Source: Tetrahymena thermophila SB210
Taxonomy: Eukaryota; Ciliophora; Oligohymenophorea; Hymenostomatida; Tetrahymenidae
Direction of reading: 5' to 3'
Assembly: GCF_000189635.1 (NCBI RefSeq)
Contig: NW_002476031.1
Coordinates: 1 to 64,000 of the forward strand
Length of the DNA: 64,000 nt
In this document: positions 1-64,000 of the stretch, in pieces
Position numbering within the stretch: position 1 is the first letter of the stretch
Layout: the number at the start of each line of letters is the position of its first letter
Notes under the pieces: model-generated
Databases searched by the model: none
Seen by the model: only the letters and a program-made list of their open reading frames with translations
What the model was told of the DNA's origin: nothing
Position numbers and translations under genes: made by a program

Positions 1-2217
1 AGTCAATTGTATTAAATTATTTGAGCAAATACTCATAAAGAAAATTCATTTCTGCATTCTTTTTTTAGTTGATTGAGATTTTATTCAAGTACTTCTCATG
101 AAGCTGCACAACTTTCTCTTTCATAGATTCTAAAAAATCAATTTTAATTTAATATTTATCTGTAACAATCTACTATGCAGCTTCAAAAATATTCATGTGA
201 ATAAGTTAAACTCCTTTGATTTCTATATTATCAGTCAAATTTTTTTACTTTCTGAACAATTTTCTTATTTATTCAACAAGCTTTGATATTATTTTAGTTT
301 ATTCTTGTCCATAGTTCTGACTGAATATAAAATCAGCTATTTCAACTAGACTCACGTTGAATTCATTGAAAGTATCTTTATCTTCAATAAAATTCTAACA
401 AAAATTTGAAACAGTCTCCTTGTTACTTTTTATCTCAAATAGATGCTCATCTATGTAAGCAATAAATTCATCAACCCCTGGAAAAATATCAATATTATTT
501 AAAAGATTGCAAAACAACTTTTTCTAGATATAAAATTTGTTCCTTTAATCAACAAAATCCTACATTTTATCTACAATCCCATCTATTTATTAAAAAAGTA
601 AATAATTACTTAAATTAGAAATAAATATATTTATCCTAAATTAAATCATACCATATATTTCCTATATTTATTAATGAGCTTTATCTAATTATTCTTGCAA
701 AAGTTTTGTTGCTTCGCTATGTACTTCTACTTCTTTATAAGAAATTTTTGGTTTTTGCAATTAGTTTTATCTTTCTTGCAAAAAATCTTCCAATTCAAAC
801 ACTATTTCATCTTCATCATTTTCTTTTACCTCTTTTAAAAACCTAAAGCAAGACTATTCTTGTATTTTTTTTTGCTTTAGCTTTTGCCTTATTTGCTAGA
901 ATGATTTCTACAAAATAAAATTTAGTAAAATAAATATTTTAATTATTTAGCAAATAAACTAAGTAAGTAAGTAAGTAAGTTAAAAAATAAATATACATGC
1001 CAGAGATTTATGTAATTTTTTAGGCTAACATTTCTCATATAAACTGCATTTTAACTGTGCAAATACATTATTTTTTCATTATTATCCATATACTTTTAAA
1101 AGTTCACCATAAACAGTCGTATTTTTATTATAAACTAGCTTTAATCAGAAGAGTTCTTAGATATCGACTGCTGCCTTCCAACTCTCAATGTTTTCATTTC
1201 CTCAAAAAATACTTTTAAAATGTTTTAGTTTTCAAATCCTACATCGTTGATAAATTAAACAAACTCTTCACAACTCACTTTTTATTAAATATAAAGGTTT
1301 AAAATATCTTATTAATTTAATTTATATTGATAATAAGATACATTCTTCTGTTTCGATTGAAATCTGGCTCATTTTATTTAATTTTAACAAGTTATCCTTA
1401 AGAATTTCCCATAAGTCAGCTAATTTATAATTTTTTGTCAGAGTCAAGTCATTATCACTTCCTGAAGAACTCTGTTTATATAAAATTCCTTTGATTGGAG
1501 TGATTGATAAGTGTTTATAATTCTCATAAATAAGTTTACCTTTATTTTTTCAATAACTTCTTTCTGCTTTCTTCTTTTAAACCTCTTATATCTTTTTTAT
1601 GTTTCTATTTAATATTCTCTTTCCTTTAAAATCCTTTTTAATCTGACTGAAAACCTCTAGTTATCCATTATATCTTCTAAATAATCAAAGACTTAACATA
1701 TAATTTTTCTTTGATTCTTTTTTTTTAAAAAATATGCTATTTTTATAATATAAATTTAAATGCTTTAAATCTAAATTTATACTTCTGTAGTAAAATAGTT
1801 GGCAGGTGGCATATTCCTAAAAAAGTATTAATAATCTTAAGTATTTGACAATTGCTTAGTGCTTTTCTTCCATCCAACCTCTTATGCCATCATAGTTTCT
1901 GAATCCAAATCTTTTGGTGTCTGATTTTCAGATTAAGAGTATTCAAAAACAGATTATAAATGCCTTTATGGAAAGGGTTTATAAGGATGCTTCTTATATG
2001 AGCTATTTAAAGATAATCTATTCGAATCTGGATGTAATTATATTCCTTCAACTATTTAAAATGGTTCCTGAAATGTACTTTCAGGATTGATTACACCTAA
2101 TTTAAGTTTATTCAGCTTTGCCTTAACAATCTCATTAGGATATTTGACTAGCTTAGCAAATTTAACATCATTTAAATTTGCTTTTAATGTTGTTGTGCTT
2201 TAAGTTTTCCTTTTCAT
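1..2217 (-). CDS. Coiled-coil protein of unknown function (5' part; 3' end beyond window)
   Basis: I do not recognise this protein. With TGA as the only stop, an ATG at 2217 opens a frame that runs off the left edge, giving about 642 codons over exons 2217-1540, 1471-1342, 1277-997, 907-652 and 582-1. Introns are 1472-1539, 1278-1341, 908-996 and 583-651. Each starts GT and ends AG, and each is needed to avoid a TGA or a frame change. A further intron at 1717-1782 (66 bp, no stop, multiple of three) is possible but not forced. The N-terminal third is Ser/Asn/Gln-rich. The rest is charged, Glu/Lys-rich and helix-forming, which suggests coiled coil. No catalytic motif was seen. It is divergent to the RAD51-like gene, with about 600 bp between starts. 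A structural or ciliary role is only a guess. Confidence 0.75.
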
Positions 2218-2828
2218 GATTGATTATAAAAATTGTGATAAAATATAAATACTTGGTTTAAAATTAGTTGCACTTCGTTTTAAATACAAAAAAAGTATTC
2301 GAAATGAATGTATCCAAACAAATCATTATATTTAAAATATTGATTAAATAATATCGTTATTATTACCTTAAATTTAGAAATTAATAAAATTTGATTATTA
2401 AACTAATTATTAATTTAAATAAATTAACTAGTTAGTTAATTGCACATACCTACGGTCAAGCTAAATAATATTTTTACTGAAAAATTTAATTAATTAATAG
2501 ATATTGTTAAATTATATTAATTCACTTTAAGCGCTTAAATCTGCAATTTTGATAATAATTTATTGCCTAAAATATCTGGTGATATTTTTTAGCATAATTC
2601 CGATTCAAATTTTATATTAATATTAAATACTCCAAATAGAATAACTAAAACATACATATATTAGATGCAAACATAAAACGAGAAACAATTATAACTTTAA
2701 AATTATCTTGAATAATTAGGAGTTTCTAATAGTAAAAATGCATTTTTTAAGTAAAAATTAACAAAATTTTCTAAAAAGTTTATCAATATTGCCTAAGCTA
2801 TGAGGAGGATCTATTGAAATTAAATAGA
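2218..2828. other. Intergenic region between two divergent genes, with a possible missing 5' exon
   Basis: This must hold the promoters of the genes on both sides, but I can point to no defined element. The last ~120 bases before 2829 read as plausible protein in two overlapping plus-strand frames. One starts at an ATG at 2738 and ends at a TGA at 2801. The other is in frame with the downstream recombinase gene and open from 2712, but has no ATG before 2829. This suggests the true start lies upstream, through a very short intron (a 28-bp GT..AG candidate is at 2751-2778) or a one-base sequence error. Confidence 0.5.
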
Positions 2829-3906
2829 ATGACAAACAAGGTATTAATAAAAAATTACAATATTTGCTTGAAATAAAATGCAAAATTTAATTATTCCAAT
2901 TATTAATAGTAACTAAATGATGCTTAATATAAAATTTCGAGTTCTTTTTGCAAAACTCCTCTCTAAAACGCTAAGGAACTTCTTAAAAAGTAGTAAAATC
3001 TGTAAAATCTTACTTTTGGTGAAAAAGAGTAAAATACATGATCAAGCTTTAGAAGAGTATTAGTTAAATAAATAAATATTTATAATAGATTAGATGATCT
3101 ACTTGAAGGAGGATTGTAAATAGGAAAAGTTTATGAATTAAGTGGATATCCTTGCTCAGGAAAGTCAATCCTTGCATAAAAGTTAATTTCTTAAAATTTT
3201 AAATGTAATCAAAAAGGTGCTTGGTATCTAGATATTTCTAATTAATTTAACTTAAAACGATTTTTGAAAATGGTAATATTATATTTAACTAATTAATTAT
3301 CATTGTTTAGAATATATTAAAATAAAATAACTTCAAATAGTATGGACTCAATGCATAAAAGAAAGAATTTGAAAAATGCTTCTACCATTAAATAATTTAA
3401 GATGCTAAAAGTTTATATATTTCTCTATGCATACTCATGAGCCAATTAAGTTAGAATAAATATTATAATTAAAGCAAGATTAACTTACTTGTTATTGATA
3501 ACTTTGCAATGATTTTGAGAAAAAAAGAACCATACAGTGAATACCTTTCATACATAACTTAGATTATAAATATAATTAAATAAATGTGTTCTGAATATAA
3601 CCTTACTGTACTTACAATTACAAATTAAGAAGAAAAAATTATTTTTAAATCTAAAACTGAAGATATTTTCCGTAACAAATCTAATTTATCAATATGGAAT
3701 TTTGTGCCTGATAGCTTAATCTTAATTGAAAACTAGCTATTGATTACAAGTGAAAACTTTTAAAGAAATGCTAAAATTAGCTATACTGTTCTTTCAGATA
3801 TATAAATGGTAACTTTAATAATAATTAATTCCATTTAATTTTAATATAACTTATTTTTTCAAAATAGAAAGACTAGAATACTGTTACTGTAAATAAATAA
3901 TATTGA
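2829..3906 (+). CDS. RAD51-family recombinase paralog (RAD51D-like)
   Basis: This is a RecA/RAD51-fold ATPase, a family that acts in homologous recombination and repair in the nucleus. Exons: 2829-2840, 2910-3028, 3089-3272, 3311-3808, 3868-3906 (284 codons with TGA, so 283 aa from this start). A family-typical TFG..ELDDLLEGG entry motif leads into Walker A GYPCSGKS (residues 63-70, Lys69). Walker B reads LLVIDN. A late W-FVP-S-ILI stretch resembles the WSFVPS-R-LL segment of RAD51D, so I lean to that paralog; RAD51C or XRCC3 cannot be excluded. The Walker A lysine and Walker B aspartate are intact. The ELDDLL motif forms only when intron 3029-3088 is removed, which confirms splicing. The intron at 3273-3310 is only 38 bp but is needed to reach Walker B. 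The protein is short for the family, and the N-terminus is uncertain. Confidence 0.82.
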
Positions 3907-5794
3907 CATTATTAAATTATTTTATTTTATTGTTACAAATAATTAAATATGTTTCAACTCTCCACTAAATTTTTCACTAAATTAAAAAATTATATTAAAT
4001 AAATAATAATACTTGATTATATTATTGTTAAGAAAACCATATTAAAAATTAAATAACTTTTTCTAATTTAAATGTTAAACTATACAATATATTGTATTAT
4101 AATAAACTACCTTTAATTTATTAAGTAGTTTAATAATATAAGCATAATATTTGTTAAATTGACAAAAGCTGAATACCAAATAAAATGAGTAAAAATTTTA
4201 ATCCCAAATGTAACATTTTAAAAATAAAAAGACTTTTTATAGATAGGGCACCTGTTTATTTTAAGTAAAATTTTTAGTGCTTTAGAGAAAAGCTTCATTA
4301 TATTATATTATATTATTTATTAATTTAATTAGTTGTGATAACTACTTTCAGTTGGTACATTAATAGAATAGCTCTTTTTAAATTTATTTTAATTACCATT
4401 ACTAACATTGCTCGATTATTCTAAAGCTTATTCTGTATTATAATTATCAATTAATTTTTCACTGCTTTATGAACTATCATCAAGACTATTATACATCATC
4501 ATAGCTATGGGTACGAATAAATTTATCTATATGTTCGATTTGATACAATAGTTTGATTAAAAATTTTCTTTTGATTTTATAAAATCGAAAACAAAAAATT
4601 TTTTTCTTATTTTCATTTTAGATTTTTGAATCTAAATTTATAAAAATTTGCTTGATTTTTTGTGAAAGAAAAAATATTTCGATATTTTTTAGGATTTAAA
4701 AAAATAGAGTTTTTGTTTACATAATATTTTTGATATTTAATTTCGTTCAAGTGGATTATTCAGAATTTATCATAACATACATATTTTCTTATAAAAATTA
4801 TATCACTTATTTCTTCTTCTGTCAAATCATACATATTTTCCACAAATTTAATCCTTTTTGGTTAGTTTTTGATGAAATTTTTGTTTTTTTTAATTCCACA
4901 ATACAATTAAACTAAGTCCGCGCATATCGACTTATTGTTGAAAAAGATACTCTATCAGGATTAAGATGCAAGGACTTCTAAATTTTCACTTCTGTAAGCT
5001 TTTTATTTTATAATGAAATAATTTAATTTTTTCTTTCTGTTTTTATGATAATAGCTATGATCTTCCTACAGGCTGCTAATTTTGATTATTTTATGAAAAT
5101 TACGAGCAAATCCTGTAGCAAGTTTGTAAACCAAAATTCAGAATTTGGAAGTAAAAAATTTTTGAAGAGCTAAAATAAAAAAAATTTAATAAAAAATTAA
5201 ATTTCATTGATTATTTAAAAAGTAATTTGATTATTAATTAAAATCAATAATAAATATTTTTATTCAGGAAAAATATTGTTAAATAATGAGAACTTTCGAA
5301 AAAATAAAGATGCATATTAAATTTAAGAAAGACATTTAATTATAACAACAAATCTAAAATACAAAGAAACTATTAATCTGTAAAAATTATCCCTCCAATT
5401 GCTTAGTCTTGAAATTAAATATGGCAGACTTGCTTAGAATTACCTAGGAAGTTTATTTGAGAAAACTAAAATTTTTTTACAAATATAATTATCTTCAACA
5501 TTTAATAGAATACTTTAATTCATTTTTAGCAAAAATATTTTCTTATGAATAGTTAAGTTCTTGTTTATTTTTCTGTAATAAAAAGATAAAATACACTTTC
5601 TAATATCTATTGATTTTTAATACATAGATGCTATTTTTACGTCTTTATATATGTATCTTTATGAAATTTTAAATTACTGAAAATAAAATTTGTTTAATTT
5701 AAAATCAATCAATTAATCAAAATAAATAAATATTAAATTGTATCAACTGTTTCAATCAATCAATAAATTAATTCAAAAATTAATAAGATTTTAA
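3907..5794. other. AT-rich intergenic stretch with a transposase remnant
   Basis: No intact gene was found on either strand with the ciliate code. The one recognisable element is a decayed Tc1/mariner fragment at 4760-5085. The rest is AT-rich and full of poly-A and poly-T tracts. The 61-residue standard-code frame at 4730-4915 lies antisense to the transposase relic and has no protein-like features. Confidence 0.55.
4760..5085 (-). pseudogene. Degenerate Tc1/mariner-type transposase fragment
   Basis: Read on the minus strand with TGA as stop, this shows the order of features seen in Tc1/mariner transposases. First comes an RK-I....ER..QIISL segment, then a helix-turn-helix-like VSFSTISR, then a basic KTKISSKTNQK linker, and after a frame change LTEEEISDIIF. 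The last corresponds to the LT.EQW..VIFSDE block that precedes the first catalytic Asp. Here SDE is replaced by other residues and a TGA follows (4760-4762), so the catalytic core is missing. There is at least one frameshift, near 4825. This is a non-functional relic. Assignment rests on pattern matching by eye, and a chance AT-rich frame is the main alternative. Confidence 0.45.
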
Positions 5795-7756
5795 ATGAAG
5801 ACGTTGAAGAATTAGGATACTCTCAATCTTTCTTAATCATTGGAAGATAACTAAAATAAAATAGAGGAAACACATAAGCTTATTTAACAAATAGAGAAAC
5901 AGCTTCAAACTCTTTCGTAGTAACCCTCTTTACCTCTTACTATTCCGACAGAAACATTATCATAAAACTAAACGGATTAGATATTTTAATAGCCTTTGAT
6001 TCATTTAAAGAATTAGCAATTTGAACAAAGCAGCAATAATCCAAGATAAAATATTTTAAATTAACAAGATATTATAACTACAGATCAAGGATAATATAAT
6101 CAAAATTATTATGCAAATCTACCTGAACTAGGGCAATAAGATTAATAAGCTAGTATTTAGATGGAATCAAAGTAGCAAAGTGCTCATTTCTAATAATTCT
6201 CTCACAACAATTCTCTTAGAAATAATTAGATGCAATTAAATATGAATTAAAGTAGAGAAATTGGTAAAATTCGTAATTAGATAAGTCCCCCTTCAAGATA
6301 GGAGAAACAAATGAGTGTAAACGGAGCAATTAATTAGTCTTTAATGAAGGAAATAGGAAAAGAATATTAAACACAAGATTTAAAAGAATTACAAAGAGAA
6401 CATTTATAAGAAGTAACTTTATTAGAATAAGCTTATAGGAAGAAGATTTTAGATATGGAGCAAATTATTGAATAGTAAAAATTGTAATAAGAAAAGTAAT
6501 TAATGGACATGCAAAGTCTTCTACTAACTTTAGAATAAAAAGAAAGCATAATCTCGTAACTTAAAAATAGATAAGTTGAATCATATAATTAGCAAAGAGT
6601 CTTCACTTAGTATGAATAATAATAAGAAATGATGATTTTAGCAAAAAAGTTAGAAATTTCAGAAAAAGAAAAGTTAGAATTAATGAGTCAAAATGAAAAT
6701 TTGAATAGACAATATAAGCTTGTCTTAAGTCAAAATGAAATTCTCTCTAATAAGTATAATAGAATACTTAATCTTTATCATTAATTAGTAGATAATGATA
6801 AAGAAAAATTAATTCAAATGTAATATGCAGAATCTTTAAATAAAGAGTAATCTCTTTTTTTATCTCCATAAAGCAGAACTCGCCCTACTAATAATAATAT
6901 TAATTAAATTAATAATATTTCATCTATTTAGTAGTATAATAGTACACCACCAGTTAATAGCAATCATTTGAAGGATTCAAATTTATAAATCCAAAATGAA
7001 TTGGATCTTCTAGATGAAATTTATCAATAGAGAAATGCAGCTGTATTTAGTAGCTTAAATAGAAAGCCATACTAATTAAGTTTATCAGGCCAAAAAAACA
7101 ATATGTAAAACTAAGCACCATAATAACTATTTTCAGTTGAACAGATGTATAATAATAATCAATAGTAGTTTTTATAATAAAATAATTAGCAAAGTAACTA
7201 ATAAGTTTAAAATAATTGCCCTTAGAATTAACAAAACAAATATGCAACTAATGTATAAAGAAATTCTTAAGAGAATGAAGATATTTAAAATTAAAGCTAG
7301 AGATAATTTTCTAGAGACAATTCAAATGAAGATATTAGCTTGCCAATTAAAATATTTGATAGAAAAGATAACATAAATTAAAAAACAAGCAACCAATTAA
7401 AAAGTCCTTCAAGAGATCCTCAAAAAGAAAATAAAAGTAATCAAAGCAAAGCAAAAAATATTGGTGGAGACATAAAGAAAAATATTTCAAACATAAAAAA
7501 TGCTCTAGAAGAAAATATCCAAACTTACTAACATCTACCTACAGAAATTTAATAAACGTCAAAAAGAGAAACTATTAACGATTTTTTAAATTTATCTGAA
7601 TCTGTTTAAACTAAAAAATCTACTAAAATAAAAAACTAGTCAGGTTTAAATGCAACCAAAAGTACAATTAATAATAAATCAGTCATTACCAATAAATCTT
7701 TAAATAAAAGCAAAATCAATTAAAAAACAAAGCTTTCTAAAAAAGTGTTAAAATGA
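5795..7756 (+). CDS. Gln-rich coiled-coil protein of unknown function
   Basis: A single-exon gene: ATG at 5795 to TGA at 7754-7756, 654 codons (653 aa) with no internal TGA. More than a hundred TAA/TAG codons are read as Gln. I do not recognise the family. Residues ~1-180 are Gln/Asn/Ser-rich and low complexity. Roughly residues 185-360 form a long Glu/Lys/Leu heptad-like stretch typical of coiled coil. The C-terminal third is again Asn/Ser/Lys-rich and ends very basic. No signal peptide, membrane segment or enzyme motif was seen. It points toward the GRIP golgin gene about 1 kb downstream, but a shared role is not supported by anything else. Confidence 0.8.
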
Positions 7757-8746
7757 AAACATTATTTTTATCTTATTTATATTAACTTCTAAGTAATTAA
7801 TACCTTTAAATGTACTCAGTTGTAATAAAATTTTTATTTTTAAAGAAAATCAAATTTCTTTAATGCATTTATTTATCATTTGTTTATTTCTAAAGAAACT
7901 ATTTTCTATTATTCTTTAAAAAACTTTTTATTAATGCAATAAAATTAAACTAAACTAAATTATGGATAATCCTTTTTCTCATCTATACTTTTTTAAATTT
8001 ATATTATAAATATATTGAAGCAATTTATTCTAATCAGCTAAAAAAACATATTTTTTGTAATCATTAACAAACTAATTAATAGAAAAATTATTTAATCCAC
8101 TTTAACTTGGAATATTAATACACTTAAATTAGAGTTTAAAAATATAACAAAAAGAAATAGCAAAAATATATTTCTATTATTTATTTATTTTTATTATTTA
8201 TATATTTTATAATTTAAAAATAGATTCATAATTTTACCAAGAATAGTTACTGAATTAAAAATTAATAAAAAAATTAATTCAAAGATTAATTTTCAAAAGA
8301 AGAATTATTTGAGAAAATAATTTAATAATTTGCTTTTATTACAATAAATTATTTTATTTATACAAAATTGTAATTGAATTATTGCAGAAACAAAAAAACA
8401 ATATAATATACTGATATCCTTTTTTTAATTAGTTATTATACCTATGACAAAATTTATTAATTTAACTAAAACAACTAAATTGATTTTTAAAATTAAAAAC
8501 GAACTTAGTAATTATACAAGTTGAGTATTTTTTAAATTTTAGTTTATTTTTTTTTTTTTTTTCGTTTTTAAATATATTAATTAATGATTACAAATGTGTC
8601 AAAGAGTTGATTGGTCTCTTTGGTAGGAAGTAAAAATCTTTGCAAACAAAGATTGAAAAAAAAAAAAATTAATTAATATAATTATCAATCAATCTATTAA
8701 TATCTAAATTTACCAAAGTATAAGAATTATAAGCTTAAATTAAAAA
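7757..8746. other. Intergenic region upstream of the golgin gene
   Basis: AT-rich with no supported gene. It holds a run of 16 T (8547-8562) followed by two closely spaced perfect hairpins (8600-8654), described separately. Otherwise nothing recognisable was seen. Confidence 0.6.
8600..8654. repeat. Two adjacent perfect stem-loops
   Basis: CAAAGAG (8600-8606) pairs with CTCTTTG (8616-8622) across a 9-base loop. AATCTTTG (8635-8642) pairs with CAAAGATT (8647-8654) across the 4-base loop CAAA. The two stems share the CTTTG/CAAAG core. They lie about 90 bases upstream of the golgin ATG, just after a T16 tract and just before an A12 tract. They could be a 5' UTR structure, a small RNA, or chance. 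Confidence 0.5.
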
Positions 8747-10501
8747 ATGTAAACAGATATGAATACCAGCCAATGTAGCGCTGCTAGCTCAGAAAATTTA
8801 ACAGAGTGCTTAGATATGTACAGAAAAGAAGCAGAATAAAAAATAGAAAATATGAAAGATCTTCTTAGAAAGGCTAAGATTACTATTGATAAATAAAAGG
8901 CAGAGATCATATAAAAGGTATAATATGCAAATAAGCAATCATATTTTTTTAAAAATATTCTATTAAAAATAAAAGAATGAAATCATAGAAGGGCAAATAA
9001 ATAAATATGCATAATTAGAATCTGTTTTCCAAAAATATTTAAATGAGGAAAAAAAGACATGTAAATAAATAATTATTCAATACTTTTTCAAAAAAATCAA
9101 CGCTTTCTATGTTTAATTATTTAGTTGATGCTTCTTAAGTTTTGAAAGTCTTAGCTTCAGTGGATATAGATGGGATTATTTGGATTTGTTTGAAATGTAC
9201 ACACTCAATTGTAATTTTATAGAATAAAATAACTTGAATTTATTAAGAATATTTTAAAATATAGGAATGGATTAGGGAAAGTGAATTGTAAGATTTACCA
9301 AATGACATAATTCCTTCAGCAATAAACTAGCAGGAATATGAAAGAATGAAAGAGAATTTTGAAAAAATTTAAAAATAGAGTCAATCAGAATTATAAAATG
9401 TTATTAATTAATATGAAGAGAGAATGAAAAGACTTGTAATTATAAAAATAAATCAATATAAATTTTAATTTTTCTTTCTTAAAAAGAAATAAGAAAATGA
9501 AGTTGTCTAAAGGAAATTCTAAGAAACATTGACTAATTTAAACTTAACCAATAAAAAGAATGAAGAAAATTTATAGTTTTTAAATGAAAGAGTATCAGAA
9601 ATTATTGATGAAAGGTATTTATTTATAATTACCATTTATAATTTATAGATTAAATATTAAAATAATATTAGCTAAGAAATCAGAGAAAATTGTTTAGGAT
9701 ATATGGCTGAGGAAAATGATGAAAATGTAAGAAAAGAATGCATGAACAAAGTTAAATTATTACTTATTAAGATGTAAAAATCAATTTCCGCGAATGCAGA
9801 AAATGACTGTCTCAATACTATTAAAGAGCACGTTATATTGCTTTAATAGACTTTATTTGAAGCTCTTAAAAAGTAACATTCCACCCTATAAGATGCATCT
9901 AACTAAGAAAAGCAATGGGAGGATAAATACAAGCAACTGAGCAAACAAAAAGAAGCTGAAAAAGCAGAAAAAGAAGAAATACTCAGCTAGGGAAGAAAAA
10001 TGTAAATTATTTTTTCTATCAGAACTAATTAACTAATATAAATACTATTATTTATTTCTTCAGGATTAAAGATTTACAAAAAAATTTGGAAAACCTCAAA
10101 ATCGAATCATAGAAATAAGTTAAAGAAAGAGATATCAAAATTGAATTTTTACAATAAGAAATGAAGAAGAATGTCAATATTTAATACATCAAAAATATTT
10201 TAATTAAATTTTTCAACAGCGATTAATCAGTAATAATTTTAATTTTTATTTTATTGCAAAATATAATCTTATCATTTTTTATTTTCAGGTTAAAGAGAGG
10301 ACATTACCAGTTATATAAACAGTGCTCTAATTTTCATAAGCTGAAAGTGAAATACTCAAAAATGCATGGCTAAGAGACCAAAGCACAGTAAGAAGCACTA
10401 TGAGTAACATCGGAAAGGTAAATTTAATGATAAAGATTATAATATCATATAAAATTAACTCAATTAAATATAATTAGATGTTCTCATTCGGCTCAAGTTG
10501 A
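8747..10501 (+). CDS. GRIP-domain golgin (trans-Golgi coiled-coil tether)
   Basis: Nine exons: 8747-8917, 8976-9060, 9125-9210, 9265-9435, 9487-9614, 9672-10001, 10064-10229, 10289-10417, 10478-10501. They total 1290 nt, exactly 430 codons (429 aa). The eight introns are 51-64 bp and all GT..AG. Most of the protein is Glu/Lys-rich coiled coil. The C-terminus carries a GRIP-like domain: YIKNILIKFF, then TLPVIQTVLQFSQAE, at about residues 361-400. This matches the YLKN-hxKF...hLPVhxxhLxhs pattern by which golgins bind Arl1-GTP on trans-Golgi membranes. A short Ser/Met-rich tail follows. The domain spans the junction of exons 7 and 8, so it is seen only after splicing. At 429 aa it is short for a golgin. 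A second ATG at codon 5 is an alternative start. Confidence 0.85.
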
Positions 10502-11257
10502 TATTAATTATTACAAATAAATAGTAACAAATAAAGTCACCATATAAAAAACTAATTAACAATAAATAAATATATCTTAAAATAAATTATTTCACCACTA
10601 TTTAATTTAAAATTAATTCCTGCTTTCATATATTAATGTAAAATTACTTAATTATATATAATATTTCCCTCGTAAGTGATACGTATATATACTATATATT
10701 CATGATTAATATGAGTTTCTATCTTATTAAAAAAAAATTATATTTGATTTACTCTTAATTAATTATGCATTCATCCAAAAGCATTCATTAATCGTCTTAA
10801 ATAAAAAAATATACTTAAAAAAATTTAAAATTACATTTCAATTTATTATTTAGAACTTAATTCATAAAAAAAAACTAAATTTTATTTATCTTAATCACAC
10901 TTATTCAAAATATCTTATTTAAATGTAATAAACTCAATCAACAAGTTGGAGATATCTTTATTTATCAATGATCAACTTTCTTTTTGAATTTTCTATTTAA
11001 AATAAATTTAGTTTTTTAATAATGATAATTTTTATATTCTAATTAGTTATTAAAATAAAATTATCTTAAAGTTTTTGAGAATACTACTATTATTTTTATA
11101 TAAATCTTTATACAAGTTTAAATTTAATTTTTGTGTTGTTTGTTTATGTAATAATTGAGAGAAAAGATATTATTTTTGATTATTTTTTATGACTAAAATT
11201 TTATCAAGTAATGTATAAATATTGAAATTAAAAAACTTTTTATAATTAATAGATAGA
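10502..11257. other. Intergenic region between convergent genes
   Basis: AT-rich sequence between the 3' ends of the golgin gene and the next minus-strand gene. No coding frame, RNA gene or repeat could be supported. Confidence 0.6.
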
Positions 11258-12961
11258 TCACCATTTATCATTTAATCTGCCATATATCATTTATGTAAGT
11301 CTTTTGTTTTCTGATATTTGCAGCTTTAGTTTTCTCTCAAGCTCAGTTACAATTTAAGGCAACTGCTCAAGACTTGAAATTTAGTTCCTTAAGTTCTCAT
11401 TTTCTTTGAGTTTAACTTAGAGATGAAGCTTGACTTTCTCAAGCTCTTCTTAAGTAGCATTAATGCCTTACGTCATACTTGGCTTATTAGCTGAATTAAA
11501 CGATATATTGAATGTATTTTGCTAATATTAGCTAACTTATCCTTTAAGTGTTTTAACTTCCATTTGCATATTCATTATAATCTGATGAAGTCTTTCGTTT
11601 TCGGCAAAAAGAAGAAGCATTTTTCCTTGTTACTGCACCTCTTTTATCTAATTATTTTCTTTTATATTTCTTATTTCTTAAAGCAAGTCTTCGATTTCTT
11701 TTTCTTTTTAGATACGGCACGAAACTTCATTTTTCCAATCTTCTTCAATTTAAGTAGTAGTGTGTTATTCTCTCAAAATTGCAGTGTTCTAATTTTGTAG
11801 TTCTAAAATCTATTCATTTAAATTTTGAATTTATGACTCTTGCTGCTGTATTATCAATTCTGATGTCTTAATTTCGTTTTTTATGTCAGAATCTCTTTAC
11901 TGCATTTGCAATTTAAATTGCAAATGTTTTTCATTTATTTGGTCAATCTGCCTTTGTAAAGCTTGAATTTCTAAAACTTTTAATTCATATTTTTCCTAAT
12001 ATTCTTTAACTTTGAAGTCGTTATCTTTAATTTACTTGACACGAGCGTCTTTGATATTAACTTCATCCATTAACTTATTATTCTCCCATTCAATATCTTT
12101 AATTCGTTCATTCTACACTTAGTATTTAATTTCTAACTCCTTCAATTTTTATAGAATAGAAATATTCTCTTTTTACAATGCCTCATATCGTTCTTAATCT
12201 ATTTATTTGTTAGATCTTAGTCTCTTAATTTCGTTTTCTTAAACTTCGTTTGCTTGCTTAAGTATTAAAATTTATCTCTCCTACTCCAAGTTTGACCTTA
12301 ATCTCTCACCACTTTTGATTCGCTCTTCTGCTATCTAAGCATAAGTTATTTCTTTGCTTTCTTAAGTAGCAAAGCTACTTCCCAGTCCATTTTAATTAAC
12401 ATTAATCATTATATTTTTATTTTTAATATTTTAATTTGAACTTTATAATATATTGTTAGAGCTTTTACTCGAGACATGAGTTTTTAACTCAGTATAATTT
12501 ATATTTGTTTACTTTGTAGGGGTTTTATTTCTAGGACTTTAATTTGTGTAAGTTTTTTATTTAGAATAAGTAGAAGCACCGCCAATGTCTCTTATAGGAG
12601 ATTATGATTGCTTCTTTTTTATTGTACTTGCTGTGTAAGCAAGTGATGACATTTTATCTGTGTTTGTTTTTTATTTAAAAGTTCCAAACACATTTTTGCG
12701 AGATTAAAAGCGTTAAGTTGAATTGTTTTCACTAACCTATGACTAATTTTCATCTAATTCTTTTAATTTTTTTTCCAAATCCTCCTTTAAATTATTAATT
12801 TAATAGCACATCTCTTTCTCTTTCTTAATCTTCTCCTCAAGCTCATTCTCTAAAGTTTATAACTAATTATTCCATTCAAATTCTTTTTCACTCTTCTTAC
12901 GATTTATCTGTTGGCGCTCAGTGCTTCTCTCACTACTCTCTCTTCTGTAATAAGAAGACAT
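11258..12961 (-). CDS. Long coiled-coil protein of unknown function
   Basis: A single exon on the minus strand: ATG at 12961, TGA at 11260-11258, 568 codons (567 aa) with no internal TGA. The N-terminus is Arg/Ser-rich, followed by a short coiled-coil segment (about residues 22-75). Next comes a Ser/Thr/Asn/Lys-rich linker containing a SQSPIRD-type patch. From about residue 215 a nearly unbroken Glu/Gln/Lys/Leu heptad region runs to the C-terminus. This is the style of cytoskeletal, basal-body or centrosomal proteins, but no family motif lets me name it. The standard-code frame at 11519-11800 on the plus strand is its antisense shadow. Confidence 0.82.
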
Positions 12962-13403
12962 TCTTATAAATATGTTTTTATAATTATTTTATATATCGCT
13001 TTAAAGTGATTTTATGAGTAATTTTGATGCGCTTTAGAAAGTAAAAATTTTTAATTATTATCAATCTTTAAAAATAAATAGTTGTTTCCAAAAACTTCAA
13101 AAATAATTAACTGAATCAAATTAATTAATTAATAAATCAATTCCTTATATATTTTAAAAATTATTTAGAATAATTTAATGATAAGCTATGAAAAAAGTAT
13201 CTTCTTGAAAATTTATAAATTTTCGCACATTATATTTTTTTACTTCTGATATTCAATTCTTATTAAATTTTTTGTGTTAATTGTTGATTTAAAATTATTT
13301 TTAATCAATAATTTGTATTTAATTTTTCTATTTATATAACAAAATTATATACAAAAAAAATATTAATTAAATAATACAATTTAATTAATTCACTCACTCT
13401 TAA
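12962..13403. other. Intergenic region, about 440 bp
   Basis: AT-rich. It should contain the promoter of the coiled-coil gene to the left and the 3' UTR of the membrane-protein gene to the right; both are on the minus strand. No specific element was seen. Confidence 0.55.
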
Positions 13404-14066
13404 TCAGTTCATCAAAATAATCATTCCTTAAACTGGTAACACAAATACTAAAGCCACACTAGGAATAATAGCAAGTGTTAGGATAACCTTTTCTTTCATA
13501 CCTCTATTTTTTGGATGAGTTAAAGAAAAATAACCCACAAAAATTAATGTAAAAATCCATAGATACAAAGTTGTTTAAAGTGAGTCTATACTATGAGCAA
13601 ATTCAACAGATTCTTTTATATTATAAGTTAGAACGTATGATAAAATTACACCTAATACTGAAAGAATTCCAAAACAAGTTAAAAATCCAAAAGCCAATCC
13701 TTCACTAAACATTATAAAACCTATATCTAAATAATATTTTCCATCCTTTTTTATGATGCCATTATCAAAAAATTTGATAAAAATCCATAATAAAAGTATC
13801 AAAACATATTATCTCAATATATAAAAATATTCCCAAGCTTTGCTTATTTCTTCTTTATTATTGATTGTGTTTTCTTCCTTATTAATTTCATTTTCTTGCT
13901 CCTGTTCAATCTTTTTATTTTAAATATTTATATTTTATTTATTCAAATAAATTAAATAAAATATTTTTTTTTATGATAAAAATTATAAATAGTTTATTTT
14001 AGATTTTTCTTTCTATTTGAAAATCAAATAACTGAGTTTAACAAATTGATTGAAATGAATAACCAT
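13404..14066 (-). CDS. Small multi-pass membrane protein of unknown function
   Basis: The minus-strand frame from ATG 14066 to TGA 13406-13404 is open for 221 codons. The reliable part begins near 13920 with a Glu/Asn/Lys-rich segment, then four hydrophobic segments. These include YVLILLLWIFIKFF, a long LAFGFLTCFGILSVLGVILS helix, LYLWIFTLIFVGYFSL, and a last one near the C-terminus. A basic KNRGMKEK loop separates the third and fourth. I do not recognise the family. The first ~60 codons from ATG 14066 are low complexity and may be 5' UTR or intron, so the true start is uncertain. TAA read as Gln occurs inside the protein, so standard translation shows only a fragment (13575-13802). Confidence 0.65.
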
Positions 14067-15068
14067 GAATAAGTCTATATTTTGTAAATCACTTTAAAAA
14101 AATTGGATTTTAATTTAAATTAAAAAATATTTTACGCTTAAAAATCTTGAATTAGATTTCTGTTACTGTTTATGAATTTAGGTTTATTAAAAAGTAGTCT
14201 AGTTAAGATAGAAAACATTATCATTTTTTTAAGCAATTTCTAATTTAAATAAAACATTGTAGCTCACAAAACTAAATGAAACTAAAAATATAACAATTAG
14301 CACCCATTTTAATTAGCTATTTCCGTAAAATTTAGTAAGATTTTCATTTAAACTGACAGGCACAAATAAATTCTTTGAATCCTATTGTTAATTTATACTT
14401 ATTTTATTATCCATTTACTTAATTTGTTTGGAAATTTATTGAAAAAGATTTTTTTAATCAAAATTTATATTTTTAATTGATTAATTTGTCTAATAAATAA
14501 AATGCAGTAAATTAATAATAAACACTCTCTTCAAATCCTTTAAATATATTGGGAATTACAATATTCTAAAAAGATTTTGATGAAATTAATTCAAATTAGT
14601 AAAATATTTTGCTAATATCTTAAATAAATAGCTTTAGAATAATCTAGATTAAAGCCATACAGTTCAAACAATATTTTTTTTTTTTTGTACATTGTCTAAA
14701 TCAATTAATTACGTTAATAATATAATTAATTATTAAGTAAAAATTATAAATTCAAAATAATAAATAAATAAATCAAATAGTATTGCCTAGGGTTAAACAT
14801 TTTGATTGGGAGATACTTGATCCGATTAAATATAGGCCTTAATAATTAACTAAAAAGTTATTTAGGCTAAAAAAAGAAAATTATTGATAATAAATATATA
14901 GATATATATTTGAAGGATAGAGGATTAGATAATTAATATCACAATAATAAAGCAGAAAAGCTCAAAACAAAACTGCAAAAAAAGTAAAAGCAACTCAAAG
15001 AAATCCAATAAACATATTTGGTAAACCCAACTACAAGTTATTAAAATAGTTTACAAGCAAATTAAGAA
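14067..15068. other. Upstream region of the ALKBH8-like gene with a probable extra 5' coding segment
   Basis: The left part is AT-rich with a T13 tract (14674-14686). From about 14780 the plus strand looks coding. One frame reads a plausible segment (HFDWEILDPIKYRPQQ...) up to a TGA near 14886. Another frame, open from before 14890 and in phase with the ATG at 15069, reads KYIDIYLKDRGLDNQYH and then a Lys/Gln-rich stretch. The two frames join smoothly if one base is removed from the A7 run at 14869-14875. The CDS may therefore start well before 15069. Confidence 0.45.
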
Positions 15069-17534
15069 ATGTCACAAGAAGAAGTTAAACAAAATTTAGA
15101 GGATATTGAAAAATCAAATCAAGCATAATAGAAAGAAGGAGAATAATAGATTTAAGATGGAAAGTAGTTATCACCAGAAGAAGAACAAAAATTAAAAGAA
15201 AAAAAGGCTAAGAAAGCTCTCAACGCTAAGATATATGATTTATAAAAAAAGCTATCAAGAGGTATTTAAGTTATAAGTTAAACTGAAGGTAAAGCCCCTG
15301 AAGAGCTTTTCAGTTTCAAAGAAGCAACCAGTAACTTATTTGTATTGCATTTTGGTATAGGAGAAGAGGCTGACTACGTTACTGTCAGAGATTATGTAAA
15401 TTCAGTAGCAGGTCCTCATAAACTTACAGTATTCCCTGGTTTAGGTTATGGTTATATATAGTTTGATGATATTAAAAAAGCAGAATAAACTATAAATAGC
15501 TTAGAAAGTTTTGAATAGATTGAAAATTGTCACTATAAGGAAATGACATATGAAAAGAAAATTCGTCCTACCTTCTTCTTATATGCTAAATGCAAGCTTA
15601 CCGATATTTGTTAAAATAAGAACAATGATTTCCCAGAAGCTTAAAGAAAAGTAGATGCTCCTGGCCTCATCTTTTAAGAAGAGTTTATTACACAAGACTA
15701 TGAAAAGCTTATTATGGAAGAAATAGATAAAAAGGAATGGAATAAGCTTGCTAAAAGAAAAGTATAGCACTATGGATACGAATTCCTTTACGGAATTAAC
15801 TCAATCAATAAAGATAATGTAAAGAATAATTGATTTATTTGTTTATTAATCATAAACTCATTTTGTTAAAGTAGCTATGATTGTGTCTTAGCTAAAGTGT
15901 CTATAATTTTAATATGCACTTCTAAATAGAAACAATAGATTTTAATTAACAGAAAGTGTAAGTATTGAGCAAATTAAAATGATTGATTTTATATACTTCC
16001 TTGATTGCTTAAATATTCTATTTTTGATAACCATTCATGCATGCTTCTATCTGAAATTTTTGAAAGAAATATGTTTTTATTTAATGTTTCTTTGATAGAA
16101 AATGAATGAAAGATTTACAACTATTATTTTATTTACAAAGAATCAAATCAATTTTTATTTAATTCTACTNNNNNNNNNNNNNNNNNNNNNNNNNNNNNNN
16201 NNNNNNNNNNNNNNNNNNNNNNNNNNNNNNNNNNNNNNNNNNNNNNNNNNNNNNNNNNNNNNNNNNNNNTGATACCCACTCTCCTTTCGAAGAAAAAATT
16301 GTTATTGTTTCTTTGAATTCTGGAGTAGTTATGTCCTTCAAAAGCTATAAAAATGAAGAAAAACACCTCTTCCTTCCTCCTCGCTCTATTCTTGTTTTAA
16401 GTGATGAAGTTAGATACGCCTGGTTCCATAGTATTGCAAGTAGAAAGGTAGATAAGGTAGAAGGGGACTTTAATTTCCGTAGAAGAAGAGTTTCTCTCAC
16501 ATTTAGAACTGTATAGTTCAAACCATGTAGATGTGCTTATCCATTCTTTTGTGAGGATCAAGGATATGACCCAGTTACAATGAAAAAAAATAATCCCCTT
16601 CTTCCTAGAGATTACCATGCTAAAGATGACTCAACAAAGGTCGTAGCTCCTAAAAGTGAAGAAGAATAAAAAATTTTAGACGAAGTTTAATAAGTAAATA
16701 CTGATGGCAAGCCAACAAATTTAGAACAAAAGTATGTCTATGAAGTTTATGAGAAAATTGCTCCTCATTTCTCACATACCAGATACAATCCTTGGCCTAA
16801 AATTGAAAGCTTCTTAAAAGGATTAGAACCTGGTTCATTAGTTGCTGATATTGGTAAAATCAATTTAATTTATTATAAAATAAATAATATTTTTCAAATT
16901 ATTAAAGGTTGTGGAAATGGCAAATATTTAGATTGCCACAATGGAGATATTTACATGATAGGAACAGACAGAAGTGAAAATTTAATATCTTTAGCTAGAA
17001 ACAGAGGTGAGGATATTTAGGTATTTAGTGCTGATTCTCTTAAGCTTCCATGGTTGAGCTCAAAGTTCGATAATGCTATTTCAATAGCCGTTATTCATCA
17101 TTTTTCAACCCCGTAAATATAAATAAAAATATATTCTAGATAAAAGAAATAAATATTTAAATTAATTAAATAGAGAATTAAGAATACATGCTATAAAGGA
17201 AATCTTAAGAATTTTAAGAGTTGGAGGAGAGGCTCTTATTTATGTTTGGGCATTTGAATAAACTGAAAAAAGTTTCTCAGAATAAGATGTGTTTGTGCCA
17301 TGGAATTTATAGAATAAATATGAAGACGAAAAAGTAGTCAAAGGAGAAGTTAAACCCAACACAGATATTTAAATTAATGAAGCCAAGCAAAGTGTTGTTT
17401 ACAAAAGATATTATCATGTATTCAAAAAAGGTGAATTAGAAGAACTTATTTCAAGAATACCTAATTGCAAGATAAATGATAGCTATTACGATCATGCAAA
17501 CTGGGCTGTTAAAATTCAAAAGACTTCAGAGTGA
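15069..17534 (+). CDS. ALKBH8: ALKBH8-type tRNA wobble-uridine hydroxylase/methyltransferase, interrupted by assembly gap
   Basis: This bifunctional enzyme family acts on wobble uridines of tRNA: the methyltransferase part forms mcm5U and the AlkB part hydroxylates it. Visible exons are 15069-15818, 16271-16853, 16908-17112 and 17174-17534, ending in TGA. In order: a Glu/Lys-rich N-terminus, a degenerate RRM (LFVLHFG...GYGYIQFDD), then the AlkB domain entry [11 protein letters not shown]. After the gap come the Fe-ligand Asp in [11 protein letters not shown], the distal ligand His in [11 protein letters not shown] and the 2-oxoglutarate Arg region [15 protein letters not shown]...C segment leads to a class I methyltransferase ([10 protein letters not shown], then [32 protein letters not shown]). 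The segment expected to hold the first Fe-ligand His lies in the gap. One extra Gly precedes GCGNGK. Frame is intact on both sides of the gap. Confidence 0.88.
16170..16269. other. Assembly gap (100 N)
   Basis: Exactly 100 N, the conventional placeholder for a gap of unknown length. It lies inside the ALKBH8-like gene. About 50 residues of the AlkB domain that should follow KDN (exon end 15818) are missing. The flank at 15819-16169 contains none of them, so it is intron or wrongly joined sequence. Confidence 0.97.
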
Positions 17535-18663
17535 TTAATCTAAATATTTAAATTTAAAAAGTATTAGAAGGAAAACATAATTTTTATTTTTAAAATACAC
17601 AATCTTTCTATCTATTTATCTATCAACCTATATGTTTATAATTTATTACCATTATTTTTACAAATAAAATTTTATAACTTTTTATTATAAATCATTTTAA
17701 ATTATCTGAATTAATAAGATTTATTTTGCTTAAAAAGCTAATCAGTTTAGAATATTAATTGATAATTAAATTTATTTAATGAAAACCCCTTTAAATAATA
17801 GCCCAAAGTTTATTTAAGATTCTAATAAATAAAAAATAAATTTTAAGAGTTTATTTGATTTTAAAAAATAAAAATTTGCATCAAAAATCTTTGGGTAGGT
17901 TGTAATAATTATTTATTTCTTTATTAATTAATAAATAAATAATATAAAACAATTTAAAAAAATTTTTTCAATTTAATTTAAGAAACTTTAAGCAACAAAT
18001 ATACTTAAAAAAATAAATTTTTAAATATTAGATTAATTTAAGAGATATAAAGAGTTATTTTTAGTAAAAATTCCTATTATAAAATCTATATAAGCTCTAA
18101 AAAAATATAAACATACACCAAAACAAATATATAAGATTAAATTATAATAATTAAACTATTAAAATTCTAATACTTATTTCTATTTACCCTCTTAAAGTAT
18201 TTTAAAATTTAGTATTTTGATAGAGTAAACCTTTAAATTTGTAAAATACTACTATTAATAAATAAACTTTCTTAAGATTAAAAATAAAAAAAAACGATTA
18301 AATATTAATATTTTAAAGTTAAAACTAAGTGAAATTTTGCATTAAGATGTGTAAAAGTTGCTAGATAATTTTAAGAATTCTTTTTAATTATATGATAATA
18401 TTAATATTATTTTAAAACAGACAATTAATTTAATATAAATAAAATAGTGTAGTAATTAATTATAAATAATAATCGAGTAATTTTATATTGTAAGTAATTG
18501 AAATTGTGAGTATTTATTGTTCTTGCACTTTATAAAATTTAGCTTTATTGAAAATAATTTATTTTAATTTTATGCTTTTAAAGAAGCTAGCTTTTTACAA
18601 TTAGCTATAATTGGTTGATTGATTGACTCAATCATTCAGTCAATTCCTGAGTTAATTATTAAT
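17535..18663. other. Intergenic region between convergent genes
   Basis: About 1.1 kb of very AT-rich DNA between the 3' ends of the ALKBH8-like gene and the kinase gene. No supported gene or RNA was seen on either strand. Confidence 0.6.
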
Positions 18664-19939
18664 TCAACTATTGATTTCAATCTAATTAATTTTTTGGTTC
18701 AAATCTTAAATTTAATTTTCTATTGAAATAATCTAATATAATTTATTAACACATTCTTATTTATATTTTAGGTCTGTATCAATTATTAGGTTAATTTTGT
18801 CTTGATCTTGCTTAGAAATATCAACTTCTCTCTTCAGTTATAAATAAATTAATATTTTAAATAATTTAATAAATTAATTACATTAATATGGTGTTTGAAT
18901 TTTCCTAATACTTTTTAGTAGAGCTCTTAGCCTAGAATATTCGTGCATACTTTTTGCAACTATTAACTTTGCACAGATAATTCAAATTTTTATTTATAAT
19001 ACTTAGATAGTTAAGGATTATCTGTATTTTTCGGCACTTCTATTTCTGTCTCTTCCTCATCTTACATTTAATTAAACGCCTTATCTAAATCTGTTTAAGA
19101 TAGATGAGTCATGCTCTTTTTGGTGTTATAACTTTTAGCATGCTAGCTCATATCTGACACAAGTCTATTCATAGAAGTCAATGCCGCATTTGTCTTAGAT
19201 TACTTTGGATATACTTGCAAAGAAGAAAGCTTTTAACTTACTACTTAATTGGTAATATTATTAGTGCTATTCTATGTTAAATTAAATTGTGTAGATAACA
19301 TTTTATTAAAATTATTACTACTAAATGTATTTTAATCATTGATATTATATTTATTTACTAATCTATCTTAATTTATATTTTTATCACAAGAGTCATATCT
19401 TCTCATTTATTCCTATTTTGATTATATACTCATTTTCTTTAAAGCTTACTATTATTTAATTTAAGGAAAGGCTTTTTATTCACTTGCTCTATCCTCATAG
19501 TCAACTGTCTTAAAGGTGTTTTAACAAGATATGCTTTTTTATAAATGTTGCTAATTTAGCAATTACTATTGTTATACAACCTTGGAAAAATTTAAGTCAG
19601 TTTCTTTACGAATCCTAATTGGTTGCTTTGCCATAGAATTTAAATTAGCTGAATTACCTACCCCAATCTACTAAAATCCTAATTAAGATTTTGTTGATCG
19701 CATATGGTTTGGTTAATTAAATGGGATAGGAGAGTCACATTTAAGTTAATCAAATTTTATTTAAGGAGAATAGGATCTAAAGTTTTCAATACTTTATTTA
19801 AAAACGTTATTACCTAAACTTTCCCTTTATTCTTAAATTAATCTTTCACTTGGAGTTGAGTTTATTGATTTATTAATTCCATATTCAATTAATTTTTTAG
19901 CTTTTATTTTATTAAATTATGAATGAATGAATGAATGAA

Positions 19940-19974
<35 letters not shown>

Positions 19975-21571
19975 ATTGAAGTTTATATTTATCAAATAAA
20001 AAATAAATAATCTTCTTTAAAAAATAAAAACTATTAAATTTATTTAAGTAACAATTAATTACTTCTTGATACAACTTAAGGAGATTTAATTAATTTTTGA
20101 AGTTCGACTTTTGATGCGCTTTTTTCTTAATTAATAAAATGTAGATCACTTTAACTTTGCAAAGGTGTTTCTTTTTCAGAATTATTCCCACTACTTTAAT
20201 TGGCTATAATTTGAAGCTTAAAATTTCTAAATTTAGATCTTTCTAATGGAGAGCCATTTTATTAATCTTTAGCTATTTAACTTTTTGGAGTACTGTCTTG
20301 GCTGAGAGAATTATCATTTTTTTTAGTTTAAAATAAAATAAAATCCTTGCTTTTAATGATCTTTGCTGGAGACTCCTATTCAATTTTAGTTTCATCTTAG
20401 TAATTTTGAGCTATAAGCTGCTAAACCGCCTTCAAAGAATGGCCTATTTGCTTCGCTTTCATTTCTATTTCTATTCGATTGATTTAAAAATTATAATTTA
20501 AATGAAGTAAAATTGGAATGAGCTATTCTTGGAAAATATTCATTTGATTAATAAATAAATACCAATAATTAATTAATCCATTTTATAGATTTCAATAACT
20601 ATAATCACCCTTTTAAAATTTTAATGGACTGATACATTGTGTATAGTAAGTATAATAGGTATAACAATAAAAAATTTTTTTAATGTTTTGAATCAAATAA
20701 TCTAAGATAATAAATCAATTATCTTACCAGGATCTGTGAGTAGCTATTTTATTGAATACCTTTTTTAGTGTTCTTTTGTCAGACATAGCTCTATAAGTCT
20801 ATGTAATTATGGAGAGTAATTAGATGAAATAGGTATATATTAAGCTTTTTAAATTTTTAGCACTAGAGAGCCTTAATTTGTTGCTTCAAAAGGTCTTTTA
20901 AAGGTAGCTAGTTAATATAATACACATCCTAGTGACCATACATCGCTTTTTTCATTGTATGGAATGTCTTAAATAATTTCAGGAGACATGTAATAAGGTG
21001 TTCCCACTTGAGAATGGGCATGTGATTTGTTATTTTCTAATTATTTAGCAACTCCCAAATCTCCGATCCTTATTTATTCGTTACCTGTTAAAAATAGATT
21101 CATAGTCTTAATATCTCTATGCAATATATTTCTCGTGTGCAATTCAAGGAGACCTTCTGCAATTTAGAAAAAGAATTTCCAAATTTTTTTTTCTACTAAA
21201 GGTCTACCCATTTAGTTTTTGATAAAATTCTCAAGATCACCTTATTCACAGTATTCCATCACGATACAGAGCTAATTGTTTTCTAAAAAGCTATCATAAT
21301 ATCTAACAATATAAGGGCTGTTTAATTTGTTGAGTAGAATTGCTTCATTAATGCATTCTTTTCTTTACTTTTGCTACATTCCGCCTGCTAATATTTATTT
21401 TAACACATAGGTATTTTGATCTTTTTTTCTCCTAACTTTATAAACAACTCCATGCGCTCCTTATCCTAATTTCTTCAGTATTTCAAAATCAGACAAACAA
21501 GAAACACTATTTGCATTTTAATCGGAATTACTAGATTCATTTTGCACTTTGTTCTTTAAAATATCTGTCAT
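18664..21571 (-). CDS. NEK (NIMA-related) serine/threonine protein kinase with long C-terminal tail
   Basis: Four exons on the minus strand: 21571-20728, 20527-20063, 19900-18912, 18831-18664. They sum to 2466 nt, 822 codons (821 aa). The kinase domain (about residues 29-281) carries all key motifs: GQGAHG loop, VLK Lys58, HRDIKTMN (151-158), DLG (171-173), GTPYYMSPE and DVWSLGC. DLG instead of DFG, and the HRDIK..N plus GTPYYMSPE combination, point to the NEK family, which acts in ciliary and cell-cycle control. The tail is Gln/Ser/Asn-rich and ends in a coiled coil (about 750-821), a common NEK dimerisation arrangement. Introns are 20528-20727 (200 bp), 19901-20062 (162 bp, with a tetranucleotide repeat) and 18832-18911. 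The middle intron would be easy to miss, splitting this into two genes; only its removal keeps the frame. Confidence 0.88.
19920..19976. repeat. Tetranucleotide microsatellite (GAAT)n(AAAT)n inside kinase intron
   Basis: Five GAAT units run into about nine AAAT units. The block lies wholly inside the 162-bp intron 19901-20062 of the NEK gene, so length change here would not alter the protein. Confidence 0.9.
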
Positions 21572-22580
21572 CTTAATCTTAAGTTCAGCTTACTCTAAAA
21601 AAATAATTAATTAATTTTTTAACTATTATGATATCATTAATATATATTGAATTTACTACACAAATATATGAAGAGATTTCAAAAAGGTTAATACAAATTT
21701 GCTTTTTCCTAATAATTTATTGAGTTGTTAACTTTGTAGAATTGCTATCTCCTTAATAATAAGCTTAATTTATTGTTTTCTAATTGTTACTGCAATTTTT
21801 AAGGAAATCAAATAATAAATGGAATTTTTGGTATGTGCAATTTTTTTTTAATGGGTAGAGCGAATTTAGTACCTCAAAAATTTTGGCATAAAATTTATCT
21901 AAATATTTCATATTTTTTATTGGTCATAAACCCTTCAATTTATTTAATCAGTAGAAATAAATCATGTTAATCATCACCAAATATCTATAATTAATAATCA
22001 GATATTATAAATTAATTCATTATAGATAATTATAATAAAATTACAATATTTCAATTTTGTTTTATATCAAAAAATATTTTTTTAAAAATAAATCTAAATA
22101 ATGATGTAATTATTTTGCATATTTACTATTTTATAATTTGAGTTTATATATTTGAAAAATAACTTAATACTAAGTACTAATAGTATTAAATAAACTGATA
22201 CTGATATAAAATAATTTTAAAAGGTTTAATTTATTGTTTATTATAATTTTTTTTCTTATTTAAGGAATTAAATAAATAAATATTTTTATATTTATAGAGA
22301 AATAAATCTCTGATATATAAAAATGTAATTTGTATGATCCTAAATTTGATCATAATTTATTAAAATATCTCGATAAAAGAATAAAAAACTATTCTAAACT
22401 TAAATATGAAGTTTAAAAACAAACGAATCTGCTATGAAATTTTTTTCAATTTTATTAAAAGGAATCTTAGCAAATTAGTAAAATTTGTTCAAAAAAATAT
22501 TCTAAACTGGCACAAAGGACAAATAAAAATGTATTTTGTTTTACTATTATATAGTGATAATATATTTATTCTAGAATTCC
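21572..22580. other. Intergenic region, about 1 kb
   Basis: AT-rich. It should hold the kinase promoter and the 3' UTR of the large surface-protein gene. A plus-strand frame at 22406-22606 (66 codons) overlaps the antisense of the surface-protein 3' end and shows nothing protein-like. Confidence 0.55.
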
Positions 22581-25500
22581 TCAATATACGATTATTAATC
22601 CTATGAGTAAGAATAAAAAGTGAGTTAGCAAATTAGATGAAATTATTTATGTTTAAAAACCATAGACTTTAGTTTTTCTTAACGTAGATTTCATGGCATA
22701 AGGACTTGGATCTTCTTCAGAAACAGCCATGTACAGTTGGAATTGATTTCCATTAAGATTGTTAAACAAGAATTAAGAATATTTAGTGCTATTTGTAAAA
22801 CTAATCTGAACTCCATAGGGCATATCTTTTGATTAGTAATTCTTGCCTTAAATCAGCGAATAAGATGTATAACTATCAAATGCTGATTGTTGGGTAGTAT
22901 CAGTAAGCTAATTATCTAAGCCAACATATAAAAAGCCATTTGCTGTGATCCTGATTTAAGTTATATTCAATGTACTTGATACTTAATTGACATCTATGTA
23001 ATACTACTCATTGATAGTTGGATACTAAGTAGTCTTTTATACTTAAGAGAGAGTGCCTACTTATGAAAGGCCTGTAAACGGATAAGACAATGAACTTTAA
23101 GGTAAATTCAAATCCCATTCAGTGAAATAATAGTTACTATAATCAGTTATGAATTTTTTAAGACTAAAAACAAATGTCTGTACTTATACTGCAGAAAGTA
23201 ATATCTAAGTAACATAGTCTTAAGGACTATTCCAATCAGGTATAAAGTAAATAGTCAAAGAACTACGAGGATTTTGCTTAACATTTGCAATATTACCTTA
23301 TGAGTTACCAAAGTCATACTGGTTTAGATAGTTATCACATGTAACTCTATCATCTGTATAAACACTTGTTGGTGGTATGTGCAAAAATGTGCTGATATAA
23401 CAAGCTAACTTAATTTTATTAGGCAAATCGATAGGCGTATTGAATGTTAATGGAATTTTGGTGATTATTCCTCCATTGTTTGCAGTAGTAATTTAATAGC
23501 TCAGAATATTTACTGATTACTAATTAAAATTATTGAGGCATATAGATGATATAGTATAATTTTTGGAGCTCATCAAATTAGATATCAAAATTTATGTATA
23601 CTAAGCATTAGGGTTACTTAAAGCAAATCCATATTATAATTGCTATTAGGTATTAGACTGGAAATTATAGAAAGTTTCTGCTCTTGATATAATTTCAGCT
23701 CTTAATTAATCATAATATGATTGAGGTTAAGTTGTAGTAGTTGTTGTAGACAAGCTGTAAACATTAGTAAGTTCTACTTTGTAATAAATTACACCATATT
23801 GAGGGCAATATGGACGATATAAAACAAAAGTTGAGTTCACTTAATCTAATTAGGGTGATAACATTCTAAATTACACACCACTATAGCTTATTTAATTAAC
23901 TTCAAGGAGAAGATTTTAAGGCAATCCAAAATAATTATTATTAGAGTTAACAGTTAACTAAACGTAAACTTGAGTACCTACAATTGAATTCAAACCAGCT
24001 TAGAACTTAAAGACAATACTTTAATTAGTATTTGATGAAGATATTGTTTTAGTTGCTGTTGCTGATAAAGTTCCAGAACTATTCACTACAGAAATATCAT
24101 AAGTTGAAGATTGTAAAACAGTGAGAGTTACACTAACATCTTGAGTAATAACAAATCCTTACTACTAGAAAGATACAATCAATGGATTAGAATACCCGTT
24201 TTTAGGTACATAGAATGGAGTATTTGCATTCGAAAACACTATGTTCTGTTAAATTTGTACTAAATTAACATTGCAAATAGGAATTGTAGAGTAGCTATTA
24301 AAGTTATCATACGACTTCAAGAAATATACAACATAATTACCTGTTTAAATTGAAAAAAATAATTTAATACATTTTTAATTAATGATATGAAGTATTACTA
24401 GTAGGTGTTTGTGTCTTTGCATAGATATAAAAAGAAAGCTAGCTAGCTCCAGGGGCAGCAAATGGTCTTTGAGGAATAATTCCAAAAAGTGAGTCATCTT
24501 TTAAGGCTATTTTTAGAGGATATTAAAATCTTTGATTATTCACAATATTTAAAGTTATCAATGTTTTAAAGGGCCCTTTGTTTACAGTGAAAGTATTACT
24601 AGTATCAGGATATTTCCAATTTAATACTAAAGTAGATTAATGATAATTAAATTTAAAATAGGGAATTTAATTATTTATTGCAACACTTCTTGCATAGAGA
24701 GTTTATGTACCAGTACCAGATTACACATGGAAAACCCACTACTTAGGAAGAATGCAAAGAGGCTGATTAATAAAAAAGTAAAAAAAATTGAATATTATTA
24801 ATTGAATAAAAAAACTAATTTTTGATCAAAAAAGAATTCAAAATATTTTTTTATTTATTAAGATAGTATATTAATAAAGCTTGTTTACATTTTAAGGATT
24901 TGCAATGTTAGATAAAACCAAAGTAAAGGGCTCTACAGCAGTATTAGCAACGTCACTCCAAGTTAAAGCTAAGGTAATAAAAGTTGATACAGTTGTGGTT
25001 AATTTCAAGAATTGATTAGTATTTATCCTTCTTAAAGTGATTTATGGTGTGTAGAATTGTAATAAGTATTTCCATTAAGATGGGAAAGTTATGTAAAATT
25101 AATATGCAGTACCTTGAGTAAAGAATCCAATTGGGAAAGTGAAGTTGAATGTTAGTGTATTTTACTGTTATACATTTGTATTTGCTAACTGGATTCCTGT
25201 GATAAAGAAATTATTATTTGGCTAGATGTTTGAAGCTATATCATTAACCGAACTATATGTGACAGGTACTAATTACTAGCCTACATTGTTTTACTAATTC
25301 ACTAAGGATATAAAGAATGTATTCAAATTAGGGTCAGGGGAAGCTATAGATGGTAATTAAACTCCAGCAATACTTACACTAAATGTACTCAAATTTGTTG
25401 GAACATTAGAAATTATCAAATTATAGGGACTCGATATTGAGCATGGTGATATTTGTGAATTAATCAAACATTGCAAAGATGCATCTTAAACGAGTTAAGG

Positions 25501-28500
25501 TAAATAGGCATTAGCAAATCTAATTAAAAAGAAATTTGTTCCTTGAGTCACAGAATTTGCAACAAAGCTGAAAGTTAGAGTGCAGATAGAGCCGTAAGTG
25601 TTAAAATTGCTTTTGGAAAGAGTAACTGGAGTTGTGGCCTTAGCAGAAGCTTACATGTTAGGAATAGTCAGTGTTGCAGGCAGTTAGATAATAGTCGTAC
25701 CGTCAGATTTATACAAAGCAATTGATGGACTATTTGTGAATGAACTTGATGGTAAAATAATATTTCGACATATTACAGTAAAGTAATTAGAGCCTGAATA
25801 GCTGATGTCCTTTTTAACCTAAAATGAGACTTTGAAATTATTAGCAGCTGTGTTAGCTATTGTAGCAAATGAGAAATAGTTGCTAACAGATCCACCTTAC
25901 CAAATTTAACATTATATTTAAAGATTAACTGTATTTATATTAGCAGCAGCTAAATCACTGTTAAAGTTTACTTAAATTATTTCAGATTAAAGAAGACCTC
26001 TTTAATCATTTGTATTGAAAGAAATTCTTACAGTAGATTCAGCTGAGTAATAAGGATAATCAATATCCAAATAGCCATCAATTAAAATAAGGGGTTTTTG
26101 AGTAGCTAAATTATTATAATTTAGATAGCTGGGATATTATAAGGAAGCCTAAGTTTGGTCAATTAATACTTAGTCTTTAGTCATCGTTTAAATTAAAAAT
26201 AAGTTATTGCTCTGAGGCTATGTTGGAGCATCATTTCCATAGTGGAAAATTTGCATAAATCCTCCCGGTAAAATGTTAGTTCCTGATGATAAGCTCTAAA
26301 ACTAGAATAAAATAACTTAATTTTAACCTGTTGGTTAGCTCACAATACAATTATGTGGAATAGAAGTTTAAAATTTGCAAGTTGTAGTTGCTAAACCTAT
26401 CAGTGTTATAGGATCTTTAAAGACTATTTTAACATATCCATTTGATGGAAGAGGATTTGTTGTTGTAAATGTCCAAACTATACGAATATTTTTGGCCCAC
26501 AATCTAATTGTAGGAGAAGCTGTATTCAAAGTTACCTAAATCTCGTTAGGATTTCCAATATTCTGTTGTTGATAGAGTAGTGTTGCAATTTGTCCATCTT
26601 TTTTAAGATAAAAATTTGTTAAATACTTATTTATAAATTATAAATTTTGACTGTTTTTTAATAAGCAAATTAATATAAAAAATAAAAGTAAATAAAAAGT
26701 GATTACTTGATGTTGAATAAGCAAAGCTTGTGCTGCTAGGCAGATAAAGTCCTAGTGTTTAAGGTAGTTAGAAATTTGTCACATTTACTTAGCTAACTGT
26801 AGCTGTAGTTCCCACTTCCATAGCACAGAAGAAACCGTAGCGCCAATTTTGAGTAGAAGAACCCTGATTTTAATTATACTAAAAGGATAAGCATTTTCTT
26901 ATGTTAGAAGGGAGACCACCTTACCAATAATAATTTTATTAGGCTCCTCTGAAATCATATGAAGTAACAAATGTAAAACCTGCACCATTTTATGGAGTAT
27001 CACTACTACCTGTGTTTGTACCTACTACTGTAGTTGTCTCAGTGTGACGAGCATTAATTGATATTTAAGGAGCAAGCTAGCCAACATAGTTATTTTACAG
27101 ATTCATTCCATAACTATCAATTCTTAAAATACCAGTAAGCATGTAATTATTTGTAAGTGGTACAGTATTAGCTTAAAGTTATTGGAATGAAATAAATTGA
27201 GTAGTGTCCTGTAAATTATTGCTACCTGTTAAACGGAAAACTGTGCTTGGCTGGAAAAAATAATTTTTCATGGCAGCTTGTTCAAGAGGTGATGTAGGAA
27301 TCATCTCTTAATATTTCATAGTTGCTATAAAGAGAGTGACCTAGGTAATTCCAGTTATTGTTTAGACAGGTATAAGTAACTCAAAGGGACTTCCTGAGCC
27401 AGTAGGGACTGTTGTAGGAAATTGGACTTCCACTCTTTACATGAAATTATAATTTTAATAGATATTTTAAGTTTGTTAATTCAAATTGTTAAATCCACGA
27501 CACAAAGTGGGAGTGGCCCCTACAGAACTTGTGCATTAAGTTGAATAGTTTATAGTAGTTGGCGAATCTGAGAAGAAATTCAATCCTGTAAAGAAAACAA
27601 ATAGGCGCTGATTTCCATCTGTGAAATCGGTCGAACTTAAGTAACCTGCTAACCTAATAAAAGTAGGGACATTAGTTCCATCATTATTTGAATTTAATCC
27701 TCCATAAAAATTCACTAAACTATAACGTAAATTTTTTGGCTTTGGAGTGTTTATCGTGTAAGCATTATAGATGATTGCGAATTTAAATTATGGTTAATAA
27801 TTTTGAATATTATCATAAAAAAAGAAATAGAAATCTAGGGAGTTATCATCAGCATATAAAGAAGCATGCATGCGGACAAATACTGTACGAATAGCAAAAA
27901 TCATTCCTCCGGAAAACATATTCGCAATATCTGCCATTTTAGATGTTTGAACCTTTAAACGAGAGTATTATCCAAGCTCCAAACTCTGATATTAATCAGC
28001 TGCTAAATTAGTGTTTGATGAGATAACCTAGCTGCTTTATAAATTACCATACTGGTCAATAGCAAGTCCTTTTTGTTAAAATTAGATAACTCTACTGTTT
28101 GTTACCAAATAGTAGCCTGCTCTTTAACTAGTTGGAGGAGAAGCAGCGTCATTGATGTTTGTGATATCAGTAGGGGTTAATTGCATACAGAAAATGAGCT
28201 TTTGAGGAGTATTGTAGGTTTTTTCTGGGACTATACCTAATATACCATTTGTTGCATCACTAAAAGGATTATAGACAGCATTAGCTTAATTTGTAATTAC
28301 CTAGCTAGATATTGCTGTACTTTCTGAACCAGCTAAAAAGTAACTTTTATTAGGTACCAAAACAATACTACTTGTTTTAGTTATCACTTGGTTTTAAACA
28401 ATAGCATCTGTGAAAGGTAACATATTATTATTGGGGTTAAGTAAGAAGATTGATACTTTTGAAAAATCAGGGCCGATTGTTGCACCGTTTACAAACATTA

Positions 28501-30165
28501 TTTTAAATCCTATAAAATAATTCTGCTTTGCAATCATTTATCCTACGTTAAAACATTTTATAACTCTAGTAGGTCCATCATTTAAAATGCCACACTCAGT
28601 TCTGCTAGTTCCTGGAATTTCTGGAAAATTATGAATTATACTACCTTGTAAAACAGTTGCTTGATTTGGGGTTGCTGAAGTACTTGTGCCTACATTAAAT
28701 GTTAGTTATACCTACAATCCAGCTGGAGTGCTTGTTTGGAGTGAAAATTAGAATTGAATAGAATTGTAAGTTGAGGCTGTGCCTACTGTAGCAGCATTTG
28801 TGAATATAGGCATCACTTAATTAGGAGCAGGTGTAACTGTTTCATCTAATCCCCAGCCTATCTTCATGCTAGAAGAAAGAAGTTAAATTCCCTAGACGTA
28901 TAAAAATTTAGGAGATTAACCCATTTCTAAGACATTTCTCGTATTGATCTTAAGTCTGCTGACAACCAAATCTAATTTATTTCATTAAATAATATTTTTT
29001 AATATTAATCTTTCCATTTTTTTTTAACTTAAGTAAATAAATTATTGATATTATTTATTTAATTAATAGTACAGATTTTACTGAAACTTTAAATTTATTT
29101 AATATTTAAAAATTTATTGGTAGAATAATTTGAAAATATCTAACTGGACTAATTGTAAATTATTAAATATCAATGATAAAATTTACTTTCTCCAGCAGAA
29201 AAAGCATAAATTGGATTTGCTACATAAATAGCAAAGCGCAAACGGCTATCTTAAAGAAGTGTAGGGTATACTTAAATAGAAACCAAGTTATTTTAAACAA
29301 TGCAACTATATTAGTCAGCAGGGAGAGCATTTACGACATACGCATTTGTTTATTTTCCAACACTTTAGCACAAGCTAGTAAGTGTTCCATCATTCTTGCT
29401 TACAAAGCTGAAAGGAGAAGAATTTCCTTAACCAAACTTTATTTCGTACAAAGAACCTCCTTATCCATTTACATTATTCATAATATCTACAAACACTTAA
29501 TATTAAGCTTAAAAGTTGTTCTAAATACTGGAATCAACCTAATAGCCTATAACTAAATTTGAAGCAGCATTATCAGATAAAGCGAAAGCAGAAAACAAAT
29601 CATTTCTATCATAAATTATTGGATTACCTCCAAAACTTTATCCAGAAATAGTAACCATTGAAATATAATTTGTGATCCCTACTGGTTAAGAAACAGGCTA
29701 ATTATTACTTTGTAAAATTAAAGCATACTCAACTCCAGCTTATAATGATGCATATAGCTGGAATTAATAAACAGTAGATGAAGCAGTCTGGGCAAATATA
29801 GTTACAGCTTACTGAGCGCTAGGATTTATGTACTGACTAGGGTTAGTAGTAGTTAAAGTATCGTTTGCAGAACAAGTAGAATAGCTAATAGGTCCTAATG
29901 TTGCTGTAAGACCCACTGCAATATTTGCATTAACACTAGTTTAGATTGCATAAGGCATAGTAATCTATATTAAATCAGAAGAGTCCAACGGAGTCTGTAA
30001 AGTAAATACAAATGTGTACTAAGAAATCAAATTTCTATTAGAATAATCAACTATGATATCCCATCCATTAATCTATCCACAAGAAACTAAATTGCTAATA
30101 CCTATTACAGTAATGCAAATCAAATAACTTAAAATACTTTTCTAGCTAAAAGGACGGTCTTTCAT
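22581..30165 (-). CDS. Very large secreted, probably GPI-anchored surface protein
   Basis: Five exons on the minus strand: 30165-29187, 28971-26707, 26597-24889, 24762-24399, 24340-22581. They sum to 7077 nt, 2359 codons (2358 aa). The N-terminus has a signal peptide (SILSYLICITVIGISNLVSC, residues ~9-28). The mature part is rich in Thr, Ser, Asn and Gln, with many short beta-strand-like hydrophobic stretches, few cysteines and no coiled coil. Several segments share a loose plan (..FTNAATVG...FQFSLQTSTPAG...; ..GLQLA..T..QQ.TLTFNFTFP.G), suggesting degenerate repeats of one beta-rich module. The C-terminus ends in a short hydrophobic tail (HFLFLLIGLIIVY) with nothing after it. That fits a GPI-anchor signal better than a normal transmembrane helix. 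I do not recognise a named family. Every intron is GT..AG, and its removal alone keeps the frame. Confidence 0.85.
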
Positions 30166-32462
30166 TGTAAAAATCGTAATTCCTATTTTAATGGCTAGTT
30201 GGTTGACTGCTATAAAAATAATAAGATGAAACTTATTTTTATTTGTTTGTTTTTATTTACTTTGCTTACTTAGCTTTTTCCTAATATATTATAATTAATC
30301 AATCGAATATATATATATATATTAATAAATGAATTCAATTGTTATAAGAATTTATTTGTTATTTATTAATAGCCTGACTATCCTATTTACTGAAATAATA
30401 AAATATCTCTAAATCAATTTTTTTATAAGCAAATATTGATTATAAGATTTACATGTACATAATTAATTACTTATCTAATGTTTCGTTTCAATTCAAACTA
30501 ATCTTAATGGATTAAATTTCATTCCATTATAATTAAATAATACACATAAAATAAATGTTCAGCGCATATTTAAAAATTATCAACCTTAAAAAATTATTTA
30601 TCTAAAATATATCTTTAATTAGATCTTTCAATCTAGCTTTTTTATTTATTTTTAATACTAAACAAATAAATCAATCCTTTTATTATTTTCTTTAAAGCAG
30701 TTATTTGCTTAAAATTAATTTACTAAAATATTTTTTTTAATTTTTTTGATAATTAAAATTGATTGCAAATTAAATTTATTTTTTAATTATAACAATAATA
30801 ATATTTTTGAAAATAAAAATAATATTTATAACAGAAAAAGAAAAAGCTACAATATTAGTAAAACTAGCAACTTATAAAAACTTAAAAACTAATTTTTAAA
30901 CAGGTTATAAAAGAATTGAATAATTTTACTTGAAGAAAAATAATAGTATTTATATTTAATCTAACACAGTGGTTATATTTAATACTGATTAGTCATGTAA
31001 TAAAACATCTCTCATTATTTTTTAAATATATTAATACAAAGATTTTAATTTGTAAAACTGTAAATTCTTATTTCTTAAACTATTTTACTAAAAGATTTAT
31101 TATTATCAGTATTTTATTAAATAATAATTCCATAAAAATAATCTTTATATCTTCTTTTTTTTTAATCTATTTTAAAATTGTATTATAAGTTTTATATTTT
31201 TATAATTCAAATTGAAATTATTAAAATGAATTTATTGATCTTTTTTATTTCATATAATTTTTAATTTTAATGATTGGTTTTTAAAACAAATAATGTTGAC
31301 TGAAAAGAATCCAATATGTTGTATTAAAGGACACATGACTTTCTTATATTTTTTTTATACTTATATTCAGTTTGAGTTTTTTTTAATAAAAGTATTGATT
31401 TCTAAAACAGCAGTATTTTCCTACAGCCAAACACAACTATTTTGTAATTTTCTTTGCTTTTAAAATAAATCAATCCATTTGCTAAAATTTAAGAAGCTTA
31501 AAGTAGCTCTAAATAAGGGATATAATTTTGTATTTTGTATTAGATTTTTAAGATTTTTCAAAATTATTACTTTTTCTACACTCATCTTAAGGTCTAAATG
31601 CTTATTAATCATTAATATATTAATAATCCCCCTTTAATTAAAGAATAGTAAATTAATTATTCATTATCAATAAAAATTAAATATTCTAATAATTATTTAA
31701 TTAATAAACTATTGAAATAGTGTCATTTATACTGAAATTCAATTTTTAAGTCAAAATTTAACTTTTTTAAAAGTTTATAAGAAAAATTTGTTTAAATATG
31801 TTGTAAAAAAGTAAATTTTATTCATTAATTTCACATAAATTAATATTTTAACTTTTTTTTTAAAATTCAGGCAGATTTTGTAAAATTTTAAAAAATATTT
31901 ATATTAAGACCTATTTTACTTTGGTCAAAAACAGGAGGGACATTAATTAATATATGGGAACCACTAAAGTTTTGGTGATATATTTTATTTCTCTCTGATT
32001 GTAGCAGATATGATTTTTTCAATATTCAAATAAATTAATTAAGTTATTACAATTATAAATTATAATAAAGTATTTAATTAAAAATATTCTAATTATTATA
32101 CACATAATGTTCTAATATTTAATTATAATAGTCTCATTATTATAAACAGAATATTCTAATAAATGAATAAAAATATTCTAATTATGATAAACATAATAAT
32201 ATTCCAATATTTAATTAAAATAATATCATTATTATAAGCATAATATTCTAATAAATCAATTATCATAAATATATTTTTAATTCATAGCTTAACTTTTTTA
32301 AAAAAATGAAATAGAAAAATTTTGTAAATAAAAAATGAGTTAAATATTCTAATTCAAAATAGTATTTTGGGTAAAACTGTATAAATAGTAAATTAAATTA
32401 TTCATAATTTAGTAAATTTTAAATCAAAAATAAAATTCAGTAAGATAATAACAATAAAAAAA
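30166..32462. other. Long AT-rich intergenic region between divergent genes
   Basis: About 2.3 kb with no supported coding frame. It contains a short AT dinucleotide run (about 30306-30322) and a two-copy ~90-bp tandem repeat at 32081-32262. Both flanking promoters must lie here, but no element could be identified. Confidence 0.6.
32081..32262. repeat. Two-copy degenerate tandem repeat, about 90 bp per unit
   Basis: Unit 1 (about 32081-32169) and unit 2 (about 32170-32262) share, in the same order, AAATATTCTAATTAT, CATAAT, CAATATTTAATTA or a close variant, TCATTATTATAA, and AATATTCTAATAAAT. They differ at scattered positions. This is a local duplication in the TLDc gene's upstream region with no evident coding content. 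Confidence 0.7.
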
Positions 32463-33623
32463 ATGGGATCATTGAGAACAGAGACTAGTGATAGCTATAC
32501 TCCTAATGAAGATATATTTAAAATCAATTATGAAGAAAAGGGTTATATGGTTTTGCTAGAAATTAATAATCAAAAATTATAAATAACAATAATGCTAGAA
32601 GAACTTTGCTAATTTAAGTGGATGAAATAATTTACGCTTGAAGAGCTTTAAAATATAAACAAGATATTTAATATGTTTGATGATGTAGAATAATCATTCT
32701 AACCATTCTAAAAGTGGTTTAAATCTTATATTTAAAATTTAAAAATCAAAGGTAATAGTATGTATGTGACATTCAATTTTGAGTTAGATCAGACTTTCTA
32801 AGTTTAATTTATAATCTAACTTAATTAATGTGACTTAAATTGGAATGAAATTATTTCTCAGTTAAGCTAAAAAATTGTCAACCTTGAGAAAAAATCTGAA
32901 CATCAAAAAGATTTATTGGAAAAATTTTAATAATAATCTAATAAGGAAATAGAATAATTTAAGGAAAGTCACTTATTTCAAGTTTAATAGGTGCATTAAA
33001 ATTTGTAAAAATAATTACAAGAATACCAATAAGATTCAAGTACCTAGATTAATTTATTGAAAAATGAAATTACTTTGCTCAAACCAAAATAGAAATTTAG
33101 CAAAATTCTATATGTAGATGAAATTGAAATGATAAAAAACTGGATTAACAAAGATAATACCTAAATGAACTTAGAGCTTATATATAGAGCAAGCGAGCAT
33201 GGATTTACAATCTAAAAATTATATGAAAGATGTGTTAATAGAACTCCTTTAATTTTAGTTGTTAAAACAACTTTGAAAAAAAGATTTGGTTTTTATACTG
33301 ATCAAGCAATTAAAGACTATGGAGGCTAATATCTTACTCAAAATCCTAATAATCTTTTTATTTTTTCTCTAGATTTGAAATAAAAATACACATCAAATGA
33401 CTCTAATAACTCTAATGCATTTTATTCAAATAGCGGCCATTTGGCTCTGGGTGGTGGTCATGATTTTGCTTTATATTCAAACTCTATTGATAATGCAAGT
33501 TCATATAACGCTTTTAGCGGTTATGGTAAAAACTAAGGAGTATCAGGACGTGGTATTTTAACAGGAGGAGCTTAGAATTTTACAACAATAGAAATTGAAA
33601 TATTCTAAATAAAAAGAATATGA
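32463..33623 (+). CDS. TLDc-domain protein
   Basis: A single exon: ATG 32463 to TGA 33621-33623, 387 codons (386 aa). The N-terminal half is charged with a Gln/Lys/Glu-rich coiled coil at about residues 140-200. The C-terminal ~170 residues match the TLDc pattern. In order these are NLELIYRASEHGFT, LYERC, LILVVKT, KRFGFYTD, NLFIFSLDLK, a Gly/His-rich GHLALGGGHDFALYS, then an Asn/Ser/Gly loop, and finally an EIEIFQIKR ending. TLDc proteins such as OXR1 and NCOA7 are linked to oxidative-stress protection and to V-ATPase interaction. No membrane segment was seen. The start is supported by an A-rich context and lack of an upstream ATG. Confidence 0.85.
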
Positions 33624-34507
33624 TCTTAAATAATATTTTGAAGATTTTATAAACATGAATTCCCATTAAAAAAATTGTAAAAAGGATTGGGTAATTGAAT
33701 AATACTCACTAAAATTTTAAGTTCGCTTTATGGAAATAATGATATATAATTAAATTGGATAAAATTTAAAGATAATTTAGTTTTTTTTAAAACAATTTAA
33801 TATATTTTATGTTAAATATTCATGGCTTAAATACTTAATAAAATTTATTTTTAAATATAATGTGTTTAATACATTTTTCACGAATATAAAATATTAAAAA
33901 ACCTAATAGAGAAAAAATATTTTGATGAATTTACATCAGCTCCTTGTAAATCCTTTAAAAGAAAATTATTATGTACAATATTTCAATTAAAAAATCTAAT
34001 TATATTTAAATCATAATTAAAAAGTTTTGTAAATGTTATAACCAAATTCATCAATTATCAAAATCTAATAAATTTATATTTTGCTATTAAAATATAAATT
34101 TTTTAATATTTTCCAAAATATTCTTTTATTTCTTAAAATTTTTAGGATTTCATCGATTGTATAGTAAAAAATAAATTTTTTTGTTTCTATTTTATTCTTT
34201 TTTATCATTATGAAAAATTTAATTTAAACTAAAAATTATTTTTCATGGAAAAATATAAATGCTTAAAATACAATAAATTTTGATCATAAAAAAAATAAAA
34301 AAGATTAGTAGTTTTTAACTCAAAAATCTTTTCTTAAAATATTATACCAGATTATTAAAAAAAAAGATATTTTATTTCTACAATCTAGTAAATTTGTTAT
34401 GAATTGTAAAAATATAGTAAACCTGGTTAATTTTTAAATATATTAAAAAATTAAATAGAATTATTTTTTAAAAAAAGACTTGATATAAAATATTAGAAAA
34501 TATATAT
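33624..34507. other. Intergenic region; its right end belongs to the triplicated unit
   Basis: AT-rich, no gene. From about 34280 onward the sequence is recognisably repeated at about 42660-42880 and 54220-54440, just past the 3' ends of genes B and C. It therefore forms the edge of the duplicated unit. Confidence 0.6.
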
Positions 34508-37500
34508 TCAAAATTAAAATAATAAGTTATTTTATAAAATATTTGGTTGCTTTCTCTTTCTTTTTCTGGACCAGTATTTTACTTTCACAATATTTTTGAA
34601 ATTCTCTTAATGCGTCATTTCTATATCATAGTAGTTCATTATTTTTTTATTGATAACTTATAAACCACCTCCATGAGCTAATAACAAATTCATACTCTAA
34701 TTCAAATCTTCTATTTATTTTTGTTATTTTTTTTGATTTATTTTTTATTTTATAATTGTAACTAACTGCACTAATAAACCTAAAATCATGTAAATAGGTT
34801 ACTCTACTAAAATTATTTGAACTACCACTATAAATATTTAACTTACTGTATCAATTTAGTTTGCATAGTTATTTAAGTCTGGTTTTGTACAGAATATATT
34901 TAATAACAAATATAGAATGTAAAGAAAAAGCCAAGAACAATACTAAACAATAAAGTAAGCATTAGTTAGCTTAGAGTAAAATGGCATATAATATGTCACT
35001 ACTATTAGTTGACTCAAAGATACAACTATAGATATTATGCACACAACAAGCCAGTACTAACTCAATTAAATAAAATATGTTGGAATGATAAATGACTCAA
35101 AGAGTAATACTATTAGAATAAAATTTCTAGTTGGTTTTAGCTCTTCCTTTGTTTCAATCTATAATTTCTATTTAACAATCATGTTAAATTATTATTCTTA
35201 CAAAGAAACTTTGTTAAGGAAAATGTAAAACGTGTAAAATGTTCCAACACAAATTCCAAACAAAGTAATAATCAAAGGAATTTCAAAGATTAATTATTCA
35301 GCATTAAAATTTTTTATATATTGCTTTACTTAAGCATTTATTCCAATTATAAATATAGTCATAGTTAGCTAAAAGTACTGAATAATAAATGAGCAGAATA
35401 TTATTTCATATATTTTAGTTGATTTAGATTTTATATTTTGATTTTAAATCTTAACGCTTAGAAAGTAAAATATAATAAATGAGAATAGGCATATTAAAAA
35501 TAGGACCAAAGCTTATCCACAAGTAGCTAAAGTAAAATAAGCTAATCCTACAGATTCAAATTTTGCATCATAATATTAAATATCCGTCGAATCTATATAC
35601 AGCAAAAATAAGTTCAGTTACTTAAATGATTGAGATGGAAGTTAACCTAATATTTTATTTCATTAAAAAACTTTTATAAAAGCTAAATATTTTTTTTACC
35701 TTTTAAAGCATTAATTTATTCAAATATATGAGCAGGAAAATTTGTCTTGACTAAAATGAGATAACTTAATTTCTGAGATGTTAATCCACTCTATGAGACT
35801 CCAAAACTTGAGCTTGACATAACATTTTAAGCAGCATTTAAGCCAATGGAACCTACAGAAGAAATTTACGATGTTGTTTAAGTTTATTATTGTATTTATT
35901 TGATTTTTTCATTAGTAAATACTGTAGAATTATATGTTTGGTATTATTATAAACAAGTAGAATCTTTTAGAATAAACCCATCTAAGCAAGATGTGCATTA
36001 TCTATTGTTAGCAGCAGAACATGTTAGACAATTAGAATCACATGGAATACAAATACCACTTTATAAAAAAAATATTTTCAATAAACATTTATATTAATTA
36101 TATTAAATACAAATTAAAATTGATTTTTTTAATAAAAATTACTTGATTAAATTACTACTGATTGGGCAAACACATTTTGTGTTTGAAGGATCCTGAATAA
36201 ACGAAGAAGGGCATGGTGAAGAACAAGTTGCATTAATAGTTAGATAGTATCCAGTTATACAAGTTACACAAACTGTTTATGAAGAGCATTTGTCACATTG
36301 TGAAGAGCAAGGTTGACATACATCATTCAGATCTATAAATCCTGATGATATACAAGGACATACTTAACTAAATATTTTTAATTATTTAAGGAATTTACTT
36401 TTTAGTTTATTTTAAATAATCAAAATTTGATTAATTACTTTTATAAGGTACTATAAGGGCGACAAATACATTTAGTATTTGTTGAATCTTTGACAAATGT
36501 AGTAGGGCACTATGAAACACAGGTATTATCTATTGTTAAGTAAAATCCAGAGGTACAAACTTTACAAACTGTTTATGAAGAGCATTAATCACAATTAGAT
36601 GGGCACTATTAGCAAACACCTAAAACATCTAAATATTAAACATTACAAGGACAAGTTTTGCTAAATTTAATATAAAATAAAATAAATCATTTTAGATATT
36701 ATTATAATAAAATTATCATACTTTTAAAGAGAGCTATTACTACGGCAGATACATTTCGTATTAGTAGAATCCACAGTGAATGTAGAAGGGCAATTAGAAA
36801 CACAAGTTCCATCTACAAACAAGAAATACCCATTAGAACATACAGTGCATGTTGTTTATGTGGAACATTGATCACAATTTGATCCACATGGCAAGCAATT
36901 ACCTCCTATATCTATGTAACCAGTATTGCAAGGACATGTATTTCTAATTAAAAAAAATTTTAAGTTTAAGTTATTTATTTATTAAAGTTAAAAATATTTT
37001 ATCAGAATTATGAAATTTTATTTTATTTTTTTCATTAAAATTTTTAAAATTTTCATATTTAATTTAATTAAAATAATAGAAAGTTAAACAGAGTGATTTT
37101 TTTTATTTATTTGAAATATAAAACTTTTAAATTATATTTTGATATTGTGAATTGAAAATTAAAAAAAGAATTCTTTGATAAAATAATTTTTATTTTACAC
37201 TTAAAATTTACTATTAACACGACAAGCGCAATATTAATTAGAATTATCATTTACAAAAGTAGATGGACATGGATTAACACAAGTTCCATCTAGAAATAAG
37301 TAATATCCTGAGGCGCATACCTTACAAGTATTTTATGAGGCACAATTAAGACAATTTGCAGTACATAATTAACAATTGCCTGCAACATCAATATAGCCAT
37401 TATTGCAATCACATGAATTTCTATTTAAAATAAATAATAAGTTTTTAAGGCTATTAATTTATGTTTAGAATTAAATGTTTGTAAAACTTTTGAATGTTTT

Positions 37501-40500
37501 ATTTAAATTTTATTTAATATAATAGATTTACTGATTTAATAATCATGATTAATTAATTAATAAATAAAAATTAAATCAAATTAGATTAGATTAAAATTTT
37601 TTTAAATATTTGTTGATACTTACTTATTTTTTAATTTAAACTAATAAAACAGTTAATTTATTTCTTATTATTCTTTTTGAAGTATTATTTTGAGAAAAAT
37701 CAATTACTTTCCTGGTGATATTGAACTATTAGGACGACAATCACAAGATTTAGTTGAACTATTAGAAACAAATGTAGTAGGACATGAAGAAACGCAAGTA
37801 CCATCAATAAATAAGTAATAATTTGACTTACAAGTAGTGCATTATGTTTAAGTGGAGCATATATTGCAATTTGCAAGACATGGAACGCAATTACCTCCTA
37901 CATCTAAAAAACCTGTGTTACAAGGGCATTGATTTCTTTATAAAATTAAAAAAATAATTCAAATATTTTATTTAATTTGATTTTTATATTTAAAATATTA
38001 AAGATTATGGTTTAAGAATTAAAATTTTTAAATATTTGTTAATGACACTTATATTTTAAAACAAACTAAAAAAAAAATTTATCAGTTAATATAAATTTGA
38101 GAAAAATCAAATATAATTTGCTACTATGGTGATATGGAGCTATTAGGACGACAAACACAAGATTTAGTTGAACTATTAGGAACAAATGTAGTAGGACATG
38201 AAGAAACGCAAGTACCATCAATAAATAAGTAATAATTTTACTAACAAGTAGTGCATTATGTTTAAGAGGAGCATACATTGCAATTTGTAGGACATGCTAC
38301 GCAATTACCTCCTAGATCTAAAAAACCTGTGTTACAAGGGCATTGATTTCTTAATAAAATTAAAATTTAATTAAAGTATTTTTTTTAATTAAATTTAATA
38401 TTTAAAATATTAAAAGCTTAAAAAATAGAAATTATGTACTTAGTATATATTTCAGCTTTAAAATAATACAAATTATCATTAAGTAAATTAAGTTAATAAG
38501 AAAGTGAAAGAATATTTTTTTTATTGTAATTTATTTTCCTTTTAAATTTTAACCTATTTTTGCTACAGTAATTATTTTTTATTAATTTTTGATTGAAAAA
38601 TATAATCTTAAAATGGTTAAACAAAAATCTATTATTTAAAAAAAAGCTTATCAAAACTTATTACGATATTAAACTACTATTAGGACGGCAAGCACAGCTT
38701 TAATTTTAATTGTTCTTTATAAATGTACTTGGGCATTAAGAAACACAAGTCCCATCTAATATAGATAGAAACCCTGATGAGCAAATAGTGCAAGTTACAC
38801 CTACAGGTAGTAAACTACAATTAGCTGGACATTAATATGAATCCCCATTGTGATCTATATAATATCCTGATGAACATATGGCTGCTCCACTTCCAGATTA
38901 ATCACAAGCATACGGTTAATTAAGGCAAGAACATGAAGCACCTGCGAAACAATTACTTATGCAAGTGCCTGTATTACTTAAATAAAATCCACTTGAGCAT
39001 GTAGTGCAAGCTGTTAGAGATGTGCATGAAGTACAATAGTGAGAACATGATTAAATTAACCTAAATTTACTATTAAATTTGCTACTTTGATAATAATTTA
39101 ACTGAAAAGTTTAAAGTGAAATGTTGTTTTTGTCTGATAAATAGGTCTAGAGTCTATTTAAAAAATTAAATGTGCAAATTCCATTTTTATTAAGATAATA
39201 TCCATCTTAACATATTTTACAATTCGTTTGAGTGAAACATTTTTTACAATTTAAAGGACATTTTTCACATACCCCATTTAAATTAACATATGAAATATTG
39301 CAAATACATTTTTATCTATTATTTTTAAAAGTTAAGGTTCAAAATTTTAAAAAATAATTATTTTTTTATACACTTTAATTTAAAGGTTGAAGGTATATAT
39401 AATTTTTTTTAAGTATATTTATTCTTGTTAATTATTAATTTATGAATATATCAAATTTAAAAAATAAATTTACTCTTGCAAAGTGCTATTAGGTTGGCAA
39501 ACACATTTATTTTAAGTAGTATCTAAAACAAAAGTTATTGGACAAACCAAACCAAACAATTTATTTGAAATCAAATATAGAGGAGATTTAATTATTGTAC
39601 AGAAATTAAAAGTAATAAACATATTATCCTAAATCTCACATAGATTTAAATCCTAAAATATATTTATAAAAACATTTTATTTAATTTGAATTAGTAAATA
39701 AGTAATAAGCTTTGTTCTATATCAAATAGAAATTATGAAAATCTTAAATATAATAACTAATAAAAGCTATTAATATATTTGTAAAAGATAAAAAGTAAAT
39801 AAAATTATTTTTTAAAATTACAAATTCTTCAGCTAAATATTTCAAATTTTATTAATTAAAATGATAAGGATATATAGAGACATTTTCAGAGATTAGTGTG
39901 ATAATAACAATATTAGACTCACAATCATATGACAATTTATATTAAAACTAATTAATATAAATGATATCCTAATTTTAATTAAAAATTTAAGAATGAGTTG
40001 TTATGGTTTAAATATTTTAGTTTTACATCTACTTACACAATAGTAAGATATTCAGCATTCTGAATATATATTGGAGTAAATTATACCTAATATAATTCTT
40101 AAACACTATAAAATGTAAAGATTCTTCTCTCATACTCGAACGTAAATATCAAAATTATCTTTTTTAAAAATTTTAGTCATTAGTATAAAAAACTTTTTAA
40201 TTTTTTTGTAATCCAAATAATAATTACTTAAGGAAATTCTATCACATCAGAAATAAAAATTCTATTCTTAAAAGATAAATTTAATTTAACTTTAGTAGTA
40301 TCATCTAAAAGTCCTTCTTTATAAGTGATCACCTTAAGTAAATAATCATCGTTTATGAATACATTGTATTTACTCTATTAAAAAAATAGAATCTTAAATA
40401 AATATTTGAAAATCTATGTTAAAGAAAAAAAAATAAAATATCTTTTTATTTTTAATGAAAGTCTTATTTAATTAATATTCTTATTTAAAAGTAATGAAAC

Positions 40501-41528
40501 CAATTGTGGAGAAAAAAATTCTTATTGAATTTTATTAAATAAATTGGATATTTATTTTATCACTTTAATCAAAAACAAATTTGTATCAAAAACTTTTTTA
40601 GTTTACTACTTTTATTAATTGATCACCAATTTACTTTTATTTAAAAATGTATTTAGATCGATTTATTATTTAGTTTTTTGTCTCCGAAATAGTTTTTGTA
40701 TATCTAATTTGAAGGGGAAAAAATATATTACATTAATTAAATAGTCTTTGCTTTCTAAGATTGAAGAGTGTAATTTATAAGACTGATTTCCATAAAATAA
40801 AAGATCATTATCTAATTAAATAAAATTATGCCCAAAGCTAATATTTTCACCATAAAAGATTATTGGTTAATTTAATAATTCTTCAAAGCTTAAGCCCTTT
40901 AATAAAAATCTATTTTTTTTATCTAGGCATGCGTAAAAGAATATGTTTTCCTATTTATTAATTTTAAATAAATATTTATCAAAAAATAATTTTGAATAAA
41001 AATCAATTTATGAAATTACAATAGCCTTTAAGATCTTTTTTTTGCAATCCTAATAAATATTAGAGGAAATATTATATGTGATTATTTATAAATTAGAGCT
41101 TTTAGATTTATATTCTAAATCAATCGTTTAATATTAATTATTCTTATTGATTAAGTAAAGAGTAGTCTATTGTTAATAAGTAATAATTAAAATTTGGGTT
41201 AATATGAATAAAATTTACATTTATAACAAAATTATCTAAATGAGAATCTATGTTAAAAGATCCCTATATTTTGTATGTATCAGTTATAATTCCCTACTTG
41301 TCTAATGAGCTATATTTAAATTCCACATTATTTACTTCTTAGTAAATTATGGAATTAGCTTACTTATTTATAAAAAAAAAAAGTGTAATGAATAATAAAT
41401 AAAATATTTATTTTTGAGAAATTTACCTTTATATATAAGATTTTGTTCATAATTTATTATGGTAGAATATCAGAGCATAAAATAAAGATTAAGTAGCTAG
41501 CGAAAATAAAAAATACTTTTTTACACAT
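34508..41528 (-). CDS. Paralog A: cysteine-rich repeat, multi-transmembrane surface protein (6 repeats)
   Basis: Seventeen exons, 4704 nt in total (1568 codons, 1567 aa). Exons: 41528-41427, 41362-41219, 41166-41020, 40950-40732, 40374-40228, 40158-40033, 39968-39822, 39652-39474, 39315-38665, six repeat exons (38349-36143), 36058-35700, 35646-34508. There is a signal peptide (MCKKVFFIFASYLIFILCSD). The ectodomain is about 430 residues without repeats, then a cysteine-rich region beginning CVCQPNSTLQ, then six ~75-residue furin-like or growth-factor-receptor-like cysteine-rich repeats. A Ser-rich segment follows, then about seven hydrophobic helices (for example ALVLFLICLFSFIIFYFL and FILIVLLFESFIIPTYF) and a basic cytoplasmic tail. 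The family occurs widely in ciliates; receptor or adhesion roles are conjecture. The tail is 13 residues longer than in B and C, whose TGA comes earlier. Confidence 0.9.
36143..38349 (-). repeat. Paralog A cysteine-rich repeat exon array (6 exons)
   Basis: Repeat exons: 38349-38125 (225 nt), 37935-37708 (228), 37420-37199 (222), 36943-36722 (222), 36660-36439 (222), 36367-36143 (225). All start and end in phase 2. Each encodes the pattern CPC...G.C..C..NC..C.....C..C...YYL..D.TC...CP..F.......C.CRPNSS, about twelve cysteines. The first two are of the expandable type e. The last four are distinct types a, b, c and d that recur in order in genes B and C. Confidence 0.92.
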
Positions 41529-42988
41529 AGCATATTTGAATAGTGCTCTTTTAATAGGAAAATCAATCTTTTATTTTACTTTATTTTATTCAAATTTTAT
41601 AATACTTATTTATCTATGAATATTATTAAAAACTCGAATTTTTGTTTACATTATTTGTTATGTAATTAACTTAATTAATATCTTCTAATTACAGAATTAT
41701 TTTTGATTGAAATTAATTTAATAAATACTCACCATAAATTTTAATAAACAATCAATGTATATGTAATAAAGCTGGATATTTCTTTTCAATTCATAATATT
41801 TTAATTTTATTAATAAAATATTCAAATAATTAATTATCAACTTATTTTACAAGATAATTATTTAATTAGATAAAAATATTTTAATTTATTTATAAATTTA
41901 CCAATTAATTTCTTGATACTACTATTTTCTTTAAAATGTTAATTGCTGTTTAAATATTTATATAATTATATATCTTATAACTTTATTGCATATGATTTTA
42001 AAAAAATTATTTTAGCAATTATAATTATTGAAATTTTATAAAATATTTGAGGTAAATTTATTTATTTATTTATCTTACAAACAGATATGAAGGCCATAAG
42101 GCAAATAAAATAAATTAAAATAAAATTTGTAATATATTTGAGGTAAAGTAGCAAAGTAAATAAATAAATATTATTAGTAAATAATTTAATTTAGCAATAA
42201 AAAAATATTCATCTTAGGTCATTTTAAATTTGAATTTTTTAACAAAAGATTTATTTTATTCACCAAATAAAAAATTGAATTCGTATTTTATTTTAATTTT
42301 TATCAATTATTAAAAGCTTCTCTAAATATTTTTCAAATAATTTAATTATTTTTAGAATTTGGTGGGAAAATTTAAACTCAGTTAACATCTATCTACTTAA
42401 TAATTTAAATATTAATATCTTTTAGGAATCGTAAAAAATATTTTTCCGAAATCTACTATAAGAATTTAAAGCTTAAAAGAGATAGATAAAGAAAATGGAA
42501 TAAAATAACATAAATATAATAAATAAAATCGAGTTAGTGATGACACATTCTATTTTATGTTAAAAAATCAATTTAATTTTAAAATTTATTTATCTAATTA
42601 TATTTATAAAAAACAACATTCTTTGATAAATATTTGATTTAAAAATAAGTTATTGTTCAAAGTAAACAAAATAGGATTATCGCTTATAAAAACTATCATT
42701 TTTTGACTCAAAAATATCTTTATTTATTCTTAAAATATTATTTCCATATTATCCAAAAAAAATATATTTTACTTCTACAATCGAATAAATTTCTTAAGAA
42801 ATGTAAAAATATAGTAAACCTGGTTAATATTTAAATATATTAAAAAATTAAAAAGAGTTTTTTTTAAAAAAAGGCTTGATACAAAATATTTATTTACAAA
42901 AAAAAATATTTTTTTTAAATAATATTCATTATTATATATTTAGTATTCAAAATTAAGCTAATAAGTTATTTTAAAAAATAATGCTTGG
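41529..42988. other. Intergenic region between paralogs A and B
   Basis: AT-rich, no gene. It contains the promoter side of A and the 3' flank of B (from about 42660). Parts resemble the regions upstream of genes B and C (for example around 41560-41900), showing that upstream DNA was copied with the genes. No inserted element was seen here. Confidence 0.6.
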
Positions 42989-45900
42989 TCACTTTCTCTT
43001 TTTTTTTCTAGACCAGTAGTTTACTTTCACTAAGTTTTTGAAATTCTCTTGATGCATCATTTCTATATCATAGTAGTTCATAAGTTTTTGTTTGATAACT
43101 GATAACCCACCTCCATGAGCTAATAATAAATTCATACTCTAATTCAAATGTTCTGTTTCTTTTTATTGTTTTTTTTAATTTATTTTTTATTTTACAAGTG
43201 TAAATAACTATACTAATATAGCTAAAATCATGTAAATAGGTTGCTCTACTAAAATTATGAGAACTACCACTATAAATATTTAGCTTACTGTATCAATTTG
43301 GTTTGCGTAGTTATCTAAGTCTGGTTTTGTAGAGTATATATTTAATAACAAATATAGAATGTAAAGAAAAAGCCAAGAACAATACTAAACAATAAAGTAG
43401 GCGTTAGTTAGTTTAGAGTAAAATGGCAAATAGTATGTCACTATTATTAGCTGACTCAAAGATACAATTATTGATATTATACACACAGCAAGCCAGTGCT
43501 AACTCAATTAAATAAAGTATGTTGGAATGATAAATGACTCAAATAATAATACAATTAGAATAAAATTTCGAGTTGGTTTTAGTTCTTCCTTTGTTTCAAT
43601 CTATAATTTCTATTTAACAATCATGTTAAATTATTATTTTTACAAAGAAGGTTTGTTAAGGTAAATGTAAAATGTGTAAAATGTTCCAACACTAATTCCA
43701 AACAAAGTAATAATCAAAGGAATTTCAAAGATTAGTTTTTAAGCATTAAAATTTTTTATATATTGCTTTACTTAAGTATTGACTCCTATAATAAATATAG
43801 TCATTGTTAGCTAAAGGTACTGAATAATAAATGAGCAGAATATCATTTCATAAATTTTAATTGTTTTAGATTTTATATTTTGGTTTTAAATTTTAACGCT
43901 TAGAAAGTAAAATATAATAAATGAGAATAGGCATATTAAAAATATGACCAAAGCTTATCCACAAGTAGCTAAAGCGAAATAAGCTAATCCTACTGATTCA
44001 AATTTTGAATCATAATATTATATTTCTCTCGAATCTATAAACAATAAAAATAAGTTCAGCTATTTAAATGATTGAGATGGAAGTTAGCCTAATATTTTAT
44101 TTTATTAAAAAACTTTTAAAAATGTTTAATATTTGTTTTTACCTTTTAAAGAATTAATTAACTGAAATATATGAGCAGGAAAGTTTGTTTTGACTAAAAT
44201 GAGATAGCTTAATCTTTGAAATGTTAATCCACTCTATGAGACTCCAAAACTTGAGCTTGACATAACATTTAAAGCAGCACTTAATCCAATAGAACCATAA
44301 GAAGAAATTTATTATTCTGTTTAAGTTATTTATTTTATTAATTGAATTTTTTGTTTAGTAAATACTGTAGAATTATATGTTTGGTATTATTATAAGCAAG
44401 TAGAATCTTTTAGAATAAATCCATCAAAACAAGATGTACATTATTTATTATTAACAACAGAACATGTTTGACAGTTAGAATCGCATGGAATACAGATGCC
44501 ACTTTATAAAAAAAATTAGTTATAAACAATTATTTATATTAAATATATTAGTTAGAAATTAAAATTGATTTTTTTAAATAAATTTTACTTGATTAAATTA
44601 CTACTGGTTAGGCAAACACATTTTCTATTAAAAGGATTCTGAATAAATGAAGTAGGGCATGACGAAGAACAAGAAGCATTAATAGTTAGATAGTATCCAA
44701 TTATACAAGTTACACAAACTGTTTATGAAGAGCATTTTTCACATTGAGAAGAGCAAGGTTGACATACATCATTCAGATCTATATATCCTGATGATATACA
44801 AGGACATACTTAACTAAATATATTTAATTAATTAAGGAATTTAATTTTTAGTTTATTTTAAATAGTGAAAATTTGATAAATTACTTTTATAAGGTACTAT
44901 TAGGGCGACAAATACATTTAGTATTCGTTGAATCTTTGACAAATGTAGTAGGACACTATGAAACACAGGTATTATCTATTGTTAAGTAAAATCCAGAGGT
45001 ACAAACTTTACAAGCTGTTTATGAAGAGCATTAATCACAATTAGATGGGCACTATTAACAAACACCTAAAACATCTAAATATTAAATGTTACAAGGACAA
45101 GTTTAACTAAATTAAAATAAATAAATCATTTTAGATATTATTATAATAAAATATTCTTACTTTTAAAGAGAGCTATTACTACGGCAGATACATTTCGTAT
45201 TAGTAGAATCCACAGTGAATGTAGAAGGGCAATTAGAAACACAAGTTCCATCTATAAACAAGAAATACCCTTTAGAGCATGCAGTGCATGTTGTTTATGT
45301 AGAACATTGATCACAATTTGATCCACATTGTAAGCAATTACCTCCTAAATCTATATAACCAGTATTGCAAGGACATGTATTTCTATTTAAAAAAATTTTT
45401 TTAATTTAAGTTATTTATTTAATAAAGTTAAAAATATTTTATCAGAATTATGAAATTAAATTTTACATTTTTTATTAAAATTAATTTTTAAAAATTACAA
45501 ATTTAATTTAATTAAAATGATAAAAAGTTATTAAAAAAAATGATTTTTTATTATATTAACTTTTTTTTTTAATTTTAAATTTTAAGCTTCTTTAATTTAT
45601 AATTTATTTTAAATGAAGAAATTTGATAAATTACTTTTATAACGTACTATAAGGGCGACAAATACATTTAGTATTTGTTTAATCTTTGACAAATGGAGTA
45701 GGACAGTATGAAACGCAGGTGTTATCTATTGCTAAGTAAAATCCAGAGGAACAAACTTTACAAACTAATTATGAAGAACATTAATCACAATTAGATGGGC
45801 ACTATTAGCAGATACCTAAAACATCTAAATATTAAACGTTACATGGACAAGTTTAAGTTTTGCTAAATTAAAATAAATAAATAAATTTACACATATTAAA

Positions 45901-48900
45901 ATAAAATTATCTTACTTTTAAAGAGAACTATTACTACGGCAGATACATTTTGTATTAGTAGAATCTATAGTAAAAGTGGGTGGACATTTAGAAACACAAG
46001 AACCATCTATAAATAAGAAATATCCTTAAGAACATGTAGTGCAAGTTGATTATGTTGAACATTGATCACAATTTGATCCACAGGGTAAGCAATCACCTCC
46101 TAAATCTATGTAGCCAGTATTACAAGGACATACATTTCTATATAAAAATATTTATTTTTAGGTTTTAGTTATTTATTTGATAAATTAAATATTTATTATA
46201 CCAAATTAAATTATAAAATTTAATTTTTAATTTAATTAAAATAATAAAAAGTATTATTATATCTTGTTTTTTGAAATAATTTTTTTATTTGAACTATTAA
46301 GCTTTTCAATTATATTTGATAATTTTAATTGAGAGTTAATAAAAGTATTTTTTTAGTAAATTAATTAATTATTTTACGCTGACAATGTACTATTAACACG
46401 ACAAGTACATGATTAGTTAGATTTATCAATTACAAAAGTAGGTGGACACGGATTAACACAAGTTCCATCTGGAAATAAGTAATATCCTGAGGTACATACC
46501 TTACAGATTTTTTATGAGGCGCAATTAAGACAATTTGCAGTACATGCTAAACAACTACCTGCAACATCAATATAACCATTATTGCAAGCACATAAATTTC
46601 TATATAAAATATATAATAATAATTGGGCTATTAATTTAGATTTGGAAATAAATGCTTGTTAAACTTTTTAACACTTTATTTTAATTTTATTTTATATTAA
46701 AGATTTGAATTAATGACTCATTAATTTATCAAATAAATAAAATTAATTTATATTAAATTTAAAAAATTTTTAAATATTTGTTGAGATTTATATTTTAAAA
46801 CAAACTAAAAAAAAAATGTATATGTTATCTTTTGAAATATAAATTTGAGAAAAATCAAATAGAATTAGTTACCCTGGCGAAATGGAGCTATTAGGACGAC
46901 AATCACAAGATTAAGTTGAATCATTAGAAACAAATGTAGTAGGACATGAAGCAACACAAGTACCATCAATAAATAAGTAATATTTTGACTAACAAGTAGT
47001 GCATTATGTTTAAGATGAACATATATCGCAATTTATAGGACATGATACACAATCACCTGCTATATCCACAAAACCTGTGTTACAAAGGCATTGCTTTCTT
47101 TATAAGTTTAAAATTTAATTCAAAAATTTTTTTTAATATGATTGTAATATTTAAAATATTAAAAATTATGGTTAAAAAATTAATAAATACAAATAAAATA
47201 AATCAAATTTTAAAATATTTATTTGCACTTATTTTTAAAATAAACCAAAAAAAAATAAATTTATTTATTATTTTTGTAGAATAAATTTTGAAAAATAAAT
47301 TAGAATTTCTTACTTTGGTGATATGGAGCTATTAGGTCGACAAACGCAAGATTAAGTTGAATCGTTAGAAATAAATGTAGTAGGACATGAAGAGATACAA
47401 GTACCATCAATAAATAAGTAATATTTTTCCTAACAAGTAGTGCATTATGTTTAAGAGGAGCATATATTGCAATTTGCAGGACATGGAACGCAATTACCTC
47501 CTAGATCTATAAAACCTGTGTTACAAAGACATTACTTTCTTTATAAAATTAAAAATTTAATTCAAATATTTAATTTAATTTGATCATAATATTTAAAATA
47601 TTAAATATTGTGGTTAAAATTTTTAAATATTTGTTGACATTAATATTTTATAACAAACTAAAAAAAAATAAATGTATATGTTGTTTTTCTTTTGAAATAT
47701 AAGAAAAATCTAATAGAATTTGTTACCCTGGCGATAAGGAGCTATTAGGACGACAATCACAAGATTAAGTTGAATCATTAGAAACAAATGTAGTAGGACA
47801 TGAAGAAACACAAGTACCATCAATAAATAAGTAATATTTTGACTAACAAGTAGTGCATTATGTTTATGATAAACATATATCGCAATTTATAGGACATGAT
47901 ACACAATCACCTGCTATATCTACAAAACCTGTGTTACAAAGGCATTGCTTTCTTTATAAGTTGAAAATTTAATTCAAATATTTTTTTTAATCTGATTTTA
48001 GCATTTAAAATATTAAAAATGTTGGTTTAAAAATGAATTAATTTATAAATACTAATAAAATAAATCAAATTTTTAAATATTTATTAGCGCTTATTTATTT
48101 TTTAAAATTAACTAAAAAAAAATAAATTTATTTATTATTTTTGTAGAATATATTTTGAAAAATAAATTAGAATTTCTTACTTTGGTGATATGGAGCTATT
48201 AGTTCGACAAACACAAGATTAAGTTGAATCGTTAGAAATAAATGTAGAAGGACATGAAGAGACACAAGTGCCATCAATAAATAAGTAATATTTTTCCTAA
48301 CAAGTAGTGCATTATGTTTCCGAGGAGCATGTATCGCAATTTGAAGGACATGGTACACAATTAACTCCTTCATCTATAAAACCTGTGTTACAAAGACATT
48401 ACTTTCTTTATAAAATTAAAAATTTAATTCAAATATTTTATTTAATTTGATAATAAAATTTAAAATGTTAAAACTAACTAAAAAAAAAATAAATTTATCA
48501 GTTGTTTTTCTTTAGAAATATAAATTTGAGAAAAATTAAATAGAATTTGTTACTTTGGTGATATGGAGCTATTAGGACGACAATCACAAGATTAAGTTGA
48601 ATCATTAGAAACAAATGTAGTAGGACATGAAGAAACACAAGTGCCATCAATAAATTAGTAATATTTTTCCTAACAACAATTACTTCCTAGATCTACAAAA
48701 CCTGTGTTACAAAGACATTTATTTCTTTATAAATTAAAAATTTAATTAAAATATTTTACTTAATTTGATTTATATATATAAAATGCTAAAGATTGTGGTT
48801 TAAAAGTTAATTAATAAATATAAATAAATATGTTAAATTATATTTTAAAAATTTTAAAATATTTTTGACACTTATATTTTAAAACAAACTAAAAAAAAAA

Positions 48901-51900
48901 TAAATATATCTGTTGTTTTTTTTGAAATATAAATTTGAGAAAAATCAAATAGAATTTATTACTCTGGTGATATGGAGCTATTAGAACGGCAAACACAAGA
49001 TTAAGTTGAATCGTTAGAAATAAATGTAGTAGGACATGAAGAAACACAAGAACCATCAATAAATAAGTAATAATTTTTCTAACAAGTAGTGCATTATGTT
49101 TAAGAGGAGCATATATTACAATTTGTAGGACATGTCATGCAATTACCTCCTATATCTACAAAGCCTGTGTTACAAAGACATTTATTGCTTTATAAAATTG
49201 AATTTAATTAAAATATTAAGGATTAATGTTTAAAAATTAATTAATTAACAAATAAAAATAAATTAAATCAGATTTTTTAAATTTTTAAATGAATGATGAA
49301 ACTTATTTTTTAATTTAAACTAATAAAAAAATAAATTTATTTGAAATTATTTTTATTAAAGTATTTATTAATTTGAGTAAAATCAATTAGAATTTCTTAC
49401 GATGGTTATATAGAGCTATTAGGACGACAATCACAAGATTAAGTTGAATCGTTAGAAACAAATGTAGTAGGACATGAAGAAACACAAGAACCATCAGTAA
49501 ATAAATACTATTTTGACTAACAAGTAGTGCATTATGTTTAAGAGGAGCATATATTACAATTTTTAGGACATGGTAAGCAATCACCTCCTATATCTACAAA
49601 GCCGGTGTTACAAAGACATTTATTGCTTTATAAAATTGAATTAAATTAAAATATTTTGTTTAATTTAATATTCAAAATATTAAGAATATCGGTTTAAGAA
49701 TTAACTAATAAAAGTAACTTAAATCAGATTTAAAAAATTTTTTAATGCATTTTGAAACTTATTTTTTAATTTAAACTAATAAAAAAAATAAATTTATATG
49801 CCATTCTTCTTATTAAAGTATAAATTTGAGAAAAATCAATTAGAATTTCTTACGATGGTTATATGGAGCTATTAGGACGACAAGTACATGATTAAGTTGA
49901 ATCGTTAGAAACAAATGTAGTAGGACATGAAGAAACACAAGAACCATCAATAAATAAATACTATTTTGACAGACAAGTAGTGCATTATGTTTAAGAGGAG
50001 CATATATTACAATTTTTAGGACATGGTACACAATTAACTCCATCATCTATAAAACCTGAGTCACAAAAGCATTGATTTCTTTATAAAATAAAAAATTTAA
50101 TTCAAATATTTTATTTAATTTGTTTATAATATTTAAAATATTAAACCTATTTTTGTTTCAAAAATTATTTTTTATTTATTTTTGATTGAATAAAAAACCA
50201 AAAAAGTTCAATGAAAATCTTTTATTTAAAAAAAAACATATCAAAACTTATTACTAAAATAAAAAACTATTAGGACGGCATTAACAACTTTAATTTTAAG
50301 TGTTTTTTATAAACGTATCTGGACAAGAAGAAACGCAAGTTCCGTCTACTATAGAAAGAAATCCTGTTGATGAGCAAATGGTGCAAGTTACACCTACAGA
50401 TAGTAAACTGCAATTAGATGGGCATGGTTATACTACTCCATTGAGATCTATATATGATCCCGAATTACATGTGGCTTTTGCTCCTAATGAGGTGCAAGCA
50501 TATGGTTAATTAAGGCAAGGGCATGTAGAATCTTAAAAACATTTATTTAAACAATTCAATAAACCATTCATATAAAATCCGCCCATACATAAAGTGCAAA
50601 CTGTAGGAGATGAGCAAAAAAGACAAAATTGAGAACAAGATTAAATTAACCTAAACTTACTTTTTAAATTGGTACTTTGATAATAACTTAACTGATAATT
50701 TTAAAGCGAAATGTTGCTTTTCTCCAATTATTTCTAGAGCCTAATTGAAGAATTAAATGTGCAAACTCCATTTTTATCAAGATAATATCCATATTTACAT
50801 ATTTTACAATTAGTTTTAGTTATGCATTTATAACAATTTAAGGGACATTTTTCACATACTCCATTTAAATTAACATATGAAACATCGCAAACACACCTTT
50901 AGCTATTATTTATAAAAATTAATATAAAATAAAATATTTGTATTAAATTTTTTTATTTATTTAAGGTTATATTAGTTATGTTATTTGTTAGTATATAAAT
51001 ATATAAAATTAAAAAAAATAAATTTAAATTTACTCTTGCAAAGTGCTATTAGGTTGGCAAACACATTTGTTTTAAGAGGCATCAAAAACAAAAGTTACTG
51101 GGCAAACCAAACCAAACAATTTGTTTGAAATCAAATATAGAGGAGATTTAATAATTGTACAGAAATTAAAAGTAATAAACATATTATCCTAAATCTCGCA
51201 TAAACTTAAATCCTAAAATATATTGATTAAAATATTTTATTTAAAGTTAATTAATAAATAAAAATAAGATTTCTTGAATACTAAATAGAAATAATTAAAA
51301 TCTTAAATTTAATAACATAGTAAAGCTTAAATAAGTAAAATATAATTATTATAGTTGTAAAAGATAAAAATTAAAAGTCAAATAAAATTATTTTTAAGAA
51401 TTACAAATTCTTAAGCAAAATAGTTCAATTTTTATTAATTAAAATGATAAGGATATATCTAGACACTTTCAGAAATTAGTGTGATAACAACGATATTAGA
51501 CTCATAATCGTATGTCAATTTATATTAAAACTAATCAATATAAATTATATCCTAATTTTAATAAAAGTTTTAAGAAAAAATTATTAAGGTTTAAATATTT
51601 TAGCAATACATCAACTTATACAATAGAAAGATATTCAGTATCCGGAATATAAATAGGAGTAGATTATACCTAAAATAACTCTTAAACACTATAAAATGTA
51701 AAGATTTTTCTCTCATACTCGAACGTAAATATCAAAATTATCTTTTTATAATAATAAGAATAAAAGATTTTTTAATTTTTGTTTATAATTTAAATAATAA
51801 TTACTTATGGCAATTCTATAACATCCGAAATAAAAATTTTATTCTTAAAAGATACATTTAATTTTACTTAAGTAATAACATCCAAAATTCCTTCATGATA

Positions 51901-53159
51901 AGTGATCACCTTAAGTAAAGAATCATTGCTTATGAATAAATTTTATTTACTCTAATAAAAAAATAGAATCTTATTTAATAATTATTACAAAAATCAATGA
52001 TAAAGAACAAAAATATCTTTTAATATTTAATGAAAGTCTTATTTATTGATATTATCATTTAAAAGTAATGAAATCTATAGTTGGCAATAAATTACTTATT
52101 CACCATAATTTATATATTAGATATTTTTTTATCAATGTAATGACCAAAATTTTCTTTAGGTTACAGATTTTTTTAATTAATTACATATTTACTTTTTATT
52201 AAAAATTTATATCAATTTATTTTTTAATTTTTTTGTCTCCTTAATAGTTTCTATTTTTCTAATTTAAAGGGGAAAAAATAGATTACGTTAATTAAATAGT
52301 CTTTGTCTTCTAAGATTGAAAAGTGTAATTTATTTTTCTGATTTCCATTCAAAAATAAATTATTATCTAATTAAATAAAATTATGCCCAAAACCAATATT
52401 TTCACCATAAAAGCTTATTGGTGAATTTAACAATTCTTCTAAGCTTAAGCCCTTTAATAAAAACCTACTTTCTATATCTAAGCATACATAAAAGAATACA
52501 TTTTCCTATTTATTCATATGAAATAAATATTTATCAAAAAATAATTATTTAAAACTTTAAAAAAAAAAATATTTTGGTTATTTTATTTTTAAAAATAATT
52601 TTTAAATTATAATTAATTAATTACTATAGCCTTTACAATATTTTTTTTGCAATTGGATACTTCCTAATAGATCTAAGAGGAAAAATTATGTGTGATTACC
52701 TATAAATTAGAGCTTTTAGCTTTATATTCTAAATCAATTGTTTAATATTAGTTATTCTTATTTATTAAGTAAATAGTTGTCTTTTGTTAATTAAAAATAA
52801 ATTTTAAACAATTCTATAATAAGCAATAAGTAGAATGAATAAAATTTACATTTATAACAAAATTATCTAAATGAGAATCTATGCTAATAGATCCAAATAT
52901 TTTTTATGTATCAGTTATTATTCCCTACTTATCTAATGAACTATATTTAAATTCCATATTATTTTCTTCTTAGTAAATTATGGAATTAGTTTCCTTATTT
53001 GAAAAAAAAAAAGTGTAATGAATATTAAATAAAATATTTATTTTTGAAAAAATTTACCTTAATATATAAGATTTTGTTCATAATTTATTTTGGCAGAATA
53101 TCTGCACATAAAATAAAGCTTAAATAGCTAGCATATATTAAAAATATTTTTTTATGCAT
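42989..53159 (-). CDS. Paralog B: cysteine-rich repeat, multi-transmembrane surface protein (14 repeats)
   Basis: Twenty-five exons summing to 6414 nt (2138 codons, 2137 aa). Leading exons: 53159-53058, 52993-52850, 52780-52625, 52505-52287, 51951-51805, 51741-51616, 51551-51405, 51212-51034, 50902-50255. Then come fourteen repeat exons (50078-44589), 44501-44143 and 44088-42989. It has the same plan as A: signal peptide (MHKKIFLIYASYLSFILC), repeat-free ectodomain, cysteine-rich repeats, Ser-rich linker, about seven transmembrane helices and a basic tail. The intron 52506-52624 contains a TGA in frame and is not a multiple of three. It therefore proves the splice site that is ambiguous in A. 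The standard-code frames on both strands here are shadows or fragments of repeat exons. Confidence 0.9.
44589..50078 (-). repeat. Paralog B cysteine-rich repeat exon array (14 exons)
   Basis: Exons in transcription order: 50078-49854, 49625-49401, 49187-48963, 48724-48554 (short), 48405-48181, 47951-47727, 47538-47314, 47097-46873, 46599-46378, 46137-45916, 45862-45635, 45382-45161, 45106-44885, 44813-44589. All are phase 2 to phase 2 and mostly 222, 225 or 228 nt. The first eight are type e, near-identical copies. The order then is a, b, c, b, c, d, so the b-c pair is doubled relative to A and C. Repeat-to-repeat spacing of about 450-490 bp in the e block shows that intron and exon were copied together. 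Confidence 0.93.
48554..48724 (-). repeat. Repeat exon of paralog B with 54-nt in-frame deletion
   Basis: This exon is 171 nt, exactly 54 less than the normal 225. Compared with its neighbours, it lacks the block coding from about the third Cys to the CTTC motif. It joins directly between CCTAACAA and CAATTAC, with a short CAA repeat at the joint. Eighteen codons and about seven cysteines are lost, yet the frame is kept. Confidence 0.85.
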
Positions 53160-54498
53160 AGCTTATTTGTATAAGGCTCTATATTTTTTAAAAGAAAAAT
53201 CAATCTATTATTTTACTTTTTTTATTTAAATTTGTAAGATTTATTTATCAATAAATATTATTAAGAATTCGAATTTTTGTTTTCATTATTTTAATGTAAT
53301 TAATTTAATTAATATTTTCTAATTGCTGCATTATATTTGATTGAAATTAATTAATAAATGTCTTCATAAATTTGTATTAACCATAAAATAATAAAATAGG
53401 AAATTTCTTTAAATTTAACAATTTTAATTTTATTAATAAAAATATTCAAATCATTATTAATTAATTTATTTATTTAGGATAATTATTTAGATAGATGAAA
53501 AAATGTTTTTTTATAAAATATAAAAATTAACATCATTACACTATAATTTTTATAAAATGATGTTTAAGTCATTTATTTTATTATTTATCTAATAGTTTTA
53601 TTTGATATGCTTTAAAAAATTATTTATCTAATATATCTATTTGGTATAAAATACTTGAGTGAGATAAAGTAAAAACTAATAAATAAATATTATTAGTAAG
53701 TAATTTAATTTAGAACTAAAAAAATATTTATGTTTTAAGTCATATTAAATTTTAATTTATAAGAAAATGTTTATTTTATTCACAAAATAAAAAACTGAAT
53801 TAATATTTCTATCAATTGTTTAATTATCTAAATATTTTTCTAATAATTTAATTATATTTAGAATTTAGAGTGAAAATTTAAACTAATTTAGCATCTATTT
53901 ATTTAATAAATTACAGAATTAATATCTTTAAAATTAATTATCAATATTCTAGAAATTCTATTATATATAGGGTTGGAAAAAAAATTAGGGTTGTAATACT
54001 TTTTTTTAAGGACAACTTGAATAAATTGATTATATAAATTGTAAAAATTGATAAATAATATTTTTGAATTAATACCCATATAACGCATACTAACCATATA
54101 AATATAATAAATTATATCGAGTTAGTGTATGACTCATTTTATTTTATTTTAAAATATCATTTTAATTTTAAAATTTATTTATCTAATTATATTGATAATA
54201 AACACTATAGGATTCTCACTTAAAAAAACTATTATTTTTTAACTCAAAAATATTTTTATTTATTTATTAATTCTTAAAATATTATTTCCATATTATCCAA
54301 AAAAAAGATATTTAATTTCTTCAATCAAATAAATTTGTTTAGAAATGTAAAATTATAGTAAACATGGTTATATTTAAATATATTAAAAATTTAAATAGAA
54401 TTTTTTTTTTAAAAAGACTTGATATAAAATAAAATTCATTAAAAGAAAATAAATATTAAAAATTAATCTAATAAGTTATTTTATACAATAATTCTTGA
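53160..54498. other. Intergenic region between paralogs B and C
   Basis: AT-rich, no gene. The part upstream of gene B (53160-53900) aligns by eye with the region upstream of gene C (62245-63140). It includes the empty counterpart (around 53571-53594) of the MITE insertion at 62686-62814. The right end repeats the 3' flank seen after A and B. Confidence 0.65.
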
Positions 54499-57400
54499 TC
54501 ACTTTCTCCTTTTTTTTCTAGACCAGTAGTTTATTTTCACTAAGTTTTTGAAATTCTCTTGATGCATCATTTCTATATCATAATAGTTCATAATTCTTTT
54601 TTTGACAACTGATAACCCACCTCCATTAGCTAATAAAAAATTCATACTCTAATTCAAATCTTCCATTTCTTTTTGTTGTTTTTTTTGGTTTATTTTTTAT
54701 TTTATTATTGTAAATAACTGCACTAATAAAGCTAAAATCATGTAAATAGGTTACTCTACTAAAATTATTTGAACTACAACTATAAATATTTAGCTTACTG
54801 TATCAATTTAGTTTGCATAGTTATTTAAGTCTGGTTTTGTACAGAATATATTTAATAACAAATATAGAAAGTAAAGAAATAGCCAAGAACAATACTAAAC
54901 TATGAAGTAAGCATTAGTTAGCTTAGAGTAAAATGGCATATAGTATATCACTATTATTAGTTGACTCAAAGATACAACTATTGATATTATACACACAGCA
55001 AGCCAGTGCTAACTCAATTAAATAAAATATGTTGGAATGATAAATGACTCAAACAGTAATACTATTAGAATAAAATTTCTTGTTAGTTTTAGCTCTTCCT
55101 TTGTTTCATTCTATAATTTCTATTTAACAATCATGTTAAATTATTATTTTTACAAAGAAACTTTGTTAAGGTAAATGTAAAATGAGTAAAATGTTCCAAC
55201 ACTAATTCCAAACAAAGTAATAATCAAAGGAATTTCGATGATTAGTTTTTTAGCATTAAAATTTTTTATATATTACTTTATTTAAGTATTGATTCCTATA
55301 ATAAATATAGTCACTATTAGCTAAAAGTACTGAATAATAAATGAACAGAATATTATTTCGTAAACTTTAATTGATTTAGATTTTATATTTTGGTTTTAAA
55401 TTTTAACGCTTAGAAAGTAAAATATAATAAATGAGAATAGGCATATTAAAAATAGGACCAAAGCTTATCCACAAGTAGCTATTGTGAAATAAGCTAATTC
55501 TACAGATTCAAATTTTGCATCATAATACTATATTTCTCTTGAATCTAAAAACAACAAAAATAAATTCAGCTACTTAAATGATTAAGATGGAAGCTAACCT
55601 AATATTTTATTTTATTAAAAAACTTTTAAAAATGTTTTATATTTGTTTTTACCTTTTAAAGAATTAATTAACTGAAATATATGAGCAGGAAAGTTTGTCT
55701 AGACTAAAATGAGATAACTTAATTTCTGAGATGTTAATCCACTCTATGAGACTCCAAAACTTGATGTTGACATAACATTTTAAGCAGCATTTAAGCCAAT
55801 AGAACCATAAGAAGAAATTTACGATGTTGTTTAAGTTTATTATTGTATATATTTTATTTTTTCATTAGTAAATACTGTAGAATTATATGTTTGGTATTAT
55901 TATAAACAAGTGGAATCTTTTAGAATAAACCCATCAAAACAAGATATACATTATTAATTGTTAGCAGCAGAACATGTTAGACAATTAGAATCACATGGAA
56001 TGCAAATACCACTTTATAAAAAAAAAATTTTCAACAAAAATTTTTATTAATATATTAAAAACAAATTTAAATTGATTTTTAAAAAATAAATTTTACTTAA
56101 TTAAATTACTACTGATTGGACAAACACATTTTGTATTTGAAGGATCTTGAATAAATGAAGTAGGGCATGGCGAAGAACAAGTTGCATTAATAGTTAGATA
56201 GTATCCAGTTATACAAGATACACAAACTGTTTATGAAGAGCATTTGTCACATTGAGAAGAGCAAGGTTGACATACATCATTCAGGTCTATAAATCCTGAT
56301 GATAAACAAGGACATACTTTACTAAATATATTTTATTAAATAATTAATGAATTTAATTTTTAGTTTATTTTAAATAATGAACTTTAATAAATTACTTTTA
56401 TAAAGTACTATTAGGGCGACAAATACATTTAGTGTTCGTTGAATCTTTGACAAATGTAGTAGGACACGATGAAACACAGGTGTTATCTATTGTTAAGTAA
56501 AATCCAGAGGAACAAACTTTACAAACTGTTTATGAAGAGCATTAATCACAATTAGAAGGGCACTATTAGCAAACACCTAAAACATCTAAATATTAAACGT
56601 TACAAGGACAAGTTTAAGTTTTGCTAAATTAAAATAAATTCATCACTTTTTAAATATTAAAATAAAATTATCTTACTTTTATAGAGAACTATTACTACGA
56701 CAGATACATTTTGTATTAGTAGAATCTACAGTAAATGTGGGTGGGCATTTAGAAACACAAGAACCATCTACAAACAATAAATATCCTATAGAACATGTAG
56801 TGCAAGTTGATTATGTTGAACATTGATCACAATTTGATCCACATGGTAAGCAATCACTTCCTAAATCTATGTAGCCAGTATTACAAGGACATGCATTTCT
56901 AAATAAAAATATTTATTTTTAAGTTTTAGTTATTTATTAGATAAAGTTAAATATTTTTGATATCAAATCAAATAATAAAAATTTTTTTTTTTATTAAAAC
57001 AATAAAAGTTATATAATTTCATGTTTTTGAAATAATTTTTTTTCTTTGAACTATTAATATATTTTGATAATTTTAATTGAGAGTTAACAAAAATATTTTT
57101 TTTAATATGTTTAATAATTATTTTACGCTGATAATGTACTATTAACACGACAAGTACATGATTAGTTAGATTTATCAATTAAAAAAGTAGGTGGACACGG
57201 ATTAACACAAGTTCCATCTGGAAATAAGTAATATCCTGAGGCACATACCTTACAGGTTTTTTATGAAGCGCAATTAAGGCAATTTGCAGTACATGCTAAA
57301 CAACTGCCAGAAACATCAATATAACCAGTATTGCAAGCACATTAATTTCTATATAAAATAAATAATAAGAAAAGGGTTATTAATTTAAATTATTATTTTT

Positions 57401-60400
57401 TTCAAATTAAAAAATTTTTTTAATATTTGTTGAAATTTTTTTTTTAAAACAAACTAAAAAAAATAAATTTATCTACTGTTTTTCTTTTGAAATATAAATT
57501 TGAGAAAAATTAAATAGAATTTGTTACCCTGGTGATATGGAGCTATTAGGACGACAAACACAAGATTAAGTTGAATCATTAGAAACAAATGTAGTAGGAC
57601 ATGAAGAAACACAAGTACCATCAATAAATAAGTAATATTTTGACTAACAAGTGGTGCATTATGTTTAAGATGAGCATATATCGCAATTTATAGGACATGA
57701 TACACAATCACCTGCTTTGTCTACAAAACCTGTGTTACAAGGGCATTGCTTTCTTTATAAGTTTAAAATTTAATTCAAAAAATTTTTTTAATTTTATTGT
57801 AATATTTAAAATATTATAAATTATGGTTAAAAAATTAATTAATTTATAAATAAAAATAATTTAAATTAAATTTTTAAATATTAATAAGCTTTTATTTTTT
57901 AAAATAAACCAAAAAAAAATTTATTTATTGTTATTATTTTTGCTGAATAAATTTGAGAAAAATCAATTAGAATTTCTTACTTTGGAGATATCGAGCTATT
58001 AGGTCGACAAACACAAGATTAAGTTGAATCATCAGATTTAAATGTAGTAGGACATGAAGAAACACAAGAACCATCAATAAATAAGTAATATTTTGACTAG
58101 CAAGTAGTGCATTATTTTTCAGAGGAGCATGTATCGCAATTTGTAGGACATGATATGCAATCACTACCTAGATCTACAAAACCATTGTTACAAAGACATT
58201 AATTTCTTTATAAAATAAAAAATTTAATTCAAATATTTTATTTAATTTGATAATGACATATAAAATATGAAAAATTGGCGCTTAAAAGTTAATTAATAAA
58301 TATAAATAAATTAAATAATAATTAAAATTTTTTAATATACTTGTTAGCACTTATTTATTAATATAAACTAGTAAAAAAATAAATTTATCTGCTATTATTC
58401 TTTTTGAAGAATAAATTTGGGAAAAATCAATTAGAATTTCTTACTTTGGTGATATGGTGCTATCAGGTCGACAAACACAGGATTAAGTAGAATCATTAGA
58501 TTTAAATGTAGTAGGACACGAAGAAACACAAGAACCATCAATAAATAAGTAATATTTTGACTAGCAAGTAGTACATTAATTTACCGAGGAGCATTTATTA
58601 CAATTTTTAGGACATGATTCACATTTACCTCCTACATCAATAAAACCTGTGTTACAAATACATTTATTGCTTGATAAAATTGAAGTTAATTAAAATATTA
58701 TGATTAATTTTAGTATATAATTTAAAATATTAAGGAATGCGGTTTAAGAATTAATATAAATAAATTAAATCAAATTAAAAATCTTTAAAATACTTATTGA
58801 AACTTATTTTTTAATTTAAACTCATAAAAAAATAAATTTATATTCTGCTATTCTTTTTAAAGAATAGATTTAAGAAAATCAAGTAGAATATCTTACGATG
58901 ATTGTTTGGAGCTATTAGAAGGACAATCGCAAGATTAAGTTGAATCGTTAGAAATAAATGGAGAAGGACATGAAGAAACACAAGTACCATCAATAAATAA
59001 GTAGTATTTTGACTAACAAGTAGTGCATTATGTTTCAGAGGAGCAACTATTACAATTTGTAGGACATCTTACACAATCAACTCCTTTATCTCCAAAACCT
59101 GTGTTACAAAGGCATTACTTTCTTTATAAAATCGAATTTAATTAAATTATTTTGCTTAATTTGATTATAATATTTAAAACATTAAACCTAATTTTGTTTC
59201 AAAAATTATTTTGAATTAATTTTGGATAGAATAACAACCCAAATAAGGTTCAACGAAAATTTATTATTTAAAAAAAACTTATCAAAACTTGTTACCCAGA
59301 TAAACTACTATTAGGACGGCACTCACAACTATTATTTGAAGTGTTCTTTATAAATGTACTTGGACATTCAAAAACACAAGTACCGTCTACTATATTAAGA
59401 AATCCATTTGTTGGTTAGCAAATGGTGCAAGTTACACCTGCAGGTAGTAAACTACAATTCGATGGGCATGATACTATTACTCCATTGTAATTTTTATATT
59501 ATCCTGAATTGCAATAAACTGCGTTTATTCCAGTTTAGTCGCATAAATATGGTTATTTATTGCAATAGCATGAAGCATTCTAATAACATAAACTAATACA
59601 ATAGTATAAACCATTTGGTTAATATCCATCTTAGCATTTAGTGCAGACTGTAGGAGATGAGCATTAAACACAATATTAAGAACAAGATTAAATTAACCTA
59701 AACTTACTTTTAAATTGGGTATTTTGATAATAACTTAACTGAGAATTTTAAAGCGAAATGTTAATTTTTTCCAATTACGTCTAGTGCGTAATTGAAAAAT
59801 TAAATGTGCAAACCCCATTTTTATCAAGATAATATCCATATTTACATACTTTACAATTAGTTTTAGTTATGCATTTATAACAATTTAAGGGACATTTTTC
59901 ACATAATCCATTTAAATTAACATATGAAATATTGCAAACACACTTTTAGCTATTATTTATAAAAATTAATAATAAATATATCTAACTTAAAAAAAAAATC
60001 GAGAAAAAAATTTTCTCAATTTATGAATTTACTAAATAAAAAAAAAATTAATTTATGTATATAAATTTTATTTTTTTTAAGGTTAACTCGCTATGTTATT
60101 TATTAGTATATAAGTATTCAAATTTAAAAAAAATAAATTTAAATATACTCTTGCAAAGTGCTATTAGGTTAGCAAACACATTTATTTTAAGTGGCATCTA
60201 AAACAAAAGTTACTGGACAAACCAAACCAAACAATTTGTTTGAAATCAAATATAGAGGAGATTTAATTATTGTACAGAAATTAAAAGTAATAAACATATT
60301 ATCCTAAATCTCGCACAAACTTAAATCCTAAAATATATTGATTAAAACATTTTATTTAAAGTTAATTAATAAATAAAAAATAATATTTCTTCAATACTAA

Positions 60401-62244
60401 AAAGAAATAATTTAAATCTTAAATTTAATAACTTAATAAAGCCTAAATAAGTAAAATAAAATGATTATATTTATAAAAGATAAAAATTAAAAATTAAATA
60501 GAATTATTTTTAAGAATTACAAATTCTTAAGCAAAATAGTTCAATTTTTATTAATTAAAATGATAAGGATATATCGAGACACTTTCAGAAATTAGTGTGA
60601 TAACAACGATGTTAGACTCATAATCATATGTTAATTTATATTAAAGCTAATTAATATAAATTATATCCTAGTTTTAATAAAAATTTTAAGAATTAATAAT
60701 AAAGGTTTAAATATTTTAACAATACATCAACTTATACAATAGAAAGATATTCAGTATCTGGAATATAAATAGGAGTAGATTATACCTAAAATAATTGTTA
60801 AACACTATAAAATGTAAAGATTCTTCTCTTGTACTCGAACGTAAATATCAAAATTATCTATATTTATAATAATAAGAATAAAAGATTTTTTAATTTTTGT
60901 TAATAATTTAAATAATAATTACTTATGGCAATTCTATTACATCTGAAATAAAAATTTTATTCTTAAAAGATACATTTAATTTTACTTAAGTAATAGAATC
61001 CAAAAGTCCTTCTTTATAAGTGATCACCTTAAGTAAAGAATCATTGCTGATGAATAGATTTTATTTACTCTATTAAAAAATAGAAACTTATTTAATAATT
61101 ATTACAAAAATCAATGATTAAGAACAAAAATATCTTTTTATATTTAATGTAAGTCTTATTTATTGATATTATCATTTAAAAATAATGAAATCAATAATCG
61201 AAAACAAATTACTTATTAATTATCAATATAATTACAAAAACTTTCTTTAGTTACAACTTTTTTTAATTAATTACTCACTAATTACTTTTTATTTATAATT
61301 TGTATCCATTTATTATTTAATTTATTATACCTAATAGTTTCTATTTTTTTAATTTTAAGGAAAAAAAAGATTACTTTAATTAAATAGTCTCTGCTTTCTA
61401 AGATTGAAGAGTGTAATTTATTGTTCTGATTTCCTTTCAAAAATAAATTATTATCTAATTAAATAAAATTATGCCCAAAGCTAATATTTTCACCATAAAA
61501 TATTGTTTGTGAATTTAATAATTCGTCAAAGCTTAAGCCCTTTAATAAAAATCTATTTTCTTTATCTAAGCATGCGTAAAAGAACATATTTTCCTATTTA
61601 TTCATTTTAAATAAATATTTATCAAAATTTAATTATTTAAATCTATTTTTTAAAAATATTTTGGTTATCTTATTTTATAATATAATTTTTAATGATAGTT
61701 AATTAATTAATGAAATTACTATAGCCTTTACAATATTTTTTTTGCAATTAGATACTTCCTAGTAGATATAAGAAGAAAAATTATGTGTGATTAGGTATAA
61801 ATTAGAGCTTTTAGCTTTATATTCTAAATCAATTGTTTAATATTAGTTATTCTTATTTATTAAGTAAAGAGTAGTCTTTTATTTATAAAAAATAAATATA
61901 AAGCATAGGTAGATTAGATCTCTAAGAAAAACTTACATTTATAACAAAATTATCTAAATAAGAATCTATGTTAATAGATCCATATATTTTTTATGTATCA
62001 GATATTATTCCCTACTTATCCAATTAACTATATTTGAGTTCCATATTACTTTCTTCTTAGTAAATTATGGAATTAGTTTCCTTATTTGAAAAAAAAATGT
62101 GTAATGATTATTAAATAAGATATTTATTTTTAAGAAATTTACCTTTATATATATGATTTTGTTTCTAATTTACTTTGGCAGAATATCAGAACATAAAATA
62201 AAGCTTAAATAGCTAGCGTATATAAAAAATACTTTTTTATACAT
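54499..62244 (-). CDS. Paralog C: cysteine-rich repeat, multi-transmembrane surface protein (8 repeats)
   Basis: Nineteen exons summing to 5130 nt (1710 codons, 1709 aa). Leading exons: 62244-62143, 62080-61937, 61875-61720, 61593-61375, 61069-60923, 60857-60732, 60667-60521, 60327-60149, 59949-59296. Then come eight repeat exons (59121-56097), 56011-55653 and 55598-54499. There is a signal peptide (MYKKVFFIYASYLSFILC). Most non-repeat exons match B in length to the base. The large pre-repeat exon (654 nt) is the most diverged part. The last exon ends at the same TGA position as in B. About seven transmembrane segments close the protein. No internal TGA was found in the spliced frame, so all three copies look functional. 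Confidence 0.9.
56097..59121 (-). repeat. Paralog C cysteine-rich repeat exon array (8 exons)
   Basis: Exons in transcription order: 59121-58897, 58669-58445, 58205-57981, 57752-57528 (four type e, 225 nt each), then 57348-57127 (type a, 222), 56898-56677 (b, 222), 56623-56396 (c, 228), 56321-56097 (d, 225). All have phase-2 borders. The same a-b-c-d block closes the array in A. Confidence 0.92.
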
Positions 62245-64000
62245 AGTATATTTGTATAATGCTCTATATTTATTTAATAGGAAAATCAATCTTTTATTTT
62301 ACTTTACTTTATTCAAACTTATTAATATTTATTTATCTATGAAATATATTAAAAACTCGAATTTTTGTTTACATTATCTGTGGTGTAATTAACTTAATTA
62401 ATATCTTCTAATTACTGCATTATTTTTGATTGAAATTAATTTAATAAATGTCCTCATAAATTTATATTAACCATAAATTATTATAAAGTAGGATATTTCT
62501 TTGAATTTAACAATTTTAATTTTATTAATAAAAATATTCAAATCATGATTAATTTACTTGTTTAATGATAATTATTTAGATAGATAAAAATATTTTAATG
62601 CTATATTATAAAATATACTAAATAATTTTATTCCACTATGAGTTTTATAAAATAAGAATTGATGTTTAAGTCATTTATTTTATTATACTGTAAATGCTCA
62701 TTAACTAAGGCATTCCCTAAGTATCTTTTTTGCCCAAAAAAAAGTGCCATACACCATAATCGAAAAAAAAAAAATTTAAGAAAAAAATGCCTTAATTAAT
62801 GAGCATTTACAGTATATCTAATTGTTTTATTTGATATGCATCTAAAAAATTATTTATCTAATATATCTATTTGGTATAAAATAAATACTTGATATTAAGT
62901 AAAAATTTAATAAATAAATATTACTATTTAATTTAAAGCTAAAAAAATATTTATGTTTTAAGTTATTTTAAATTGTATGTTATAAGAAAATGTTATTTTT
63001 AGTTAAATAAAAAATTAAATTAATATTTCTATTAATTGTTTAAAGCTTATCTAAATATTTTTCGAATAATTTAATTATATTTAGAATTTAGAGTGAAAAT
63101 TTAAACTAAGTTAGAATCTATCTACTAAATAAATTGCAGTATTAATTACTTAAAAATGATAAGTGCTTAAAAAATACTTTTATATATATTAATTTAAAAT
63201 ATAAAATAATCATAATAGCAAAATAATTTTAGATTAATTAAAATCAAATTGTTATATACTCAAAATATAAGCAATAAAAAGAGGATGAGTCATTCATTTA
63301 TTATTCCAACATTCCTAATAGTTTATCACCTTTTGAATTTATTTATATTTTTACTTTAGTATTTTAAACATTTCCTTCCTTCTTATAGTTCAAAATCCTT
63401 ATGGCAGTAACATATATTCAAAAAAAATACTAAATATTTATAAACAGTATTATTTATAATTCAACTAAAATAACAATTTATATTCAAGGTTATTTAAATT
63501 ACTCTAAATAAACTTTACATTTTTCAAAAATAAAAAGTATTTTTAATTTCAAAAATCATCAAGAAAATTTAAAGAATACATTTATTTAAAACTAAATTAT
63601 TTATTTAGATGGAATAAAAATAAAATTTTTCTTTTTATTTTATGATATGATAAATTTTTATTTTAAAAAATTTACCAAATTTTATAATTATTTAATCTAT
63701 TATAGTTAGTATTTTTTATATTAATTGCTATTTATTAATTAAATTTATAAATTTTTTAATTTAATTCAACTTTATATTATTATAAACCTCATTATATACT
63801 ATTAGTATTTATACTTTACACATTAAATCATTAAAATTTGTTATTTGTTTAGTTATCCAATATTTTGTCTCAGTTATATTAAAAATTTAAAATTAAGCAT
63901 CAATAAATATTCTATTTATTTTATAACTCATTTCTCCATCTTAATATCAGAAAAAAATTTATAAAAAACTAATAAGTACAAACACACAAATAAGAAATAT
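62245..64000. other. Upstream flank of paralog C to window end
   Basis: AT-rich DNA with no supported gene. The first ~900 bp resembles the flank upstream of gene B, apart from the MITE at 62686-62814. From about 63150 to the end the sequence is unrelated to the duplicated unit, and nothing recognisable was seen. Confidence 0.6.
62686..62814. mobile_element. MITE-like element with 29-bp terminal inverted repeats and TA duplication
   Basis: The element spans 62688-62812 (125 bp). Its left end CTGTAAATGCTCATTAACTA is matched by the right end read in reverse complement, CTGTAAATGCTCATTAATTA. Counting the flanking TA, the inverted repeat is 29 bp with one mismatch. TA borders each side, as expected of a Tc1/mariner target duplication. 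The interior is non-coding and A-rich. The paralogous site upstream of gene B lacks the element. Confidence 0.82.

Follow-up and report, generated by a model that had tools for sequence, protein, structure and literature searches.

Tandem genes for putative receptor-shaped membrane proteins of Tetrahymena thermophila differ in their number of furin-like repeat exons

Background

The excerpted text of Xiong et al. 2019 (PMC6564038) states that, in all ten Tetrahymena species, GFR belongs to the seven domains commonest in species-specific genes, and describes its expansion in every Tetrahymena species studied. The same excerpts report that the LRR genes of T. thermophila hold between 1 and 51 exons of 90 bp with phase-2 introns, and unequal crossing-over within and between LRR genes is proposed there. 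A survey of ciliate G-protein-coupled receptors (PMC9960496) used known 7TM families and BLAST seeds, according to the portion of its text at hand, to select its candidates. Our search of titles and abstracts in the open-access literature returned no report of GFR exon arrays in Tetrahymena.

Here we describe a locus in a window of 64,000 nucleotides, positions 1-64000 of an 86,667-bp contig (C390) of the 101-Mb assembly in which the genome-wide searches were carried out. Of 117 residues of telomerase reverse transcriptase taken from this genome as a query, 100 align to PDB 2r4g, a T. thermophila entry, with a single difference at an intron edge, and the other 17 fall within that intron, which had been translated through; the genome thus belongs to T. 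thermophila or to a very near relative. A sequence-only reading of this window had proposed three tandem paralogs of a receptor-like cysteine-rich protein that differ mainly in the number of repeat exons, and had likened the locus to one for diversifying surface receptors or antigens. From their sequence, the four tandem genes now recognized (g1 to g4) probably encode a Tetrahymena family of putative receptor-shaped surface proteins, with a GFR stalk, a membrane domain of about seven helices and a history of exon gain and loss.

Results

Gene models and common exon plan

The sequence was translated with genetic code 6, in which TAA and TAG encode Gln and TGA is the stop. A table 11 reading gives no ORF of at least 120 aa from 30 kb onward, and long frames emerge once TAA and TAG are read as Gln. 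Gene models were built by comparison among the paralogs and with a codon table derived from the genes themselves. Between 34508 and 62244, exactly the span first proposed, the minus strand carries three intact tandem paralogs with uninterrupted models, arranged head to tail: g1 (41528-34508; 17 exons, 1569 aa), g2 (53159-42989; 25 exons, 2137 aa) and g3 (62244-54499; 19 exons, 1711 aa). The initial length of g2 is reproduced, whereas g1 and g3 are each 2 aa longer than the 1567 and 1709 aa given before. The ninth exon of g2 may begin 9 nt before the modelled start, as its counterparts in g1 and g3 do, which would bring this protein to 2140 aa. All 58 introns of g1-g3 have a GTA donor and an AG acceptor, an agreement that arises in part by construction, because the model search demanded such sites.

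The array of three genes described earlier is correct for the window but continues beyond it. A fourth and more diverged paralog, g4, lies on the same contig at about 74058-64106 in the same strand array, and its model, built without hand curation and with repeat-exon borders placed by analogy, contains 16 repeat exons. The intergenic gaps measure 1460 bp (g1-g2), 1339 bp (g2-g3) and 1861 bp (g3-g4). DNA identity reaches 97% between repeat exons and is 91-92% between the last exons of g1-g3; at this level of identity the paralogy of the three genes is not a matter of chance. The protein encoded by the last exon of g4 is 67% identical to that of g1.

Genes g1-g3 follow one exon plan. A signal-peptide-like first exon (g1 41427-41528, g2 53058-53159 and g3 62143-62244, all minus strand), with its hydrophobic segment at residues 5-23, is followed by seven more N-terminal exons and by a long cysteine-rich ninth exon. 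Downstream lie the repeat exons, an exon of 359 nt and a last exon with membrane helices (g1 34508-35646, g2 42989-44088 and g3 54499-55598, minus strand). The receptor-shaped cysteine-rich protein with a common exon plan and a changing repeat number, as it had first been characterized, is seen in each of the three genes.

Repeat exons and their history

The rebuilt models contain 6 repeat exons in g1 (36143-38349), 14 in g2 (44589-50078) and 8 in g3 (56097-59121), all on the minus strand and all in the numbers initially counted. Their length is 222-228 nt with the exception of one 171-nt exon of g2 (48724-48554), from which about 18 codons are gone with the frame kept. Every repeat exon of g1-g3 (28/28) has a length divisible by 3 and both enters and leaves in phase 2; lengths in g4 are likewise divisible by 3 (16/16, with borders placed by analogy). 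Because the lengths are divisible by 3 and phase-2 introns stand on both sides, exon-intron units can come and go in frame.

A tree of the repeat exons resolves those of g1-g3 into classes that occur in one fixed order, A(n)-B-C-D-E. As assembled, block A contains two copies in g1 (A A B C D E), four in g3 (A x4, B, C, D, E) and eight in g2, where the order is A x8, B, C, D, C, D, E. Classes D and E have counterparts in g4, in which the repeat tree also shows a two-exon unit, X-Y, to have been amplified separately. Introns were duplicated together with the exons. The simple form of the idea that long introns mark recent copying is contradicted by the B-C introns (228-255 nt), which are long without amplification.

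The second C-D pair of g2 (repeats R12-R13, 45382-44885, minus strand) differs in its affinities from the repeats that precede it. The B repeat of g2 is g3-like (211/222 identical positions to g3 and 194/222 to g1), as is its first C (209/222 and 191/222, respectively), whereas the second C (45382-45161) is g1-like, with 213/222 identical positions to g1 against 194/222 to g3. At the junction of the first D with the second C (45161-45634, minus strand), a 252-nt intron resembling the B-C intron precedes the second C. This intron matches the B-C intron of g1 at 199/225 positions and that of g3 at 176/210, and only 69-74 of its 252 nt can be aligned with the D-E introns (71 and 74 nt). Judged by these identities, the extra pair is best explained by an unequal exchange in which one parent gene was g3-like and the other g1-like, and we consider this likely. 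The pair may instead stem from gene conversion or from losses in an ancestor that was longer, because the D repeats of g2 are silent on parentage (the first D has 206/222 to g1 and 211/228 to g3; the second has 213/222 to both) and because in the 359-nt exon the closest pair is g1 and g3. Downstream of the second C, g2 shows no steady leaning towards g1.

The gain and loss of repeat exons by unequal recombination is well supported as the evolutionary mechanism. Each module of about 75 aa corresponds to one exon, a multiple of 3 bases long and set between two phase-2 introns. In the process that we propose, unequal crossing-over, rather than conversion, within and between neighbouring genes would add or remove exon-intron units and leave the frame unbroken.

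Selection and upstream regions

Omega was estimated by the Nei-Gojobori method, with class A represented by 13 of its 14 copies, the 171-nt repeat being omitted, and with exon 9 of g2 taken at 642 nt. The last exon gave values of 0.23-0.26, the N-terminal exons 0.35-0.38, the exon of 359 nt 0.35-0.42 and the pooled repeat classes 0.21-0.53. The fastest part is the long cysteine-rich exon 9, with values of 0.52-0.93, and none of the segments or classes estimated exceeded 1. The repeats are under purifying selection (omega about 0.2-0.5), and 12 cysteines are invariant across the 27 full-length repeats. The initial description of the repeat array as hypervariable is not supported for its sequence.

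These values bear on two other explanations of the locus. Module number could have drifted in a largely neutral manner, as a spacer without further meaning in what would be a young cluster of duplicates. With symmetric phases, exons can indeed be gained or lost at no cost to the frame, and the available text of PMC6564038 states that species-specific Tetrahymena genes are often tandem duplicates and that in T. thermophila most of them show no or low expression in axenic culture. However, the omega estimates, all below 1 whatever the segment or class, imply that the proteins are maintained, a result which says nothing on the repeat number itself. We regard neutral drift as possible but rather unlikely.

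The antigen locus suggested at the outset would be one of antigenic variation, in which the paralogs would be coats used in alternation, with a single one expressed at any time and recombination with silent copies as the source of diversity. The locus does consist of tandem cysteine-rich paralogs, and the consulted excerpts of PMC4136848 describe the Ser surface antigens of T. thermophila as cysteine-rich and able to change, with candidate genes in tandem arrays. In addition, a Giardia VSP profile matches 5 of the 27 repeats (best E 0.00044), a likeness in cysteine spacing. The repeat omega below 1 speaks against this explanation, as does the search for silent donor cassettes, which found none on the contig; all 59 repeat-profile matches (59/59 at E<=1e-4) fall inside g1-g4. 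An A-block intron of g2, used as a genome query, gave 22 matches, of which 9 are on the array contig and 13 elsewhere reach just 55-62 bits and were taken for AT-rich noise. The proteins, moreover, have a basic hydrophilic tail instead of a GPI-type hydrophobic one. Antigenic variation is accordingly rated as highly improbable.

Among g1-g3, the 600 bp preceding each gene share 75-79% identity in a MAFFT alignment and 83-88% in pairwise alignments. This likeness suggests, if anything, shared control of the three genes.

Family members across the genome

The last exon of g1, used as a genome query, returned 52 matches, 46 of them loci at E<=1e-30 distributed over 16 contigs. The remaining six comprise one second fragment, two partial matches and three weaker ones. 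Same-strand grouping is common, with 39 of the 46 loci located on 9 contigs that hold 2-11 members each, on one strand per contig. The contig designated C51 carries 11 members, and genes modelled there, with last exons that are 37-41% identical, have the same exon plan as g1-g3. Four of these last exons are preceded by 2, 5, 7 and 4 repeat-profile matches, in models with phase-2 repeat exons of about 220 nt; the other seven have 0-2 matches in front, and one gene has many shorter repeats within one long exon. The proposal that the paralogs differ mainly in repeat-exon number is borne out in the window, and length variation of this kind recurs in this second family array.

A single repeat used as a genome query gave at least 140 matches (150 of 242 candidates scored). 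At least 54 repeat matches, considered as matches only and not as gene models, lie on another contig, C112, in groups of 14, 12, 5, 8, 5, 2, 1 and 7. The differing size of these groups indicates that repeat number varies there too. Since C112 carries a single last-exon match, about 85 kb past the last repeat group, the GFR module seems also to occur apart from the membrane domain.

Protein anatomy

The predicted layout would comprise a signal-peptide-like start, an N-terminal domain, a furin-like GFR stalk, a membrane domain of about seven helices and a basic tail. For the N-terminal domain, 5 sequences (two incomplete) served as queries; none matched a chain in the PDB at E<=10, and in Pfam no match was better than E 0.05. 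A beta-propeller had been suspected by eye for this domain and is not claimed here.

All full-length repeat exons scanned (27/27, the 171-nt exon left out) match the Pfam family Furin-like_2 (PF15913) at E<=0.01. The first repeat member scores 29.2 bits against a cut-off of 28, in a match that spans the second half of the profile. R-spondins are secreted animal proteins, and their furin-like domains were recovered when the repeat profile was compared with the PDB (4c99 and others, best E 3.3e-10). Outside the last 380 residues, 117 cysteines are present in g1, 207 in g2 and 139 in g3. The supposed ectodomain also contains weaker hydrophobic segments, two in g1, two in g2 and one in g3.

The count of membrane helices is based on hydropathy. 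In the last exon of g1 the hydrophobic segments fall into seven groups, with a basic stretch near the end, which agrees with the C-terminus of about seven helices in the earlier description, but the final group is about 40 residues long and could hold two helices, so that eight are possible. Should that last stretch be two helices, the tail would lie outside. The proteins of g2 and g3 finish in a basic hydrophilic tail, and g1 adds 13 residues beyond the basic stretch. The topology is most likely N-out and C-in, like that of a G-protein-coupled receptor.

When 23 last exons of this genome were compared with Pfam, no match was meaningful and none at E<=1 was to a 7TM family. A last-exon profile gave no meaningful match in the PDB, where only two dopamine-receptor entries appeared at E about 2. 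AlphaFold models of the last exon (three window paralogs) and of one repeat exon (27 window repeats) reached a mean pLDDT of 37 and 49, respectively. No predicted fold backs the GPCR reading, because the last-exon prediction failed and that of the repeat was poor.

Discussion

The anatomy, the family, the repeat history and the purifying selection can be read from the sequence itself. A surface location and a receptor role are likely for the proteins of g1-g3, given their predicted layout. If they are receptors, the module count would set the length of the ectodomain and its binding surface, with the membrane domain kept, and the ectodomain series of 6, 8, 14 and 16 modules would constitute a natural experiment in a genetically tractable cell. 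The survey of ciliate receptors, to judge from the accessible part of PMC9960496, may have missed this family, since no 7TM family of Pfam is matched by any of the 23 last exons. A bolder proposal is that these genes represent a ciliate-specific class of seven-helix receptors without sequence kinship to known GPCR families, in which the choice of ligand or partner is tuned by the frame-safe gain and loss of cysteine-rich exons among tandem neighbours, resulting in a modular repertoire for prey, partners or kin. We consider this distinctly unlikely as it stands.

Comparison with known systems

In common with the repeat profile, R-spondin (PDB 4c99) has the furin-like module alone. The Ser immobilization antigens resemble the array in their cysteine-rich repeated ectodomain and their tandem arrays. 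They are, however, GPI-anchored, with no mention of a transmembrane segment in the available text of PMC4136848, and g1-g3 lack a hydrophobic tail of the GPI type.

A closer likeness in outline is found in MTA, MTB and MRC1, large membrane proteins of T. thermophila in which a furin-like/GFR segment is combined with several helices. According to the excerpts of PMC10901506 and PMC3608545, these proteins combine a GFR domain with five TM helices and are parts of the mating-type recognition complex; a related receptor for mating or for self/non-self recognition might thus be encoded here, and the similar architecture would fit. Three features tell against it. The array runs head to tail and is not a head-to-head pair, its GFR modules occupy their own exons and do not lie within the membrane exon, and the hydrophobic segments number about seven and not five. 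MTA and MTB are set apart by their description in these excerpts as a head-to-head pair with five helices and the GFR inside the terminal exon, and no repeat-exon array is described for them in the portions of PMC3608545 and PMC10901506 at hand. A mating receptor is therefore regarded as quite improbable, and nothing found here lends support to an antigenic or a mating role of the array.

We return to the reading of g1-g4 as putative surface receptors with exon gain and loss, for which the closest parallel is provided by the 90-bp LRR exon arrays. In both cases, as far as the excerpts of PMC6564038 go, equal exons lie between phase-2 introns, their number varies and exon-intron units are repeated. 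The modules differ, being furin-like GFR modules of 222-228 nt (one of 171) in the present array and LRR exons of 90 nt in the published one. Whole genes, moreover, are tandemly duplicated here, as compared with about 1.6% of the T. thermophila LRR genes in the same excerpts, which in treating GFR genes give no description of GFR exon arrays or of a seven-helix last exon. The present array shows one likely exchange between genes with identifiable parents, one g3-like and one g1-like. The g1-g3 array resembles the outcome of a process like that of the LRR genes in a new setting, and gene growth through phase-2 exon arrays, known for Tetrahymena from those LRR genes (PMC6564038, in excerpt), would now extend to a family of GFR membrane proteins.

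The repeat array

The tandem array of cysteine-rich paralogs continues past the window with a fourth gene, g4, located at 64106-74058 of the contig. This paralog contains 16 repeat exons and is more diverged than g1-g3, and its amplified unit consists of two exons in alternation. Within the window, one of the furin-like repeat exons of g2 (48554-48724, minus strand) is shortened to 171 nt through the loss of approximately 18 codons, which leaves the reading frame intact and removes 4 of the 12 cysteines of the module.

Matches to the furin-like repeat of the array were also observed on C112, another contig of the same genome, where they are clustered between ~85.6 and 191.9 kb in groups of up to 14. 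No copy of the membrane domain encoded by the last exon of the g1-g4 family was detected near these groups; they perhaps represent a related array with a different C-terminus.

Neighboring genes

Outside the window, the array is neighbored by a methionyl-tRNA synthetase gene (contig ~79.4-82.4 kb), and close to the contig end (~84.2-86.6 kb) one frame is repeated at a spacing of ~600 bp, a recurrence longer than the maximum period of the repeat finder (500 bp).

Within the window, the minus strand at ~15.1-30.2 kb encodes a very large predicted protein with a hydrophobic start, the first 555 residues of which matched nothing in Pfam; the gene-finder model of this region fuses the protein with an adjacent protein kinase gene. 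On the plus strand at ~14.5-17.5 kb, a region that includes a 100-N assembly gap from 16170, one gene model matches a methyltransferase and, with a score under the cut-off, a 2OG-Fe(II) oxygenase. This combination resembles that of an ALKBH8-type protein.
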